Source: Secundilactobacillus folii (GTDB taxonomy: Bacteria > Bacillota > Bacilli > Lactobacillales > Lactobacillaceae). Taken from it: a DNA stretch of 64,000 nucleotides. The translations under genes and the position numbers were made by a program. The stretch is taken from positions 62,001 to 126,000 of the forward strand of contig NZ_WNJO01000006.1 of the NCBI RefSeq assembly GCF_009720675.1, given 5' to 3'. Positions 1 to 64,000 of the stretch are shown here, piece by piece. The notes below the pieces were generated by a model. That model ran no database searches. It saw nothing but the letters and a program-made list of their open reading frames with translations, and had not been told where the DNA came from. Every line of letters starts with the position of its first letter. Position 1 is the first letter of the stretch.

Positions 1-576
1 GTGGGGCTACTTTTAGCCATTGGTATTCGCGTTTTCTGGTTGGTTCCCGTTAGCGTTGACGGAGCCTCGATGGAACCCAATCTGCAGAATAATCAGCGGG
101 TCGTGGCCATCAAGACGTCACCGGTAAAACGCTTCTCAGTCGTTGTATTTAACGCTTACGGTGTTGATTCAAACGCTGCGAAGGGTGAAAAGTACGTCAA
201 GCGTGTGATTGGGTTACCAGGCGATTCGATCAGATACACGAAGACTGGCAAACTTTACGTCAACGGCAAGTATCAAGCCCAAAACTTCATTTCTAAGTAC
301 CAGCAAAAAGCCGGGACAGTGTCGCAGTTTGCGAACGGCTTTACCTTGGTATCTGCCGCCCGTCAAAACGACTGGAGCAATAAATGGAGTTTGGCGATCG
401 GCAACAACCGGATCAATAAGGTACCGAAGAACTGTTACTTCGTGATGGGGGACCACCGAAGCGTTTCTGAAGACGGCCGTTACTACGGATTCGTTCCAAA
501 GAGTAAGCTGGTCGGCGTGGTCAAAGTGGGTCCTTGGAAGAGTAACCACAAAATTATCAATGATTATACCAATTAA
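1..576 (+). CDS. lepB: Type I signal peptidase (5' end cut by window edge)
   Basis: Membrane serine protease that removes signal peptides from exported proteins on the outer face of the membrane. The frame is open from base 1. Family members usually carry a few more residues before the membrane anchor, so the N-terminus is probably missing and the GTG at base 1 need not be the start. Visible features are a hydrophobic anchor (residues 2-17), the SMEP box with nucleophile Ser23, the KRVIGLPGD box with general-base Lys67, and a GDHRSVSEDGR box at 150-160. The order and spacing of these boxes fit the family. A strong terminator follows directly, so the gene ends its transcript. Confidence 0.93.
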   Translation: MGLLLAIGIRVFWLVPVSVDGASMEPNLQNNQRVVAIKTSPVKRFSVVVFNAYGVDSNAAKGEKYVKRVIGLPGDSIRYTKTGKLYVNGKYQAQNFISKYQQKAGTVSQFANGFTLVSAARQNDWSNKWSLAIGNNRINKVPKNCYFVMGDHRSVSEDGRYYGFVPKSKLVGVVKVGPWKSNHKIINDYTN

Positions 577-602
577 GATATCAACAAATTCACAATCAAA
601 AT

Positions 603-640
603 AGCGAGTTCAATCAGAGTGCTGATTGGACTCGCTTTCA
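603..640 (+). terminator. Intrinsic terminator of lepB
   Basis: Stem of about 15 bp (arms 603-617 and 622-636, one G-T pair, four-base loop) followed by a T-rich run. Confidence 0.85.
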
Positions 641-728
641 TTTTAGTGAAACAGCATTTCGTACTGAAATCACGGGCCATTTGGTGTAAAATGGTTTGGT
701 AATTAAAAGAAGAAAGAGGTATTGATTA

Positions 729-1418
729 ATGGCTAAATTAGTATTGATCCGTCACGGTCAAAGTGAATGGAACTTATCTAACCAATTTACTGGTTGGGTT
801 GATGTTGATCTTAGTGATGAAGGTGTAAAGCAAGCCATCAACGCTGGTAAGCTGATTAAAAAGGAAGGCATTGAATTCGACTATGCTTTCACTTCCGTTT
901 TGACGCGTGCCATCAAGACGTTGCACTACGTTTTGGAATACTCAGACCAACTGTGGATCCCTGAAACCAAGACTTGGCGTTTGAACGAACGTCACTACGG
1001 TGCATTGCAAGGCCAAAACAAGGCTGAAGCAGCCAAGAAGTTTGGTGACGACCAAGTGCACATTTGGCGTCGTTCGTACGACGTTTTGCCACCACTTTTG
1101 AAGCCTGACGATGAAGGTTCAGCTGTTAAAGACCGTCGTTACGCGAACTTGGACCCTAACATCGTACCTGGCGGTGAAAACTTAAAGGTCACTCTGGAAC
1201 GGGTAATGCCATTCTGGGAAGATGAAATCGCCCCTAAGTTGTTGGATGGCAAGAACGTTGTCATTGCAGCGCACGGTAACTCATTACGGGCACTGAGCAA
1301 GTACATTGAAGGTATCAGTGACGAGGACATCATTAACCTTGAAATGGCAACTGGGCAGCCAGTGGTTTATGACTTTGACGAAAAATTAAAGGTGTTGAAT
1401 AAGACGAAGTTAGGCTAG
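729..1418 (+). CDS. gpmA: 2,3-bisphosphoglycerate-dependent phosphoglycerate mutase
   Basis: Interconverts 3- and 2-phosphoglycerate in lower glycolysis, in the cytoplasm. At 229 residues it has the normal length for the cofactor-dependent family. The N-terminus carries the [10 protein letters not shown] motif with the phosphorylated His9, and the second catalytic histidine lies in the AAHGNSLRA motif near residue 182. An AGAGG ribosome binding site precedes the ATG. The last 68 codons exist again as a diverged pseudogene at 7121-7329. A palindromic repeat element starts two bases after the stop codon and an intrinsic terminator follows it, so the repeat is part of the mRNA 3' end. Confidence 0.97.
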
Positions 1419-1419
1419 A

Positions 1420-1547
1420 GTGCGGAACAAGGCGTTTTGAGACCGGCGTGTAAGGTGACGCTGGCATAATTTACGGGTGCTTTTCCCATGAATTATGTCA
1501 GGGTTGACTTACACATAGGTCTCAGCCTTGTGCAGCACGTTTCGGCT
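1420..1547 (-). repeat. Palindromic repeat element, single copy at the gpmA 3' end
   Basis: About 128 bp, an imperfect palindrome of the same family as the arrays at 28661-29170 and 60898-61549. It reads as the reverse complement of those copies. Matching arm pairs are GAGACC/GGTCTC, GTGTAAG/CTTACAC, and an inner CTGGCATAATT/AATTATGTCAG pair. Its GTGCGGAACAAGGCG end lies two bases after the gpmA stop codon, the same placement seen at asnA and at the thrE-like gene. No ORF is present. Confidence 0.88.
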
Positions 1548-1582
1548 ACGATGCCCAAACAGCTCGCACCTAAATATAAACA

Positions 1583-1633
1583 AAAAATGATCACTAACGG
1601 GCGTTAAGTCTGGCTCGTGGGTGGTCATTTTTC
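1583..1633 (+). terminator. Intrinsic terminator of gpmA
   Basis: AAAAATGATCAC and GTGGTCATTTTT pair across a 25-base loop, followed by a T run. A close relative of this hairpin follows the gpmA pseudogene at 7372-7425. Confidence 0.8.
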
Positions 1634-1703
1634 TGCGCCAAAATGAATGTACTAGGACGCCTGAGTGGCAAATAAAACTGAAATTGAATGGGAGTAAATA
1701 AAC

Positions 1704-1928
1704 TTGGATAACGCAATCACAAATGAAGTCTCACAACGTGAAATGATGAAGATCATCGGCCTTTTTCGGCAGAATAGCTTTCGTGGTGAGTACGCGAGCT
1801 TTAAACGTGGTGAAACTCAAGATCACTACCAGGTGATCTTGACGGATGAAAAATCAGGTGTAAAAGGATTATTCAAGGTAGATCTAGAAGCTGGTTCGAT
1901 TGAGTTCCAGCATGTGGTGATGGATTAG
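1704..1928 (+). CDS. Conserved-looking 74-residue protein, function unknown
   Basis: The start is TTG, chosen because GGGAG lies nine bases upstream and the frame has no better start. The product is small, soluble and polar, with no signal peptide, membrane segment or cysteine. I do not recognise the family. Coding status is supported by a diverged second copy at 7735-7962 in which most differences preserve the amino acid and the C-terminal stretch ending FQHVVMD is intact. It is followed by its own terminator. No function can be read from context: the neighbour upstream is gpmA, separated by a repeat element and a terminator. Confidence 0.75.
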   Translation: MDNAITNEVSQREMMKIIGLFRQNSFRGEYASFKRGETQDHYQVILTDEKSGVKGLFKVDLEAGSIEFQHVVMD

Positions 1929-1955
1929 GCGTCACCAGTCATAGGTATAGAAGAA

Positions 1956-1993
1956 GGGTCAAGGTCGCGGTTGTGCGATCTTGACCCCCTTTC
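1956..1993 (+). terminator. Intrinsic terminator after the 74-residue gene
   Basis: GGGTCAAGGTCGC pairs with GCGATCTTGACCC across a short loop, followed by a pyrimidine-rich CTTTCTATTT tail. Confidence 0.82.
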
Positions 1994-2112
1994 TATTTAT
2001 GAAGTCTTATTTTTCAAAATAGTAATGAATAGCGGCTACGCTATGATGATTATCGGAACGCCGTTAGCGCTAGTTAGTGACCTAAGAAAACAGTGAGAGC
2101 ACTCAATTTATA

Positions 2113-2141
2113 TTCAATTAAGCCTGTGCTTCCGGTATACT
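2113..2141 (+). promoter_or_regulatory. Sigma-A type promoter of the small membrane protein gene
   Basis: TTCAAT at 2113 and TATACT at 2136 are separated by 17 bp. The expected start site near 2148 gives a leader of about 45 bases before the ORF at 2193. Confidence 0.6.
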
Positions 2142-2192
2142 GAGCTAAGTAGAGGGTTAGTGACGGTTGGCAAATCCAATTGAAGTGAGTTG

Positions 2193-2378
2193 ATGCCTAT
2201 GAGTGTTTCTGCTTGTAGTGAGGATTCTATTCTAGAGAGAGGACAAGCCATTTTAGGCTTACTGAGCTTTTTGATTGTGTTGGTTGGCAAGTTGACAGCA
2301 TTAGTATTGGCGCTTACTGCGTTGATCTATGCTGGAATCAAGTTGATTGATGCATGGCGGAAGTTGGAAAAAGACTAA
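2193..2378 (+). CDS. Small single-span membrane protein, possible holin-like type I toxin
   Basis: 61 residues from ATG 2193; ATG 2199 is an equally possible start behind GAAGTGAG. A short polar N-terminus is followed by a long hydrophobic stretch (about residues 18-49) and a charged tail ending KLEKD. This shape matches holin-like type I toxins and other small stress membrane proteins of Firmicutes, but I see no decisive family motif. It has its own promoter and a terminator that works on both strands. A promoter-like sequence on the opposite strand at 2502-2510 could give a short antisense RNA ending at that terminator, as in type I toxin-antitoxin loci. The toxin call is inference. Confidence 0.6.
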   Translation: MPMSVSACSEDSILERGQAILGLLSFLIVLVGKLTALVLALTALIYAGIKLIDAWRKLEKD

Positions 2379-2381
2379 AAT

Positions 2382-2426
2382 AAAAACCGTTCCGCTAACT
2401 TTGACAGGTTCGGAATGGTTTTTTTG
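2382..2426. terminator. Bidirectional intrinsic terminator
   Basis: AAACCGTTCCG and CGGAATGGTTT pair across a 16-base loop. A T run follows on the plus strand and a T-rich stretch follows on the minus strand, so it can end transcripts from both sides. Confidence 0.8.
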
Positions 2427-2462
2427 TTCGTAACTATGCCACCGTCTTTAACGGCTCTGCAT

Positions 2463-2510
2463 GGAAGTCCTATTTGCAGTAGGGCTTCTTTTTATGTCTT
2501 AAGTATAACA
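2463..2510 (-). promoter_or_regulatory. Candidate antisense promoter and hairpin downstream of the small membrane gene
   Basis: On the minus strand an extended -10 box TGTTATACT covers 2510-2502, with no good -35 box. A start near 2495 would give an RNA of about 115 nt running through the GAAGTCCTA/TAGGGCTTC hairpin (2463-2492) and ending at the bidirectional terminator 2382-2426. On the plus strand the same hairpin is followed by T5 and could be a second terminator. Confidence 0.35.
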
Positions 2511-2760
2511 TATTTAAGACTAGAATAGCCCATCCACAATCAATAACTACCGTTTTTCAGGAGCGGTACATAAGCAACGAATATGACAAAGTGACAGGTA
2601 TTGAGTAATAGGAGATGTGGATTGGCCAATAAAATCCGATACCGCATCAGTATCGGGAATTAAAAAGGTAGGTAAGAGCATTGAACGCAGCACGAAAAAC
2701 AGCTATGGTGAACTGTTCGTCGCGAAATGAAACAAATTATAAATCCGGGGTTGATAATTA

Positions 2761-2925
2761 GCTAGAAGAAAAGTTTCTTAATGTAGTTTCAACTAAAAGT
2801 GAAGATGCTGTCCAAAGCATATTTGACGAACAGGGACAGATTATAGAATATTTAAAAGAACATCGCTTTATTATTTGACAATTCGGGTATTGAACAGTTA
2901 CAGGAATTCTTTTGGAAAAAATAAT
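2761..2925 (+). pseudogene. Frameshifted remnant of an unidentified small gene
   Basis: The frame opens directly after a TAG with LEEKFLNVV and runs 38 codons to a TGA near 2878. The +1 frame then reads DNSGIEQLQEFFWKK to a stop near 2923. Both halves are polar, helical-looking and share the AT-rich codon use of the islet. There is no start codon with a ribosome binding site. I cannot assign a family. Confidence 0.35.
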
Positions 2926-3054
2926 AATGCAAAAAAGAAGCAAATTCACAAAAAAATCCCACCTTTTTCTTATGGAAATCATATTATTTTAATAATATTA
3001 AGATATCGAAAAGCTATTTACTCGATAAAGTTCAGGTAAAAGGATGTGTTCAAA

Positions 3055-4338
3055 ATGAACAAGACAGTTAGTAAGTTACTTTTATCCGGTATGTTATCTC
3101 TTAGCCTTGTAGGAGGAAGTGTTATCAGTAATATTTCCTTAGTTGCTCATGCAGAAGAAACTACGTCAACATCAAGTTCATCGACTGCTACACCTGATAC
3201 CGAAACGATTACACGAGAACAAGAAACGCAAAATTTATTAAATGACCCAGATAATAAACGAATTTTAGCTAATGAAGCTGAAGGTATTGATGATAGTGAT
3301 GCTAGTATTGAGGCACCAACAGTAGTTAGTCGTGATGATTTTAATAATGATAATGAATATTACTCATATTTGCGTACTCATCCGTATGTAAAAACAACAG
3401 ATACTATTTCAACACGTTCGGCTGATGTTGCTATGGCAGGGGCTACAACTGCTGCTAAAGAATATTCATTTGAAGGTCTTCAACATACAACTGTTATTCA
3501 AAAAGCATACATTGGCTCTACCTACATTTACGTAACGCAATTATCAGGACAAGATTTATACTTATCACGGTGTCGAATTGAAGGAAACGTAGCAGTTTAT
3601 CAAGATGAAATGAAATTAACAGATTTTGGACACTCTCAAACACTAGAAGAATTTAAGTACAATGATGAATATTATTTCTGGATTGGATGTAAGGGAGTGG
3701 AAACTACTTCAAGTGGTATTCCGTGGTCAACTCAAGTAGCACGAATTCAGTACAGTCCAGGTGAATTAAAATATACAGACGCTCCACGATTCTCAAGTAT
3801 TAATTACCTTAATAACACAGGAGCTTCAAATGGAAGTATGACGCGTTCTGACAGTGCACTTTCAAGTACTACTAATCGACTATTTATTTGGACTAAGAAT
3901 GGTGATGGTACTGCTCATTATGCGTCCTATGACGCTACCCAAATGAATCAGATTTTAGATGAAGCTGTTAGCTCTGGCGGAAATTTATATGTGCCATTCA
4001 CTGATTCACGAGTACATGCTGCTTATATTGCCGGGCACCCGATGACTGCATCAGCATTGACCAGTTTAATATCGTATGATTCTATTCAAGGTTTTGAATA
4101 TAACGATGCAGATGCAATTTATATTTCTAGCGGTCAAGAGGGAGATACACCAGCGATGGTAAAATTTGCTTGGAATACAACTTCAGGATCTAAAGTAACG
4201 CTAAATAATAGTGAGTTTGGTTCTACGACGGAAACTGAAGGAATGCAACTCAAAGGTGATGATGTTCACCTAGTTGTTGATTTTCATGACAATCCAAATG
4301 TATCGATGATTTACAGTGTTCCTAAATCAGCATTTTAA
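3055..4338 (+). CDS. Secreted helveticin J-family class III bacteriocin-like protein
   Basis: Start ATG 3055 is chosen over GTG 3046 because AAAAGG lies 11 bases upstream of the ATG and too close to the GTG. Residues 1-33 form a Sec signal peptide with a cleavage site after AHA. A Ser/Thr-rich stretch and an acidic linker follow. From about residue 135 to the end the protein carries the helveticin J-type domain: TVIQKAYIGSTYIYVTQ, LYLSRCRIEGN, FGHSQTLEEF, FWIGCKG, and a YISSGQ motif near the C-terminus. Family members are large heat-labile antilisterial or anti-lactobacillus proteins of about 330 residues, so this 427-residue form has an N-terminal extension. No immunity or export gene is adjacent. 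Base composition is more AT-rich than the housekeeping genes, which suggests transfer. Confidence 0.82.
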   Translation: MNKTVSKLLLSGMLSLSLVGGSVISNISLVAHAEETTSTSSSSTATPDTETITREQETQNLLNDPDNKRILANEAEGIDDSDASIEAPTVVSRDDFNNDNEYYSYLRTHPYVKTTDTISTRSADVAMAGATTAAKEYSFEGLQHTTVIQKAYIGSTYIYVTQLSGQDLYLSRCRIEGNVAVYQDEMKLTDFGHSQTLEEFKYNDEYYFWIGCKGVETTSSGIPWSTQVARIQYSPGELKYTDAPRFSSINYLNNTGASNGSMTRSDSALSSTTNRLFIWTKNGDGTAHYASYDATQMNQILDEAVSSGGNLYVPFTDSRVHAAYIAGHPMTASALTSLISYDSIQGFEYNDADAIYISSGQEGDTPAMVKFAWNTTSGSKVTLNNSEFGSTTETEGMQLKGDDVHLVVDFHDNPNVSMIYSVPKSAF

Positions 4339-4367
4339 CTTTTAAATAAAAGGGGCTGGGACATAAT

Positions 4368-6020
4368 TCAGCCTTGAATTAAAAAGTAGCTCAATGAACT
4401 CAATTTTTGAGTTTGTTGAGCTACTTTTTGGTGACCATCCGGTTTACTTTGGGGTTTCACCCCCATATTCTTAGCCAATTTCTTCAGATTAGCGGCCATT
4501 AGCACAATCCCCAGCTCATTAGTAACGGACTGTAATCCTCTGACTGATAATCGTTTGAACGCTAAATTAGCCTTCAAATTACCGAAAACTGACTCAACTT
4601 CAATCTTACGACGTCAATAGATTGATTTACCAGTTTCGCTTGAAAGCTTTAGTCGGATTACATTTTTCTGCATCTCCCAATGGGGATTAACTTGGATTTG
4701 ACGTTGGTTACCACCTTTATTGAGCGAATAATCAATGTCGTTGTTTTCGGGTTGCTCGTCAGCTTCATAAACTCGAGTATGGCGGGTAAAACCATATTTA
4801 TCGGTTCGAGTTGAAAGAGCTTTAAATGAAAAATGTACGTTGTGGTCATCTGTAAAGCTGTCAGTTTGATGGTCATAACGCCAGTTCATGACCTTGTGGA
4901 CATCTTTAAGATACTTACGAGTTTGCTCCTTCAAATACATGGTGTAGGGGATGAGCGGGGTTGCTCCAAACTCCTGCAGAATGAAGTCATAGTTCGATTC
5001 ACTGCCATATCCGGCATCGGCCACAATATAACGGAAGATTCGTCGGCTCTTCTGAGCGGTTTTCAAAAATGGTTGTAACGTTCGCTGATCAGTCGGTCGT
5101 TGATTAACTGTATAGTAAAGGACATGTTGACACTGCGTCCCAATTTGCAGATTATACCCCGACTTCAGTTGCCCGTTATTCATGGGGTCTTCTTTCATAC
5201 GCATAAAGGTGGCATCATGGTCGGTTTTGGAAAAGCTATTACGATCACCAAAAGTTGCCTTGGCAGTTTCGTATTTGCGTTTTCGCGGAATCAAATCCGT
5301 TTTAATGATGTGTTGTAAGTGTTTTAGTGTCCGTCTTCGCCGCTTCCGTGGCGAGCCATCTTGACTTGCTTTTTCGGTTTCAATTGTCTGGTTTAGATTA
5401 TTAATTTCCTGATCTAGTTTTTGACTGGCTGCTTCTAAGTTAGCTAATGGACCTTCTTCAGTTAGCGCTAAATCAACATTGGCCTGAATCAACTCATCAA
5501 AGATTGATTGAGCCTTTTCATCTAACTTCGCATCAAATTTTTCGATGCTTTTCCGCCAAACAAAACTATATTTATTAGCGTCAGCGACCATCTTGGTCCC
5601 ATCAATAAACAGGGCACTATCGTCGACTAATTCGTAGTCGCAGAGTTGATTATGGAACTGTAAAAATAGCTCTTTAATCAGGGATTAAGTACTTTTAGCA
5701 ACTCGAAATCGATTGATAGTTCGGTAACTCGGGACATCGTCACAGTTACCAATTAACCACATCATCGGTAAATTTTCTTCGGCCATCTGTTGGATACCTC
5801 GTCCTGAAAAGGTTTTGCGGGTGTAGGCGAAAATAATCATTTTCAACATCATCGCCGGTGAGTACTGTGGTCGTCCAAACTCAGCGGACGCTGGGTACAA
5901 TACCGCTTCCGGAATGCTATCGATAAAATTGCTAATAAAAGCGGCAACGTGGTTAGTCGAAATTGTAAATTCAAAAGGAATTGTCAATGTTGTTTGGTTA
6001 TTGTTATACTGTTTGTACAT
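4368..6020 (-). pseudogene. IS1182-family transposase with two in-frame stop codons
   Basis: DDE transposase of the IS1182 family. The natural start is ATG 6020 (MYKQYNNNQTTL) with AAAGCAGG upstream. The frame continues without any shift to 4368, but is interrupted by TAA at 5685-5687 after RVAKST and by TGA at 4614-4616 after GKSIY. Between and after the stops the reading is normal family sequence: FIDGTK upstream of the catalytic core, VADAGYGSESNY in the middle, and RRKIEVESVFGNLK just after the second stop. Total length would be 550 codons, normal for the family. Two nonsense changes make it inactive unless both are suppressed. Confidence 0.9.
4381..4433. terminator. Hairpin inside the left end of the insertion sequence
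   Basis: AAAAAGTAGCTCAA pairs with a matching GTTGAGCTACTTTTT, with a second inner stem AACTCA/TGAGTT. Both flanks carry A or T runs, so it can work in both directions. Confidence 0.75.
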
Positions 6021-6097
6021 GATATGTTCGCCTGCTTTCTTTTGTTGTGGTGATTTGAGATTAACAGACACGGGCATATCGTGCCTACATAAAAGTA

Positions 6098-6146
6098 AAA
6101 AATAGGTCGTAAAATTCGAAAATCCGAATTTTACGACTTATTTTTA
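6098..6146. terminator. Hairpin inside the right end of the insertion sequence
   Basis: A 19-bp stem (arms around 6100-6118 and 6124-6142, one G-T pair) with T runs on both strands, upstream of the transposase start. Confidence 0.75.
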
Positions 6147-6309
6147 AGCGGGGACTTTTGTCCCAGCCCCTTTTATTTTCTCTTAATCTTTTTAAGATGT
6201 AAAAAGGTTGATAATGAGGATTGCATAATGCTATTATGAATTGGAATACTGGTACAGATACGGTGCTTTTAAGTTAAAGTATCCCGAATAGCTGAAAGAA
6301 GGAATCACT

Positions 6310-7002
6310 ATGAATAAGATAATTATTAGAAGTTTGACTTTAGGCACTTTGGCACTTGGTATTGGGTTTACTACACAGCAGGTTAACGCTAGTGCTGCAT
6401 ATCGGACGGTTAAAACGAAGAGTTATGCTAGTACAACGCCAGCATATCATGCAAAAAATGCAACTAAATCGGTTTATATGTGGAATAGTACACTAACTAA
6501 GAAGTTGCATAACTTGAAGAATTACCCTAAAACAACGTGGTACGTTCAAAAGAGTGTTAAGTTAACTAATGGTAAAAAAACTGGTATTTTCTACTATGTA
6601 AAAAATAAGAGCAACTCAGCAAGTGGGTATGTTTGGCGTAGTTACTTAACTAAGGGTAAATTTGCAGCTAAGTCAGGTACAAGTACTACCTCAACTACCA
6701 CCACAACGGATTCTACAGTAGCAACGAGTAGCAATAGTCTTACTTTTAAGTACGTTAATGCTACTTCAGGGGCAACGGTTGCAAGTACTTCATGGATTGT
6801 ACCGTCAAACTTATTAAAGTCAGGTGCCTCATTAAGTGAAGGCACTAGTATGAAGAGTATTTTAAAAGATATTACAAGCGTATTATCGGCTGCAACTGCT
6901 GATGCACCAACTGGCTATGATATTACAGACACAACTTATCCTAATGTTGTCACATCTAAGGTAGGGGAAACGTTAATTTTCCATGTGCTTCCTCAAAATT
7001 AA
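6310..7002 (+). CDS. Small secreted surface-type protein of lactobacilli
   Basis: 230 residues with AGAAGGA nine bases before the ATG. A signal peptide ends around residue 28 (QVNA-SAA). Residues 31-115 resemble the SH3-like wall-associated domain found in many lactobacillus exported proteins, with VYMWN, KNYPKTTWYV, FYYVKN and SGYVWRSYL. A Ser/Thr-rich linker (about 120-140) leads into a C-terminal domain of about 90 residues that I do not recognise and that contains several aliphatic strands. No LPXTG anchor is visible. The gene is AT-rich like the bacteriocin gene and sits between the dead insertion sequence and the gpmA pseudogene, so it belongs to the accessory islet. Confidence 0.78.
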   Translation: MNKIIIRSLTLGTLALGIGFTTQQVNASAAYRTVKTKSYASTTPAYHAKNATKSVYMWNSTLTKKLHNLKNYPKTTWYVQKSVKLTNGKKTGIFYYVKNKSNSASGYVWRSYLTKGKFAAKSGTSTTSTTTTTDSTVATSSNSLTFKYVNATSGATVASTSWIVPSNLLKSGASLSEGTSMKSILKDITSVLSAATADAPTGYDITDTTYPNVVTSKVGETLIFHVLPQN

Positions 7003-7120
7003 TTAAATTAGCAGTGCAATAGAATAGGTTAAGATTTTAGCTGATTAATACGTCACTAGAATGTCACCAAAAATGCCACCAATGATGATAGTAATACCGT
7101 TATATCAGCATTACAGGGTA

Positions 7121-7329
7121 CATTCTGGGAAGATGAGATTGCACCAAAGCTGCTTGACGACAAAAACGTCATCATCGCAGCTCACGGTAACTCATTACGG
7201 GCCTTGAGCAAGTACATCGAAGGTATCTCTGATGAAGATATCATCAACCTTGAAATGAAGACTGGCCAACCAGTTGTCTACGACTTCAACGAAAAGCTTG
7301 AAGTACAAAGCAAGACGAAGCTTGGTTAA
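7121..7329 (+). pseudogene. gpmA: Diverged 3' fragment of phosphoglycerate mutase
   Basis: 68 codons plus stop, matching the last 68 codons of gpmA (1210-1418) with roughly four of five bases the same by eye and mostly silent differences. It starts abruptly at [11 protein letters not shown] with no start codon or ribosome binding site. It has lost the phosphohistidine motif but keeps the [11 protein letters not shown] part. It marks the right-hand boundary of the accessory islet. Confidence 0.9.
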
Positions 7330-7371
7330 TTAGCAACACAAACTTTTAGCTCACAACTTAAAGTTAAACAC

Positions 7372-7425
7372 AGAAAAATGATCACTGAAGGGTGGCAATT
7401 GAGGCCCAGTGGTGATCATTTTTCT
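7372..7425 (+). terminator. Intrinsic terminator after the gpmA fragment
   Basis: AGAAAAATGATCACTG pairs with CAGTGGTGATCATTTTTCT, nearly perfect, with a T run. It is the counterpart of the gpmA terminator at 1583-1633. Confidence 0.85.
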
Positions 7426-7517
7426 GTGCGGATTATGGATAAATACGGATAATGCTGGCACTAGCGGTCACTAATCGTCTCTGATTGGGCGCTGGGGTCG
7501 CTATTCGTGACGGCAGA

Positions 7518-7635
7518 GTGTGGAAGAAAACGGGTTGAGACCGGAGTGTAAGCGAGCCTGGACATAGCTTGGGTTTGGCTTTGTGTTCAGGATTGCTTAC
7601 ATGCAGGTCTCAGTTTTCTGGAGCACGTTTCGGCT
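7518..7635 (-). repeat. Palindromic repeat element, single copy
   Basis: About 118 bp of the same family and same orientation as the copy at 1420-1547. The arms GAGACC/GGTCTC are conserved, while the inner core has drifted (CTGGACATAG against TGTTCAGGA). Here the element lies after the terminator, whereas in the first gpmA locus it lies before it. Confidence 0.78.
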
Positions 7636-7734
7636 ATGTAACAGGTAAGCTGAATGAGGCGCTTTTAAGTTAAAGTGCTTCATTCAAGCTGGCTAAATAA
7701 TAAAAACTAAAATCGAATTGGAGCATATATTACC

Positions 7735-7962
7735 TTGGATAACGTATTAGAACAAGAAGTTTCACAACGCGACATGATGAAGATCATCGGCCTTTTCCGG
7801 AAGAACAGCTTCCGTGGCGAATATGAGAGTTTCTAACATGGTAAGGGCGGTCAAGACGAGTATATGGTCGTTTTGACGGATGAGAAGTCAGGCGTTAAGG
7901 GATTATTCAAGGCAGATTTGGGGACTGGTTCGATTGAGTTCCAGCATGTGGTGATGGATTAG
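7735..7962 (+). pseudogene. Second copy of the 74-residue gene, broken by a stop codon
   Basis: It has the same TTG start and the same ending FQHVVMD as the gene at 1704-1928. An in-frame TAA follows GEYESF, where the intact copy has a lysine codon, and one extra codon is present just after it. GGAG lies upstream of the TTG. The downstream half is still readable without frameshift, so the inactivation looks recent compared with the divergence between the copies. Confidence 0.85.
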
Positions 7963-8012
7963 GCTTTGCCTTTCACATTAGTTTAGAAAAGGGATTAAGT
8001 TCGTGATTGGCC

Positions 8013-8061
8013 GATTGAGGTGGGCTCCAGAATTGATTCAATTCCGGGGGCCACCTCAATC
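8013..8061. terminator. Bidirectional terminator between convergent genes
   Basis: GATTGAGGTGG pairs with CCACCTCAATC, with an inner GGAATTG-type stem (AATTGATTCAATT). It separates the plus-strand pseudogene from the minus-strand oxidoreductase. Confidence 0.75.
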
Positions 8062-8077
8062 TATTTCGTACATACCA

Positions 8078-8695
8078 TTATTTTTCATTAATACCTAGGC
8101 TCCCGCGACTGGCAGTGAGCTTGCCAGTGACTAGTGAGACAACGACATGACCTAATGAGGTTAAAGAAGTTCTGTTTCCAGTGACGGCAGTGCCTTTAGG
8201 TGTAATCACAGGGTCGCTATTTCCAGTCGTTAGAAACCCGGGTCTCAAAAGCGTGTAATTCAGGTTAGAGGCAGTCACGACATTGGCAGCTATTAAGTTA
8301 TGCTCCTGGCTCGGATTGTTCTCCACATTATCTTGCGCACCGACAGCTGCGGGGATTTCATTGTAAATGCCCATAGCTACCATGAAGATCAGCCGACTTA
8401 AGTGGCAATCCTCCATAGCAGTCACTACCGATTGTGCAAGAACACCTAAATCAGTACGATTATTTTCAGCGGATAAGGCGGAAACGACTATGGTTTGTCC
8501 TTTCATAGCGCTGGTCAGCGCCCCATGGTCATTGACATCCAATTGTGCAAGTGTTTCGCGGTTAGGAGTGGGATTCAATCGATTAGCGTGGCGCGAAACT
8601 AGGGTTAATTGAGCATCAGTTTGTTTTAGCAGCGCTTGACGGATAGCTTCTCCAGCAGTTCCGGAGGCGCCCAATAATAAAATATGTTCAGACAT
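8078..8695 (-). CDS. NAD(P)-binding oxidoreductase, atypical SDR / NAD(P)H-binding family
   Basis: 205 residues, cytoplasmic, with an N-terminal Rossmann fold (LLLGASGTAG, residues 6-15) and the C-terminal TLLRPGFLT strand typical of NAD(P)H-binding atypical SDR proteins. The substrate is unknown; members act on quinones or small carbonyls, or sense the nucleotide. The classical YxxxK pair is absent, as usual for this subgroup. It lies three bases downstream of the acetyltransferase gene on the same strand and is probably co-transcribed with it. Confidence 0.78.
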   Translation of the reverse strand: MSEHILLLGASGTAGEAIRQALLKQTDAQLTLVSRHANRLNPTPNRETLAQLDVNDHGALTSAMKGQTIVVSALSAENNRTDLGVLAQSVVTAMEDCHLSRLIFMVAMGIYNEIPAAVGAQDNVENNPSQEHNLIAANVVTASNLNYTLLRPGFLTTGNSDPVITPKGTAVTGNRTSLTSLGHVVVSLVTGKLTASRGSLGINEK

Positions 8696-8698
8696 GCT

Positions 8699-9238
8699 TT
8701 AGTCCTCCTCATTGAGAGTCAGTTTTTTAATCACTTTAGCGGGGTTGCCCACGGCGACGCTATGGGCAGGAATATCTTTGGTGACGACTGCTCCAGCACC
8801 AATAATGGTTCCTGCACCAATCGTGACGCTTGGTAGAATAACGGCTTTAGTGCCGATCCAAGCACCGGCTTCCACGTGAATGGGAGCGGTGTTAAGAATA
8901 TTCATCTGCTGAATATCATGGTTGGCAGTGATCAAGGAAACATTCGGGGCGATTTGGACGTTGTCTCCAATATAAATACCGCCGAGTGCGATGGTGGTCA
9001 GATTATGATTGATAAAAACGTGGTTACCAATGTGCACATGTGAGGCTCGGTCAATGTAGGTTGGCGCAGTGACGGTGCTATCTTTTGGCAGCTGATGCGC
9101 AAAGAGTTGGTCATAAGCCTCCTGTTGTGCGGCGCTATTTGGCGTACTTGTATTGATTTGGAAGCAATTTAGTTGGGATTTATCTAACTCTAGTTGTAAG
9201 TCTTGATAAGTTTCAGAATTCATATCATAAACTTTCAT
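8699..9238 (-). CDS. Hexapeptide-repeat O-acetyltransferase (maltose/galactoside type)
   Basis: Left-handed beta-helix acetyltransferase that moves an acetyl group from acetyl-CoA to a sugar hydroxyl. Start ATG 9238 is preferred over the upstream ATG at 9253 because GAGAGG lies just before it. The product has 179 residues, normal for the Maa/LacA family. Hexapeptide repeats run from about residue 65 to 165, the catalytic histidine lies in the TANHDI motif, and the C-terminal VAVGNPAKVIK signature is intact. It is the first gene of a two-gene unit with the NAD(P)-binding protein. The sugar accepted cannot be told from sequence. Confidence 0.85.
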   Translation of the reverse strand: MKVYDMNSETYQDLQLELDKSQLNCFQINTSTPNSAAQQEAYDQLFAHQLPKDSTVTAPTYIDRASHVHIGNHVFINHNLTTIALGGIYIGDNVQIAPNVSLITANHDIQQMNILNTAPIHVEAGAWIGTKAVILPSVTIGAGTIIGAGAVVTKDIPAHSVAVGNPAKVIKKLTLNEED

Positions 9239-9713
9239 ATTGGCACCTCTCATTCACTTTGGCGTAAATTTAGCTCACTAGCATTTAAATAGCTAATGAA
9301 TAGTGATTGAAAGTATGACTGGCAGTACCTGCTAAATTTAATTAACTATATGATAAAGACTAGAAATTGATATGTAAAATACCTATATTGAGAGGCTATG
9401 GTTTCATATTTTGAATATCAGGAGACGCATGATGCTTCCTGTTTAAACTCACTTAACCAAGATTGTGGTTCTTCGTCTGTGTCAATTTAGAAATAGAATT
9501 CAGTTTATATCATAGTTTCTTATATAATTACAGTTTTATAAGGATCAAAAACTATATAGATGCTGTAATATAACCTGAAGGGAAAATTTATGACATTGGT
9601 GACAACCTAGTTGTAGCCCTTATCAATGAGTTAAAGGTAAATTAGCGCTTAAAAATTAAGACCTTTGCTCAGTTTGAGTCAAAACGAAAGCTTGGATTTG
9701 AAAGGAGTTAAAC
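9239..9713. other. Intergenic region between divergent genes
   Basis: About 475 AT-rich bases. No RNA gene or strong hairpin is visible. A 20-codon tail in the plus strand near 9583-9645 (KIYDIGDNLVVALINELK, then stop) reads like the end of a lost gene. A 30-codon ORF at about 9400-9492 has a poorly placed ribosome binding site and is not called. Confidence 0.5.
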
Positions 9714-10238
9714 ATGAAAAAAATTGTGATTTTAAATGGATCGACGCGAATTGAAGGACGAACTGCTAGTCTAACTGCATCCTTTGCAAAGGGTGCAAAA
9801 GAGAAGGGTCATCAGGTAACTGAAATTCGAACGTCTGATTTAAATTTCTCGGGACAACTTTGGTCTAATGATCAGTACTGGAAGGATAATCCGTACAAGC
9901 ATGATAAAATTTTGGCTTTGGACAATGACCTGGCTTTCCTATCCCGAGCAGTAGACGACGCAGACGTGCTGGTCTTTGCAACACCGATTTATTGGTGGGA
10001 CATTTCGGGTAGTTTAAAACTTGCCGTTGATTATTTACAACCGCTCTTGCAAGCAATCGGCTTTAAGAATTTTGAAAAAGAATCGGTGTTACTCGGTGTT
10101 GCCGGTGGGAGCGATTTTGATCTTCTTGAAAGCTGGTATGGCAACTTTGAACACTATTTGAATTGGAAGGACCTTGGGCGCGTACTGGGGCAAAACAAAG
10201 AAGCTGAAGCTTATCAACTGGGCTTGAGCGTTGAATAA
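9714..10238 (+). CDS. Flavodoxin-fold NAD(P)H:FMN/quinone reductase
   Basis: 174 residues with AAAGGAG upstream of the ATG. The N-terminal LNGSTRIEGRTASL loop binds the FMN phosphate and the FATPIYWWDISGSLK segment near residue 90 forms the second flavin-binding loop, both typical of the NADPH-dependent FMN reductase / WrbA-like group. It probably transfers two electrons from NAD(P)H to quinones, azo compounds or free flavin in the cytoplasm. It stands alone with its own terminator, next to the cluster of NAD(P)-binding proteins. Confidence 0.85.
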   Translation: MKKIVILNGSTRIEGRTASLTASFAKGAKEKGHQVTEIRTSDLNFSGQLWSNDQYWKDNPYKHDKILALDNDLAFLSRAVDDADVLVFATPIYWWDISGSLKLAVDYLQPLLQAIGFKNFEKESVLLGVAGGSDFDLLESWYGNFEHYLNWKDLGRVLGQNKEAEAYQLGLSVE

Positions 10239-10357
10239 ACTCGGAAATAAGAACCATGGCAGTTCGCCTTTTTGGTGGCTTAAGAGCTCAAAAAGGATTT
10301 TTTAAAGTGGCTGTTTGATAAAATTCCTGCAAGTCGACACAACGCAGCACTAAACAA

Positions 10358-10398
10358 TAAAAAATCACCGTAGCCGATTGCTATGGTGATTTTTATTT
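10358..10398 (+). terminator. Intrinsic terminator
   Basis: AAAAATCACCGTAG pairs with CTATGGTGATTTTT, loop CCGATTG, then a T-rich tail. Clean enough to act for the reductase gene. Confidence 0.82.
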
Positions 10399-10490
10399 TG
10401 CTAAGAGATAGAAAGCTGAGTCTTACAAATGTACCTACTATGTTGATACCTATTGCCGATTTTATACCACATAGTCTAATCTACGATTTC

Positions 10491-11333
10491 CTAAAGTAAA
10501 GTTTTAATAGCTTCAGGTAACGAGACCAGCGGATGGCCCAAAACTTTTTCAAATTCAGTGGCGGTCAAATCAGCCTCGCCGTTTTGTTGTTTAATAACGT
10601 AATCTTGATAGCTAGCCGCTAACATTGCTGCACCCTGCGATAGGTCAATCTTGGCTGCCTCGTCAGCAAACTTGTCTGCCGATACGTGATCGATTTGAAC
10701 GTTTTGTCCTACTGCCTCTTGAACGGCCTCACCCATTTCCCGAAAACTAACGGGATTACCAGCCAGGGTGATGATTTCAGGATTATCACTGCGCGTGATC
10801 ACACGGGCACCAGCCTCGGCATATTCCCGTTTCAAAGCCCAAGCTGCCACGCCTTGATCTGCGAAGAATGGGAAGTAATGATGAGTAGCTGACGCTTTTA
10901 AATAGTCGCTAATGATTTCCAGGTACCAGTTGTTTCTCAAAAAGGTGTGGGGAATGCCAGACTCTTTGATCCATCTTTCGGTTTGACTGTGATTGATCTG
11001 CAAACCGAACTTTTCGTATTGCGGGTCAGCAATGCTGGTATAAGCAATAAATTTAACACCGGCAGCCTTGGCCGCAGCCACGACTGTTTTTTGAACCTTG
11101 GGAATTGAAACGGAGACAAACAGCAGTCGATCAATACCCGTCAAAGCCTTGACCATGGCATCGTAATCACTATAGTCAGCCACTCTGATTTGAATGTCAG
11201 AGTCATCGAACAGCGACTTCTTTTTATCATTGTGGATCAACCCAAAGAGCTGATCGTTTGGTGCCATTTGCGTGAGGTAATTTAAGGCGGCATGACCATA
11301 TTCGCCAGCCGCACCAGTAACCATAATATTCAT
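10491..11333 (-). CDS. NmrA-type NAD(P)-binding protein, quinone oxidoreductase 2-like
   Basis: 280 residues from ATG 11333, chosen because AAAGGAG lies eight bases before it; an upstream in-frame ATG has no site. The N-terminal MVTGAAGEYGHAAL glycine-rich turn is that of NmrA-like atypical SDRs. The mid-region TSIADP and NWYLE stretches resemble the QorB/YtfG group that reduces quinones with NADPH. It is transcribed divergently from a TetR-family regulator 148 bases away, the usual arrangement for a regulator and its target. Confidence 0.82.
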   Translation of the reverse strand: MNIMVTGAAGEYGHAALNYLTQMAPNDQLFGLIHNDKKKSLFDDSDIQIRVADYSDYDAMVKALTGIDRLLFVSVSIPKVQKTVVAAAKAAGVKFIAYTSIADPQYEKFGLQINHSQTERWIKESGIPHTFLRNNWYLEIISDYLKASATHHYFPFFADQGVAAWALKREYAEAGARVITRSDNPEIITLAGNPVSFREMGEAVQEAVGQNVQIDHVSADKFADEAAKIDLSQGAAMLAASYQDYVIKQQNGEADLTATEFEKVLGHPLVSLPEAIKTLL

Positions 11334-11481
11334 AAAAGATACTCCTTTAAACTGCATTTTTACTGTGTGACATTCATTATAATGATTGCGATATGGATAG
11401 AAATAGATATAATTTAGGTAGTATTAATTTTCCTTATGAAATGGATGATATGTAAGAAAATTATGGAGAGCTGGCGTTAGT

Positions 11482-12069
11482 ATGATGAAGGATAGAACAC
11501 GGTTAATGTTTGCCTCTGAACTAGAGAAAATGTTAGCCACTATGCCGATGGACAAGGTTCGGGTGGTGGAACTTTGCCGGCGATGTGGGGCAACCCCACC
11601 GACCTTTTACTATTATTTTCATGACAAATACGAGCTGGTGGCCTGGATATTTCTGCGTGATTTTGCGGCGGTTTTTGCTGATCGGCAGCCTGAATATTCG
11701 GCTGAGCGCATTGCTGCCTCACTAAAAACAACTGCTCAAAAACGGCAATTTTATCAGCAGGCTTACAGTGAATCTGGCCAGAATTCAATCGACAGTTATG
11801 TGCAACACTTCAACGTTAGCATTGCCTCTGAATCCGTTAAGCAGGTGTTGCAGCAGTCGGGCTTATCAAAGCAGCAGATGTTAGCGGTGAGGTATCACTC
11901 TTACGGCATGATGGGGTTATTCAAGGAATGGCTGAATAACGACTCCAAGATCAGTTTGGAAGATCTAGCTGAATTTCAGTACCAAATGACACCTGAATTT
12001 TTGAAGAAAGCTTTTCAAGAGTACCGCTTTTCAAGTCGACATTTGTTTGGAAAGGGTGGTCAGAATTAA
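11482..12069 (+). CDS. TetR-family transcriptional regulator
   Basis: 195 residues. Residues 5-50 hold a TetR-type helix-turn-helix ending in the recognition motif TPPTFYYYFHDKYEL. The C-terminal domain has the YHSYGMMGLFKEWL segment of the TetR_C_7/DhaS-like ligand-binding domains found in lactic acid bacteria. GGAG lies about 14 bases upstream of the ATG, somewhat far. It is divergent to the NmrA-type gene at 10491-11333 and probably represses it and itself. An AT-rich near-palindrome around 11372-11385 in the shared promoter is a possible site. Confidence 0.85.
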   Translation: MMKDRTRLMFASELEKMLATMPMDKVRVVELCRRCGATPPTFYYYFHDKYELVAWIFLRDFAAVFADRQPEYSAERIAASLKTTAQKRQFYQQAYSESGQNSIDSYVQHFNVSIASESVKQVLQQSGLSKQQMLAVRYHSYGMMGLFKEWLNNDSKISLEDLAEFQYQMTPEFLKKAFQEYRFSSRHLFGKGGQN

Positions 12070-12126
12070 AAATATCGGGTGATGATCTAGGTGAGCTTTA
12101 ATCCCCCACACCACCGTTTGACTAAC

Positions 12127-13320
12127 TTATTTAGCAGGCGTCTTAGCCACTGTGTGTTGGGCTATCACGTGATTCAACAATACTGCAATGATTAAGGCAA
12201 GGATGTCAAAACCTGCCCCGCCAAAGCCTAAGCGGTTCAATCCGCCATAGGTCAAGACGAGCGAAGCGGTGGCCGAACCAACCGAAATGCCAATGTTGAA
12301 GAAGATGGCATTTAAGGACGACGCCAGCAAGGTCGCCTGAGGATAATCAGCGGCGGCAACGTCTAAGAAATGAATCTGAATCGGCGAGTTCACTACAGAA
12401 ATAATCAGCGGCAAGATCACCAGGATGGCTAACCCGGCCCAACGGTAATGCATGGCTACCGGGAGCAACAAAAAGAGCACAATATCAGCTACGTAATACT
12501 GAGGCATGGTTTTTAACCCGCCATGGTTAGCCACCACGCCTGACACGTTATTACCCAAGATGCTCATGATCCCTAGCAGGAAAAGTAACCAGTTCAGAGC
12601 GGTAGTGCTGAAGCCTAGGCCGGTGGTTAGTAGTGGTCGAATATAAGTGTAGTAGGCAAACACTGCGGCAGCGGAAAGCAACGCGAGTAGTGCACCGAGA
12701 TAAATTCGTTTGTCAGAGAGTAAAACCAGTTGGTCTTTGATGCTGCCAGAAACTTGATTCAAGTGGCGGGGCAGCAGGAATGCCATGACGATACAGGTGA
12801 AGAGACTGAGCAATGAGATCACGTGGAAGGTCACGTGCCAGTTGGTGGCTGTGCTGATGGCTGTCCCAATTGGCACCCCAATAACGGAGGCAATGCTGAA
12901 GCCGGCTGCGATCCAAGAGATCAGCATGGCGCGTTGATTTTGGGGGGCAATGTCGTTAGCAAAAAGTACCGCCAGAGACTCGATTGAACCGGCCACGGCT
13001 GCGGTGATGATTCGGGAAGCCAGAAACCAACCATAGGTCGTCGCGAAGCCACTCAAAGTGTTACCAACCAAGAAAATGAGTAACAGGGTCATAAACGTTT
13101 TATAGCGACTAAACCGGTTGGCAAAAATCGTGATGAGCGGGGTACTGACCGCAAATACCACGGCAAAGATCGTCACCAAGTAACCAGCAGTGGCTACGGT
13201 GACGTTCAAGGACCCCGCAATGTCAGTGATCACGCCGATGACGATTGATTCATTACAGCCTAACATGAACGTTACTAAAACTAGGGCACAGGCCTGCCAA
13301 CGGTATTTTGTCATCATCAT
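12127..13320 (-). CDS. Major facilitator superfamily efflux transporter
   Basis: 397 residues from the ATG at 13320, behind GGGGGAA; two further ATGs follow directly. About 12 hydrophobic segments are visible. The loop after segment 2 has FANRFSRYKTFMTLL, the position of the MFS motif A. The protein resembles the AraJ/YdhP-type drug and sugar efflux group. The substrate is unknown. It lies convergent to the TetR gene at 11482-12069 and has no obvious operon partner. Confidence 0.88.
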   Translation of the reverse strand: MMMTKYRWQACALVLVTFMLGCNESIVIGVITDIAGSLNVTVATAGYLVTIFAVVFAVSTPLITIFANRFSRYKTFMTLLLIFLVGNTLSGFATTYGWFLASRIITAAVAGSIESLAVLFANDIAPQNQRAMLISWIAAGFSIASVIGVPIGTAISTATNWHVTFHVISLLSLFTCIVMAFLLPRHLNQVSGSIKDQLVLLSDKRIYLGALLALLSAAAVFAYYTYIRPLLTTGLGFSTTALNWLLFLLGIMSILGNNVSGVVANHGGLKTMPQYYVADIVLFLLLPVAMHYRWAGLAILVILPLIISVVNSPIQIHFLDVAAADYPQATLLASSLNAIFFNIGISVGSATASLVLTYGGLNRLGFGGAGFDILALIIAVLLNHVIAQHTVAKTPAK

Positions 13321-13416
13321 TTTCCCCCACAACTTTATTACCTATCATCGTACAATATTTTGCAGTTTTCTTCACACTTTTTCGTAGTCAGGTTGGCTGA
13401 GCATGATAATGAGCCA

Positions 13417-13465
13417 TAAAAATTGGTTACAGACACCCATTTGGGAGTTTGTAACCAATTTTAAA
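13417..13465. terminator. Terminator downstream of the SDR gene
   Basis: AAATTGGTTACA pairs with TGTAACCAATTTT across an 18-base loop, with T-rich flanks on both strands. It fits the end of the minus-strand gene 13500-14249. Confidence 0.7.
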
Positions 13466-13499
13466 ATTCTTAGCTATGTTTTCTAGTGAATGAAGACGA

Positions 13500-14249
13500 T
13501 TACCAAGGCAATTCTCCGGCATTTTCAGTAAACGTCGCGTTTGCTGGATGAGGATTCTGGCTAGCCATTTTAATGATCTGGGCTGCACCTTCATCCGGTG
13601 TCTGCATGCCTGCCGGTTTAGGATCATTGGTGTTTCGACCGCCAAATTCAGTGTCTGTGAAGCCGGGATTGACGGAATTGACGGCAATGCCAAATTCTTT
13701 CAGATCCTTACTAAAGCTGACCGTTTCAAAGTTAATTGCAGCTTTGGAAGCGGCATAACCCAAGGAGGTCATGTTGTAGAAGGGGAAGTTGGGATCCGTA
13801 GCGAGTCCCAGCGAACCCATGTTACTTGAAAGGTTAATGATTTGCGCGTGCTCGGCCTTCTTTAAGAGTGGCACCATTGTCTGAGTAACGTCGACTGAAC
13901 CAAAGAAGTTTACATCGAATTCTTGATGAAGTGCTGCGAGGGGAATCTCTTGCGAAGGCTTCATCGCATCCGTGACGATGCCTGCGTTATTGATCAAGAT
14001 GGTCAGATAGCCATATTTGTCTTCAAGGTATTGTTCGGCAGCTTGGACTTGGGCGTGGTTAGTCACATCTAAGGCGACGTAGCTAGCTTCGTTGCCCGCT
14101 TTAGTCATCGCTTCAACGGCTGCCTTTGCCTTTTGTGTATCTAACGCCCCAATAACAATTACCTGACCTTGTTTACTTAATGCTTGAGCAGTCTTCAAAC
14201 CCAGTCCCTTTTCACCACCAGTGATCAAAGTGACAATTTTTTGAGCCAT
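13500..14249 (-). CDS. Classical short-chain dehydrogenase/reductase
   Basis: 249 residues from ATG 14249, preceded by AAAGGG at nine bases; the TTG nine bases upstream overlaps no site. It has the cofactor motif TGGEKGLG (near residue 8), the NNAG motif, the catalytic NLSSNMGS serine and the YAASK tyrosine-lysine pair, so the active site is complete. It resembles carbonyl reductase-type SDRs acting with NADP(H). The substrate is unknown. It lies 24 bases downstream of the NmrA-type gene 14274-15161 and is likely in one operon with it, under the TetR gene at 15325. Confidence 0.87.
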   Translation of the reverse strand: MAQKIVTLITGGEKGLGLKTAQALSKQGQVIVIGALDTQKAKAAVEAMTKAGNEASYVALDVTNHAQVQAAEQYLEDKYGYLTILINNAGIVTDAMKPSQEIPLAALHQEFDVNFFGSVDVTQTMVPLLKKAEHAQIINLSSNMGSLGLATDPNFPFYNMTSLGYAASKAAINFETVSFSKDLKEFGIAVNSVNPGFTDTEFGGRNTNDPKPAGMQTPDEGAAQIIKMASQNPHPANATFTENAGELPW

Positions 14250-14273
14250 GATAGTCAACCCTTTCTTAGCTGA

Positions 14274-15161
14274 TTAGTGTGAATGAACTGTGATGCCCGC
14301 TTTTTGCGCTTCTTCTTCCAAATAACTGCGCAGTGAGCGTGGTTTCTTATCCAGCAACCAATTTAGTTCTTTAGAGTTGCCATCCCAGTCCCAGCGCATA
14401 TTGCTATCGTAAACGTGCCAAAAGGCCTCTTCGGCGTAACTATCGCTGCCTAAGAAGTAGTTTGGCCAGTAATCTCGTAGTTTGTCTTTAGGGACGAAAA
14501 CCGGTTTGATCGTCTTACCCGTGACCTCACTCATTAACTGGGCGACCTGACGCAATGAGAATTTTTCGTTAGCCAGTGCGAAGACACCCTTGTCATAGCC
14601 ATCAGGGTCAGCCAGGACTTTTAAGGCTACGTCAGCTTCATCACGAGCGTCGACCATTGAGATCACTTGATCCAAAGGTGAATAGGAAGGTAATTCGCCA
14701 CTGTCATAAAACGGCTTAACGTACAAATTGTGATGGTAGCCGGCTGGTTGGAGAACCGTCCACTTCATATGACTTTCCCAGCCCCGATAGAGAAGGTGCT
14801 TTTCTACCTCCGCTTTCATCCGGTGCTGAAGGTTATTATCTAGGTTTGGAAACAGAACTGAAACGTCAATGAACTGTTTAACGCCAGCTTTAATGGCCGC
14901 TTCAATGGCCATCTTACCCATTTTGGCTTCTTGGTAAGTGAATAGGGGTGGCAAATAAAGTACCGCATCAATGTCTTGCATGGCTTTGTCCATGAAATCT
15001 TCATCAACCCCATTGCCGACAAGCACTTCTTTGACGCCAATTTGTTCATATTCTTTTACCTTGGGATTAATGTCCATCGCCCGGACATCAACGCCCTTAT
15101 CAACTAAGTAGGGCACAATTTGATGACCTACTTGACCGTATGCACACGTGACTAACAGCAT
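14274..15161 (-). CDS. NmrA-family NAD(P)-binding protein
   Basis: 295 residues from ATG 15161, set by AAAGGACC just upstream. The longer open frame to 15335 runs through the promoter and is not coding. The N-terminal TCAYGQVGHQ is a Rossmann-type glycine motif of the NmrA/HSCARG group. No YxxxK active site is visible, so it could be a reductase of the atypical SDR type or a redox sensor. It heads a two-gene unit with the SDR 13500-14249 and is divergent from a TetR regulator. Confidence 0.82.
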   Translation of the reverse strand: MLLVTCAYGQVGHQIVPYLVDKGVDVRAMDINPKVKEYEQIGVKEVLVGNGVDEDFMDKAMQDIDAVLYLPPLFTYQEAKMGKMAIEAAIKAGVKQFIDVSVLFPNLDNNLQHRMKAEVEKHLLYRGWESHMKWTVLQPAGYHHNLYVKPFYDSGELPSYSPLDQVISMVDARDEADVALKVLADPDGYDKGVFALANEKFSLRQVAQLMSEVTGKTIKPVFVPKDKLRDYWPNYFLGSDSYAEEAFWHVYDSNMRWDWDGNSKELNWLLDKKPRSLRSYLEEEAQKAGITVHSH

Positions 15162-15216
15162 CTTATCAGGTCCTTTGTATTTGATTAAAATAAGGTGACT
15201 ACTTTGAAACAAATAC

Positions 15217-15245
15217 ATATTAAAGCGTTCACAATCTTTTGTCAA
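15217..15245 (-). promoter_or_regulatory. Promoter of the NmrA/SDR operon
   Basis: On the minus strand TTGACA (15245-15240) and TAATAT (15222-15217) are 17 bp apart. The -35 region lies within a repeated TGTCAAC sequence (15240-15258), a possible binding site for the divergent TetR protein. Confidence 0.7.
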
Positions 15246-15324
15246 CACAGTGTCAACGAAAAAGAAAATGCACTCAAAACGTGCTATATTAAGAGCAGTA
15301 GACTTCAAGAAGGTGATGAATTTT

Positions 15325-15918
15325 ATGGCCAGCAAACGACAAGCATATTACGATGCAACTCATGAGGCGCTGATTGACAGTGCACGAGAACTGTTTAAAA
15401 CTAAGGGTTACGCGTCGACCACGGTGAGTGATATCACGACTAATGCGAACAAGACGCGCACAACTTTCTACCACTATTTTCCTGATGGCAAGGTCAACCT
15501 GATTCAAACCTTGATGGAACACGATGTCACGCCGAAGTTCAAGGCGTTGGGGAATAAGATTGACGGCTTGAAAGAAACGCCGGTTGAGACAGCCTTTAAA
15601 ATCATTAATCGTGACTTCACTGAAATGTTTGTTGCTAGCTTGTACCTGTGGCAGGCTGATATTTATTTTCAGGATGAACTTTACCCAGCTCTAAAGGAAA
15701 TCACGGATGATGAATATAGTGGGTTGACCGAAAAACTGGCCAACTTTATCGCCGACCGTCAAAAAAGGAGCGAGTTGGTTCAGTTTGATCCAGTAACGGG
15801 AGCTAAACTGTTTCTGGCACCAGCACTTCAGAGTATCGTCCTCAGTTTTAGTGGTGCTGATTCTGATATTTATGACACAAAGCAGGTTGAACTATTAATT
15901 CAGCAGTGGTTGGTCTAG
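15325..15918 (+). CDS. TetR/AcrR-family transcriptional regulator
   Basis: 197 residues from ATG 15325, with GAAGGTG nine bases upstream. In-frame ATGs further upstream lie in the promoter region. The N-terminal helix-turn-helix (about residues 10-55) is a textbook TetR domain: ALIDSARELFKTKGY, then SDITTNANKTRTTFYHYF. The C-terminal domain shows no recognised ligand motif. It is divergent from the NmrA/SDR operon and probably controls it. Confidence 0.88.
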   Translation: MASKRQAYYDATHEALIDSARELFKTKGYASTTVSDITTNANKTRTTFYHYFPDGKVNLIQTLMEHDVTPKFKALGNKIDGLKETPVETAFKIINRDFTEMFVASLYLWQADIYFQDELYPALKEITDDEYSGLTEKLANFIADRQKRSELVQFDPVTGAKLFLAPALQSIVLSFSGADSDIYDTKQVELLIQQWLV

Positions 15919-15969
15919 TGTTGTAACCTGACAGTGAGCGAGAAGGTTCTTTAAAGCTGTAAATTCAAT

Positions 15970-16022
15970 AAAAAAGCACAAGCGTGAGGCTACCATTTGA
16001 GCCCCATACTTGTGCTTATTTT
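15970..16022. terminator. Bidirectional terminator between convergent genes
   Basis: AAAAGCACAAG pairs with CTTGTGCTTATT, with an inner GGCT/AGCC pairing. It separates the TetR gene and the GyrI-like gene. Confidence 0.75.
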
Positions 16023-16035
16023 GAATCATTTTCTA

Positions 16036-16659
16036 TTAGTTCACGACGCTGATTGGCGGCTGACCCACATTCGGGTCGATTTCCAAACGGAACAGGATGT
16101 CAGACTGCTCTGAAATCGGCAGACCATCCAGATAAACTTCCCGGTATTTTTCAGGATCAACGAGTTGATAACCATCCTTATCGACCCTTAATCGTAACCC
16201 CTGCAAGGTTTCAGACATCATCCCGGTTTTACCCGTGCCGGTTGCTTGAATCTCCGTCCCCTCCGCTAGTTGTTCAAACTGAATCTGAGCAGCAATTTCG
16301 TCATCTAATGAAGTTTGAGCCTTAGCCGCTTCGAACGTATCCGCATGGATAAATAGCGGTTGTTTTAGCCAAATTTTGAACTGCTCCGTTTCACCATCAC
16401 CCGTTGACGTCCAAACCGCTTGAACCGGGTATGGACGATAGGTTTTGAACCCTGAGACGTTGATACCCAGTTTGGCGCTATCTGAAATTGCCTGGGCGAC
16501 AGCGACGACACCAGCAGCCAATCTCAAGAAAGCCTGGTCGGCGGTGTGATCCTGGGCCGTGCCGGTGGCTGTGATGTAGCTACGAGTGGTGAGTTCGACA
16601 AAGCTTGGAGTGGCAGAACGTTGATACTCGCTTGGTTCCATTTGTTCCCAGTTAAACAT
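16036..16659 (-). CDS. GyrI-like small-molecule-binding domain protein
   Basis: 207 residues from ATG 16659 behind a strong AAGGAGG. The N-terminal FNWEQMEPSEYQ followed by PSFVELTTRSYITATG resembles the stand-alone GyrI-like (COG4832) proteins, whose fold is related to effector-binding domains of SoxR/BmrR regulators. No DNA-binding domain is attached. Stand-alone members bind or hydrolyse small compounds; the role here is not known. It is a single-gene unit. The family call is from general resemblance and is moderate in strength. Confidence 0.65.
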   Translation of the reverse strand: MFNWEQMEPSEYQRSATPSFVELTTRSYITATGTAQDHTADQAFLRLAAGVVAVAQAISDSAKLGINVSGFKTYRPYPVQAVWTSTGDGETEQFKIWLKQPLFIHADTFEAAKAQTSLDDEIAAQIQFEQLAEGTEIQATGTGKTGMMSETLQGLRLRVDKDGYQLVDPEKYREVYLDGLPISEQSDILFRLEIDPNVGQPPISVVN

Positions 16660-16967
16660 GATGGGTTCCTCCTTCAAAGGGTGGGTTATTACTAACCGTC
16701 CATGATTTTCTTTCTACGCCGTAAAGGACTTGAGTTCGACTCCTATATTTGCGCTCATTTTATAGTATTCATGAAGGTTACTCCAGCATAAGCACTCACT
16801 GATTTTGATAGTGATAGATGACCGATATAGTGACTTTGATAGTTCATAATTTAGATTGTAAATTCATTGTGCGAAACGGTATTTTCCAGTAAAATTGGGG
16901 CGATTAGAGATACTTTCACCAGTAAATAACTTCCAACTTGTGGCTAGAATTGAAAGGGTGTTCATCG

Positions 16968-17576
16968 ATGAGAGCAAAATTATTGTGGGTCACCACCATG
17001 TCGCTGTTGTTAGTGGGGTGTTCGGCTAATAGTGAAAACAAAGCCAATAGTCAGTCCAGTTCAATAATGAGTAGTCGGGTCAGTCAAAACAAAAGTTCCC
17101 AATCTTCGGTGGTAAATACCTCTGAATTATCGCAGTTTAAGGTATCGGTCAATACTGCCATTAAACAGTATCAGCAGGCCTTTCCAGCTAGCGCAATTAC
17201 TGGGATTTCAATTGAGAAGCAACTCGGGACATATCAGTATGAGGTGGAAGGTGCGGATGACGCTGAAGAACACAATTTAAAACTTAACGCTCAATCTGGG
17301 AAGCAATTGTCTAAGGTTAGCGAACGGTTGAATTCGGATGAAAGAGACGGAGTTGAGCGCCAGAAAGCCTTAAATTTGCACCGAATCTTGACGTTAACGC
17401 AGGCGGTTAAAATTGCTGAGGATTCAGTGAAGGATACACCGGCTGTCGAAGCGTCGTTAGAGAAAGAAGCCGGCCAGACTTATTGGGACGTCCAGTTTGA
17501 TACCCGCGGACGAGAAACCAGTGTGAAACTGAATGCGCAAACTGGAAAAGTTTTGGTTGTGGAGCATGATGATTGA
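16968..17576 (+). CDS. PepSY-domain lipoprotein
   Basis: 202 residues from ATG 16968 with GAAAGGG upstream. The signal peptide ends in the lipobox LLVGC, so the protein is anchored by lipid to the outer face of the membrane at Cys18. A Ser/Asn-rich linker follows, then two PepSY repeats (about residues 55-115 and 135-200). The two end similarly, with LNAQSGKQL in the first and LNAQTGKVL in the second. PepSY domains are thought to inhibit or chaperone secreted peptidases or act in envelope signalling. It is a monocistronic unit with a strong terminator. Confidence 0.85.
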   Translation: MRAKLLWVTTMSLLLVGCSANSENKANSQSSSIMSSRVSQNKSSQSSVVNTSELSQFKVSVNTAIKQYQQAFPASAITGISIEKQLGTYQYEVEGADDAEEHNLKLNAQSGKQLSKVSERLNSDERDGVERQKALNLHRILTLTQAVKIAEDSVKDTPAVEASLEKEAGQTYWDVQFDTRGRETSVKLNAQTGKVLVVEHDD

Positions 17577-17590
17577 GTTGAAAAGCAAGC

Positions 17591-17643
17591 TTAATAAGAC
17601 TGAGCATTAGATCGATTAAGATTTAGTGCTCAGTCTTATTTTG
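17591..17643 (+). terminator. Intrinsic terminator of the PepSY lipoprotein gene
   Basis: AATAAGACTGAGCA pairs with TGCTCAGTCTTATT, 20-base loop, T-rich tail. Confidence 0.85.
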
Positions 17644-17835
17644 ATTGGTGTGTCATCACTCTAAAGGGTATATTAATGACTGTATAGTTTCAGATACAGG
17701 TGTTATGGGCGAAGGGTTGATTGTAATGAATTACCGTTAGCCACCACCTATCATCCAGAAACAACCACTTATGCTAATTAACTAGTACAGACAGGTGCAA
17801 TCAGCTAAACTGCATTTGAAAGGGGGAAATAGTTA

Positions 17836-18279
17836 ATGAATGTGATTTTTAACCTAGCAGAGAAATTTGCCAAACCATTTATCAGCATCAACGCGCAGAA
17901 AGAAAGTCGCGAGCTTGTAGCACTTTCTGTGGCGATCGACCGGGTCGTTAATCAGCTAACCATCATCGGCTACGCGGACGGTAAACAAACTGTCATTCCG
18001 TTTTACCAAATTACTCGCTTCTACACTCAAGGTAAGCACGTGGTTTGTGAAACCGGGGACGGGGCTTATAAGATTCACGAGCGGATGTACGAGTTACGGG
18101 AGCGATTAGCTGGGACGGACTTAATTCCAGTTTCCAACGCTGAGATCGTGAATAAAACCGTGATCAAATCGTTTCAACTGACTAAGAGCGGCAGTTACCA
18201 GATCAATCTGACGAACGGCGACACCACCTTTTCGTCTCGTCGTTTCGTCAAATACATTAGGGAGGCGTTTTTAAAATGA
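17836..18279 (+). CDS. LytTR-domain DNA-binding regulator
   Basis: 147 residues with AAAGGGGGAAA upstream. The C-terminal half (about 45-147) is a LytTR DNA-binding domain, including the characteristic end TTFSSRRFVKYIREAFLK. There is no receiver domain, so it is not a classical response regulator. The stop codon overlaps the start of the DUF3021 gene by four bases (ATGA). LytTR plus DUF3021 pairs are common in Firmicutes. The membrane partner is thought to hold the regulator inactive at the membrane, and the pair often controls itself and a nearby transporter. Confidence 0.9.
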   Translation: MNVIFNLAEKFAKPFISINAQKESRELVALSVAIDRVVNQLTIIGYADGKQTVIPFYQITRFYTQGKHVVCETGDGAYKIHERMYELRERLAGTDLIPVSNAEIVNKTVIKSFQLTKSGSYQINLTNGDTTFSSRRFVKYIREAFLK

Positions 18280-18740
18280 AATTTTCTTGGCGAGTGATTC
18301 AAGTCAGCTTGATTGGTGGTCTGATTGGGATTCTGATTGGCTTTCTCCTAGCACTGATTTCCTCAGTTTTAAATCAAAGCCCAGTCTTTTTACCATCAAC
18401 ACCAACGTTTGTAGCGCAGTATCAAAATAATTTAACGGCGACACTGGTCTCGGTCGGACTGTGGGCGTTGATGGGAATTGTCTTTTCAGCCACCAGTTCG
18501 ATCATTTTTGCAATCGATCGTTGGAGCATCACCCATCAGACCGTCATTCACTTTCTAATCACCTATGTCCTGTTCACACCTTTGGCGGTGACTGCGGGCT
18601 GGTTTCCAGTCAAGTATTACCTGATTTCCTATTCCATTGAGTTCCTCATTATTTACTTTATCACGTGGCTGGTTTCGATGCAGATTGCGAAGGCAACTGT
18701 TCGTAAACTGAATCGCCTGGTTTCAAAGGAAAAGCAGTGA
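18276..18740 (+). CDS. DUF3021 membrane protein, partner of the LytTR regulator
   Basis: 154 residues with four predicted membrane segments (about 10-30, 50-75, 85-105, 115-135), the standard DUF3021 layout. It is translationally coupled to the LytTR gene through a four-base overlap. In studied relatives such proteins act as membrane-bound inhibitors of the LytTR protein; that role here is inference from pairing. No ABC transporter lies next to the pair in this window. Confidence 0.88.
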   Translation: MKFSWRVIQVSLIGGLIGILIGFLLALISSVLNQSPVFLPSTPTFVAQYQNNLTATLVSVGLWALMGIVFSATSSIIFAIDRWSITHQTVIHFLITYVLFTPLAVTAGWFPVKYYLISYSIEFLIIYFITWLVSMQIAKATVRKLNRLVSKEKQ

Positions 18741-18756
18741 ATCGCTGCGGGAAAAT

Positions 18757-18803
18757 GGAAAATAGGTCATTAAATGGGGTCAATTTACTATCTATTTTCC
18801 AAC
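18757..18803 (+). terminator. Probable terminator of the LytTR operon
   Basis: GGAAAATAG pairs with CTATTTTCC over a 26-base loop. It lacks a clear T run, so confidence is moderate. Confidence 0.45.
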
Positions 18804-18918
18804 TTACATAGTATTCTGAGAGCACCCAGAAAGCCCTGGTAGTTTAGGGCTCAGCTCTGGTTAAATATTACCGGTACATTACATTTTTATAATTGGACCG
18901 TATCAATATATAAAATAG

Positions 18919-18946
18919 TTGACTTTCCTAAAAATATTGGTAATAT
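18919..18946 (+). promoter_or_regulatory. Promoter of the phosphoketolase gene
   Basis: TTGACT at 18919 and TAATAT at 18941, 16 bp apart. The predicted leader is about 70 bases. No convincing catabolite-repression (cre) box is seen. Confidence 0.6.
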
Positions 18947-19024
18947 TAATACTTGCAAATGGACCTTAACAGTTTCAAGCAAATTGTTAGAAACAGGCAT
19001 TTAGATGAAGGAGTGTATAATTTC

Positions 19025-21484
19025 ATGGCAGTAGATTACGATTCCAAGTCATACTTGGAAAAAGTTGACGCTTGGTGGCGTGCCACTACTTATCTTTCAG
19101 GTGGTATGATCTTCCTGAAGAGCAACCCACTGTTCTCAGTGACGAACACACCGATCCAAAAAGATGACGTTAAAGTTAAGCCAATCGGCCACTGGGGTAC
19201 GATCTCAGGACAAACGTTCCTGTACGCCCACGCCAACCGTTTGATCAACAAGTACGGTTTGAACATGTTCTACATTGGTGGTCCCGGTCATGGTGGCCAA
19301 GTTATGGTCACTAACTCATACTTGGATGGTACCTACACTGACGCCTACCCTGAAATCACTCAGGATCTTGAAGGGATGTCCCGTCTGTACAAGCGGTTCT
19401 CGTTCCCAGGCGGAATTGGTTCCCACATGACCGCTCAAACTCCAGGTTCACTTCATGAAGGTGGCGAACTGGGTTACTCACTGTCACACGCGACTGGTGC
19501 GGTTTTAGATAACCCAGACCAGATTGCCTTCACCGTTGTTGGTGATGGTGAAATGGAAACTGGTCCAGCGATGACGGCTTGGAACTCGATCAAGTTCTTA
19601 AACCCTAAGAACGACGGTGCCGTTTTACCAATTCTTGACTTAAACGGCTTTAAGATCTCTAACCCAACGCTTTTCAGTCGGATGAGCGATGATAAGATCA
19701 CGAAGTTCTTCGAAGGCTTAGGCTGGTCACCTCGTTTCCTTGAAAACGATGATATCCATGATTTCATGACTTACCACGAAAAAGCAGCTAAGTTATTTGA
19801 TCAAGCAATCGCTGATATCCAACAAATCCAAAAGGACGCCCGCGAAAACGGCAAGTACGAAGATGGCACAATTCCAGCTTGGCCTGTTGTTATCGCTCGT
19901 TTACCAAAGGGTTGGGGCGGTCCTAAGAAGAACCCAGCCGGCGAACCAATTGAAAACTCATTCCGTGCTCACCAAGTTCCGCTTGGCTTGGCACAAAACA
20001 AGCTGGATGAATTACCAGAATTCGAAGCTTGGATGAATTCATACCGCCCAACTGAATTATTCAACAAGGACGGTTCATTGAAGGCTGAAGTTGCTGACTT
20101 TGCTCCTAAGGGTGACAAGCGGATGGCTGCTAACCCAATCGCTAACGGCGGTCGTCGTCGCGGTGAAAAAGCTGCCATGCTGGACCTGCCTGACTGGAAG
20201 AGCTTTGCCAACAAGATCGATGAAACTAACCGCGGAACCCAATTACCAGATGGTAACCGCAACATGGATATGAACGTTTTATCAACCTTCTTTGCTGGTG
20301 TCGCTAAGCAAAACCCAACTTCATTCCGGGTCTTCGGCCCTGATGAAACCATGTCGAACCGTCTTTGGGACATGTTCAACATGACTAACCGTCAATGGAT
20401 GAGCAAAGTTATTGAACCAAACGACCAATATGAAGCCCCAGAAGGTCGGATCTTAGATGCTCAATTGTCTGAACACCAAGCTGAAGGTTGGCTTGAAGGC
20501 TACACGCTAACTGGTCGTCAAGGGATCTTTGCTTCCTACGAATCATTCCTGCGGGTCGTTGATTCAATGACCACCCAACACTTCAAGTGGATCCGTCAAG
20601 CTGCTGATCAACCGTGGCGTAATGATTACCCATCATTGAACCTGATCTCAACTTCCACTGTGTTCCAACAAGACCACAACGGATACACCCACCAAGATCC
20701 AGGAATGCTGACCCACTTGGCTGAAAAGAAGTCTGACTTTATCCGTCAGTACTTACCAGCCGACGGGAACACGCTGTTAGCCGTCTTTGACCGGGCTTTC
20801 AAGGACCGTCAAAAAGTTAACCACATCGTAGCTTCGAAGCAACCTCGTCAACAATGGTTCTCAATCGATGAAGCTGAAGAACTGGCTACTGAAGGAATCA
20901 AAGCAATCGACTGGGCATCAACTGTTGCTGAAGGTGAAGATGCTGATATCGTCTTCGCTTCAGCCGGTGTTGAACCAACCAACGAAAGTTTGGCTGCAGT
21001 TGACCTGATCAACGATGCCTTTCCAGATGTTAAGATGCGTTACGTCAACGTTGTTGAGCTTGGCCGCCTTCAAAAGAAGAATGGCCCACTGAACGCAGAA
21101 CGGGCTTTGAGTGATGACAAGTTCAGTTCACTCTTTGGTCAATCTGGCACCCCAATTGTCTTTGGCTTCCACGGTTACGAAGATTTGATTGAATCGATCT
21201 TCTACGAACGCCAACACTTAGGCTTACACGTTCACGGTTACCGTGAAGATGGTGACATCACCACTGCTTATGACATGCGTGTTTACTCTAAGCTGGACCG
21301 GTTTAACCAAGCCAAGGATGCCGTTAACACGCTTGTTGACAAAGGTGTAATCGACGCCGTTGCCGGTAAGGCATTCGACAAGAAGATGGATGACATCTTA
21401 GCTAAGCACTTTAAGGTTACCCGTGACGAAGGTCGCGATATTGAAGAATTCACGAAGTGGTCATGGACACCACTGAAGAAGTAA
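19025..21484 (+). CDS. xpkA: Xylulose-5-phosphate / fructose-6-phosphate phosphoketolase
   Basis: Thiamine-diphosphate enzyme that splits xylulose 5-phosphate (or fructose 6-phosphate) with phosphate into acetyl phosphate and a smaller sugar phosphate. It is the key step of heterofermentative metabolism. Start ATG 19025 follows GAAGGAG; the longer frame from 18953 is the leader. The protein has 819 residues, usual for the family. Both signatures are present: EGGELGY at 145-151 and the cofactor-binding GDGEMETG at 173-180. Codon use looks optimised for high expression. It is a single-gene unit with its own promoter and a strong terminator. Its presence is the main support for a heterofermentative host. 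Confidence 0.98.
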
Positions 21485-21509
21485 TTCACTAACCTTCTTG
21501 AATAGATAA

Positions 21510-21547
21510 CGAAAGCCCTAATCCGCAGTTTGTGGATTAGGGCTTTT
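21510..21547 (+). terminator. Intrinsic terminator of the phosphoketolase gene
   Basis: AAAGCCCTAATCCGC pairs with GTGGATTAGGGCTTT, loop AGTTT, T run. Confidence 0.9.
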
Positions 21548-21585
21548 TGTGTTTTATAATTTGGCAAATTTTAGTCGAATTATGA

Positions 21586-22614
21586 CTAGTTCAAATTTAA
21601 CAATTCTTCGATGTTTCCATGTGCAATCTTTTCTTTATCAGCTGAACTGATGGGAGTGCCTTCGAGAAAATCTTGAGCATTTCCCGTCACGTAGGGATAA
21701 TCTTGTGCCCAGATGACGTGATCAGCACCGACTTCGTTAAGGACTAATTGCATTTGTGGCCAAGTGTACATTCTACTAGGCGTAACGTAGAAATTCTTTT
21801 TATAGTAGTAAGAAAACGCGTGCTTTAATGGATTGCCAATCACGGGCGTGGTGGCTTCATCCAGCCGTTCCAGGAAGAAGGGAACGAATTCTCCCCAGTG
21901 CCCAGAAATCATCTTTAGGTTTGGCAACTTATCAAACAGACCGGATAAAATCAACCGCGCGATATGCAGACCGGCTTCCATGTGCCACCCCCAGCCTGGC
22001 GTTGACATGATGGCGTTGAATCCAATCGGTTGCATGCCGCTATAGTAGTTATCGCGAATCGTTTTGGAAGGCATTGACGGGTGCATGTAGAGTGGCACGT
22101 TTAACTGTGCAGCCATTTCAAAAATCGGCATGAATTTTGGTGCGTCTAAAAATTCATTATTTTGTGCAGTTCCTAAGATCAAGGCACCCTTAAGGCCGAG
22201 TTCCGAAACGGCGCGTTTTAATTCTTGTGCTGCAGCCTCAGGAGCAGAAACTGGCAAGGTGGCAAAGCCAGCAAACCGATCCGGATGTTGATTGACAGCA
22301 CTCGCAATATCATCGTTGATTTTCTGAGTTAAAGGGATAGATTGCGAGGTAGGCAGCATATCAGGATTGGTACTGGAGTCACCATAAGACAAAATCTGCA
22401 TGTCAATGCCATTATCATCCATATATTTAATGCGGCCCTCATTGATATCCTGCATTGCTTTTTGATCGGGCGTATAAGCAACTAAGCCCTCAGCAAATGA
22501 CTGTCCAAACTTCCGCAGCTCCTTTGGGTCAGCCGGCTGGGTCTTTAAATAATCCGTGATTGCCTTATTTGCATAGGCCATGCTGAGATGTTCTTCAGTT
22601 GTAATGATTTTCAT
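21586..22614 (-). CDS. Amidohydrolase-2 family protein, decarboxylase-like
   Basis: 342 residues, normal for the amidohydrolase-2 family that includes 2-amino-3-carboxymuconate semialdehyde decarboxylase and gamma-resorcylate decarboxylase. Visible metal-site elements are TTEEH at the N-terminus (E8, H9 in place of the common HxH), MHPS near residue 178, SGHWGE near 240 and the AQDYPY aspartate near 307. These are the positions expected for the decarboxylase branch rather than for hydrolases. It probably acts on an aromatic or related carboxylic acid; the substrate is not known. A TetR gene lies 88 bases upstream on the same strand. Confidence 0.82.
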   Translation of the reverse strand: MKIITTEEHLSMAYANKAITDYLKTQPADPKELRKFGQSFAEGLVAYTPDQKAMQDINEGRIKYMDDNGIDMQILSYGDSSTNPDMLPTSQSIPLTQKINDDIASAVNQHPDRFAGFATLPVSAPEAAAQELKRAVSELGLKGALILGTAQNNEFLDAPKFMPIFEMAAQLNVPLYMHPSMPSKTIRDNYYSGMQPIGFNAIMSTPGWGWHMEAGLHIARLILSGLFDKLPNLKMISGHWGEFVPFFLERLDEATTPVIGNPLKHAFSYYYKKNFYVTPSRMYTWPQMQLVLNEVGADHVIWAQDYPYVTGNAQDFLEGTPISSADKEKIAHGNIEELLNLN

Positions 22615-22702
22615 AGGTAAATGCCACCTCTCATAAGATTAAATACAGTTTAGACCAATCTACTATGGTGATGTGGGCGGATTCAGCCAAGGTGTCACAT
22701 AA

Positions 22703-23236
22703 CTAATAGATCTGCTTCATATTATCGGTGAGTTGCAAAAGCAAGTCGACAGCCCGTTGTTTCGTGAGCTTATGGGTTAACACGTAGTCGCGGAGAATCA
22801 TATAAGTGGCGGCAGCATAGACCTTGCAGACGGTTTCGAGGTCAATTAAGGCGACTTGATTTTGTTGTGCAATGTGCAAATTAAAACCGGCCATCGCTTG
22901 GATGAATTCAATCTGCATGCCGGCCCACTCCACTAAGTAGAGAACGGTCGGTCGCTTTTGCCAAACGGCCATTAAACGGGTCGTTAAGGATCTGGCGGAA
23001 AGATGTTGCGCACTGAATTGTGTCAGAAATTCCTGTAAATGGGTGTCAATCAATGATTTGATAACATCTTTCGGGCCTAAATAGTGGCGGTAAAACGTTT
23101 GTCTTGAGATTCCGGCTGTGCCAGCAATTTTAGAAGTTGTTAGGTTGGCAAAGGGAAATTGATCCTGACAGAGTTGAATCATTGCAGCGACAATTTTTTG
23201 GTTAGTTTTAACGGTTCGTGAATCTAGTCGCGCCAT
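22703..23236 (-). CDS. TetR-family transcriptional regulator
   Basis: 177 residues from ATG 23236 behind AAAGCAGGT; an in-frame ATG 18 bases upstream lacks a site. The helix-turn-helix reads TTSKIAGTAGISRQTFYRHY at residues 33-52. The rest is a helical domain without a recognised family signature. It precedes the amidohydrolase gene on the same strand and may control it together with itself. Confidence 0.85.
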   Translation of the reverse strand: MARLDSRTVKTNQKIVAAMIQLCQDQFPFANLTTSKIAGTAGISRQTFYRHYLGPKDVIKSLIDTHLQEFLTQFSAQHLSARSLTTRLMAVWQKRPTVLYLVEWAGMQIEFIQAMAGFNLHIAQQNQVALIDLETVCKVYAAATYMILRDYVLTHKLTKQRAVDLLLQLTDNMKQIY

Positions 23237-23514
23237 ATTTTGACCTGCTTTCATGAGAGGGAATTTTCGAACTTACTTCGGAATTATTTTATAGGGGAGT
23301 CGGCAGATTTTCAGGGAAATGCAAAGTTTTTGATGCGTTAAAGGTCAGGTGGTAAATTAATAGCTAATTCAAAAAATAGATTGTACGCAAATTATATAAT
23401 ACACAAGTATTTATTTTCCTTCCATAGGCAAATTATTGTATAATGATATCGACGCGTAAGCAATGGCTACGCTTACTTTTGAATTTAACTGGTTATCCAA
23501 GGAGGATATCAAGC

Positions 23515-23835
23515 ATGAAATTACAAGTTACCGATGCCGCAAGCAAATGGTTTGAAGACGAAATGAACGTTGGCCCTGATCAGCCAGCTGCAATTCGATT
23601 TTACGGCAAACTGTATGGCAAGACAAAGGTTCACGAAGGCTTTTCAGTTGGCTTAGCGCGTGAACTACAACCACATAGTTTTGGCGTCAAGTTTGAGAAA
23701 AACGGCGTGACCTACTATATTGAAGAAGGCGACCTTTGGTTCTTTAAAGGTTACGATTTGAACGTTGATTACGATCCGAAAATTGATGAAAATAACGTTC
23801 AGTACGATTGGAAGGAAAACGGTGAGCTTGACTAA
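23515..23835 (+). CDS. HesB/IscA-like fold protein without cysteines (YneR type)
   Basis: 106 residues from ATG 23515, fixed by a perfect AAGGAGGAT. The sequence matches the short HesB-like proteins of Firmicutes (YneR group): KLQVTDAASKWF at the start, a central GFSVGLA, and a C-terminal GDLWFFKGYDLNVDYD. The three cysteines that bind iron-sulfur clusters in true IscA are missing; the protein contains no cysteine at all. A cluster carrier role is therefore unlikely, and the function is unknown. A strong terminator follows. Confidence 0.85.
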   Translation: MKLQVTDAASKWFEDEMNVGPDQPAAIRFYGKLYGKTKVHEGFSVGLARELQPHSFGVKFEKNGVTYYIEEGDLWFFKGYDLNVDYDPKIDENNVQYDWKENGELD

Positions 23836-23877
23836 TTGGTCACCAAAAGTTCTTGTTTTCGAGTGTGACATCACAAA

Positions 23878-23918
23878 GCTTGGTTGTCAGTTTAAATTTT
23901 GACAGCCAAGTTTTTTTG
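23878..23918 (+). terminator. Intrinsic terminator of the HesB-like gene
   Basis: CTTGGTTGTCA pairs with TGACAGCCAAG, then T7. Confidence 0.9.
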
Positions 23919-24015
23919 GGCGAAAGGATAACCAAGATATTCACTTGGGTATAATGAATAAGTCAAGGTGGACTGTATTTAACGAAAATACAGTATCAAG
24001 TTTTTAACGACAGCT

Positions 24016-24549
24016 TTAATAAACGTTTTTCAAATTGACCAACAGTCCAAATAAGCGGTTCATTTCGTCGGTCGTGGTCTGGACTTGGTAGGTGCTTTGC
24101 CATTCAAAAAAGCTAAAAGCATTGTTGACCAGAGTGTAGGCGACCAATTCGCGGGGTAAATTAGATTTAAAAGTTGTGTGCTTAAAGACCTCCATGTAGT
24201 AGTTGTAAAAATACTCGCGGGAGACGGACTGAAAGCCTGAATCAGAAGACTGAGCCTTTAACAGTTTAATCAACGGGGCACGCACAATCTTTGGGAATAC
24301 TGAAAACGGCGTGCTTAATAACGTCTTGATAGGGACCTGTTCAACGGGCAGCGTCTGTGCGGTTAATACGTCATAAAGCAAATCATCTCTATCCCGGTAG
24401 TGTTTGTAAAAGGTGACCCGGGCCACATTGGCCTGTTCACATAGCGCTTTGACAGAAGTTTTGGAGAATGGTTGCACTTCAAGCTTATCGATCAGAGCCT
24501 GCTGCAGGGCCTGTTTCGTTTTCCGGATTCGAAGATCTTGTTCGTTCAT
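24016..24549 (-). CDS. TetR-family transcriptional regulator
   Basis: 177 residues. The helix-turn-helix ends with CEQANVARVTFYKHYRDRDDLL near residues 38-60. The C-terminal helical domain belongs to no group I can name. It is divergent from the SDR gene at 24689 with 139 bases between them, so the SDR is its likely target. The shared region contains the 8-bp palindrome ATACGTAT near 24591 as a possible half of an operator. Confidence 0.85.
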   Translation of the reverse strand: MNEQDLRIRKTKQALQQALIDKLEVQPFSKTSVKALCEQANVARVTFYKHYRDRDDLLYDVLTAQTLPVEQVPIKTLLSTPFSVFPKIVRAPLIKLLKAQSSDSGFQSVSREYFYNYYMEVFKHTTFKSNLPRELVAYTLVNNAFSFFEWQSTYQVQTTTDEMNRLFGLLVNLKNVY

Positions 24550-24688
24550 GATAGGACTCCTTGAGTTATTTATACAAAATCGAGAACTGTATACGTATCG
24601 TTGTTACCGAGGAGTAAGATTCACCAGTTCAAATTAAATCCATGCTAAAATGAAAGCGCATACAAATCAAGTAATGGAGGTAATTAAA

Positions 24689-25459
24689 ATGGCTGATCGA
24701 TTAACGGGTAAGGTTGCAATCGTGACTGGTGCCGGTTCAGGAATGGGCCGTGCCATCGCCGAAGCCTTTGCGCATGAAGGTGCTAAGGTCATGCTGGCTG
24801 ATTTTAATTTGGAGACGGTGAAGGAGACGCAGACACAGATCACGGGTGCCGGTGGAACTGCTGCCACTGTTAAGGCTGATATGTCGCAAGAAGCTGACAT
24901 TGTAAACATGGTCAAACAGACAGTACAGGAATTTGGCCAATTAGACGTGCTGGTCAATAATGCGGGCATTATGGATAACTTTAAGACGGTGGAAACCGCC
25001 ACTGATGACCTCTGGGAACGAGTTCTAGCCGTTAATCTGACTGGCCCGTTTAAGGCGGCCCGTGAGGCAGTGAAAGTCATAAATGACCAAGAAAATGGTG
25101 GTGTTATCATCAACAACGCTTCCATTGGCGGGTTATTTGGCGCTCGTGGTGGCGTTGCTTACACCGTGTCAAAGCACGGCTTAGTTGGACTGACCAAGAA
25201 CATTGCTGCCACCTTTGGCACTTTTGGTAAAGTTCGGGCGAACGCTATCGCGCCGGGTTCAGTTGCAACCAATATTGGGACCACCATTACGGATCCTGAT
25301 AAGATGGGCTACCAAGCCATTGCCGCTGCTGGTGCTGAAGGCTCACCGCTGGGTCAGCCAGAAGACATTGCTGCCTTAGCAGTCTTTCTCGCCAGTGATG
25401 AATCGAAGTTTATTAACGGCGATATTATTACCGCCGATGGTGGCTGGACAGTTCGTTAA
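24689..25459 (+). CDS. Classical SDR, NAD(P)-dependent alcohol dehydrogenase-like
   Basis: 256 residues from ATG 24689 behind GGAGG; upstream in-frame ATG has no site. Motifs are complete: TGAGSGMG cofactor loop, DxxN-type ADMSQ, NNAG, the NNASIGG serine, YTVSK tyrosine-lysine pair, and the C-terminal ADGGWTVR typical of glucose/3-beta-hydroxysteroid type SDRs and of diacetyl/alcohol dehydrogenases from lactobacilli. Residue Asp at the end of the second strand (LADFN) points to NAD(H) preference. The substrate is unknown. An extended -10 box TGCTAAAAT lies about 40 bases upstream. Confidence 0.88.
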   Translation: MADRLTGKVAIVTGAGSGMGRAIAEAFAHEGAKVMLADFNLETVKETQTQITGAGGTAATVKADMSQEADIVNMVKQTVQEFGQLDVLVNNAGIMDNFKTVETATDDLWERVLAVNLTGPFKAAREAVKVINDQENGGVIINNASIGGLFGARGGVAYTVSKHGLVGLTKNIAATFGTFGKVRANAIAPGSVATNIGTTITDPDKMGYQAIAAAGAEGSPLGQPEDIAALAVFLASDESKFINGDIITADGGWTVR

Positions 25460-25477
25460 TATTGGAACTTTAAAAGC

Positions 25478-25518
25478 AAGCCGCACCACACGTTTACCGT
25501 GTTGGTGCGACTTTTTAT
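25478..25518. terminator. Bidirectional terminator between convergent genes
   Basis: GTCGCACCAACACG (minus sense) pairs with CGTGTGGTGCGGC. T runs lie on both sides. It overlaps the last bases of the TetR gene that ends at 25515. Confidence 0.8.
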
Positions 25519-26099
25519 TTGGCCATTGCGCCCCAAATGAAGGCGTAAAAGTCGTCAAATGAGTATTGATTTTCAGTGTATCTTCCCTTGTTGATATTTA
25601 GTGTATGAGTGTGGATGACAGAAAACACAAGGGACATATGAACGTTAATGGGCAATGGTTTTAACACACCAGCTTTAACACCTTCTGTCAGTAAAGCAGT
25701 CACGGTCGAATCGGTAGGTTGATCTGTGTCAGGAAAAGGCGTCTCATCGGCTTTGCCCAAAAGATATTTGATTTGTTGAATCAATGACAGACTCTGGGGG
25801 TGTGCTAAGGAAAACTCATAGACGCCCTTAATATAGCCGCGGATTCTTTCAGTTAGCGAAATGTCGTGATTATTTAATTGGTTAAAGTTACCAGTATCTT
25901 TGATTTTCTCAATTTCTCGGGAATAAACACTCAGTAACATTGCATCGCGGTTTTTAAAGTAAAGGTAAACGTTGGACTGTGAGATTCCAACTCTTTTAGC
26001 GACCTTGACAGTTGAGACGGCGTCAGCCCCTTCTTCTAAAATAATGTCAGCGACTGCTGATTCAATTTTGATTTTTTTAGACTCGTCTTTTTTTCTCAT
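25515..26099 (-). CDS. TetR-family regulator, represses the divergent NmrA-type gene
   Basis: 194 residues. The N-terminal domain reads SAVADIILEEGADAVS, then AKRVGISQSNVYLYFKNRD, a standard TetR helix-turn-helix. The C-terminal domain is all helical. In the 110-base divergent promoter two near-identical perfect palindromes (half site AAAGATAG, centres 33 bp apart) overlap the promoter of the gene at 26210, so this protein very probably binds there as dimers and represses that gene and itself. The binding assignment is inference from position. Confidence 0.88.
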   Translation of the reverse strand: MRKKDESKKIKIESAVADIILEEGADAVSTVKVAKRVGISQSNVYLYFKNRDAMLLSVYSREIEKIKDTGNFNQLNNHDISLTERIRGYIKGVYEFSLAHPQSLSLIQQIKYLLGKADETPFPDTDQPTDSTVTALLTEGVKAGVLKPLPINVHMSLVFSVIHTHTLNINKGRYTENQYSFDDFYAFIWGAMAK

Positions 26100-26136
26100 G
26101 AGTTTAGTTTAAAAGAAAAGAAATTAAAGTTCAAGG

Positions 26137-26165
26137 TTGACAAAGATAGCCCTATCTTTTATGGT
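26137..26165 (+). promoter_or_regulatory. Promoter of the 26210 gene with operator in the spacer
   Basis: TTGACA at 26137 and TATGGT at 26160 are 17 bp apart. The 18-bp palindrome AAAGATAG-CC-CTATCTTT fills the spacer (26142-26159), so a bound repressor would exclude RNA polymerase. Confidence 0.75.
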
Positions 26166-26173
26166 GTAGTAAT

Positions 26174-26193
26174 AAAAGATAGAGCTATCTTTT
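26174..26193. promoter_or_regulatory. Second TetR operator palindrome
   Basis: AAAAGATAG-AG-CTATCTTTT, a perfect 9-bp inverted repeat sharing its half site with the palindrome at 26142-26159. It lies between the start site and the ribosome binding site of the 26210 gene. Confidence 0.8.
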
Positions 26194-26209
26194 AAGAGGA
26201 GAAGATAAA

Positions 26210-27124
26210 ATGAAAATGACATTACTTGGTTCTGTTGGCAATATCAATCGAATCGTGATTCCAAAACTGATTGCTGAAGGACACGACTTGACGGTTGTGA
26301 CGTCTAATCCACAACGGGTGGCAGTCATTGAAGCGACTGGTGCTAGGGCTGTTGTTGGTCAAATGACTGATGCCGCGTTTTTAACCAAACACTTCACTGG
26401 GCAAGATGTAGTGTATTTGATGGTATCCGGTAATCCTGGAACGGATTTATTTGGTACTATGGCACATCAAGCAGACGTCTTCAAAACGGCTGTCCAGCGC
26501 GCTGGCGTCAAGCGGGTTGTGGATTTAAGCAGTATTGGGGCTCAAGACCAACAAGCAGGTTCTTTGTATACTTACCACCTAGTCGAAGATGCCTTGAGTT
26601 CTTTACCAGATGTGGATGTCGCATTTGTGCGTCCGGTTGGTTTTTACAAAAACTACTATAGCCATATGGCCAGTATTCGAGCCAAGCACGCAATATATTC
26701 TAATTTACCAGAAGATACTGTTCGTCGGGCTGTCGCTCCCGTAGATATTGCAGAAACGGTATACAGTTTATTGAGTCACGTGCCAACTGGAAAGACCGTT
26801 CATTACGTTTACAGTGATGCGTTTACCGGTAAAATGCTTGTTGAAGCTCTGGCAAAGGCATTAGAGATGCCTGATCTCAAGTATGTCGAGATTACGGATG
26901 AGCAATATGCGCAAAGCATGTTGACTGCGGGCATACCAAGGGGGATTGTTGAACCCTTTGTTCAAAGTACGATTTTCGAACGCCAACCCGAAAAACTGTA
27001 TGCAGACTTAGCTGTAGAGCAAACTCCAGCCGGTAACGTAAAATTAGCAGATTTTGCAAAGCAATTTGCCGCTGCCTATCAGGCTGGTCCAGATGGGCCA
27101 AGGGCGCAGACTATCGTCAGTTAG
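26210..27124 (+). CDS. NmrA-type NAD(P)-binding oxidoreductase
   Basis: 304 residues with AGGAGAAG upstream of the ATG. The N-terminal LLGSVGNINR replaces the usual GxxGxxG, so cofactor binding may be weak. The YLMVSGNPG and VDLSSIGA strands and the FVRPVGFYKNYY segment follow the NmrA/quinone reductase layout. Tightly controlled by the divergent TetR protein through two operators, it probably responds to a small electrophile or quinone. A clean terminator follows. Confidence 0.82.
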   Translation: MKMTLLGSVGNINRIVIPKLIAEGHDLTVVTSNPQRVAVIEATGARAVVGQMTDAAFLTKHFTGQDVVYLMVSGNPGTDLFGTMAHQADVFKTAVQRAGVKRVVDLSSIGAQDQQAGSLYTYHLVEDALSSLPDVDVAFVRPVGFYKNYYSHMASIRAKHAIYSNLPEDTVRRAVAPVDIAETVYSLLSHVPTGKTVHYVYSDAFTGKMLVEALAKALEMPDLKYVEITDEQYAQSMLTAGIPRGIVEPFVQSTIFERQPEKLYADLAVEQTPAGNVKLADFAKQFAAAYQAGPDGPRAQTIVS

Positions 27125-27129
27125 GTATT

Positions 27130-27163
27130 CAAACAGCCACCTCGTTTGAGGTGGCTGTTTTAT
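27130..27163 (+). terminator. Intrinsic terminator of the NmrA-type gene
   Basis: AAACAGCCACCTC pairs with GAGGTGGCTGTTT, loop GTTT, then a T-rich tail. Confidence 0.9.
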
Positions 27164-27521
27164 GTCTAGAGGTCGGTTATCTTGTTTGAAATTTTGGCTT
27201 GTTGACGGGGGTAAACAAGATGTCCAACTGACACGGCGATACAGGGTACATCGTGGTTGATGCTTCACGGCCTAGGTGCGAACTGTTTATAAGCTAATTT
27301 GTCAGCCAAGGAAATGATGTTTAAATTAAGCACTGCTGGTGTGACGAATACTGGCTTGGTCACCCAGGCAATTTTGGAACGAAATGGCAGTTGACTGTTG
27401 TTAATCAAGGGGATTCGTATTTAAACGTAATCTTTGTCTTTTTGTTTAGCCATTTAGGGGTATTTATCGACGGAACTTATTAAGGCAACAGATAAATCAT
27501 CACTTGATCCGTTTATAGTTT
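27164..27521. other. Intergenic stretch without a recognisable gene
   Basis: About 360 bases between two convergent genes. A plus-strand frame of 47 codons at roughly 27353-27484 has no start codon with a ribosome binding site and no recognisable product. No RNA gene or repeat is seen. Confidence 0.5.
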
Positions 27522-28394
27522 CTACTTGCCAGCGCCAATTATGGTGAAGTAATTGCTGCCGCCAACGCTATAAATGCTGGCGACCGCTTTATTGCCCATG
27601 TAGGCAGGATCATTGTACTGGTATGGTGTGTGCTGATTTGTGATGGTCAGCCGGTACTTCATGTTGCCAGTTTGGTGAACTTTTTGATCATTCACACCAG
27701 CCAGATGGTGGGCGTAGTACAAGTGAACCTGATCGCCCTTTCTTTCAGATAACGTAATTGGTTCCGCACTATCTGGCCGCGATTGATAGTGACTCTCCAG
27801 CGTACCCCAGAACGAACCGTACTCCTTGGGGTCATTACGATAAGTTTCAATGTAGCCATCGGACGTTAACTTAATGGCATTCACGTTGCGATTCAACGTT
27901 TTAATTGCTGGTAAGCCACCCGCGTATAGTGTCCCGCTCCCATATGGCAGACCATAAGCTGGCCGAACGATTTGCTTCACTTTATTTGCCGACAGTTTAA
28001 AGGACACTGCGCCAAAACCATAGACTTTAGAATTGACCAGCTTTGATTTTAAATGATAACTGATATTAGGTGTCATGTAGCCCGTGGTGAAGGCATCTTT
28101 TTGGGGTGCTAGACCCTTATGGTAACGTTGGGCACCGATGATGGTTCCCTTGGGTAAACGTAACTGCTTATTAACAGCCTTTGAATTACGAGTCGATTGG
28201 TAGGTAACTGTGACGTTCGTTGCTGATTTTAATCGATACCAATTGGTTGCGAAACCCCCGTCACGATTGCCATACGTATCGGTATCAATTGTGGTTCGGT
28301 GTGGACTGCTGGTCGTCTTCGCTAAGGCCGTCCCCGCAGAAAATAAACTAAGTAAGACCGCAGCAAGGGCGACCGTTATTTTTGATGATGACAT
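27522..28394 (-). CDS. Secreted protein of unknown function
   Basis: 290 residues with AAAGGGGCG upstream of the ATG. A clear signal peptide ends at TALA (residue 25), so the protein is exported and has no lipobox or wall anchor. The mature part is basic and rich in Tyr, Asn and Lys, with a repeated alternation of beta-type stretches. A run GLPYGSGTLYAGGLP sits in the middle. I do not recognise the family. The gene is monocistronic; the hairpin at 28500 lies upstream of it and belongs to other transcripts. Confidence 0.75.
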   Translation of the reverse strand: MSSSKITVALAAVLLSLFSAGTALAKTTSSPHRTTIDTDTYGNRDGGFATNWYRLKSATNVTVTYQSTRNSKAVNKQLRLPKGTIIGAQRYHKGLAPQKDAFTTGYMTPNISYHLKSKLVNSKVYGFGAVSFKLSANKVKQIVRPAYGLPYGSGTLYAGGLPAIKTLNRNVNAIKLTSDGYIETYRNDPKEYGSFWGTLESHYQSRPDSAEPITLSERKGDQVHLYYAHHLAGVNDQKVHQTGNMKYRLTITNQHTPYQYNDPAYMGNKAVASIYSVGGSNYFTIIGAGK

Positions 28395-28499
28395 TTTACT
28401 CGCCCCTTTGTTGAGCCTATTATAACATTTTAAATTGAGCTGGAATTTTACAGTTTTAGTATGGGGTAGGGGATTGTGAAATGCAGTTTGGCTGGATTT

Positions 28500-28546
28500 G
28501 AAAAGAGGGCAAAACTATCTTTGATTGGTAGTTTTGTCCTCTTTTA
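28500..28546. terminator. Strong hairpin with T runs on both strands
   Basis: AAAAGAGGGCAAAACTA pairs with TAGTTTTGTCCTCTTTT, about 19 bp of stem. It lies between the secreted-protein gene and the repeat array; in the minus direction it would end the asnA transcript after the array. Confidence 0.8.
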
Positions 28547-28660
28547 GATGATTATTTACACATGCAAGTTTTTATTGATGTTTGGAATGTTTATTTTTCA
28601 GAGGCTAGGGATTTTGAAACGCAAGAACTTGCGGAGCAGCTAATTTACATAGCCTAAATA

Positions 28661-29170
28661 GGTTCCGAAACGCAGAGACCTATGTGTAAGGAAACTTCGA
28701 CACAATTCACGGCCAAGTTCGCCGCAAATTCTGTCGAAGTCAGCTTATACTCCAGTCCTTAACCGCGTTTCTCCGCACCTAGCTTAATCAGGCTCCACAA
28801 GGCAAGGACTTGCACGTAAGTTAACTTCGACATAACTAACGGCAAAAGTCGCCGCAAATTCTGTCGAAGTAGCCTTACGCTTCAGTCCTTAACCGCCTTG
28901 TTCCGCACCTTGTCTAATCGGGCTCCGAAACGCAAAGAACTATGTGTAAGGCAATCCTGACATAATTCACAGCAAAGCCCGCTGCAAATTCTGCCAGGCT
29001 TCCCTTACACGCCGTTCTTTAACCGCGTTTCTCCGCACCTTGCCTAATCGGGCTCCACAAGGCAAGGACTTGCACGTAAGTCAACTTCGACACAATTCAC
29101 GGCCAAGCCCGCCGCAAATTCTGTCAAAGTTGCCTTACGCTCCAGTCCTTAACCGCCTTGTTCCGCACCT
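28661..29170 (+). repeat. Tandem array of four palindromic repeat units, 130-bp period
   Basis: Units of 120 bp start at 28661, 28791, 28921 and 29051, exactly 130 bp apart, separated by 10-base spacers of the type TGCCTAATCG. Each unit is a long imperfect palindrome. Units 1 and 3 have outer arms GAAACGC/GCGTTTC. Units 2 and 4 have ACAAGGC/GCCTTGT. Inner arms change in step as well: AAAGAAC/GTTCTTT with GTGTAAG/CTTACAC in unit 3, AGGACT/AGTCCT with CGTAAG/CTTACG in units 2 and 4. The right end lies four bases after the asnA stop codon. A degraded fragment of a further unit lies at about 28615-28645. The units contain no ORF or IS-type terminal repeat. Confidence 0.92.
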
Positions 29171-29174
29171 TCTT

Positions 29175-30182
29175 TTACAAAATATGAATTCCCGCTTCTT
29201 CACACTTATCAATCATTTCTTGTGGCCACAACGCTGCCTGTACTTCACCCACATGAACCTTACCAAGCAACAACATGCACAAGCGTGACTGGCCAATCCC
29301 GCCACCAATCGTATACGGTACCTCTTCATTCAACACCATTTTGTGATACGGCAACTGCAAACGATCCTCAGCTCCAGCAATCTTTAATTGCTTTCTCATT
29401 GAGTCCGCATCCACACGGATACCCATGCTAGAAATTTCAATCTTTTGATCCAATGGTTCGTACCAGAAGATGATATCGCCGTTCAATTCCCAATCGTCAT
29501 AGTCAGGTGCCCGGCCATCATGCTTCTTGCCACTCTTCAATGCACCACCGATCTTCATGATGAAGACACACTTGAGTTCCTTAGCAATCAGATCTTCACG
29601 TTCCATTGGCGTCTTATCTGGCCAACGATCCTCCAGCTCTTGGGTAGTCACGAAGTGAATCTCATCTGGCAAATGATAGACGGATTGCGGGAACTTGTAC
29701 CAAACTTCGTGTTCCATATGCTTGATGACTTTGAAAATCTGACGCACGGTGCTCTTTAACGTTTCCACGTTGCGTTCTTCTTTGGTGATGACCTTTTCCC
29801 AGTCCCATTGGTCCACGTAAGCGGAGTGGAAGTTATCTAGATCTTCGTCTTTACGAATGGCGTTCATGTTGGTATAAATACCTTCGTGAAGCTTAAAGCC
29901 ATAGCGCTTTAAAGCAACTCGCTTCCATTTCGCAAGAGAGTGCACGATTTCAATCGTTTCATCGCCCATGTCCTTCATTGTGAAGGAAACTGGTGTTTCA
30001 ACACCGTTCAAGTTATCGTTCAAGCCGGTTTTCTTTTCAACAAACATTGGTGTTGAGATCCGTGACAGGTTCAGTTCTTTGCCAAATTCTTCTTGGAAAG
30101 TTTCACGGATGTAACGAATAGCGTCTTGAGTTTCACGGACGGACAACTTTGGTTCATATGACTTTGGAATAATTAAATGCAA
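29175..30182 (-). CDS. asnA: Aspartate-ammonia ligase (asparagine synthetase A)
   Basis: Makes asparagine from aspartate, ammonia and ATP in the cytoplasm. It has 335 residues, the usual length for AsnA. Class II aminoacyl-tRNA synthetase-like features are visible: MDKVxx-type core in [11 protein letters not shown], the DQWDWEK motif, and the C-terminal [14 protein letters not shown] motif. It is preceded by a complete T-box leader with an asparagine codon in the expected place, so expression rises when tRNA-Asn is uncharged. The stop codon is followed after four bases by a four-unit palindromic repeat array. Confidence 0.98.
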
Positions 30183-30212
30183 GGTGATAGCTCCTCTATA
30201 TTAGATTTGGAA

Positions 30213-30495
30213 TAAAAAATGAAGCCTTTTATCCCATAACCAAGGGACGAAAGACTTCATTTCGCGGTACCACCCAAGTTGCCTATCCATAGATAAGCCA
30301 CCTCAATACGCGTACAAACATACGCTCCGATGGTAACGTTTCGGTGACGGCGAGGCTTACTTCAAAAAGGTTCGGCCCGCAACTAAGAAAGTGTTATTCA
30401 GAATAGTCACACACTGATTGGGTTCACACCGTTTCCCAACTCACTGATAGGGCAACTAAACTTACTCGTCTTTCCTACGTTTTTAATCTCTAATC
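30213..30495 (-). promoter_or_regulatory. T-box leader of asnA, asparagine type
   Basis: The conserved T-box core GGGTGGTACCGCG is read on the minus strand at 30275-30263. A terminator hairpin (30262-30214, AAATGAAGTCTTTC with GGCTTCATTT and a T run) follows it. An AAC codon at 30395-30393 lies in the expected specifier loop region. The leader is about 290 nt. It senses uncharged tRNA-Asn, matching the product of asnA. Confidence 0.93.
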
Positions 30496-30498
30496 AGT

Positions 30499-30526
30499 AT
30501 CTTACCATCTTTTCATTATTTGTAAA
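30499..30526 (-). promoter_or_regulatory. Promoter of the asnA T-box transcript
   Basis: TTTACA (30526-30521) and TAAGAT (30504-30499) on the minus strand, 16 bp apart. Confidence 0.65.
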
Positions 30527-30592
30527 TACACAATTTGGATTTTTTATTCAACGCGATGACTTGACGTAAGACACTTAGTAGTAGGAAACTAG

Positions 30593-30628
30593 TTGTAAGA
30601 TTTTAATTAAAAGACTATGATATTAATT
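30593..30628 (+). promoter_or_regulatory. merR promoter overlapping a repeated box
   Basis: TTGTAA at 30593 and TATGAT at 30616 are 17 bp apart. The -10 region is part of ACTATGATATTAATT (30614-30628), a 15-bp sequence that recurs exactly at 31314-31328 upstream of the TetR/SDR operon. Confidence 0.6.
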
Positions 30629-30651
30629 CGAAGATGAACGGAGGAAAGCCC

Positions 30652-31071
30652 ATGATCAATCAACCCAAAAAAGAACTGGCCGTTAAAGATGTGGCACAAC
30701 TATTAAATATTTCAGCGTATACTGTCCGTTACTATACGGATCAAGGCTTGGTGCCGTCGGTTCAGCGTAATATTAATAACCAGCGAGTTTTTAACCAAGA
30801 TGCTGTCAACTGGTTACGGGCTGATTTGTGTCTTCGTGAAACGGGCATGACCATTGCGCACTTAAGAGAGTACGTGAACATGTGTCTCGAAGGTGAAGAT
30901 ACAATTCCTGACCGGTACCAAATTATTTTGGCTCAGCAGCGAGAAGCACAGAAACAGTTAACGGCTGCTCAAGAACGCGTCGATTATTTGGCGAGAAAAG
31001 TTAAAATGTATCAAGAAGATCTAAATGACCACAACGACCGATTGAATCCTGAAACTTGGCCGGTGGAATGA
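30652..31071 (+). CDS. MerR-family transcriptional regulator
   Basis: 139 residues from ATG 30652 behind ACGGAGG; the frame from 30634 starts too early. The N-terminus has the MerR helix-turn-helix with AAQLLNIS-like DVAQLLNISAYTVRYYTDQG and the following wing. The C-terminal part is a dimerisation coiled coil (about residues 90-125) without metal-binding cysteines; the one Cys of the central region (LCLRETGM) is the type seen in aldehyde-sensing AdhR-like MerR proteins. It may control the downstream TetR/SDR operon, since the two promoters share a 15-bp box. Confidence 0.85.
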   Translation: MINQPKKELAVKDVAQLLNISAYTVRYYTDQGLVPSVQRNINNQRVFNQDAVNWLRADLCLRETGMTIAHLREYVNMCLEGEDTIPDRYQIILAQQREAQKQLTAAQERVDYLARKVKMYQEDLNDHNDRLNPETWPVE

Positions 31072-31087
31072 TTATTAAATTACATGG

Positions 31088-31124
31088 GAGCGATCACTTA
31101 CGTTGGATGAGTGAGCGCTTTTTT
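31088..31124 (+). terminator. Intrinsic terminator of merR
   Basis: AGCGATCACT pairs with AGTGAGCGCT with one bulge, then T6. Confidence 0.75.
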
Positions 31125-31446
31125 ACTGGATTTAAAACCTGACTCTTGAAGCTCGCCCTCTCAAGAATACAAGCGTTCAAATTACGTTTACAGTGATGGG
31201 AGTCCTGATTTGACTTAGCAGTCTAACAATCTCTGCCAAAATTTAGTTGGACTGGTGTGGTTGTGAGTGATTGCCCCAAAGTTAAAGCCTAATATCAGGA
31301 AATGGTTTAAAACACTATGATATTAATTGAACAAGCTGTTGATTTAAAGATGATGGGTTATTATAATTAAGATAAATTACCGGGATAACCAGTAATTTAT
31401 ATTTGAAAGTTACGAAATCAACAAATGGAATCGAGGTGTTAACGAG
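31125..31446 (+). promoter_or_regulatory. Upstream region of the TetR/SDR/SDR operon
   Basis: The region holds no gene. The box ACTATGATATTAATT at 31314-31328 is the same as in the merR promoter. A strong promoter follows: TTGATT at 31339, 17 bp, TATAAT at 31362. Over the expected start site lies a perfect 9-bp inverted repeat ATAAATTAC / GTAATTTAT (31372-31380 and 31392-31400), a likely TetR operator. A short fragment near 31175-31218 resembles the end of an oxidoreductase gene (NYVYSDGSPDL) and may be debris. Confidence 0.7.
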
Positions 31447-32037
31447 ATGGTTGGTGTGGTAAATAACCGGCGAACGCAATACACGGTTAACGCTTTGAAG
31501 AACGCTTTGATGGCATTGCTCGAAAAAAAACCACTAGACAAAATTACGGTCACCGAAATCTGTCATCTAGCCGATGTTAATCGCGGCACTTTTTATCTGC
31601 ACTATGACAGTCCCGTTGATTTGCTAGATCAGATTGAAGGGGAGATCCTCGACGAAATCCTACCACTCCTGGCAACTAAGGATCATGATCATTTTGCCGA
31701 TTGGATGATTAGTCTGGTAAACGTTGTGGACAAACACCGAGATGCCATGCGGGTGGTGATCCAAGACAATCGCGAAGAATCGGCACTGACTCGCCTATTT
31801 AGTAAGGCCCACGAGCACATGTTAGCTGATTGTGAAACGAATACACCAGGTTTCAATCGTAAAAAAATGGAGTACCAATTTACTTACTGTTGTACAGGAA
31901 CAATTGGGTTAATCAAGAAATGGCTGGAAGATGATGATTTAAGCGCTAAAGAATTGAGTAATCTGCTGACAGAATTAATGACTTCCTCAGGGATAAAAGC
32001 AACACCAAATGTTTCAAACAGTCGGTTAGACGTGTGA
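31447..32037 (+). CDS. TetR-family regulator, first gene of an SDR operon
   Basis: 196 residues with GAGGTG upstream of the ATG. The helix-turn-helix ends in CHLADVNRGTFYLHYDSPVDLL. The C-terminal domain contains QFTYCCTGTIGLIKKWLEDD, which places it in the same TetR_C group as the regulator at 11482. It is followed after 26 bases by two SDR genes. The inverted repeat over its own start site suggests autorepression of the whole operon. Confidence 0.87.
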   Translation: MVGVVNNRRTQYTVNALKNALMALLEKKPLDKITVTEICHLADVNRGTFYLHYDSPVDLLDQIEGEILDEILPLLATKDHDHFADWMISLVNVVDKHRDAMRVVIQDNREESALTRLFSKAHEHMLADCETNTPGFNRKKMEYQFTYCCTGTIGLIKKWLEDDDLSAKELSNLLTELMTSSGIKATPNVSNSRLDV

Positions 32038-32063
32038 ATTAACGTAGAAGGAGACGAGTTAAG

Positions 32064-32897
32064 ATGGCAAAAAGAGTTATTTTTATCACTGGTGCATCAA
32101 GCGGCATGGGATACGCAGCCACGGTATTATTTGCACAGCACGGCTGGGAAGTGTATGCCAGTGCGCGACGAGTGGAAAAAATTCCCACTGGTGATGGCAT
32201 CCACCCCATGTATTTAGATGTCACCGATGCCGAGTCACGGCAAAAATTCGTGGCCGATGCGCTGACAGATAGCCAACAAATTAATGTGTTATTGAATAAC
32301 GCCGGGTACGGCGAATTCGGACCGCTGGAAGAAGTTGGTCTGGACAAGGTTAAGAAACAGTTAGACACCAATCTGGTTGGCTTGTCAGAATTAACTAAGT
32401 TAGTACTGCCCCGAATGCGCGAGCAGGGTTATGGCCGGATTATTAACAATTCATCAATCGGTGGCGACATATACTCTCCGTTAGGCGGTTGGTATTACGT
32501 GACGAAACACGGACTAAACGTCTGGTCTGACGTGTTGGATACTGAGATTCGTCAGTTTGGACTGCAATCGATCATCATTGAACCTGGTGGTACCGAGTCA
32601 GCATGGACTGATATCGCGATGGAAAACGCCCTTGAGAACTTAAAGCCGAATTCACCGTACCAAAAGTTAACTTCAGAGGCTAAACGGTTGCTGGGTAGCA
32701 TGCTGAATTCACCAGAAGCAACTTCTGAGGATTTAGCAAAAGTCTTCTACCGAGCTGCCACGGATCGGCATCCCAAGCGCAGATACTACTTTGGCTTGCC
32801 AGATCGACTTATCTCGAGTATCGCGCGTAAGCACCCAGGATTGTTCCATCAGTTTATGACCACTGTTGTCAGATTAGCTTTAAAAGCTAACCGTTAA
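32064..32897 (+). CDS. Classical SDR oxidoreductase
   Basis: 277 residues with GAAGGAG upstream. It has TGASSGMG (9-16), NNAG, the NNSSIGG serine and YYVTK tyrosine-lysine pair. The C-terminal extension beyond the usual 250 residues, with RRYYFGLPDRLISSIARK, is typical of the retinol dehydrogenase-like/YusZ SDRs. Substrate unknown. It is the middle gene of the operon started by the TetR gene. Confidence 0.87.
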   Translation: MAKRVIFITGASSGMGYAATVLFAQHGWEVYASARRVEKIPTGDGIHPMYLDVTDAESRQKFVADALTDSQQINVLLNNAGYGEFGPLEEVGLDKVKKQLDTNLVGLSELTKLVLPRMREQGYGRIINNSSIGGDIYSPLGGWYYVTKHGLNVWSDVLDTEIRQFGLQSIIIEPGGTESAWTDIAMENALENLKPNSPYQKLTSEAKRLLGSMLNSPEATSEDLAKVFYRAATDRHPKRRYYFGLPDRLISSIARKHPGLFHQFMTTVVRLALKANR

Positions 32898-32919
32898 CGC
32901 ACTGGAAGGACAGGCAATT

Positions 32920-33657
32920 ATGACAAAAACGGTATTAATTACCGGTGCTAATAAAGGAATCGGGTTTGAAGTAGCTCGACAAATGGGGCAAAAAGGCTGG
33001 ACAGTTCTTTTAGGTGCCCGCAACGAAGACCGTGGGTTAGCGGCGGTTCGTCAGTTGAAAAACGAGGGTCTGAAGGTGGAATGGCTAAGGATCGATATGG
33101 ATGATCTTGCCACCGTTCGAGAGGCTGCAGTTAAAGTGTCTGAGCAGCATCCAGAATTAAAAATACTGATTAATAACGCCGGTATTTCAGGCCATATGTC
33201 AGCCGAACCATTGGATGTTACCAATCAAGAACTCAAGGAGACACTGACCGTGAATGTTTTGGGCAACTTTGAAATGATCAAGGCTTTTACGCCGATTTTA
33301 CGGCGCAATCATGGCCGAATCGTGAACCTGACAATTCCCGTTAACTATACCCGGTTCTGGCATCCTTTTAGCTACATCATCAGTAAGTCAGGGCTGAACC
33401 AGATGATCAAAATGGTTGGTCAAAGCTTTCGTAAACAGCACATTCCAGTGGACGTTTTTGGCATCATTCCTGGTGGCGTTACAACCGATTTAAACGGTCA
33501 CATGAGCAATCCGCTGATGCACACGATTCCGGAGGGTGCTAGTGCCGTGGTGAAAATTGCCACCGATTCCCATCATCACCAAGGTAAAATCGTGACTGAT
33601 TATGGGGCTACTAAATTGATCCAACGGCTGATTAAATCTAGGCGTGAGCACTCATAA
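32920..33657 (+). CDS. Classical SDR oxidoreductase, carbonyl reductase-like
   Basis: 245 residues with GGAAGGA upstream. It has TGANKGIG and NNAGISG motifs as in carbonyl reductase-type SDRs. The active-site serine position reads NLTIPV, where the usual Ser is replaced by Thr or lost, but the tyrosine-lysine pair may be supplied by YIISK. Catalysis is therefore less certain than for its neighbour. Last gene of the TetR/SDR/SDR operon. Confidence 0.83.
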   Translation: MTKTVLITGANKGIGFEVARQMGQKGWTVLLGARNEDRGLAAVRQLKNEGLKVEWLRIDMDDLATVREAAVKVSEQHPELKILINNAGISGHMSAEPLDVTNQELKETLTVNVLGNFEMIKAFTPILRRNHGRIVNLTIPVNYTRFWHPFSYIISKSGLNQMIKMVGQSFRKQHIPVDVFGIIPGGVTTDLNGHMSNPLMHTIPEGASAVVKIATDSHHHQGKIVTDYGATKLIQRLIKSRREHS

Positions 33658-33938
33658 GCTAGCTGATTGGAGAGCCTACCATCAGTATTGAAAACGGTTA
33701 TTAGACTAAAATTCAGTTAGACAGGGCTACAGGGGGAACCGACTCTTTTTTAAGTTCAGGTTTCACTTGTTTTGTGTTGTTCTACGTTGGTCAAACGGGC
33801 TACTTGCCTTCGAGTAACCTTAAAGTAGTATAGTAGAGTATGTCATAAAAATGACTCCTGGCGATGATTGTGAGTTAGCTTACACTCATGGACCAAAAAA
33901 GAATTAAAAGATCAAGATTAAAAGTTGAGGTAATCAAT

Positions 33939-34790
33939 TTGAAGGAAATTAATCAACAAGTATTCGAAGGCGAAAGAGCGCAGTTTAAGGCTCATGACCT
34001 CCATTTTCAAAACTGTACGTTTCAAAACGGTGAATCACCGCTGAAGCATAGTCATGATGTCACGGTGGACCATAACATTTTTAAGTGGAAATACCCGCTG
34101 TGGTATTCCGATAATGTCCAGGTCACTAATAGCACTTTGAAAAATGGCGCCCACGCAGGTATTTGGTACACCAAGCACCTGACCATGGATAACGTCATGA
34201 TCGAAGATACCAAGACTTTCCGTCATATCAGCGATTCAAAACTCTCCAACATTACGATCAGTAACGCCGGTGAGACGTTATGGTGGTGTCAAAACGTCAA
34301 ACTGGATCACATTACTGCGACCGGTGATTACTTTGGCAAAAACTGCGAAAATATCACGGTGGACCATTTAAAGTTGAGCGGAAACTATGCATTTGACGGC
34401 AGTAAAAATATCGAAGTGCATAACTCCACTTTTGAGACCCATGACGCTTTTTGGAATTGCGAGAACGTCACCGTTTACGATTCTACTTTGATTGGTGAAT
34501 ACTTAGCTTGGAACACTAAGCACATTCGGTTTGTGAACTGCTGGATTGAAAGTGACCAGGGACTTTGCTACGTCGATGACCTGCAGATGGAAAACTGTTC
34601 GCTGATCAATACCGACTTGGCCTTTGAATACTGTTCAAACATTAACGCTCAAATCGTTACTAAGATTGATAGCGTTAAGAACCCAATTAGCGGGGTCATC
34701 AGTGCACCAGCCATTGGCGAATTGATTCAAGACGACCCAGAAATTGATAAAGCAGCATGTCAAATTAACGTGAGGAAGGCGACAGCATGA
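33939..34790 (+). CDS. DUF3737 protein, predicted parallel beta-helix
   Basis: 283 residues from TTG 33939. This start is chosen because GAGG lies eight bases upstream and family members begin just there, before the FEGERAQF motif; the frame from 33888 has no site. The protein is built of short repeats such as NCTF, DVTVDH, NVTVYDSTL, in the pattern of right-handed parallel beta-helix proteins related to pectate lyases. No signal peptide is present, so it is cytoplasmic. The function of DUF3737 is unknown. The last four bases overlap the start of the PatB-type gene, so the two are translated together. Confidence 0.87.
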   Translation: MKEINQQVFEGERAQFKAHDLHFQNCTFQNGESPLKHSHDVTVDHNIFKWKYPLWYSDNVQVTNSTLKNGAHAGIWYTKHLTMDNVMIEDTKTFRHISDSKLSNITISNAGETLWWCQNVKLDHITATGDYFGKNCENITVDHLKLSGNYAFDGSKNIEVHNSTFETHDAFWNCENVTVYDSTLIGEYLAWNTKHIRFVNCWIESDQGLCYVDDLQMENCSLINTDLAFEYCSNINAQIVTKIDSVKNPISGVISAPAIGELIQDDPEIDKAACQINVRKATA

Positions 34791-35962
34791 CAGATTTTTC
34801 CAAAATGATCGATCGTCGGCACTCTAATTCGGTGAAGTGGGACGTGGCTGATAATGAGTTGCCAATGTGGGTAGCCGACATGGACTTCCAAACCTTGCCT
34901 GCCATTGTGGACGCCATTGAAGACCGAGCCAAGAACGGAATCTTTGGCTATGAGGAAGTCCCGCAAGCGTATTTTGAGGCGGTTCAAAACTGGTATGCTG
35001 AGGAACACAACTGGCGGCCTGACACTGAGTGGATGATTTTTGCCACCGGGGTTGTGCCGACAATTTCGTCTTCTGTTCGTCGACTGACTAACGTTGGTGA
35101 TAACGTCCTCGTTCAAGCGCCAGTCTACAATATTTTCTACAATTCCATTGTGAATAACGGCCGCCACGTGCTTTCCAGCGATTTAGTCCGCGATGATCAA
35201 GATGTTTACCACATTGACTGGAATGACCTGGAGGCTAAAATGGCTGAACCGCTGACAACGATGATGATCCTATGTAATCCGCATAACCCAGTTGGCCATA
35301 TCTGGTCGGCGGAAACGCTGGCGAAGATTGGTGACTTGGCAGCTAAGCACCACGTCGTTGTTTTGGCGGATGAGATTCACGGCGATATTACCGCACCGGG
35401 TAAGGAGTACACGCCGTTTGCTTCGGTAAATAAGGTCAACGAACAAAATAGTGTCACCTGTGTCTCACCAAGTAAAACATTCAACGTGGCTGCATTGCAC
35501 GCCGCAACGGTGATCGTTCCAAATGAAGCACTGCGTAGCGTGGTTGATCGGGGTTTAAATACTGATGAACTGGCGGAACCTAATTCGTTTGCAATTCCAG
35601 GTACGATTGCCGCCTACACTAAGGGTCACCAGTGGGTCACCGAACTCCGAGCGTACGTGGAGGAAAATAAAAACGTTGTGACCAAGTTTATCAACGATAA
35701 TATTTCTAGTGTTCACGTGGTTCATGGTGATGCGACCTATTTGATCTGGCTAGATATCAGCGAAGTTGGAATGCCTGCGAAACGTTTAGGCCAGTTAATT
35801 CGAGAGAAGACCGGCCTCTATCTCTCGGAGGGCTCGGTATACGGCGGTGACGGTGATCAATTTTTGCGGATGAACTTAGCTTGCCCTAGACAACGCGTGC
35901 TTGATGGGTTGAATAGACTTGAAACGGGCATTAAAGCTGCCAAGGCGGCTATTAAAGCTTAG
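34787..35962 (+). CDS. MalY/PatB-type PLP enzyme, cystathionine beta-lyase-like
   Basis: 391 residues, fold-type I aminotransferase family. The PLP lysine is Lys230 in the SPSKTFN motif; CNPHNPVG and the ADEIHGD aspartate are present. MalY/PatB proteins cleave C-S bonds of cystathionine or cysteine, releasing homocysteine or hydrogen sulfide, and give sulfur aroma compounds in lactic acid bacteria. The gene is coupled to the DUF3737 gene by an ATGA overlap and is followed by a strong terminator. Whether the true activity is C-S lyase or transamination cannot be decided here. Confidence 0.9.
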   Translation: MTDFSKMIDRRHSNSVKWDVADNELPMWVADMDFQTLPAIVDAIEDRAKNGIFGYEEVPQAYFEAVQNWYAEEHNWRPDTEWMIFATGVVPTISSSVRRLTNVGDNVLVQAPVYNIFYNSIVNNGRHVLSSDLVRDDQDVYHIDWNDLEAKMAEPLTTMMILCNPHNPVGHIWSAETLAKIGDLAAKHHVVVLADEIHGDITAPGKEYTPFASVNKVNEQNSVTCVSPSKTFNVAALHAATVIVPNEALRSVVDRGLNTDELAEPNSFAIPGTIAAYTKGHQWVTELRAYVEENKNVVTKFINDNISSVHVVHGDATYLIWLDISEVGMPAKRLGQLIREKTGLYLSEGSVYGGDGDQFLRMNLACPRQRVLDGLNRLETGIKAAKAAIKA

Positions 35963-35998
35963 TTTTGTAATTCAAAGAGTGACAACATTTGTGATCTC

Positions 35999-36038
35999 AA
36001 AAGTGGGTTCCCCAAGAAATTTTGGGAACCCACTTTTG
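35999..36038 (+). terminator. Intrinsic terminator of the DUF3737/PatB operon
   Basis: AAAGTGGGTTCCC pairs with GGGAACCCACTTT, short loop, T-rich tail. Confidence 0.9.
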
Positions 36039-36103
36039 GTGTTACTCTAGTTATGCTAATTAAACGGGTGATGTCAAAAACTTTCTCTTATGCCGTTAAT
36101 AGT

Positions 36104-36499
36104 TTAGCAATTCTTGATCTCAGCTGGAATACCTTCAGCAAAGGCTTCCAGGACTTTCGACCCGTCAGCAATTTGGACGTTATTATCCAGTAACTGACCG
36201 TTGTTGCTCAGTGACAGCATGGCTTTTCGGTAATCAAGCTTCAAGCCCTTTCCCAAGAAGTAAATATCGTAGTCAGAAGTGTATAATTTAAGACCGGCGT
36301 TATTTTCAACTGGAACGTTGTAATCAGGATCCGGTTGATCTAAAACAACTAAGGTAAACTTAGTTCCGATACTGCAAGCACCACCGTGCAAGGAGTATTT
36401 GCCACCAGCATCGTCAGTGATCAACGCCAGCGTTTTGTTCGTCAGTTGTTTAGCTTTGAGTTCAGTTATACAGTCAGGTGTAAGATAGATTTCAGCCAT
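36104..36499 (-). CDS. Iron-sulfur biosynthesis-family (HesB-like) protein
   Basis: 131 residues from ATG 36499, set by AAAGGAGGA. It resembles the YqkB-type HesB-fold proteins annotated as iron-sulfur cluster biosynthesis family in lactobacilli: GGKYSLHGGACSIGTKF near residue 32, then YDIYFLGKG. It has a Cys within GGACS and a C-terminal Cys, but not the full three-cysteine IscA set. Its role is unknown. It is a single-gene unit and the second HesB-fold protein in the window. Confidence 0.8.
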   Translation of the reverse strand: MAEIYLTPDCITELKAKQLTNKTLALITDDAGGKYSLHGGACSIGTKFTLVVLDQPDPDYNVPVENNAGLKLYTSDYDIYFLGKGLKLDYRKAMLSLSNNGQLLDNNVQIADGSKVLEAFAEGIPAEIKNC

Positions 36500-36609
36500 T
36501 TGAATTCCTCCTTTTGCGAGTGTCTCCATTACTTGGAAAGTAATGAGTCGTTCGTTAAATTCAGACTAGCACAATTAAATTGTGAATCCAATAAATGACC
36601 CCCAAAAAT

Positions 36610-37449
36610 TTAATGATGAAGTATGCCAAAATAGCTAAACACCAGGATTCCAAGGATAATTCGATACCAGCCAAATAATTTAAAGTCGTTACGTTTAATG
36701 TAATTGAGTAGAAATTTAATCGATAAGTACGCGACGACAAAGGAAACCACGACCCCAGTGAGTAGGACGGCTAACTGAAGTTCTGAAAAACCGTTGCCAT
36801 GGATGAGATATTTAGCAATTTTCAGGAAAGAGGCACCAAACATGGTTGGAATCGCTAAAAAAAATGAAAATTCTGTGGCAACGTAACGGGAGGTTCCCAA
36901 GAGAATGGCGCCTAGAATAGTCGCCCCAGAGCGGGAAGTACCCGGTACTAGTGATAAAACCTGAAACAAACCGATAAAAATTGCCATCCTAAGTGACAGA
37001 GCGTTAAGGTCGGTAAACTTCGGCACGCGGTTTTGGTTGATGTTTTCAATTACAATGAACAAAAATCCGTATATAATTAGGGTGGAAGCGATTACAGGCC
37101 ACGTAGTCAGATGAGCATCCATCCAATCATTGAGAGGTAGACCAATGACGATGGATGGTAGTACTGCAAGGATAACTTTCAACCACAGTACCCAGGTTTG
37201 GTGCCGTTGCAAAGCCACTTTTTTGCGGGACCACGGATTCAGTTTATTGAAGTACAAAACGACGACAGCCATAATTGCCCCAAGTTGGATAACCACCATG
37301 AACATGTTGATGAAAGCAGTTGGTTGCTTGAGTCTGACAAATTCATCTGCGAGATACAAGTGCCCGGTGGAACTGATTGGTAGGAATTCCGTGACACCCT
37401 CAACGATTCCTAGGAAAATTGCTTGGAGAATTTCGATCACTATTTTCAC
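36610..37449 (-). CDS. uppP: Undecaprenyl-diphosphate phosphatase
   Basis: Recycles the lipid carrier of peptidoglycan and teichoic acid synthesis and gives bacitracin tolerance. 279 residues with a GTG start behind AGAGGA. The family motifs are intact: [18 protein letters not shown] near residues 14-31 and [14 protein letters not shown] near 165. About eight membrane segments are visible. It stands alone; the neighbouring TetR gene at 37740 is divergent and could but need not control it. Confidence 0.96.
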
Positions 37450-37663
37450 ACATCCTCTGCTTGATCTTTCAGTATTTATTTATTTTAGGGAAGTGGTGTG
37501 AAGCGCTTGTTTGGTTTGTGTAAAAGTTGTGTAAATATTGAAGAGGGTCTTCGCAAACTGTTTATAGTTTTTAAAATTTAGGCACATAATTTATTAGCTG
37601 TTCCCTTCGATACCAGATATACCATTTTGTCATAATTTAATGGCTATTTCGGTGTTGTTATCG

Positions 37664-37691
37664 TTTACAGTAGAACGTGGCCTGTTATATT
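37664..37691 (+). promoter_or_regulatory. Promoter of the TetR gene at 37740
   Basis: TTTACA at 37664 and TATATT at 37686, 16 bp apart. Confidence 0.55.
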
Positions 37692-37739
37692 ATTTATATA
37701 TCAATGTTAGAGAGCAACAACATCTAAGGGGGGTAAATT

Positions 37740-38288
37740 ATGGTCTCGTATGCACGCTTACGAACGCGTAATCAGATAACGATAGCAATGTTGACCTTAT
37801 TAAAAACTCACCGGATCGATGATATTGAAGTTACCCAAATTTGTGAAGCCGCACTAATCAAGCGCAGTACGTTTTACCGTTATTTTCATGACAAAATTGA
37901 AGTCACTGAGGCGGTTCTGGATAAGCTCTTGGAGGACTGGCAAAATGCTGGTCATGGCGAGCGCACGCCAGCCGAAATTGCAGATTTTTTTATGGACAAT
38001 TACGACGTCTTTTCGCACTTGCAAGTGGACGCCAGTAGCCGGCACTACGCAGATATTCAAAAGATTTTACAGCGTTGGATCATGGCTCGAATTGGACAAA
38101 GAAAAAAGTTTACGCAACCGGTTATTGAGCGCGTCAGAAGAACGCACGACCCCATGTTATCAATTATCTTTCTCCTTGATGGCACGTTTGGAGTCTTGGC
38201 GCAGGCAAATTTATCAAATCAGCGTGACCGACTCAGGGTCAAGGCGTTTTTGATGGAAGTTGTCGAAGGCATCCAGAATTATAAGTAA
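37740..38288 (+). CDS. TetR-family transcriptional regulator
   Basis: 182 residues behind AAGGGGGG. The helix-turn-helix ends with ALIKRSTFYRYFHDKIEV. The C-terminal half is a helical domain of unknown ligand. It is monocistronic with a perfect terminator. The divergent neighbour is uppP, 290 bases away, so the target is not obvious. Confidence 0.86.
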   Translation: MVSYARLRTRNQITIAMLTLLKTHRIDDIEVTQICEAALIKRSTFYRYFHDKIEVTEAVLDKLLEDWQNAGHGERTPAEIADFFMDNYDVFSHLQVDASSRHYADIQKILQRWIMARIGQRKKFTQPVIERVRRTHDPMLSIIFLLDGTFGVLAQANLSNQRDRLRVKAFLMEVVEGIQNYK

Positions 38289-38364
38289 ACTTTATTTATA
38301 TTATGGAAATAAAAGTGCGAGGAAGAATTAGAGTAGATAAAGGATTCTTTCCGGATAATTTTAT

Positions 38365-38405
38365 ACAAAAGGCGTGATTTCAATTTGAAATCACGCCTTT
38401 TGTAT
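38365..38405 (+). terminator. Intrinsic terminator of the TetR gene
   Basis: AAAAGGCGTGATTTCA pairs perfectly with TGAAATCACGCCTTTT, loop ATT. Confidence 0.92.
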
Positions 38406-38485
38406 TGGTTTGAAAGATAGTTGCTTTATTCAGCCACTTTTAGCGGGCTTTCTGAAAATATCGGGTATTTTACCGAGATGAATTT

Positions 38486-39061
38486 TCATAAATGCTGCAA
38501 CAATTTGTCACTCTCCGTTACCCAACCGATTCGTGGGAAAATTTTCCTGAAGAAGAAGCGGTGACTCTCTGGATCCCGGTCAGCACAGGCGTCTTCCACT
38601 GAGATGACACGATAACGGTGTTCATAGGCGTCAAAACCAGTGGCGTAGACACCGTTGGAAGACGAGACCCCGGTCAAAATGATCGTGTCGATACCTTGCC
38701 GTTGAAGCTGAACTTCTAGATCAGTTCCGAAAAAGGCGCTGGGATTATGTTTAGTGACTGTGATCACGTTGGTTGCGGAATCATCGTGAGCGATCGGCAT
38801 CATTAGCCGTGCTGTATTTGGCGACAGTGGTGGCTTCTCGAACCCATTCGGAAACGGAAAAAGGTTTTGGACGTCTGGCATATTGACGGTCACTTGGACG
38901 ATCAAGATGGCTGTGTTCTTAAGCCGGTTCGCGAGTTGATTATTGACTGCCAGCACTTCCGCAGATGTGCTGGGACCAATCGTTGGGGCTGCCAAAATAT
39001 TATCCTGCATATCAATTGCAATGTAAGCTGTTTTAGAAGGTTCAATCGTTGGTAATGCCAT
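38486..39061 (-). CDS. Isochorismatase-superfamily protein
   Basis: 191 residues from ATG 39061. The AGCAGTGA upstream is a weak ribosome binding site, fitting a gene translated from the end of the uvrA-like transcript (stop codon at 39087). AIDMQDNI near residue 15 gives the catalytic Asp, and TKHNPSAFFGT near 107 the catalytic Lys. The position of the nucleophile cysteine reads GVSSSNGVYATG, with Gly instead of Cys. True isochorismatases lack the cysteine while nicotinamidase-type hydrolases need it, so a cysteine-independent hydrolase or a non-enzymatic role is likely. It lies in an operon with the UvrA-like protein. Confidence 0.83.
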   Translation of the reverse strand: MALPTIEPSKTAYIAIDMQDNILAAPTIGPSTSAEVLAVNNQLANRLKNTAILIVQVTVNMPDVQNLFPFPNGFEKPPLSPNTARLMMPIAHDDSATNVITVTKHNPSAFFGTDLEVQLQRQGIDTIILTGVSSSNGVYATGFDAYEHRYRVISVEDACADRDPESHRFFFRKIFPRIGWVTESDKLLQHL

Positions 39062-39086
39062 TATTTCACTGCTTTCTGCTTGTCGT

Positions 39087-41615
39087 TTAAGCGTCCTCTG
39101 GTTCACCAAACTTTGACCAATGTTTCTGCAGATAGTCAACGGTTAGGCTGCGATCAGATTGTTTCACTAGGTCCAACGGTTTGCCAGTCGCGACGATGCG
39201 GCCACCAGCTTGACCGCCGCGAGGCCCCATATCGATTAGATAATCGGCATTTAACATCAGATCCACATCATGAGTGATGATTAGAATCGTTGCACCCTTG
39301 ATCCGTAAGCGGTCGATGATCTGCAGCAGGGTCTGGACGTCTAGCGGATGCAACCCAATGGAGGGTTCATCGAAGACGAATAACGTGCCAGCCTGACGCT
39401 TTGTGAGGTGGCTGACTAGCTTGAGGCGTTGAGCTTCGCCGCCTGACAGGGTCGGTGTACTTTCACCGAGGTGCAAGTAGGCCAGACCAACCTCTTGCAG
39501 CTGCTTGAGCTGACGTTCGATTTTCGGCACGTCCTTAAACACGGGAATCGCTTCTTCGACGGACATTGAAAGCAGGTCAACGATCGAATAACCGTGCCAC
39601 TTGATCTGTTGAATGTCATCCTTATAGCGGGTCCCGTGGCAGACGGGGCAGACTTCTTCCATGTCCGGCAGGTACTGAATGTCGAGCGTGATCGTACCTA
39701 AACCACCGCAGTTCGGGCAGGCACCCTGCTTATTGTTGTACGAAAAGTAGGCGATGCCGTAGTGGCGTTTCTTAGATTCGGGCAGCGCCGCAAACATGTG
39801 GCGAAGTGAATCCATGATGCTGGTGTAAGTGGCCAGTGTGGAGCGGGTATTTTTACCGACGGGCGTCGCATCCACACTGACAACGTCTTGCAGGTCGGTC
39901 TGCAAGTCAGTCACCTGTGCAGGCAGTTTGTGTTGCTGCTTACGTGCTTGGATGGCAGGAACCAGACTGTCGAGGATCAGACTGGTTTTACCAGCTCCAG
40001 AGAACCCAGTAATGGCGGTGACTTTGTTATCTGGAAATGCAGTTGAAACGTGGTGCAGATTAAAGTAATCACTGACGGTGATGTGCGTTGACTTGCCGTT
40101 TGCCTTTTTTGCGGGGTGCTTCTTTTGCAGAATGGCCGCTTTGCCAGCCAGAAACGGGCCAATCAGTGAATGGGGGTTGTGGACCAGTTCGTTTGGCTGT
40201 CCCTGAGCAATCACTTGACCGCCTTCATCACCAGACCCCGGGCCAATTTCAATCACCCAGTCGGCGGCGGCAATAATATCAACTTCGTGGTCGACAACGA
40301 CCAGTGAATTACCCTGAGCGATCAATTCACGAAAGACGTTGATCAGACCGTGGATGTTATCGGGATGTAAGCCAATCGACGGTTCATCCAGCACGTAGAG
40401 GACACCAGTAGTTTCGGTTCGCAGTGTCCGAGCAAGCTGAATTCGCTGAAGTTCCCCGGTCGACAAGGTGTTACCGCTTCTGGATAAGCTTAGGTATTCC
40501 AGGCCAAGTTCCAGTAGGGGCCGCAAATTATCCTCCAGTTCGGTAAATAAGATCTCTGCCAGATGGTTCATGTTTTCAGGCAGGGATTTCTTAGTCTTAG
40601 TTTCCCAGTCGGCTAACTGGTCAAGCTGCATGTCTGCGACTTCAGCAATGTTTTTACCACCAACTAACTGCTTTAGCCGTTCCGGATTTAACCTTGACCC
40701 ATGACAAGTTGGACAGGTCGAAAAGTGGTAGAACTGGTTAATACGGGCAATGGACCGTTCATTTGTCGAATTCTTCGCTGAGTCTTCTACGGCAGCGTAG
40801 GCGTTTTCGTAGAGTGCGTTATCCATGTGAAATACCCGGCCGGTGCCAGTCGTGAGATCAACTGGATAAGTCTTCGATTCACCGTGCAACACAATGTCTC
40901 GCTCGTGTTCAGTCAGATCCTTATAAGGCACGTCGGTTCGAACGCCAAGCGTCGCCACAACTTTTGGCATAAAATTACGGCCTGGCAGGTGCCACGAACC
41001 GACCACGCCTTCGTCGATCGACAGATTTTCGTCACCGATCAGTTTGGATTCGTCCAGTTGACGGACCACTCCCAGACCGCCGCAAGTTGGGCAAGCACCG
41101 GTAGAGTTAAACGAAAAGTCCTCCGCGCTTGGCGCCATAAAGCGGACCCCACAAGTTGGACAGGTCAACATTCCCATGTCGTCGCCAGCCAGATCCATAA
41201 CTTGAGCGATTTGAATCGTTGACGGAATGCGGTGACCATTGGGACAAACCGGTGAACCTAACCGCGAAAAGATGAGGCGGATGACGTTAAAGGCCTCGGT
41301 CAGGGAACCCACGGTCGAACGCTCCGATGGAATACTTGGCCGCTGACGCAGTGCCAAAGCCGAGGGAATATGCTTGACTGACTGAACCTGGGACTTTTTA
41401 TTTTGCGCAATTCGTCGCCGGGTGTAAGTCGATAAAGCGTCCAAGTAGCGCCGGGATCCCTCAGCATAGAGGATGCCCATTGCTAGCGAACTCTTTCCCG
41501 AACCAGACGGCCCAGAAATGGCAACAAATTTATTCAATGGAATATCAACGTTAATGTTCTTTAAGTTATTAACGCTGCCACCACGGACTTCAATGTGATC
41601 TATAGGTTGTACCAA
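39087..41615 (-). CDS. UvrA-like ABC ATPase, short form
   Basis: 842 residues against about 950 for housekeeping UvrA, with a TTG start behind AGGTGG. Two ATP sites are present: GPSGSGKSS (35-43) with LSTGELQR, and GFSGAGKTS with LSGGEAQR. Zinc-type CPTC and CPNC/CPVC pairs are retained, while the UvrB-binding region is reduced. Such short UvrA paralogues (UvrA2/DrrC type) are linked to drug or DNA-damage tolerance and do not replace UvrA in repair. The isochorismatase-family gene follows on the same transcript. I do not assign a gene symbol, since the true uvrA is expected elsewhere in the genome. Confidence 0.88.
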   Translation of the reverse strand: MVQPIDHIEVRGGSVNNLKNINVDIPLNKFVAISGPSGSGKSSLAMGILYAEGSRRYLDALSTYTRRRIAQNKKSQVQSVKHIPSALALRQRPSIPSERSTVGSLTEAFNVIRLIFSRLGSPVCPNGHRIPSTIQIAQVMDLAGDDMGMLTCPTCGVRFMAPSAEDFSFNSTGACPTCGGLGVVRQLDESKLIGDENLSIDEGVVGSWHLPGRNFMPKVVATLGVRTDVPYKDLTEHERDIVLHGESKTYPVDLTTGTGRVFHMDNALYENAYAAVEDSAKNSTNERSIARINQFYHFSTCPTCHGSRLNPERLKQLVGGKNIAEVADMQLDQLADWETKTKKSLPENMNHLAEILFTELEDNLRPLLELGLEYLSLSRSGNTLSTGELQRIQLARTLRTETTGVLYVLDEPSIGLHPDNIHGLINVFRELIAQGNSLVVVDHEVDIIAAADWVIEIGPGSGDEGGQVIAQGQPNELVHNPHSLIGPFLAGKAAILQKKHPAKKANGKSTHITVSDYFNLHHVSTAFPDNKVTAITGFSGAGKTSLILDSLVPAIQARKQQHKLPAQVTDLQTDLQDVVSVDATPVGKNTRSTLATYTSIMDSLRHMFAALPESKKRHYGIAYFSYNNKQGACPNCGGLGTITLDIQYLPDMEEVCPVCHGTRYKDDIQQIKWHGYSIVDLLSMSVEEAIPVFKDVPKIERQLKQLQEVGLAYLHLGESTPTLSGGEAQRLKLVSHLTKRQAGTLFVFDEPSIGLHPLDVQTLLQIIDRLRIKGATILIITHDVDLMLNADYLIDMGPRGGQAGGRIVATGKPLDLVKQSDRSLTVDYLQKHWSKFGEPEDA

Positions 41616-41827
41616 ATGTCCACCTGACTTTCTGAATAGTTGAATAATTCTATTTTAACGTAAATTCAATTGAGGTGAAAATGATGCGACTAAACTGTAT
41701 TTTACATAAACGCTTAATAATCGATTACATAAAAGAATTATTATCATATTTGTGTCCTTTTTTGAAGCAGTTTGATATGATTGGTATATAGATGAAGGCC
41801 ACCTCAAAAATGACAGGAGGGACTCTT

Positions 41828-42082
41828 ATGGGATTTTTATGGTCACTAATTGTTGGCGCCATTATCGGCGCGATTGCTGGCGCACTGACGAATCGCGGCC
41901 AGGCGATGGGTTGGATCGCCAACATTATCGCAGGCCTGCTAGGTTCAGTTGTTGGGCAGGCACTACTGGGCTCTTGGGGCCCGCAGTTGGCAGGGATGGC
42001 GCTGATACCATCAATTATTGGTGCGGTCATTTTGATCCTGATCGTATCGGTCTTTTTTGGGATGAAGCGCGATGAATCGTGA
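41828..42082 (+). CDS. GlsB/YeaQ/YmgE-family stress membrane protein
   Basis: 84 residues from ATG 41828, set by AGGAGGG at six bases. The whole protein is three glycine-rich membrane segments with the family pattern GAIIGAIAGAL, then WIANIIAGLLGSVVG, and IIGAVILILIVS. Members are transglycosylase-associated small membrane proteins induced by stress; their function is unknown. It is followed after 14 bases by another small membrane protein gene and then a terminator, so the two form one unit. Confidence 0.9.
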   Translation: MGFLWSLIVGAIIGAIAGALTNRGQAMGWIANIIAGLLGSVVGQALLGSWGPQLAGMALIPSIIGAVILILIVSVFFGMKRDES

Positions 42083-42096
42083 CGAAAGGTGGGACA

Positions 42097-42237
42097 ATGA
42101 TGGACGCATTACAATCGGTGTTTAAATTCATGATTGCCAGCACGTTAATTGTGGGTGGTGTTCTGGTAGGCGGCACCGTTTTTGCCGCTAAAAAAGTCAA
42201 CACTCTTGGCGATAAATTACAAAAGAAGCTGCATTAA
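42097..42237 (+). CDS. 46-residue single-span membrane protein
   Basis: The ORF starts ATG ATG at 42097 behind GAAAGGTGG, 14 bases after the GlsB-family stop codon. The product has one glycine/valine-rich membrane segment (about residues 12-31, ending VFAAKK) and a basic tail. It ends just before a clean terminator, so it is the second gene of the GlsB-type unit. Nothing in the sequence gives a function; partnership with the GlsB-like protein is inferred from the operon. Confidence 0.72.
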   Translation: MMDALQSVFKFMIASTLIVGGVLVGGTVFAAKKVNTLGDKLQKKLH

Positions 42238-42246
42238 ATTAGACTT

Positions 42247-42276
42247 GAACCGCACCGATGCTGGGTGCGGTTTTTA
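42247..42276 (+). terminator. Intrinsic terminator of the small membrane protein operon
   Basis: AACCGCACC pairs with GGTGCGGTT, loop GATGCTG, T run. Confidence 0.9.
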
Positions 42277-42532
42277 TGTGGTCAAGCTGGCAAGAAAGAT
42301 GACGTTCTAATGGGTGCTGGACGTTAAAGAGTATTTTAAGTCAGCTATCTTAATCTGTTTCGTGAAATGCAGTCCTCTAAGGTTCTAAACTATTAATATC
42401 TTCAGTAACTATCGATAAGTTTAAACGTTAGAAAATTGGCAGTCATTAGATATCATTGCGCCGATCAAAAAGTGTACAACAATGGCTAGCCACGATTAAA
42501 ATTCGGTATAAAAGGGGCCAGAAAGACCCTAA

Positions 42533-42583
42533 TTTGAGAAATTCTAATTTGCCCTTTAATTTAGAAATATTCTATTGTACAAT
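42533..42583 (+). promoter_or_regulatory. ahpC promoter region with two PerR-like boxes
   Basis: The box TTAGAAATATTCTAT (42561-42575) is close to the Firmicute PerR consensus (TTAGAATNATTCTAA) and fills the 17-bp spacer between TTTAAT (42555) and TACAAT (42578). A second box TTTGAGAAATTCTAA lies at 42533-42547. Together they suggest peroxide-controlled repression of ahpCF by a PerR/Fur-type protein encoded elsewhere. The rest of 42277-42532 shows no gene or strong hairpin. Confidence 0.72.
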
Positions 42584-42618
42584 GTCATTGTAGTAAAAAA
42601 TTCTGAGGAGGAATTCAC

Positions 42619-43182
42619 ATGAGTTTAGTAGGAAAACAAATTGAGGAATTTAAGGCACAGGCGTATCAAAACGGCAAGTTTATTGATGTTACAGACGCTG
42701 ATTTAAAGGGTCATTGGAGCGTTGTGATGTTTTATCCAGCCGACTTTTCGTTCGTCTGCCCAACCGAATTGGAAGATCTGCAAGATCAATATGAAACCCT
42801 GCAGAGTTTAGGGGTAGAAGTTTACTCCGTTTCTGAAGATACTCATTTTGTCCACAAGGCATGGCACGATGAGTCGGATGCGGTTGGCAAGTTAAAGTAC
42901 GCCATGATTGGTGATCCATCGCATCAATTAGCCAAGATGTTTGACGTCTTTGACGAAGAACAGGGTCTGGCACAACGGGGCACGTTCATTCTAGATAAGA
43001 ACGGTATCGTTCAATCCCTTGAGATCAACGCTGACGGCATTGGCCGTAACGCTTCCGAATACATTGACCGGATCAAAGCGGGTCAATACGTTGAATCACA
43101 TCCTGGTGAAGTCTGCCCTGCAAAGTGGAAGGAAGGTTCAGAAACCTTGACGCCCGGCCTCGACCTCGTAGGTAAGATTTAA
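42619..43182 (+). CDS. ahpC: Alkyl hydroperoxide reductase subunit C (2-Cys peroxiredoxin)
   Basis: Reduces hydrogen peroxide and organic peroxides, and is itself reduced by AhpF. 187 residues, normal length, with GAGGAGG upstream. The peroxidatic Cys47 lies in FVCPTE and the resolving Cys166 in EVCPAKW. ahpF follows with one base between stop and start. The promoter holds two PerR-like boxes. It lies well away from the redox cluster at 8-34 kb but serves the same general stress. Confidence 0.97.
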
Positions 43183-43183
43183 G

Positions 43184-44737
43184 ATGCTGGATGATAAATT
43201 AAAACAGCAACTCAGTGCCTACCTGCAGTTACTTCAACAACCAGTAGTCTTCACGCTTGATGCTGGCGATTCAGAAAACGGGACCAAGGTTCGCGACTTT
43301 TTAAACGAGGTCGTTGCGCTATCGCCAAAGCTGTCGGTGGTAGAGGGCTCACTTAAGCGGCAGCCCAGTTTTACCGTTGACGCTCGGGGAGCTGCGCCTT
43401 CGGGAATCACCTTTGCGGGGATTCCATTAGGACACGAATTTGAATCGTTTGTTTTGGCACTGCTGCAGGTTTCTGGACACGCACCAAAGATTTCAGATCA
43501 GGTCAAACAACAAATCGAGGCCATTGATCAAGACCTGCACTTTGAAACCTTTGCCAGTTTAAGTTGTCATAACTGTCCTGACGTCGTTCAGGCACTTGAT
43601 ATCATGAGTGTTTTGAATCCTCACATTACGCATACCATGATCGAAGGCGGTATGTTTCAAGATGAAGCGGCAGCTCACGATATTATGGCTGTTCCAACGG
43701 TCTTTTTGAACGGTCAGGAATGGCATAATGGGCGTGCTACCCTAGAACAGTTGGTTAACAAAGCCCAGGGTAAGGCGGCCGTAGCGGCTGTTGATGAAAG
43801 CGTATCTGCTAAGACGTTTGATGTTTTGATCATTGGTGGTGGCCCCGCAGCCGGCTCAGCAGCTGTTTATTCAGCACGTAAGGGACTAGCAACCGCGGTC
43901 GTGGCTGATCACATGGGTGGCCAGCCACTGGAAACGGTGGGCATTGAAAACCTGATTGGCACCGACTATATCGAAGGTGAACAGCTGATGCAAAATATTC
44001 AGGCTCAGATGTCCAAGTACCAAGTCACTTTGATCGATGGTCAAACCGTGACGGGCCTCATTGGCGGGTCACCCGTTCAGGTTAATTTGAAGGGGGATAC
44101 TTCGCTGAAGGCCAGAACGGTGATCATTGCCACGGGTGCCCACTGGCGCAATGTCGGTGTTCCAGGCGAAGCTGAATTTCGCAACAAGGGTGTGGCCTAC
44201 TGTCCGCACTGTGATGGTCCACTTTACAAGGGTAAGAACGTAGCTGTGATCGGTGGCGGCAATTCCGGTGTTGAAGCGGCCATTGACCTTGCTGGTATCG
44301 CGAAACACGTTTCAGTGCTAGAGTTCGCGCCCAGCATCTCAGCTGATGCAGTGTTGACCAGCAAGGCACAGTCGTTAACTAACGTTGATCTGATCACCAA
44401 CGCTCAAACGACCAAGATCGAAGGCGATGGCCGGGTCACTGGCCTGACCTATGACGATCGTTCGAATGGCAATTCACACACTTTAGCAGTTGATGGCGTG
44501 TTCGTCCAGATTGGTTTGATTCCAAATACCGACTGGTTGGGCGATTGCCTGAATCTGAATGCTCAAGGTGAAATTGAGATTGATGAAAAAGGTGCTACTA
44601 GCCTACCAAATGTATTTGCAGCTGGTGATTGTACTAATTCCGCCTATAAGCAAATTGTGATTGCAATGGGCTCTGGTGCCACTGCAGCACTTGGCGCGTT
44701 TGATACCCTGGCACGACAGGTTGCCGTTGAAGAATAA
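43184..44737 (+). CDS. ahpF: Alkyl hydroperoxide reductase subunit F
   Basis: NADH-dependent flavoprotein that reduces AhpC. 517 residues. The N-terminal double-thioredoxin domain has CHNC at 128-131, and the thioredoxin-reductase-like domain has CPHC at 340-343. The FAD motif GGGPAGSAA lies near 215 and the NADH motif GGGNSGVEAA near 355. Layout and cysteine positions match the well-studied enterobacterial AhpF. It is coupled to ahpC; the ribosome binding site lies inside the end of ahpC. Confidence 0.97.
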   Translation: MLDDKLKQQLSAYLQLLQQPVVFTLDAGDSENGTKVRDFLNEVVALSPKLSVVEGSLKRQPSFTVDARGAAPSGITFAGIPLGHEFESFVLALLQVSGHAPKISDQVKQQIEAIDQDLHFETFASLSCHNCPDVVQALDIMSVLNPHITHTMIEGGMFQDEAAAHDIMAVPTVFLNGQEWHNGRATLEQLVNKAQGKAAVAAVDESVSAKTFDVLIIGGGPAAGSAAVYSARKGLATAVVADHMGGQPLETVGIENLIGTDYIEGEQLMQNIQAQMSKYQVTLIDGQTVTGLIGGSPVQVNLKGDTSLKARTVIIATGAHWRNVGVPGEAEFRNKGVAYCPHCDGPLYKGKNVAVIGGGNSGVEAAIDLAGIAKHVSVLEFAPSISADAVLTSKAQSLTNVDLITNAQTTKIEGDGRVTGLTYDDRSNGNSHTLAVDGVFVQIGLIPNTDWLGDCLNLNAQGEIEIDEKGATSLPNVFAAGDCTNSAYKQIVIAMGSGATAALGAFDTLARQVAVEE

Positions 44738-44755
44738 CCTGCGATGCAAATTTTC

Positions 44756-44802
44756 AAAAAAGCGTTAAGAATCATCATTTGATGGTGCCTAGCGCTTTTT
44801 TT
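44756..44802 (+). terminator. Intrinsic terminator of ahpCF
   Basis: AAAAAGCGTTA pairs with TAGCGCTTTTT with wobble pairs and an inner ATCATC/GATGGT stem, then T7. Confidence 0.8.
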
Positions 44803-44896
44803 CATGGTATATCTGAACGTGGCTCTTATTGAGATGGTTTAATTAGGGAAAATATTAGAGTTAAAAATTGGGTGTTTCAGCAAGGGAGCGTTGGAA

Positions 44897-45598
44897 GTGC
44901 AAGTCACTATTTTACTGGTTGAGGATGAAGCAGGTCTGAGGTCGTACTTAGAATCAGAATTAAAATTTGAAGACTACACAGTGATTTCAGTTTCGAGCGG
45001 TGAACAGGCGCTGGCAACTTTTAAAACCAGAGCAAGCCAGTTATCGTTGATCATTTTGGACTGGATGTTACCCGGCATTGACGGTTTAGGTGTTCTACGT
45101 CGGTTAAGACGGCATTCTGATATTCCAGTGATCATGATGACCGCTCGTGACTACGTTGGCGACAAGGTCTCTGGCTTGGATGCAGGAGCTGATGACTACA
45201 TTACAAAACCGTTTGAGACCGAGGAATTATTGGCGCGGATTCGGGTAATTTTACGGCGAAATGTGCACAAAAACGTGACTGATCCAATTTACCGGGTTGG
45301 ATCCTTATCCTTAGATACTAAAACGCGGCAGGTCTTTTTCGAAAATGATGAAGTTCAGCTCACACAACGTGAATTTGAATTACTGCTGACGTTTATGAAG
45401 CGACCTGAAGAAGTTTTGACTCGTGATGAACTACTAGATCTCGTTTGGGGTCAGAGCTTTGATGGTCAAATCAATATCGTGGACGTGTACGTACGGTACC
45501 TCAGAAATAAATTTAAGGAACACACTGATCGACAGCTGATTGAAACAGTTCGGGGTGTTGGTTATCGGTTAGAGGCGGCGTCAGAACATGAAAAATAG
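44897..45598 (+). CDS. OmpR/PhoB-family response regulator
   Basis: 233 residues from GTG 44897, chosen because GGGAG lies eight bases before it; TTG 44891 is too close. The receiver domain (1-115) has the acidic pair VEDE, phosphoacceptor Asp55 in LIILDWM, and the KPF lysine. The winged-helix domain (about 130-230) carries LTQREFELL and the ending GVGYRLE. It overlaps the histidine kinase gene by 11 bases. The dlt operon lies 456 bases after the kinase, so dlt control is possible but unproven. Confidence 0.95.
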   Translation: MQVTILLVEDEAGLRSYLESELKFEDYTVISVSSGEQALATFKTRASQLSLIILDWMLPGIDGLGVLRRLRRHSDIPVIMMTARDYVGDKVSGLDAGADDYITKPFETEELLARIRVILRRNVHKNVTDPIYRVGSLSLDTKTRQVFFENDEVQLTQREFELLLTFMKRPEEVLTRDELLDLVWGQSFDGQINIVDVYVRYLRNKFKEHTDRQLIETVRGVGYRLEAASEHEK

Positions 45599-46970
45599 GT
45601 TATTTAATACCAGTGCGTGGCGCATTACTCGCGTCTATGCTAGCCTGTTAGCTGGTATTGCCGTCATTTTGAGTCTGGTCATTATTTCAGTGGTCGGCGT
45701 TAAGCAGTATGATGCACAGAAACAAAAGGCCATCGGGATTGCTAGAGCACTTAAACGAAGTGAGATCAGTACGAAAGACGATTGGCTCTGGTGGCGCGCT
45801 GGCAGTTCAACGAATAATCATCATACGTTTATCCGGCTCAGACTGATCAAAAAGAACGGTTCAGAAAGTTATCTCTATTCGCCGAATACTAAAAGGTTTC
45901 TCACGAGGGCTCAAAAAAGCAAGGGGAAAAAGGTTTCAATGAACGTTTACTATTCTCCTAGGACGGGTTTTTATTACCATGCGAAGAGTTTGCAGTCAGA
46001 TAGTTCGTATGCTGCGATCCACTACGATGTTTGGGTTGAGTTAAACGGCGTCCTTAACTTACTCTGGCTGCTCATTCGGCTCATTTTGCTGATCACGTTT
46101 ATTTTTCTAGTTCTAGGCACATGGGTGATCTATTTGTTAGCACGCCGCCTCAATCAGCCATTAGTCCAACTCACTAAAACCACCAAAAAGATTAATCGTG
46201 ATCTGTCGGATCAATACCAGTCGCAATTACCCGTTCCTCAATCACCGCAGGAAGTGCATGATTTGAGCGTGGAGTTCAACCACCTATTACGCTCTTTAAG
46301 TGACCAAGCACAGGCGGACCGACAGTTTGTGTCAAATGCATCGCATGAGTTAAAGACGCCGATCGCAGCGATTCGGGGTCACGTGTCCCTGATTCAACGT
46401 CGTGGTCGATCACACCCAGATATCATTCCGACTTCTTTAGCCTTTATCGATCAGGAATCGGGAAGAATGCAGAGGTTGATCGAAAGCCTATTGCAACTTT
46501 CGCATGCTAATCAGCTCGAGCTGAAATTTGAGCAAGTCAATTTAAGTGAGCTAATGATTCAAATGGTGGCCGAATTGGGGTCAACTTTAAACCGCAAGAT
46601 CGAGGCCACTATCCAACCAGATGTCTTGGCAGTGACTAATTCCGACAGTATTCGTCAAATTTTGACGAGTTTGATGACGAACGCTCAAAAGTATTCACCA
46701 GCTGATCAGCCGATTGGACTGACGATGAACGCCACTGGTCGAAAAATCATGCTGACGGTTTCCGATTTTGGCCGTGGAGTTTCTGATGAAGAAAAGCCCC
46801 ACGTTTTCGAGCGCTTTTACCGAACCAAAGCGGTTCGCAATCAGGTTAAGGGCAACGGTCTTGGCCTAGCCATCGTTTATCAGCTAGTGCTGTTAATGCA
46901 CGGTGAGATCAAGGTTGAAGATAACGTGCCCAACGGTGCCTGCTTTACAGTGACCTTGCCCCAACAATGA
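45588..46970 (+). CDS. Sensor histidine kinase
   Basis: 460 residues. Two membrane segments (about 15-35 and 155-185) flank an extracellular sensor domain of about 120 residues rich in Ser, Lys and Tyr. A HAMP domain follows (about 185-245). The phosphoacceptor is His253 in ASHELKTPIAA. The ATP-binding domain has the N box LMTNAQKYSP and G boxes DFGRGVS and GNGLGLAIV. This is the standard partner of the preceding response regulator. The ligand is unknown; CiaH/LisK-like envelope sensing fits the neighbourhood. Confidence 0.95.
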   Translation: MKNRLFNTSAWRITRVYASLLAGIAVILSLVIISVVGVKQYDAQKQKAIGIARALKRSEISTKDDWLWWRAGSSTNNHHTFIRLRLIKKNGSESYLYSPNTKRFLTRAQKSKGKKVSMNVYYSPRTGFYYHAKSLQSDSSYAAIHYDVWVELNGVLNLLWLLIRLILLITFIFLVLGTWVIYLLARRLNQPLVQLTKTTKKINRDLSDQYQSQLPVPQSPQEVHDLSVEFNHLLRSLSDQAQADRQFVSNASHELKTPIAAIRGHVSLIQRRGRSHPDIIPTSLAFIDQESGRMQRLIESLLQLSHANQLELKFEQVNLSELMIQMVAELGSTLNRKIEATIQPDVLAVTNSDSIRQILTSLMTNAQKYSPADQPIGLTMNATGRKIMLTVSDFGRGVSDEEKPHVFERFYRTKAVRNQVKGNGLGLAIVYQLVLLMHGEIKVEDNVPNGACFTVTLPQQ

Positions 46971-47040
46971 AGCACGATACCACTTTTTAATTTTGAAACA
47001 TTAAATTAGACTGGCCATGAGCAATGACTCAAATGGTGAC

Positions 47041-47105
47041 CAGATAAGGTACTACTAGGTGAATTTCCAAAATCGGAAGTTCATCTGGCAGTACCTTATT
47101 TTTTA
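47041..47105. terminator. Long hairpin terminator after the two-component operon
   Basis: ATAAGGTACT pairs with AGTACCTTAT, extended inward through GGTGAATTTCC / GGAAGTTCATC, loop AAAATC, followed by a T run. Confidence 0.85.
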
Positions 47106-47425
47106 TGTTTGAGCGACTGACTACTGGTTTTGAACGCCTCATCTCCCAGTTTTACTCAAAGTTAAGGTTTGGTTCAAGCCGTTCATTTATAAACAATTCT
47201 CAGAAAAGTCCCCGCGCTTGGCCGTTTTAATGATTGATCTAAATGCCTGTTTAAAGCGGTTTGAAAGCATGATTGATTAAGAAAATACCCTTGGATAGCC
47301 TGTCCGTGGTGTGCAACATCTTCTAGTTTATGAGTTTTTCTCATCCTACTTTCTTATTTTATATATAGTAGCTTCTAAGAGCATTTTCTACAATGTTTCT
47401 AGTGATTAAAAAAGGGGTGCTTCTT
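47106..47425 (+). promoter_or_regulatory. Upstream region of the dlt operon
   Basis: About 320 bases without a gene. The best -10 candidate is TATATAGT near 47360-47370, with no clear -35. No obvious response-regulator repeat is visible, so control by the adjacent two-component system cannot be read from the sequence. Confidence 0.4.
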
Positions 47426-47605
47426 TTGCAGGATAAAAGCTCAAAAAAAGATGATCAAGTGATCGATGCGTGGATCAAACGGCATTCCAGCCTCGTTTAT
47501 TTTGGACTGAAGGTCGTCTGTTACACGGTGATTCTACTCGCCCTGATCTACCTCTATGATTATAACGGGGTCACCAGCGGTCACTTTATCTATAACGAAT
47601 TTTAA
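47426..47605 (+). CDS. dltX: Teichoic acid D-alanylation accessory peptide DltX
   Basis: 59 residues from TTG 47426, set by AAAGGGG at about eight bases; the frame from 47393 has no site. A short charged N-terminus precedes one membrane segment (about residues 21-42), and the protein ends FIYNEF, the conserved DltX tail. DltX is needed for D-alanine transfer to lipoteichoic acid together with DltB/C/D. It stands first in a complete dltXABCD operon. Confidence 0.92.
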   Translation: MQDKSSKKDDQVIDAWIKRHSSLVYFGLKVVCYTVILLALIYLYDYNGVTSGHFIYNEF

Positions 47606-47625
47606 ATGAATGGAAGTCAGCAATC

Positions 47626-49122
47626 ATGATCAATAATCTTATTCAAGCCATTTCAAATCAGGCTCATCAACACCCACAGCGAATCGCGTTTGACTACCTT
47701 GGGCAAACGGAGACCTACGCAACACTGGAGCAGCAATCAAGCCAACTGGCGGCTTGTCTGCAAGAATCCGAATTAGACAATGGTCCGATTCTGGTATTTG
47801 GCGGTCAGACCTTCGATATGCTGGTAGCCTTTCTTGGCAGCGTAAAAGCTGGTCGGGCTTTCATCCCAGTAGATGTTAATTCTGCTCCTGATCGGGTAGT
47901 TTCCATCCTGGAAACCGCGCAGCCTGCTCTGGTCATTGCAGTTGAGCCGTTGCCGGTTCATGTTAAGCCACGGGTTTTAAACTTTGATGACCTGCAAAGC
48001 ATTTACCGAACTTTTGAGCCGGTTTCTAAGGATGTTGACACTAAAGGCTCAGACGTTTTTTACACGATTTTTACTTCAGGGACAACTGGTAATCCTAAAG
48101 GTGTTCAGATCAGCCATACCAATTTATTGAGCTTTGTGAATTGGATGGATGATTGGGTAGATTATCAGCAGCAAAACGTTTTACTCCAGCCTTCCTTTTC
48201 CTTTGATTTATCGGTGATGGCGATTTATCCCACGCTAGCCAACGGCGGGACGTTGAAAGTTTTGCCAAAACAGAGTACGGATAATTTTATGTTAATGTTT
48301 GCTGCACTGCCCAAAATGAAGCTGAACCTATGGATCTCAACGCCTTCACTGATCGATATCTGTCTGTTAGACCCCAATTTTGACCAGCATCATTATCCGG
48401 ACTTAAAAACGTTTATCTTTTGCGGTGAAGAGTTGACGCACCAAACAGCGGCAAAGCTAAAGCAGCGATTCAGTGATGCTCATATTTACAACACCTATGG
48501 ACCTACCGAAGCAACTGTTGCGGTCACTCGTGTCGAAATTACAACGGCGATCCTAGCGAAGTATGAGCGGTTGCCAATTGGGTATGTTAAACCGGATACC
48601 CAGATCTTAATTGATACTAATGCCCACGATACTAAGGGTGAGCTATTGATTTGCGGTCCAAGCGTGTCTAAGGGTTATTTGAATAATCCAAGAAAGACCG
48701 CCCAAGTATTTGAACACCCTGGTCAATACCAACTCTACCGCAGTGGTGATCTTGGCTATTACGAAGATCAGCTGCTGTTTTACAACGGCCGAACCGATTT
48801 TCAAATTAAATTAAACGGTTATCGCATTGAACTGGAAGAAGTTAACCATTACCTGGCAAATTTGGCACTGATCAAGCAGGGCGTAGCAGTGCCTAAATAT
48901 GACCAGAATCATAAGGTTAAACAGCTAGTAGCCGTTGTTGTGCCGCAAGAATCGACGGCTGCTGATTCAACGTTGGTCAGCTCTTTAAAGCAGCAGCTAA
49001 GCCACAATATTATGCCGTACATGATGCCTCAACGGTTCATCTTCAAAGACCAGTTACCGCTTAGTGCAAACGGTAAGGTCGATATTAAAGCCTTGATTGC
49101 GGGCGTAAACGTCAATGATTAA
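47626..49122 (+). CDS. dltA: D-alanine-D-alanyl carrier protein ligase
   Basis: Adenylates D-alanine and loads it on the DltC carrier. 498 residues, cytoplasmic. The adenylation-domain core motif FTSGTTGNPKG lies near residue 150, NTYGPTEATVA near 290, YRSGDLG near 370, and the catalytic lysine in LSANGKVDI at the C-terminus. It overlaps dltB by eight bases. Confidence 0.97.
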   Translation: MINNLIQAISNQAHQHPQRIAFDYLGQTETYATLEQQSSQLAACLQESELDNGPILVFGGQTFDMLVAFLGSVKAGRAFIPVDVNSAPDRVVSILETAQPALVIAVEPLPVHVKPRVLNFDDLQSIYRTFEPVSKDVDTKGSDVFYTIFTSGTTGNPKGVQISHTNLLSFVNWMDDWVDYQQQNVLLQPSFSFDLSVMAIYPTLANGGTLKVLPKQSTDNFMLMFAALPKMKLNLWISTPSLIDICLLDPNFDQHHYPDLKTFIFCGEELTHQTAAKLKQRFSDAHIYNTYGPTEATVAVTRVEITTAILAKYERLPIGYVKPDTQILIDTNAHDTKGELLICGPSVSKGYLNNPRKTAQVFEHPGQYQLYRSGDLGYYEDQLLFYNGRTDFQIKLNGYRIELEEVNHYLANLALIKQGVAVPKYDQNHKVKQLVAVVVPQESTAADSTLVSSLKQQLSHNIMPYMMPQRFIFKDQLPLSANGKVDIKALIAGVNVND

Positions 49123-50329
49123 TTTGCAACCGTACGCCAGTCCGACCTACTTCATTCTTTTGATCATCACGCTGTTGCCGGCCATGATTGCACTGTACTA
49201 TGGCAGGCGTTTGCAGATATACGAAGCGGTGTGGACATTTGGCTTCTTAGTTTTGACATTTGGCGGGAATAAGTGGCATCAAGGGCTGGCTTTGATTTTC
49301 TACGTGATTTTCCAGTTACTGTTGATCCTGTTGTATCAGCGTTATCGCAAGCAGCACAATAGCACCGTGGTTTTTATCACAATGGTACTGTTGAGTATTT
49401 TACCGTTAGTTTGCGTTAAATTAGCAGCTGGTCTAGCCTTACAAAAATTATCATTCCTGGGCTTTTTAGGGATCAGTTACCTGACATTTAAAACTGTTCA
49501 GATCATCATGGAACAGCGTGATGGGACTATTAAAGCGATTCGGGCACGGAATTTTTTGCGGTTTCTGCTGTTTTTCCCAACCGTTTCGTCAGGTCCAATT
49601 GACCGGTTCAGACGGTTTCAAGCCGATGTGGTTAAGCTTCCCGATCGCGATACCTACGCGCGGATGTTAGACAAGGGCACCCAATTTCTATTTCGGGGTT
49701 TTGTGTACAAATACATGCTGGGATATTTATTTGGCACCCTGTGGCTGCCAAAGATAGCGCAGCTGGCGATGGCTCATCGTCAAGCTTTCCACGGCCTCGG
49801 ACTGTCCTGGTCGTTGCTGTTTTATATGTATGATTACAGTATGTACCTGTTCTTTGACTTTGCCGGTTACAGCATGTTTGCAATCGGTATCAGTTACTTT
49901 TTGGGAATCAAGACGCCCCAGAACTTCAACGCGCCGTTTATTTCCCACAACATCAAGGATTTTTGGAATCGCTGGCACATGTCATTGTCATTTTGGTTTC
50001 GGGACTTTATTTTTATGCGGGTGACGTTTTTTATCATGAAGAAACGCCTGATGAAAAATCCCGTTCGAATCTCCCAGGTAGCCTATTTGATCAACTTTTT
50101 GGTGATGGGCTTTTGGCATGGTCTAACCTGGTATTACATTGTTTACGGGCTTTTCCATGCGGTGGCCATCATTTTGAATGACGTTTGGCTCCGGTTCAAG
50201 AAAAAGCATCTGAAGGGCTTACCGCATAATTCATTGACGGAAGGTATAGCTATCTTCATCACCTTTAACACGGTTTGCTTGAGCTTTTTAATTTTCTCTG
50301 GTTTCTTAAATACACTCTGGTTCAGATAG
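49115..50329 (+). CDS. dltB: D-alanyl transfer protein DltB (MBOAT family)
   Basis: 404 residues, polytopic membrane O-acyltransferase that passes D-alanine from DltC across the membrane. About 11 hydrophobic segments are seen. MBOAT markers include WNRWHMSLSFWFRDF and the catalytic-region histidine in FWHGLTWYY. It is in the middle of the dlt operon, overlapping dltA. Confidence 0.97.
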   Translation: MINLQPYASPTYFILLIITLLPAMIALYYGRRLQIYEAVWTFGFLVLTFGGNKWHQGLALIFYVIFQLLLILLYQRYRKQHNSTVVFITMVLLSILPLVCVKLAAGLALQKLSFLGFLGISYLTFKTVQIIMEQRDGTIKAIRARNFLRFLLFFPTVSSGPIDRFRRFQADVVKLPDRDTYARMLDKGTQFLFRGFVYKYMLGYLFGTLWLPKIAQLAMAHRQAFHGLGLSWSLLFYMYDYSMYLFFDFAGYSMFAIGISYFLGIKTPQNFNAPFISHNIKDFWNRWHMSLSFWFRDFIFMRVTFFIMKKRLMKNPVRISQVAYLINFLVMGFWHGLTWYYIVYGLFHAVAIILNDVWLRFKKKHLKGLPHNSLTEGIAIFITFNTVCLSFLIFSGFLNTLWFR

Positions 50330-50341
50330 GAGAAAACACTA

Positions 50342-50575
50342 ATGAATAATGAAAAAAAGATTCTTCAAATTTTAAATGAGTTAACTGGTACCGATGTTTC
50401 AAACAAGCGCGACGATAACCTGTTTGAGACTGGTTTAATGGATTCAATGGCTTCGGTTCAGTTAGTCGTTGACTTGGAGGAAGCCTGCCACGTAACGATT
50501 CCCATTTCGGAATTTGACCGCAATGAATGGGATACCGCTAATAAAATTATTCAAAAGGTTGCGACGTTACAATGA
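50342..50575 (+). CDS. dltC: D-alanyl carrier protein DltC
   Basis: 77 residues, acyl-carrier type. The phosphopantetheine site is Ser35 in GLMDSMASVQ. AGGAG lies upstream. It overlaps dltD by four bases (ATGA). Confidence 0.96.
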   Translation: MNNEKKILQILNELTGTDVSNKRDDNLFETGLMDSMASVQLVVDLEEACHVTIPISEFDRNEWDTANKIIQKVATLQ

Positions 50576-51825
50576 AAAAGAAACACACACTGTTGCTGGC
50601 TATCGCACCGGTGATCATTGCGCTTGGTGTGGTGGCCATGCTGCTCGGAATACCCCGCAAGGCAAAACACTATTCCCAAAACCAATTGGAGCTAGCCTCG
50701 ATCTCCTTGGCCTACAACGTTTTTAAAGGGCAATCGATCAAGACCCAAGCCATGGATCACGGCTATGTGCCGTTTTTTGGCTCATCAGAACTGGCTCGCT
50801 TAGATTTCACCCATCCGAGTGTTTTAGCCGCTAAGTACCATCGCCCATACCGGCCATTTTTACTTGGACGTGCAGGCACGCAATCGCTGGCTCAGTATTT
50901 TGAGATGCAAGATATGCTGCCACAATTGCATCATCGAAAGGCCATCGTGATTGTGTCACCGCAGTGGTTTACTAAACACGGGCAGCTCAGCCCGGCCTTT
51001 AAAATATTTTACTCGCCGTTAGCGACTACCAGTTGGCTACTTAAAGCTAAGCCTAGTCCTACTGACCAATATGCGGCAAAGCGCTTATTAGCCATGCACT
51101 CACAGGCAAATAAGGGCGTCATGGGTTCAGCCGTCAGGCGGATGGCGACCGGGCATTCAATTACCGGCAGTCAGCGGCAGTACCTCCAATTCCGGTCCAA
51201 AATGCTGCACAATGAAGACCAACTGTTTGCGCAACTAAAAATCATCAACAAATTACCAAGGCTTCATAAACAAGAGCGACGGTTACCTGCTACCTATAAT
51301 CGGGCGCAGTTGTTCCGGTTAGCAAACCGAATTGGTAAACGTTCAACCGATAATAATCGCTTAGGCATTGACAAACAGCTGTACAAAAAGCGGCTCAGTC
51401 ATGGTCGAATCAAGCACATGAGAAACCGGCAGATTCATTATGACTATCTCCACTCACCAGAGTACAGCGACTTGGAACTACTGCTGAGTACGTTTAAACA
51501 GCAGGGGACTGACGTGATGTTTGTCATTCCGCCGGTGAATGGGAAATGGGCGCGCTACACTGGTTTACCAATGAAGATGATGGCCCAAAACACCAAAAAG
51601 ATTAAGCAGCAACTACAAAGTCAGGGCTTTGATCAAATCGTGGATCTGAGCCGCGATGGTAATAAGCCGTACTTTATGCAGGATACGATTCATTTAGGCT
51701 GGCAGGGTTGGTTAACCCTGGATCAGCGAGTGAAGCCATTCTTGGAGCAACGACAAACGAGGCCCAAACTCCATTTGAACAACTATTACTTCAGTAAGAC
51801 TTGGCAGAATAAAGTCGTTAAATAA
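50572..51825 (+). CDS. dltD: D-alanyl-lipoteichoic acid biosynthesis protein DltD
   Basis: 417 residues with one N-terminal membrane anchor (about 6-25) and an extracellular SGNH-like domain. The serine motif is GSSELAR near 80, and the C-terminal DTIHLGWQGW contains the catalytic Asp/His pair. It is the last gene of the operon and is followed by a long bidirectional hairpin. DltD delivers D-alanine to teichoic acids and lowers the negative charge of the wall. Confidence 0.96.
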   Translation: MKKKHTLLLAIAPVIIALGVVAMLLGIPRKAKHYSQNQLELASISLAYNVFKGQSIKTQAMDHGYVPFFGSSELARLDFTHPSVLAAKYHRPYRPFLLGRAGTQSLAQYFEMQDMLPQLHHRKAIVIVSPQWFTKHGQLSPAFKIFYSPLATTSWLLKAKPSPTDQYAAKRLLAMHSQANKGVMGSAVRRMATGHSITGSQRQYLQFRSKMLHNEDQLFAQLKIINKLPRLHKQERRLPATYNRAQLFRLANRIGKRSTDNNRLGIDKQLYKKRLSHGRIKHMRNRQIHYDYLHSPEYSDLELLLSTFKQQGTDVMFVIPPVNGKWARYTGLPMKMMAQNTKKIKQQLQSQGFDQIVDLSRDGNKPYFMQDTIHLGWQGWLTLDQRVKPFLEQRQTRPKLHLNNYYFSKTWQNKVVK

Positions 51826-51894
51826 GTTATCTAAACCGCAGTTGAAGTTCTCAGACACTGACGGCAGGGCGATAACTGGCACCTAGGTCTCAGT

Positions 51895-51960
51895 AAACAC
51901 TAAACGCTACTAGGCAATTTTTCAGTACCGGAAGACTTGTCTAGTAGCGCTTTGTGTTAG
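51895..51960. terminator. Bidirectional terminator between dlt operon and GDPD gene
   Basis: AACACTAAACGCTACTAG pairs with CTAGTAGCGCTTTGTGTT, with an inner GCAA/TTGT extension. Confidence 0.8.
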
Positions 51961-51969
51961 TGACCGTCA

Positions 51970-53754
51970 TTAATTCAGTGGCAGATTAGAGGATGGAACG
52001 TCGATAATGTAATCTTCCAGCCGGGTAGCATAGGTTGGGTGATTCAAATTAGCATTCACCGTCCTTTTAAGCTGCGACAAATTGTCAGTGATGATACCAT
52101 TGACACCCTGAAACAGAGCGATTTGGACGGCGTTATCTGAATCGACCGTCCAGGCATAGACGCGCTGATGCCGCGCGTTAGCCTGATCCACGAAACTATC
52201 GGTCAGTGTGGTGTACTCCATGGTGTAGGCGTTGGCCTTGGTGTGTGGAAAGGACAGGTTGTACGGCAGAATAAAGCTGACAAACTGCTTTGGGTCCTGC
52301 TTTTTCAGCCCTTTGATGACTGGATACGACAGTGAATGCACCTCATCGTGATCCCGGCGCAAGCGCTTACCGTACCGCTGAACAAACAGTTTTAACATAT
52401 CAGGAGAATCGTGGGAAGTCACTTTGATCTCCACCAATAATTTTTGGTGCAGCTTTTCAGCGGCTGTCAAATACTGATTGAAACTGGCCACTTTAGCTGC
52501 GTAGCCGTTTTCTCTTGCCGTCAATGACGTGATCTGTTTTAAGGTCATTTGATATGGATCCTGATTCACGCCAGTCAAGTTTTTTAAATTATTATCGTGC
52601 ATGACCACGAATTGGTGGTCCCTAGTCTCATGAATATCCATTTCAACGTAGTCGGGGTGTTCACGGCTAGTTTTTCTTAATGCCGGAATGGTATTTTGCA
52701 CGCCATTACCATTGTCAACGCCACGGTGTGAGATCTCCAGTGGGCGGCTGACCGTCAAGCCCTTCAAGTAGATAACGTTAAAGCCAACGATGCCCACTGC
52801 GACCAATAGAATGGCTGCTACGGTAAGCACCCGTGGCCGGCGGCGTTTATGAATGAACGGCGAGCGTTCAACGTTTGAGATAATAAGATCTGACATCAAA
52901 ATCCGCATCAAGCCAAACGTCGAGAAAATCAGTACGAATTGCGAAACGATTTGAATGAACACCATGTTGAGAATGGCTACTGGAAAAGCGATTGGATAGA
53001 GCCAGTGATCAGCTAAGCTTTGCCCGCCGATAATCAACAAGTAGCAGATTGCACCGAAGACGGTGACGGTAACTGACAGCATTAAAATACTGAGGAAGTA
53101 ATCCCAGGTGTGATGGTGGGTTTTATGCCAACTGTCGGTGATTGCTTGCCGGACGGAGGTTTGGCGGATGACCAGATTAGGCAGCACGAATAGTAAGCGC
53201 AATCCAAGGTATAAAACCAGCAGGTAAGCGATCACCAATAATGCAGTTAACCAGACTTTTGATAACATGAACGTGATGATAAAGTCGGGGATCTTAACTT
53301 TTGCTAGTAGCGCAGTTTTGAAACCAATCCCGGCAAATGGCAGTATCAAGATAAAGTAACCAAGAAAAAAGAAGAATGATGACACTGATAGCTTCGGGGT
53401 GAGTGATAAAGTATCGCGGATGATCGTGCGAAACGCGAAGCCGTGCTTTGCTTTAATATCGTACATACCAAGCATCAAAAAGGAAAATTGCCAGTAAATA
53501 AACAGCAGTGCCAAAACTAAAATGAACAGTAACGCCAGCGTCGTAAAAGGGTGATCCAGTAAAATATTGCCGATATTGGTATACGACACGTAATCGACAC
53601 CGCCGATGTCAAGTGTCGTCGAGGTTAACCACCCCAGAAATGGAATCAGCAGTAGACCGATGACTACGTTGATCCCTAAAATTAGCGCAGTATAGGCCAC
53701 CCAATTCTGGAAAAAGTCCTTGCGAATCGTGTTGATCAATCTGAGATGTTTCAT
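51970..53754 (-). CDS. Membrane-anchored glycerophosphodiester phosphodiesterase
   Basis: 594 residues. The N-terminal 310 residues hold seven to eight membrane segments (glycerophosphoryl diester phosphodiesterase membrane domain). A further anchor at about 325-345 leads into a C-terminal GDPD domain (about 355-575). Catalytic elements are SHRG, the metal-binding EMDIHETRD and VVMHD. Such proteins act on the outer face and may cut glycerophosphate esters or teichoic acid-like polymers. The gene is convergent with the dlt operon, which modifies the same polymers. Confidence 0.93.
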   Translation of the reverse strand: MKHLRLINTIRKDFFQNWVAYTALILGINVVIGLLLIPFLGWLTSTTLDIGGVDYVSYTNIGNILLDHPFTTLALLFILVLALLFIYWQFSFLMLGMYDIKAKHGFAFRTIIRDTLSLTPKLSVSSFFFFLGYFILILPFAGIGFKTALLAKVKIPDFIITFMLSKVWLTALLVIAYLLVLYLGLRLLFVLPNLVIRQTSVRQAITDSWHKTHHHTWDYFLSILMLSVTVTVFGAICYLLIIGGQSLADHWLYPIAFPVAILNMVFIQIVSQFVLIFSTFGLMRILMSDLIISNVERSPFIHKRRRPRVLTVAAILLVAVGIVGFNVIYLKGLTVSRPLEISHRGVDNGNGVQNTIPALRKTSREHPDYVEMDIHETRDHQFVVMHDNNLKNLTGVNQDPYQMTLKQITSLTARENGYAAKVASFNQYLTAAEKLHQKLLVEIKVTSHDSPDMLKLFVQRYGKRLRRDHDEVHSLSYPVIKGLKKQDPKQFVSFILPYNLSFPHTKANAYTMEYTTLTDSFVDQANARHQRVYAWTVDSDNAVQIALFQGVNGIITDNLSQLKRTVNANLNHPTYATRLEDYIIDVPSSNLPLN

Positions 53755-53867
53755 CTGTCATTACCCCAATCATCGATATTCCTACTGGGTCTATAATACC
53801 AATTTAAGCGGTGTTTGGCAGGGAAAATTGTCACTCTAAATACAATTGAATCAATCACGATACAAAC

Positions 53868-53918
53868 CAAAAACTCATCAGTCAAGAAGCTTCACTTGGA
53901 AGCTTCTTGACTGATGAG
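53868..53918 (-). terminator. Intrinsic terminator of the aldo/keto reductase gene
   Basis: A 19-bp perfect stem (CTCATCAGTCAAGAAGCTT and its complement) with a T run only on the minus strand. Confidence 0.92.
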
Positions 53919-53948
53919 ATCTGATTTAAAGCAAATATGATGTGTTAT

Positions 53949-54917
53949 TTACAGCGATTTTAACTGCGATAGAACGGCTTGTGGCAGATTCAGTTCAGCT
54001 GCATGTACTGCATCATCAATGTAGCTAACTTTGCTGGCACCAAGTAGGGCGGTGGTGATACCAGGAATCGCCAGTACCCCGGCAAAGGCCAGTTGAGTCA
54101 TTGAAATGCCAGCGTCATCGGCAATTTTTTTGAACTTGGTGACCCGTTTTGAATCTTCATCATTAAAGTATTCTTTGATCAGTAAAGGTTCACCGTGAGC
54201 GGCCCGGCTATCTGCCGGCATTGCCCCGTTCAGGTACTTGCCGGTTAAAACGCCACGGGCTAGGGGACTGTAAGCCAGAAAACCGATCTGTGAACGCTGT
54301 GCTAGGTGCAAAACGTCAGCGTCATCGTGGTCTGACAAGATGTTATAGCGGTTTTGCAACGAAACCATGGGGTTCAACCGGCGTTCTTTAATGATTTCCA
54401 AGGCCCGGGTCAACTGTTCTTCATTATAGTTTGAAACTCCATAATAGCGAATCTTGCCAGCATCCACCAATTCACTGAGCGTGGTTAGCGTTTCTGCTAG
54501 CGGGGTGTTGTTATCAAATAGATGCGCTTGATAAAGATCCAAGTGATCGGTTTGCAGCCGTTCGAGTGAGGCATCGATCTGCTGGGTGATATGCTGACGG
54601 GAAAGGGTGGGATTGCTCATCACCGGATTGGTGTTAGAGCCAACCTTAGAAGCTAAAATGACCTTGGAACGGGCACCGGGATGCTTTTTGAACCAGTTGC
54701 CAATAATGGTTTCCGAGCTGCCATCACCGTAGGGCGGTTTTTCGTCTTGACCAGGGCCGTAATAGTCTGCGGTATCAATTAGGTTGATTCCAGATTCCAG
54801 TGAGTGATCCAAAATGGCATCGGAGTCTTCTTCTGAGATCCACCGGCCAAATGCCATGGTGCCTAATCCGATTCGCGTCACGTTTAATGAACTACTACCA
54901 AGTTTTTGAGTATTCAT
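53949..54917 (-). CDS. Aldo/keto reductase
   Basis: 322 residues, a TIM-barrel NADPH-dependent reductase. The N-terminal GLGTMAFG, the DTADYYGPGQDE catalytic Asp/Tyr region, the SKVG lysine and the QAHLFD histidine position are intact. The C-terminal GASKVSYIDDAVHA binds the cofactor. It resembles the YhdN/IolS-type group. The substrate is unknown. It is monocistronic with a very strong terminator. Confidence 0.92.
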   Translation of the reverse strand: MNTQKLGSSSLNVTRIGLGTMAFGRWISEEDSDAILDHSLESGINLIDTADYYGPGQDEKPPYGDGSSETIIGNWFKKHPGARSKVILASKVGSNTNPVMSNPTLSRQHITQQIDASLERLQTDHLDLYQAHLFDNNTPLAETLTTLSELVDAGKIRYYGVSNYNEEQLTRALEIIKERRLNPMVSLQNRYNILSDHDDADVLHLAQRSQIGFLAYSPLARGVLTGKYLNGAMPADSRAAHGEPLLIKEYFNDEDSKRVTKFKKIADDAGISMTQLAFAGVLAIPGITTALLGASKVSYIDDAVHAAELNLPQAVLSQLKSL

Positions 54918-55111
54918 ATTTGCTGCCTACTTTCTTGAATGTTGAAACGTATCATCACAGCTATATTTGACTTAGTTGAAATTTTGATCACTCGTTTAAA
55001 GCATGATTCATTATCAATGCTAAGCTTATGACTGTATTTTAATATTAGCCCTTGAATCACGGTCTAAGTCAAACAATTTGAACGATTCGTACGGGGATTT
55101 TATTTTGACCA

Positions 55112-55657
55112 CTAGAGCTTAGCCAATTCGTTTAGGAGGGCAGCCTTAATGAGTGGAATCTGAGCGGCGTTATAGACGTCGAAATAGACCTGGTTGTGAA
55201 AGTTTTGACACTGGTCAATGCCGACGTACCGGAACGAAATGTCCAGGGGCTGTAACAGATCCGGTACGGTCAATCCTTTAGTTAACGCGTTATTGGGCGC
55301 GTAGGTTTCCGGTACCGCCGCCAAAGTGGTGACGTAAGCGAACTGTTTACCGGTCATCAAGGCAACCGGCTGACCGTTTTCATCGGCGTCGTAGAACTTG
55401 TGTAGGGCAAAGACGTCATCAATATAGCGTTTTAGCCCCCACGGCACCGCATACCAGTAAAGCGGGAAAAATAACAGGATCAAATCGGCCCAGCGAAATT
55501 TCTCGTATTCTTCGCCAGCTTGGTAGTTGGTCACAGCTGTCAGTTGGAGATCGTTGTGAGCTGCTAGCGTGTTTTGGCTCAAATCCACCAGCATCTGGGT
55601 CAGTTTACCACCGGCATCGGGATGGGGTGTGTAGCCATTGATCAGAAGAATTTTCAT
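55112..55657 (-). CDS. Flavodoxin-fold NAD(P)H oxidoreductase
   Basis: 181 residues from ATG 55657, set by AAGAGGT; the longer frame to 55759 has no site. The NGYTPHPDAGGKL loop near residue 7, the FPLYWYAVPWGLKRYIDDVF segment near 75 and the YVTTLAA motif match the NQO1/MdaB-type flavin quinone reductases. It probably reduces quinones by two electrons using NAD(P)H. Single gene. Confidence 0.87.
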   Translation of the reverse strand: MKILLINGYTPHPDAGGKLTQMLVDLSQNTLAAHNDLQLTAVTNYQAGEEYEKFRWADLILLFFPLYWYAVPWGLKRYIDDVFALHKFYDADENGQPVALMTGKQFAYVTTLAAVPETYAPNNALTKGLTVPDLLQPLDISFRYVGIDQCQNFHNQVYFDVYNAAQIPLIKAALLNELAKL

Positions 55658-55877
55658 TGCGGTTACCTCTTTTGGCACATGATATGAGTTGAGTTCATGT
55701 TGAAGGTTAGGCTTAAATGCACGATAACGGTGCTGGCATTTGAAGTCTACCATCATCAAAACGGCTGGTAATTACCCCACGATTCGTTAAATAACTGCTG
55801 TTAAATAAGTTTCAGTAGGCCCCCTCTTGAGAGAGACTACCAAGGCTAGCCAGCTTTTACCCGCCAGCACTTATATT

Positions 55878-56147
55878 TTAAAGCAGATGGGGATCATAGA
55901 AGGGGCGCTCAATGTTACCCCGGCCAAAACGACGGTGAACTTTTTGCTGATGCGGCTGTGCACCCTTAACGCGATTTTGACGTTGGTGAAAATGAGTTCG
56001 GGGTGTAGCAGTTTTCAATGCAGAAGGCACTTTGCTGACTCTGGCTTGACGAGGCTCTCGCTGCCGTGGTGTGTGAATACTTAAGTGCCGTTTTTCACTC
56101 GAAAAAGAAACCTGATGACGATCAAATAATTTTTTCAATTCAACCAT
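55878..56147 (-). CDS. Small basic protein of unknown function
   Basis: 89 residues, start ATG 56147 with AAGAAAG upstream, behind a near-consensus promoter at 56169-56197 that leaves a leader of only about 15 bases. The product is strongly basic and rich in Arg, His, Gln and Pro from residue 20 on, with no hydrophobic segment or cysteine, so it is probably disordered and may bind nucleic acid. I recognise no family. The strand choice rests on the promoter; the opposite-strand ORF at 55827-56084 has no ribosome binding site. Confidence 0.6.
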   Translation of the reverse strand: MVELKKLFDRHQVSFSSEKRHLSIHTPRQREPRQARVSKVPSALKTATPRTHFHQRQNRVKGAQPHQQKVHRRFGRGNIERPFYDPHLL

Positions 56148-56168
56148 TCTTTCTTAACGTTTGATTCC

Positions 56169-56197
56169 ATTATACCGGTCTTTGGTCATTATCTCAA
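56169..56197 (-). promoter_or_regulatory. Near-consensus promoter of the small basic protein gene
   Basis: TTGAGA (56197-56192) and TATAAT (56174-56169) on the minus strand, exactly 17 bp apart. One of the best promoter matches in the window. Confidence 0.75.
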
Positions 56198-56440
56198 AAA
56201 GTTACTGGGCATCGTATGCGTCAAGTTCTTCTCGGTAACTTCTCAAATAGAGTTCTATGTCATGCTGTGGTGCCTGGTTTGCGTAGACTGCCGATTCCGG
56301 TAGTCAGCCAGGTTCCTGCTGTCGCGACACAGCATCCACCTAGCAGCCTACCTCCATCTCCGTTGTTCGCTTTGCCACGGCACAGATCTGTTGATCCCAT
56401 AATTCTAAGCAAGCTGCTTGGACTGCGCAGAAGATGACGC
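56190..56440. ncRNA. GC-rich, highly structured segment, candidate non-coding RNA
   Basis: It is noticeably richer in G and C than its flanks. A nested hairpin has an outer stem ATGCTGTG/CACAGCAT (56262-56269 with 56328-56335), a middle stem CCTGG/CCAGG (56273-56277 with 56308-56312) and an inner stem GACTGCC/GGTAGTC (56286-56292 with 56299-56305). A competing hairpin TGCTGT/ACAGCA uses part of the outer stem. On the minus strand AAGTTAC...GTAACTTTTTG at about 56242-56195 forms a stem followed by T5, like a terminator, so a minus-strand RNA is possible. ORFs in either strand lack a good start. I cannot match it to 6S, SRP, tmRNA or RNase P RNA. Confidence 0.35.
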
Positions 56441-56671
56441 TAAGTTCCGTTATTAATAGGCATTCAATCTCTAATAATGATGTTTGAGTCTTTTAGTTAG
56501 ATTCTAAATCTGCTAAAATTTGATTCATGGAAGGCTCTTACCCCTAGTTTTTTAAAGAGAAGGGCTCTTTCTCTGTCAAGATAAACCCTAAAATTAGTAC
56601 ATATATTCACTACCGAGATAAATTTTACACTAACCTGGGTATCAAAAAGCGGTTTGATCAATCAACCCGAC

Positions 56672-56699
56672 TTGCATTTTTGAAAAACTCGGTTATAAT
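56672..56699 (+). promoter_or_regulatory. Promoter of the T-box transcript
   Basis: TTGCAT at 56672, 16 bp, TATAAT at 56694. Confidence 0.65.
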
Positions 56700-56714
56700 T
56701 CTAATTAATATTTA

Positions 56715-56942
56715 ATGTCGAGATTACAAATTGAGTAGCATCTGATCTGGGTGTCAGGAAGTTGGCGGTGGCTGCGAGCCAATCAGGGTCAGAAGAGCGA
56801 ACTACGTAGAGATCGACGCTGGGTAACGCTAGAACCATTATTTTCTGGTGAGTGGTGTACAAATGTACACAATTTGGGTGGTACCACGGTAGAAGTCTAA
56901 TCGTCCCTGTTGCAGTTAATGCAATGGGGACGATTTTTTATT
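56715..56942 (+). promoter_or_regulatory. T-box leader, tyrosine type, upstream of the NhaC-family gene
   Basis: Stem I starts at GTCGAG (56716) and closes at ATCGAC (56812-56817). The AGTA element follows on the 5' side. A TAC codon at 56803-56805 (GAACTACGTAG) lies in the specifier position, meaning tyrosine. The T-box core GGGTGGTACCACGGT is at 56875-56890. The terminator (CGTCCCTGTTGC with GGGGACG and a T run) ends at about 56942. The transcript would be read through when tRNA-Tyr is uncharged. Confidence 0.9.
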
Positions 56943-57044
56943 TGGAAGGGGTAAGCGAGATGAGAACGACAAGCGGCGGTATGGCACGATATTGATTGGC
57001 TCACAATGGTTGAATGACGGGTTCAGACAAAGAGAGGTCAATTG

Positions 57045-58439
57045 ATGATGAAAAAAATTTCTTTAAGCTTACGAGAAGCAATTATTATGTTGGTGATCAT
57101 TTTATTTATCATGGGCAGTGGGGTGATCGGTTTAGGACTATCACCGCAAGTGCCTGTGCTGCTAGCCATTACCGTGACGATTTTTTGGGCCAAGTTCAAG
57201 GGCTTATCCTGGGATGCAATTAATAAAGGCATCAAAGACGGGATCGATAAGGGGATTATTCCAATCGTGATCTTCATCTTGATTGGTGCCATGATCAGTA
57301 CCTGGATCGCATCCGGCACCATTCCAACCTTGATGGTGATTGGTTTTAGAGCCATTAGTGCTCAGTGGTTTTTACCCACCGTCTTTCTAGTTTGTGCCCT
57401 CGTTGGATCAGCCGTGGGTAGCTGTTTCACCGTTGTTTCCACGGTGGGCATCGCCTTCTTCGGTATCGGTGTAACAATGAGTTTTAACCCGGCTTTGGTT
57501 GCGGGTGCCGTTATTTCTGGCGGGATCTTCGGTGATAAATGCTCACCGCTTTCTGAAACCAGTAATTTAGCTGCAGCCGTCGTTGATACGGATCTGTTTG
57601 ATCACATGAAGACGATTTTATGGTCCACCGTTCCCGCTGCTGCAATCAGCACCGTTGCATTTGCCATTCTTGGCTTCGGCCACAACCACGCAGACCTAGA
57701 TAAAATCAACACAACGGTGGCGGCCTTAAACCAAAACTTTCATATTTCATGGGTCACGCTCATTCCAATTGTTCTAGTCTTTGTCTGTGCCGGCTTTAAG
57801 ATGGCTGCCATTCCGACGATGCTGTTAAACGTGCTGGTTTCTGGTGCCATGATGTTTATCAATAACCCATCGTTAAGTGTCAATAAAGCAAGTACGATCA
57901 TCACTAACGGCTTTGTCGCTAAAACGACCAACAGTGAAGTTAATCTGCTGCTATCTCGTGGCGGTATCGTCAGCATGATGCCAACCGTTGCCCTGATTGT
58001 CTTAACCCTGTCACTTGGGGGCCTGTTAGTCAACTTTGGTTTGATCAGTGCCGTGATGACGCCGTTAGCAGCGCATCTGAATTCCAACGCGAAATTGATC
58101 ACAGCCGCACTGATCTCCTGCCTAGGGATCAACGTTTTTGTTGGTGAGCAGTTTCTATCAATTATCCTGCCAGGCCGTTCCTTCAAGAAAGCCTTTAACG
58201 ATGGGGGCTTAGAAAGTTCAGCTCTGGGGCGGGTCCTTGAAGATGGCGGTACGGTTCTCAACTACTTGATGCCCTGGGGTGTCGGTGGCGTTTTCCTAGC
58301 AAATACCCTGGGAGTGCCAACGATTCAGTACCTGCCATTCGTCTTCTTCAGTCTATTATGCCCAGTTATGTCGCTCGTCAGCGGCTTTACTGGAATTGGT
58401 CTTCACGTCCGTAAGCCGATTGCTGAAGTTAACGCCTAA
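57045..58439 (+). CDS. NhaC-family antiporter-like transporter, candidate tyrosine transporter
   Basis: 464 residues from ATG 57045 behind AGAGAGG, with about 11-12 membrane segments. The GGIFGDKCSPLSETSNLAA motif near residue 165 is the NhaC signature. NhaC-family members exchange sodium and protons or, in several lactic acid bacteria, are predicted amino acid transporters because they sit behind T-boxes. Here the leader T-box has a tyrosine codon, so tyrosine uptake is the most likely role. This substrate is inferred from regulation, not from residues. Confidence 0.87.
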   Translation: MMKKISLSLREAIIMLVIILFIMGSGVIGLGLSPQVPVLLAITVTIFWAKFKGLSWDAINKGIKDGIDKGIIPIVIFILIGAMISTWIASGTIPTLMVIGFRAISAQWFLPTVFLVCALVGSAVGSCFTVVSTVGIAFFGIGVTMSFNPALVAGAVISGGIFGDKCSPLSETSNLAAAVVDTDLFDHMKTILWSTVPAAAISTVAFAILGFGHNHADLDKINTTVAALNQNFHISWVTLIPIVLVFVCAGFKMAAIPTMLLNVLVSGAMMFINNPSLSVNKASTIITNGFVAKTTNSEVNLLLSRGGIVSMMPTVALIVLTLSLGGLLVNFGLISAVMTPLAAHLNSNAKLITAALISCLGINVFVGEQFLSIILPGRSFKKAFNDGGLESSALGRVLEDGGTVLNYLMPWGVGGVFLANTLGVPTIQYLPFVFFSLLCPVMSLVSGFTGIGLHVRKPIAEVNA

Positions 58440-58576
58440 TAGTTGAGCCATTGCTTAGGTGACGTTTGCTATGAAGTGTATCAAAATTATTCATGTTTTC
58501 GAGCTGATTTTTCAGGTGATAAATGATACACTGGATTTAAGTACAAAATTAATAACTTTGAAGGGGTGGCTCAATT

Positions 58577-58807
58577 ATGGCATTGAATTTAACTAAGGAA
58601 CAACTGAAGCAGTACGATGGTAAAAATGGTAACAAAGCTTACGTTGCAATCGACGGTACGATTTACGACGTGACTGATGTTGACGCCTGGAAGGACGGCG
58701 CACATCACGGCCATACAGCTGGTAAAGACCTCAGTGATGCAATCATGACAGCTCCTCATAAGAAGAGTGTTCTGGCCAAGTTACCAGTCGTTGGCAAATT
58801 AGTTTAA
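58577..58807 (+). CDS. Cytochrome b5-like heme-binding domain protein
   Basis: 76 residues behind GAAGGGG. The small domain matches the soluble bacterial cytochrome b5 family: NLTKEQLKQYDGKNGNKAYVAIDGTIYDVTDV, then AWKDGAHHGHTAGKDLS with the first heme-ligand histidine in place of HPGG, and a second histidine in APHKKSVL. No signal peptide or membrane segment is seen. Lactobacilli mostly do not make heme, so it would bind heme from outside or another ligand. It is a single gene with its own terminator. Confidence 0.88.
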   Translation: MALNLTKEQLKQYDGKNGNKAYVAIDGTIYDVTDVDAWKDGAHHGHTAGKDLSDAIMTAPHKKSVLAKLPVVGKLV

Positions 58808-59166
58808 AATTTAATAGGTGTACTTTAGTTTGAGTGTTTCTGTTTGATTCATCATTAAAGCTCATAACTCGAGTATGAATGATCCCTTTATAGTTGTCGG
58901 ATGATGGCACATGCTTCATCTAACCATTATGGAGGGATTTTTATTATTTAAATTTTTAAGTGACTGGTCTCGAAATACTGCCGTTCTAGCGCTTGAATAA
59001 CTGGATTTAACGACGTTAGTAATGGCGTGGTACCCTGAATTTAGATGGCGTTAAGGGCCACATTAATTTACTTTTTTTCAGGTAGACAATGTCAAAGAAG
59101 TTTTAGTCAACTCGGTTCAGATAGGTTACACTATAAGTAATCATTTTGACGTTTGGAGGATTTAAT
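58808..59166. other. Intergenic region with a terminator and the promoter of the AI-2E family gene
   Basis: The terminator at 58881-58948 fills the first part. From 58949 to 59166 no gene is seen; TTCAGG...ACACTATAAG near 59080-59138 contains a TATAAG that may be the -10 box of the next gene. Confidence 0.45.
58881..58948 (+). terminator. Terminator of the cytochrome b5-like gene
   Basis: GATCCCT...AGTT pairs with AACC...AGGGATT, with an inner GATGATGG-type stem around loop CACATG, then T5. Several bulges. Confidence 0.7.
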
Positions 59167-60300
59167 ATGACGGTTTCCAGATCCACACTGATCAAATCAA
59201 GCATTGTAGTTGCCATCTTTCTGGTTTGCATCATCTATCCGGGTCAAATCTTTGGCGCTCTCGGTAAATTGGTCTCAGTGCTGAACCCATTGATTCTGGG
59301 TGCAGTTCTGGCATACTGCGTGAACTTACTGTCCCGTCAGCTAGAGAAGTGGTACTGGCCACATGCCGAACAGAAATTAGCCCGTGGATCACGCCGGCCG
59401 TTAGCTATTCTAACCGCTCTGGTGATCATTATTTTGATCATTGCCGGGGTATTGCGGCTCGTAATTCCGCAATTTGCGGAAGCCATTAACGGCTTTTTCA
59501 AGACTGCTCCCAGTACGGTCAATGACATTGTTCGTTGGCTAAATCAATTTGATCAAAATAACGCCATTAGTCAACGGATTTCAGCGGCAACCGCTTCCTT
59601 TAACTGGACGTCCATTCAGCAAAAAGCGACGAAATACCTAACAGCAGGTGCATCTGGGGTCTTCTCCTCGACTGTTTCCATCTTTAGCAATATTTTTTCA
59701 GGCGTGGTTAACTTTGTGCTCGCATTTGTTTTTTCCATCTATCTGATTAGTGGTAAGGAAAAGATTGGTGGTTGGTTAAACCGTCTAATGGATGATTTTT
59801 TACCCGTTAAATTTGTTGCGAAGACCCGGTACGTTATTAGCGTGACGAATAAAATGTTTTCAAGCTTTATTGCTGGTCAAGTGTTAGAGGCTTTCATATT
59901 GGGTACGCTATGTACACTTGGGATGCTCCTATTCCGCTTTCCCGACGCTTTATCGGTTGGTGCGTTAGTTGGTGTGACCGCTTTGATGCCAATGATTGGT
60001 GCTTGGATCGGTGGCATCGTCGGCTTTGTGCTGATTGCCGTTTCGTCGCCGCTGCAAGCGATCCTGTTTGTGGTCTACATTTTGATTCTGCAGCAAATCG
60101 AAGGTAACTTGATTTACCCTCGGGTCGTTGGTGGCACGATTGGTTTACCGGGTATTCTAGTGCTAGCAGCTATTACGATCGGTGGCGGATTAGGAGGCAT
60201 CGTTGGGATGTTGCTGGCGGTACCGATCACCGCCACTTTGTACCGTCTGATGCGCCACGCGACGTTTAAAAAAGAAGGATTAGAAGTTAAAAATATTTAG
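59167..60300 (+). CDS. AI-2E family transporter (TqsA/YtvI/PerM type)
   Basis: 377 residues from ATG 59167 behind TTGGAGGA. Seven to eight membrane segments: two at the N-terminus, a central soluble part (about 95-180), then the conserved second half with SFIAGQVLEAFILG, LIGVTALMPMIGAWIGG and IYPRVVGGTIGLPGI. Members are permeases of uncertain substrate, with some acting as sodium/proton or autoinducer-2 exporters. Single gene with a short terminator. Confidence 0.92.
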   Translation: MTVSRSTLIKSSIVVAIFLVCIIYPGQIFGALGKLVSVLNPLILGAVLAYCVNLLSRQLEKWYWPHAEQKLARGSRRPLAILTALVIIILIIAGVLRLVIPQFAEAINGFFKTAPSTVNDIVRWLNQFDQNNAISQRISAATASFNWTSIQQKATKYLTAGASGVFSSTVSIFSNIFSGVVNFVLAFVFSIYLISGKEKIGGWLNRLMDDFLPVKFVAKTRYVISVTNKMFSSFIAGQVLEAFILGTLCTLGMLLFRFPDALSVGALVGVTALMPMIGAWIGGIVGFVLIAVSSPLQAILFVVYILILQQIEGNLIYPRVVGGTIGLPGILVLAAITIGGGLGGIVGMLLAVPITATLYRLMRHATFKKEGLEVKNI

Positions 60301-60302
60301 TC

Positions 60303-60330
60303 GAAAGCCCAACTGCGGTTGGACTTTTTT
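60303..60330 (+). terminator. Terminator of the AI-2E family gene
   Basis: AAGCCCAAC pairs with GTTGGACTT with one mismatch, loop TGCG, then T6. Confidence 0.75.
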
Positions 60331-60549
60331 GCTGGCTGAATGGTTGGAAAATACAACATATGTGATTAATTTAACATGATTTAAATAAGTCACTCTTTGC
60401 GGAATTTATTTTTAGTTTTAGTTTTTTATTGGTACACCAGACTTTTTCAGCTATGGAGAAAAATTTGATTAATCGAAATAATGATGGATATTTTGATATT
60501 GTGAATCATTAAACTAGAAATTGGTTCCTAATCGAACTATACTAAAGAT
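60331..60549. other. AT-rich intergenic stretch
   Basis: No gene. The -10-like box TATACT at 60538-60543 near its end is the likely promoter of the RNA candidate that follows; no good -35 is visible. Confidence 0.5.
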
Positions 60550-60796
60550 GGTTCCAAAAAAGGAACCAAACCATTCAAAACCGACAGAAGATTTTCAAAA
60601 TTCTTCCTTTTGCTTGGTGTGAGTAATGGTAGTTCAGCGCTCAATAGAGCACTGAGGACAGGCGCAGATTTTAGGAGTAGGGTCTGAACCTTTCATTAAC
60701 TACTATTGGGCGCTAATGAAGTGCGATTCCTCATTTGCAGTCTATCGCTGCAGAAAATAACACCTTTGGGAATTTTCCCTTGGGTGTTGTTTTTTG
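60550..60796 (+). ncRNA. Candidate stand-alone non-coding RNA with intrinsic terminator
   Basis: About 247 nt from a TATACT box (60538) to a terminator. The 5' part has the perfect hairpin GGTTCC-A6-GGAACC. The central part can form two exclusive helices. One pairs AATGGTAGTTCAG with CTGAA and ACTACTATT. The other pairs AGCGCTCAATAG (60636-60647) with CTATTGGGCGCT (60703-60714), 12 bp with one G-T pair. GAGGA (60654-60658) could also pair with TCCTC (60727-60731). No ORF or downstream gene on this strand exists, so it is not a leader. It might be a 6S-like or other lactobacillus RNA, but I cannot match it. Confidence 0.55.
60757..60796 (+). terminator. Intrinsic terminator of the RNA candidate
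   Basis: AACACC...GGGAA pairs with TTCCC...GGTGTT, loop TT, then T6. Confidence 0.85.
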
Positions 60797-60830
60797 CTGT
60801 TTGGTTTTTGAGTTTTATATTGAGTTATTG

Positions 60831-60880
60831 GACTGCACGAGGTAAGGACTTGCGTGTAGGCAGCTCTTAAGCGCACCTTA
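60831..60880 (+). repeat. Deletion remnant of a palindromic repeat unit
   Basis: It carries the outer arms of the family (GACTGCACGAGGTAAGGACT and GCGCACC) but the inner core is lost. It precedes the five complete units. Confidence 0.65.
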
Positions 60881-60897
60881 TCTACTTAGCCGAATCG

Positions 60898-61549
60898 GGC
60901 TGCACAAGGCAAGGACTTGCGCCTAAGTCCACTCTGCCATAATTCACGGCACAACCCGCCGCAAATTCTGCCAGAGTTGCCTTACGCTCCAGTCCTTGAA
61001 CGCCTTGTTCCGCACCTTAGCCGAATCGGGCTCCACAAGGCAAGGACTTGCACGTAAGGCCACTTCGACATAATTCACGGCCAAACCCGCCGCAAATTCT
61101 GTCAAAGTTGCCTTACGCTCCAGTCCTTAAGCGCCTTGTTCCGCACCTTAGCCGAATCAGGCTCCACAAGGCAAGGACTTGCACATAAGCAGTCCTAGTC
61201 AAAAACCCAGGCAACCCACCTGGCTTTCTGCCTAGGCCCGCTTACGCTCCAGTCCTTAAACGCCTTGTTCCGCACCTTAGCCGAATCGGGCTCCACAAGG
61301 CAAGGACTTGCACATAAGGCAACTTCGACACAATTCACGGCACAACCCGCCGCAAATTCTGTCAAAGTTACCTTACGCTCCAGTCCTTAAACGCCTTGTT
61401 CCGCACCTTGTTCGACTACATAGACTAACTGGGCTCCACAAGGCAAGGACTTGCACATAAGCAGTCCTAGTCAAAAACCCAGGAAACCCACCTGGCTTTC
61501 TGCCTAGGCCCGCTTATGCTCCAGTCCTTAAACGCCTTGTTCCGCACCT
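60898..61549 (+). repeat. Tandem array of five palindromic repeat units
   Basis: Units start at 60898, 61029, 61160, 61289 and 61432 (lengths 120, 120, 118, 120, 118; steps 131, 131, 129, 143). All have outer arms ACAAGGC/GCCTTGT and AGGACT/AGTCCT. Units 1, 2 and 4 have the inner core seen at asnA (CTTCGACA...TGTCAAAG type). Units 3 and 5 share a different core with its own stems CCTAG/CTAGG and CCAGG/CCTGG. The array ends three bases after the stop codon of the thrE-like gene on the opposite strand. Spacers read TTAGCCGAATC. Confidence 0.92.
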
Positions 61550-61552
61550 TGC

Positions 61553-62902
61553 TTAATCAAAGTGCCTCCAATCATAATCCATCAAGTACCTTGCCACAAA
61601 CAATCCCAGCGGTAAGAACATGATTATTAACGCCGCCCTCGTCAGCCACAACGCGCCATTTCCAATCTGATTCAACCCAATATCATAAATGCCCCGATAG
61701 ATATACAGTCCCGGTACCATAATGACTATCGACGGTACCGTTAACGAGATTCTTGGATACCCGTTATACCGGTTGATCGCTGACGCCAACAATCCCGCCA
61801 CCAATGCGCCGATGAAGGCCGCCGCCGGTGCCGGCATCGTATTGAATTCGACCAATTCCAGCCGCAAGGTATTTGCCACCGCACCAATCAGCCCCGCCGT
61901 TATCGCCATTCTCTGGGAGCTATTAAACATCATTGAGAAACCGTATACTCCAAAAAAACTCGCCGGTAACCGCAATAACATCAGCACAATTGGACTCAAG
62001 CCTAACGCCAGGAAGTTTTCCGGTTGAAAGTTCACTATTAGCGCGATCAGCCACCCGACTAGAGTAGCTACTACCGTAATCATTACGGCGTATGAAAGCC
62101 GTTCCATTCCCGAACGCATATCTAGTTTCGATAAATCCAAAAAACTAGTGATGAAGGGGAAACCCGGAATTACGAATAACATTGCTCCAATGTAACCAGC
62201 CTCATGACCGTTCGCAATTGGGAAAAAGAGGTTCATTCCCTTAAAGACAAGTAGGTAGGCAATTTCAGCTACGGCAACACTCAGTGCGATGCTGGCAACG
62301 GTTGTCGCGTGTCGGCGTCCCATTTCACCGCGCAACCAATTACCAATGCCGGCACCGACGAAGGAACAAATCATTTCGATCCAGCCACCACCCAGTAAAA
62401 AAATAAATGAGGCACATGCCATTGCTGCAGCCAGGCCCTTGATAATTGGTGTGTAATTACCCGGTGTTTTTTGAATCTTATCAAGTTCGCGGTGCAGTTC
62501 GCGCACCGTCATGTTGGAATATTTTGCTTCAAATTCTCTGACGAAAGTTTCCAATGTATATAAGCGATCCGTGTTGACACCAGTGTTAGGTAACGCCAGC
62601 ACCTGCGAATAACTATGTGAAGGGTCAAAACAAGTCAGGCTGATCGACGTTAGTCCAATATCGGCGGAACAGGTGAGATCCAGCGCTCGAGCCACAGTGT
62701 CCATGGCTTCACGAACCCGCCAGGCTCCAGTACCGCAGGAGAGCATCATAATGCCGACCCGACCGACAATCGATGCGCGGCCTTTTACCCGCGCATGACG
62801 AACACGGTCATCTTCATTGATGACAAATTCCTTCCACGGAATCGCCATATGGTGTTGATCTGACGGTATGTAATTGTGAGATTCATCCTCAGTTTCTGTC
62901 AC
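61553..62902 (-). CDS. Fused threonine/serine exporter (ThrE family)
   Basis: 449 residues from GTG 62902 behind GGAGGT. The N-terminal soluble part (about 45-165) with MMLSCGTGAWRVREAM is the DUF1212/ThrE_1 amidase-like domain. Then ten or so membrane segments follow in two halves, the second being the DUF3815/ThrE_2 part, with IPGFPFITSFLDL between them. ThrE proteins export L-threonine and L-serine. Many Firmicutes have the two halves as separate genes, so this is the fused form. A TetR gene is divergent, 117 bases away. Its stop codon is followed after three bases by the repeat array. Confidence 0.92.
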   Translation of the reverse strand: MTETEDESHNYIPSDQHHMAIPWKEFVINEDDRVRHARVKGRASIVGRVGIMMLSCGTGAWRVREAMDTVARALDLTCSADIGLTSISLTCFDPSHSYSQVLALPNTGVNTDRLYTLETFVREFEAKYSNMTVRELHRELDKIQKTPGNYTPIIKGLAAAMACASFIFLLGGGWIEMICSFVGAGIGNWLRGEMGRRHATTVASIALSVAVAEIAYLLVFKGMNLFFPIANGHEAGYIGAMLFVIPGFPFITSFLDLSKLDMRSGMERLSYAVMITVVATLVGWLIALIVNFQPENFLALGLSPIVLMLLRLPASFFGVYGFSMMFNSSQRMAITAGLIGAVANTLRLELVEFNTMPAPAAAFIGALVAGLLASAINRYNGYPRISLTVPSIVIMVPGLYIYRGIYDIGLNQIGNGALWLTRAALIIMFLPLGLFVARYLMDYDWRHFD

Positions 62903-63019
62903 GTTTTTTTGACCTCCATCTAAAAGTGTTCCTTATATTATAGTCACGAGACGGCTCTTTTCACAAGCGACAGATTATATGTTATGTTTGTTTCATTAGG
63001 CATGGAAGGAGTCGATGAC

Positions 63020-63607
63020 GTGACAACAAAGGAAAAAATTATGGCTGCGACTAAGCAGTTAGTGGCTTCGCAGCCGTTTAATAACATCACTGTCACGACA
63101 ATCATGACGGTGACTGGCATGCGCCGTCAGTCATTTTACGATCATTTTCGGGATAAATACGACGTGCTGGCGGCCATTTATTCCACCGAAGTTAAACGAG
63201 CAGTTCGCTATTGCGGCAACTACCGCTTTTGGCCGCAGACCTTGCTTTCAATGTTGCAGTACTTTGATGATAACCGATACTTTTACCAGCACGTCTTAAA
63301 ACTGGATGTGCAAAACGCGCCCGAAGAGGTGATCAAGGCGCATTTAAGGTCAATGGTCGGCAGTATCTTCAAAAGCCTTGGCGACTATGAGAAGGTCAGC
63401 ATTGATTCAGACTACTGCTCATTTCTGCAGGGTACGCTAGGCGCTGCACTGTATCACTCACTAAAAAAGTGGTTGTACGAATCAAACGCGGTGAGCCTGC
63501 AAACCGAGTACCAGTTTTTGAAATACTACCTTGAAGACGGCATCAATGGCTTTCTGTTACGCACTCGGCGGCTAAGTCCCTCGATTCAGCAAAATGAAAT
63601 TGCTTAA
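63020..63607 (+). CDS. TetR-family transcriptional regulator
   Basis: 195 residues from GTG 63020, set by GGAAGGA at nine bases; the ATG at 62984 lacks a site. The helix-turn-helix ends in MTVTGMRRQSFYDHFRDKYDVLA. The C-terminal domain resembles the TetR_C_8/DhaS-type regulators of dihydroxyacetone kinase genes and relatives. It is divergent from the threonine/serine exporter and may control it. Its end overlaps the convergent yaaA gene by four bases. Confidence 0.86.
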   Translation: MTTKEKIMAATKQLVASQPFNNITVTTIMTVTGMRRQSFYDHFRDKYDVLAAIYSTEVKRAVRYCGNYRFWPQTLLSMLQYFDDNRYFYQHVLKLDVQNAPEEVIKAHLRSMVGSIFKSLGDYEKVSIDSDYCSFLQGTLGAALYHSLKKWLYESNAVSLQTEYQFLKYYLEDGINGFLLRTRRLSPSIQQNEIA

Positions 63608-64000
63608 TGATGCCGCTCATTATTAATGAACACCAGTTTCTGGGCAGTCGAACGTTCAGCATCGAAATGCCAGTCCGGGTGATCAAAACGTTTGATTCCC
63701 TCTATATTATGAATGTCATGTTCAGCTAAATAACGAACCATTTCACCACGAGCCATTTTGGCTAACGTGGCCTTTGTTTTTAATTTGCCATCAACTAGGG
63801 AACCGAAGACTACGGTGACCAGTTGATCCTTAGGTTTCAAAAAAGGCGTGATGGTTTTGGCGTATTCTTGTGATGCCAGGTTGAGAACCGGCCCGGATGT
63901 AAAATTCAGTGTACGGTATAGTTTGTCACCCCAAAATGCGTATAAATTAGGTTGGCCGGTAACAGTGAGTTTAGCTTGCATTTCTAAGCGATAGGGCACC
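63604..64000 (-). CDS. yaaA: YaaA (DUF328) peroxide-stress protein, C-terminal part
   Basis: About 131 residues of the C-terminus; the gene runs off the right edge, so its start is outside the window. Family features seen are LYAFWGDKL, VLNLASQEYAK, and the conserved ending with ARGEMVRYLAEH followed by FDHPDWHFD. YaaA lowers intracellular free iron and DNA damage during peroxide stress in Escherichia coli; the function in lactobacilli is assumed from homology. Confidence 0.93.
   Translation of the reverse strand, partial: VPYRLEMQAKLTVTGQPNLYAFWGDKLYRTLNFTSGPVLNLASQEYAKTITPFLKPKDQLVTVVFGSLVDGKLKTKATLAKMARGEMVRYLAEHDIHNIEGIKRFDHPDWHFDAERSTAQKLVFINNERHH

Follow-up and report, generated by a model that had tools for sequence, protein, structure and literature searches.

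The window, a 64,000-nt stretch of the Secundilactobacillus folii genome, carries a palindromic repeat behind the genes gpmA and asnA, behind a thrE-like gene and downstream of a second, truncated gpmA segment. A covariance-model search of the window detected 11 full copies and one fragment, confirming the count of eleven given in a preliminary description. Four of the copies form a tandem array of period 130 at asnA (28650–29169, minus strand) and five make up the array at the thrE-like gene (60887–61548, minus strand). The individual features are as follows.

1419–1548 (+): full copy directly 3' of the gpmA stop (TAG, 1416–1418), followed by a terminator hairpin (1583–1638)
7517–7636 (+): full copy with diverged stems, downstream of the truncated second gpmA segment (7121–7329), its terminator (7374–7429) and an inverted repeat recognised by eye
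7644–7694 (+): second hairpin, within about 58 extra nt next to the preceding copy, missing from an empty site
29040–29169 (−): asnA array, copy 1, 5 nt past the asnA stop (complement 29175–29177)
28910–29039 (−): asnA array, copy 2, outer-stem variant AGAAACGCG
28780–28909 (−): asnA array, copy 3, full copy
28650–28779 (−): asnA array, copy 4, full copy
61421–61548 (−): thrE-like array, copy 1, 4 nt past the stop (complement 61553–61555), inner stem differs
61278–61407 (−): thrE-like array, copy 2, full copy
61149–61276 (−): thrE-like array, copy 3, inner stem the same as in copy 1
61018–61147 (−): thrE-like array, copy 4, full copy
60887–61016 (−): thrE-like array, copy 5, full copy
60821–60886 (−): thrE-like array, copy 6, degenerate and fragmentary, with approximate limits

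The copy at 7517 does not adjoin a stop codon. At the other three loci the adjacency reported earlier holds, with model edges giving offsets of 0, 5 and 4 nt (gpmA, asnA, thrE-like) rather than 1, 4 and 3, because the choice of element start differs.

Covariance-model copies define the repeat unit as an imperfect hairpin of about 115–135 nt with ~46 pairs, fixed ends and internal loops. The 5' end reads A-R-RGTGYGGA and the 3' end RRCACGTTTCRGCTA or GCCCGATTCGGCTA; the left edge is A in 93% of 65 stop-adjacent and 96% of 52 other clusters, with R next. The element-end motif GGTGCGGAACAAGGCG has 10 matches in the window at ≤3 mismatches, compared with 0.39 expected. In copies from the own genome and from relatives the internal-loop bases are conserved, while the stems vary yet keep their pairing. 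Among the 11 window copies, 20 of 46 pairs show changes on both sides, and 94.4% of cells are paired versus 85.1% after shuffling. The corresponding values, from alignments that were fitted to the model, are 93.1% for 79 own-genome copies (74.4% shuffled) and 96.0% for 131 copies from relatives (68.3% shuffled). G-T accounts for 8.6% in both sets and A-C for 1.7% and 1.1%, respectively, an excess which indicates that the gene-sense strand is the folding strand. Multi-copy clusters are almost all arranged head to tail (mixed orientation in 8/250). In the window, Rfam matches above gathering score were limited to a T-box and RatA, both away from the elements, and seven miRNA-family matches in the asnA array were all sub-threshold.

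The model search of the genome and its relatives, proposed in the preliminary description, showed that the family extends well beyond the window. In the own genome at least 79 copies are grouped into 40 clusters, and matches were found in 15/15 genus genomes and 158/397 family genomes but rarely in other Lactobacillales families. Plasmids and phages gave no blastn match to one 411-base query, and viral contigs no exact pattern match. The gpmA stop is followed by a copy in 9/15 genus genomes, with differing stems, and by none in 6/15. Among the papers listed in searches of openly accessible literature on Lactobacillus, the newer genera and lactic acid bacteria, no title or abstract opening describes the family.

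Placement was assessed from 250 clusters. Removal of the 8 of mixed orientation, of duplicates and of clusters <300 nt from a locus end left 208 distinct clusters, and exclusion of 36 overlapping a called ORF and 9 without a neighbour left 163. Genes were taken as open frames of ≥90 codons, not from annotation, and the loci represent best-scoring or pattern-matched copies, a sample that is not random. The 5' edge lies ≤15 nt from a facing stop in 90/163 clusters (14.0 ± 3.0 expected); the 3' edge does so in 5/163, with 76 of the 163 having a stop on that side. Of 40 own-genome clusters, 23 lie −10 to 15 nt from a same-strand stop, and where both neighbours were called 21/35 are ≤15 nt from a facing stop (2.3 ± 1.4 expected). 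The same distance applies to 69/128 clusters in relatives (11.7 ± 2.6 expected), and 69/138 remain stop-adjacent when one cluster per upstream-gene family is counted (11.7 ± 2.7 expected). The earlier view that stop adjacency is not due to chance is upheld beyond the window, and a preference for stops and orientation, on whose genome-wide presence that view had been made to depend, is seen in the own genome and in relatives. Orientation had been described as fixed; it is preferred, the 5' end facing the stop in 69/97 codirectional gaps (p = 4e-5), but not absolute, since in 46/163 clusters that end faces a gene start instead. Among 117 stop-facing clusters the gaps pile up at 0–9 nt, with 5 at 16–99 nt and 22 at ≥100 nt. 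The adjoining stop codon is TAG in 49/90 copies versus 14/76 control genes. The elements form a large hairpin family of Lactobacillus-type bacteria whose copies very often lie right behind gene ends and are then turned the same way relative to the gene.

Away from stops, 37/73 clusters abut a T run, a Shine-Dalgarno sequence or a −35-like box of a divergent gene, and in 18/73 a T run lies upstream of the element. The T-run and promoter tests gave p = 7e-7 each, values that are post hoc because these tests, like that for Shine-Dalgarno sequences, were designed after looking at the flanks; applied to 3' edges, the T-run, promoter and Shine-Dalgarno tests were positive in 22, 6 and 6 of 163. A terminator-like hairpin occurs ≤150 nt downstream in 35/90 stop-adjacent clusters. 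The earlier statement that the elements precede the terminators therefore applies at gpmA of the own genome but not generally, other copies lying behind T runs.

Comparison of the filled site at 7517 with an empty counterpart (L108) reveals a clear insertion, with no loss on the 5' side. The inserted DNA included ~58 nt past the hairpin, which makes the 3' limit of the mobile unit uncertain. A second, probable insertion (L055 versus L315) replaced ~19 nt of the empty site. The two sites bear out the insertion part of the suggested mobile element; neither displays a clear target-site duplication. A duplicated TA was considered because stop codons hold TA, and was rejected since an enrichment of T just ahead of the edge is confined to copies beside stops (56%; mixed elsewhere).

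In a sister-species pair (G006/G012), seven sites comprised one empty, four filled in both and two internally deleted to remnants. These comparisons show that copies are retained vertically and decay by deletion, and we read the family as one inherited over long periods and remodelled. Such shared sites with remodelled stems constitute a natural experiment on the evolution of long palindromes. At four of them the 5' gap changes by net 1–4 nt. Together with the concentration of gaps at 0–9 nt (just 5/117 at 16–99 nt) and the four boundary types abutted (a post hoc grouping), this led us to a tentative proposal of one-sided erosion, which we think may possibly be correct: small hairpin-associated deletions, or polar insertion with deletion, would trim the 5' side until the first essential base. 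Selection would halt trimming at a stop codon, terminator end, Shine-Dalgarno sequence or −35 box, and each copy would then mark, as a natural footprint, the point at which function stops. The clear insertion at L108, with its intact 5' side, runs counter to this proposal.

Stem pairing could also be maintained chiefly through mutation templated on the hairpin (quasi-palindrome correction) or through ectopic gene conversion rather than by selection, a doubtful idea that is compatible with the other readings. It would account for the first copy at L160/L316, where the two sister species differ by a single substitution per arm, both in the same pair (besides a 2-nt gap difference at the 5' edge and an indel of 7 nt at the 3' junction), and for L158/L310, where the inner stem is swapped as a block. 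However, the internal loops remain mismatched, and the bias of G-T over A-C requires strand-specific selection or bias.

We consider it probable, with considerable reservation, that the elements are non-autonomous imperfect palindromes, formerly or still mobile, which behave as REP and BOX repeats do elsewhere among bacteria. The folded single strand would be the substrate of a trans-acting enzyme, insertion or local deletion would be polar, and selection would retain copies whose first two bases complete or spare a stop codon. A resident copy would give the mRNA a ~45-bp hairpin, mostly 0–9 nt past the stop, which by analogy with Escherichia coli REPs would hinder 3' exonucleases as well as terminating ribosomes and could serve as an RNase III substrate. 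We take any such RNA effect to be secondary. A purely selfish model alone leaves unexplained the abutment of the 5' rather than the 3' edge and the scarcity of 16–99 nt gaps, and the fact that copies are kept behind orthologous genes in different species may point to a function for the host.

The reverse priority, a 3'-UTR element under selection for its effect on mRNA stability, on RNase III processing or on the termination of translation, with spreading secondary, is unlikely in our judgement. The excess of sense-strand G-T over A-C, the unpaired bases conserved amid variable stems and the presence of copies with different stems at the same genes in several species would all fit, and E. coli REPs ≤15 nt from the stop are reported to stall ribosomes (Liang 2015, via PMC12306157). 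It leaves unexplained the copies antisense to divergent genes, beside −35-like boxes or Shine-Dalgarno sequences, or behind T runs; moreover, gpmA lacks a copy in 6/15 genus genomes and the hairpin was lost in 2/7 orthologous copies. As harmless food bacteria, the hosts could be used to test whether a hairpin 0–9 nt past the stop alters translation termination or mRNA decay.

For the non-autonomous palindromes favoured here, no mobiliser was found. The Y1 transposase (PF01797; RAYT/IS200-605) is present in seven of 15 genus genomes and absent in eight, the own genome included (G000, G002, G003, G004, G005, G009, G013 and G014). All of these eight but G014 have from 26 to at least 57 model matches each (opposite-strand shadow hits included). 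This transposase search, recommended along with the earlier REP/RAYT-like suggestion, leads us to reject RAYT/Y1 as a general mobiliser. That the repeats are REPs moved by a RAYT or IS200/IS605-type enzyme is very improbable, despite a hairpin with conserved mismatches, strand-specific constraint, placement at gene ends and, from PMC8266576, the need of the transposase for a conserved stem bulge in E. coli REPs; a GTAG tag common to all copies was likewise not found. The 15 genus genomes contain no IS630-type DDE_3; one broken DDE_Tnp_1 occurs in G000 and a reverse transcriptase in 3/15; no Y1, DDE_3 or reverse-transcriptase family is common to the genus. No feature was found in favour of an origin of the attC or group II-intron type (5' GUGYG). 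Multiplied intrinsic terminators can be dismissed as scarcely credible: stable hairpins do stand at gene ends, but runs of ≥5 T occur at the 3' end in only 2/163 clusters, a separate terminator persists downstream at the window gpmA, and T runs lie upstream in 18/73 non-stop clusters.

Among known repeats, BOX, RUP and SPRITE of Streptococcus pneumoniae, a member of the same order, are small structured repeats like the present family. BOX is modular (boxA, B and C), and SPRITE is terminator-like and AT-rich. We know of no sequence relation between the present family and any of the three, and an IS630-type DDE_3 is lacking from the 15 genus genomes. PMC3049150 reports that BOX supplies the stop codon at the 3' end of 36 of the 58 CDSs overlapping it and is over-represented between convergent genes. 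Classical MITEs share TIRs with a DDE insertion sequence of the same genome and have target-site duplications. The 15 genus genomes contain no DDE_3 but one broken DDE_Tnp_1 (G000), and the two empty sites show no clear duplication. EFAR of Enterococcus faecalis, ~170-bp structured repeats with two stem-loops and stem-loop target sites, can be likened to the present family. EFAR are named among MITEs in PMC3733652, which also locates REPs ≤20 bp from ORF 3' ends, with termini supplying TAG stops. REPs (GTAG/CGTC; Proteobacteria and other phyla) are gene-3'-end-proximal, as is the present family (90/163 versus 14.0 expected), but measure 20–40 bp with 5–13-bp stems, compared with about 115–135 nt and ~46 pairs, and carry at one terminus an unpaired tag of constant sequence, GTAG or CGTC, for which there is no invariant counterpart here. 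The head-to-tail order of nearly all multi-copy clusters is a further difference of the present family from REPs. RAYT-mobilised REPINs and REPs have a cognate Y1 transposase in the genome, unlike 8/15 of the genus genomes. The best-known palindromes that hug gene ends are REPs, and many of these are linked to Y1 transposases; a family of far larger hairpins with the same habit in Lactobacillaceae, for which eight of the 15 genus genomes searched have no Y1, suggests either that such repeats spread in some other way or that stop codons are under convergent pressure.

A covariance model of the element, used to search the window, confirmed the 11 full palindromic copies described earlier; the window also holds a fragment. 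The copies are imperfect hairpins of ~120–130 nt. On the upstream gene's strand, the element starts as A-R-RGTGYGGA and finishes as RRCACGTTTCRGCTA or GCCCGATTCGGCTA. From the outside inward, the fold consists of an 8-bp stem, a four-base GTTA-like bulge, a 6-bp stem, a three-by-three internal loop (GGA/GCA-like), a 7-bp stem in which TAAG/CTTA is mostly constant, and a long inner stem. Both the gpmA copy together with its terminator (z −7.4) and the first asnA copy (z −8.3) fold much more stably than shuffled sequence. Among the 11 window copies both sides have changed in 20 of 46 pairs, and 94.4% of cells are paired (85.1% shuffled). With shadow hits (opposite-strand matches of true copies) removed, the values were 93.1% for 79 copies from the same genome (shuffled mean 74.4%) and 96.0% for 131 copies from relatives (68.3%), figures that are biased in the model's favour because these alignments were fitted to it. 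At least three of the four Watson–Crick types occur at 18/46 pairs in the first set and 35/46 in the second. The constraint on structure applies to one strand: G-T cells (8.6% in both sets) are far above A-C cells (1.7% in the own genome, 1.1% in relatives), and it is therefore the gene-sense strand that folds, either in RNA or in single-stranded DNA. In some copies, such as copies 1 and 3 of the thrE-like array, the inner stems differ but the architecture is retained, and the same holds at locus L296, whose stems differ throughout; the model therefore under-counts the family.

The preference for stop codons claimed in the preliminary description was borne out well beyond the window. In a set of 163 clusters (one or more copies at one locus; mixed-orientation clusters, duplicates, those near locus ends, 36 overlapping a called ORF and nine without a neighbour were dropped), the 5' edge lay within 15 nt of a facing stop codon in 90, the expectation being 14.0 ± 3.0 for uniform position and orientation within the same gaps. 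All 90 gaps were 9 nt or less, with 29 at 0, 51 at 1–9 and 10 negative, where the stop codon falls inside the span of the model (−57 in one case); among the remaining 27 clusters that face a stop, the gap was 16–99 nt in five and at least 100 nt in 22. The 3' edge was this close to a facing stop in only five of the 163, 76 of which have a stop on that side. The signal persists when only the window's own genome is counted (21/35 clusters, 2.3 expected) and when each upstream-gene family contributes a single cluster (69/138, 11.7 expected). The claim of a fixed orientation stood in part: between codirectional neighbours the 5' end points toward the stop in 69 of 97 cases, while 46 of the 163 clusters face a gene start. 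TAG is the adjoining stop in 49/90 clusters vs 14/76 downstream genes, an excess that fits completion of the codon by the A-G of the element itself. Identified adjoining genes are ordinary, and include the histidine-phosphatase-type gpmA, asnA, a threonine exporter, a C1-like peptidase, a nucleoside phosphorylase and sufB. At L086 (G000:C58:81645-81766), the upstream gene apparently ends at a TAA within a partial 5' arm, so that its stop codon seems to come from a fragment of the element.

The 73 clusters away from stops were compared with sequence features in tests set up post hoc, after the flanks had been inspected. A T run, as at a terminator end, lies within 16 nt upstream in 18/73 (T run alone scored; control 6.5% of 10,828 positions). 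Among the 46 facing a gene start, 12 lie against a −35 box (sigma-70-like; control 4.6%) that belongs to the divergent gene, and 10 against a Shine–Dalgarno sequence and start codon; at least one of the three features occurs at 37/73. The 3' edges scored 22, 6 and 6 of 163 in the same tests, so the T-run contrast is 25% vs 13%. That the element abuts boundaries other than stop codons is thus a lead, and some of the other 36 clusters probably sit behind stops of genes missed by the ORF caller (e.g., L031 and L204).

Other features of the window are as follows:
2420–2505 (−): Rfam match to RatA antitoxin RNA (59.4 bits, gathering 49), likely a type I toxin–antitoxin locus
4485–6077 (−): broken DDE transposase gene; DDE_Tnp_1 match (4485–5228) interrupted by a stop
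7121–7975: truncated second gpmA segment and downstream gene, which may be imported, since its flank matches the gpmA locus in genome G010 at 93% identity
30240–30486 (−): T-box leader upstream of asnA (95.2 bits)

The copy at 7517, which is not behind a stop, is absent from the matching gpmA region of G010 (L108; flank identities 93% and 88%). What was inserted comprises the 120-nt hairpin and ~58 nt holding a second hairpin, with no 5'-side loss relative to L108. L276, too, lacks the copy present in L166 and L017, but at a flank identity of just 71–80%. Seven sites were compared between the sister species G006 and G012 (five chosen from G006 copies, two from G012): at one the sister is empty (L055/L315, with ~19 nt replaced), at four both genomes carry the element (flanks 77–98% identical), and at two the hairpin has been deleted, leaving a remnant. 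Two further pairs, known beforehand and outside the seven, are also filled in both (gpmA L105/L106 and L059/L076). At L158/L310, L105/L106 and L059/L076 the stems have changed strongly yet remain paired; divergence is moderate at L157/L318 and slight at L160/L316, where the first copy shows one pair changed on both sides and zero other substitutions. A copy follows gpmA, with varying stems, in 9 of the 15 genus genomes; none was seen downstream of gpmA in the other six (up to 400 nt searched; ~135 nt in G014). These sites and stem changes therefore indicate insertion, long inheritance, remodelling and deletion. Several arrays hold units without a 5' arm; such tandem units in L093, L298 and the second gpmA units of L102–L105 keep the loop and 3' arm, suggesting that arrays grow in a slippage-like way.

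The own genome carries at least 79 copies in 40 clusters (shadow hits removed), a lower bound as 150 of 873 candidates were scored. In a 60-genome search, all 15 genus genomes matched at E 0.001 (shadow hits included, counts per genome capped at 57); the weakest, G014, gave one match, and none at E 1e-4 with eight candidates scored per genome. At the latter settings at least 158/397 genomes of the family matched, and at E 1e-9 21/295 of the order, including six outside the family. G449, G493, G498, G514, G557 and G578, from four other families of the order, gave one to four matches apiece, and G037 gave two (60-genome search); distant relationship or transfer are suggested as alternatives. A degenerate 5'-arm pattern, written from copies of the window's genus, matched 98 stretches in a collection with one genome per species, and all 80 listed were from Secundilactobacillus or Lentilactobacillus. 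The pattern had zero matches in viral contigs, and blastn with one 411-base query found no match in plasmids and phages.

A REP/RAYT-like system had been proposed. The Y1 transposase (PF01797) is missing from 8 of the 15 genus genomes, the window's genome among them, and a RAYT is therefore not required at present. DDE_3 was found in none of the 15 and a reverse transcriptase in three; the only DDE_Tnp_1 copy in the own genome is the broken one in the window. A since-lost enzyme may have been active in the past. The folded gene-sense single strand was most likely the substrate of a trans-acting enzyme, and polar insertion or one-sided DNA loss would have set the 5' edge against essential sequence; the placement itself is observed at stop codons and suggested for other boundaries. 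Copies at stop codons would persist because the protein stays intact. In mRNA they are predicted to form a long hairpin directly behind the stop, which may influence decay and termination.

Comparable habits at gene ends are described in earlier reports. Two REP superfamilies have elements no more than 20 bp from ORF 3' ends, and these often provide TAG stops (PMC3733652); in E. coli, ribosomes reportedly stall at REPs located at most 15 nt from the stop (Liang 2015, cited in PMC12306157); and BOX elements supply stop codons at 36 CDS ends (PMC3049150). The behaviour of the element is therefore of a known kind. It differs, however, from REPs and classical MITEs in size, host group and strong stem turnover, has no constant tag, and occurs in many hosts without Y1; for these reasons it is filed neither as a REP nor as a classical MITE.
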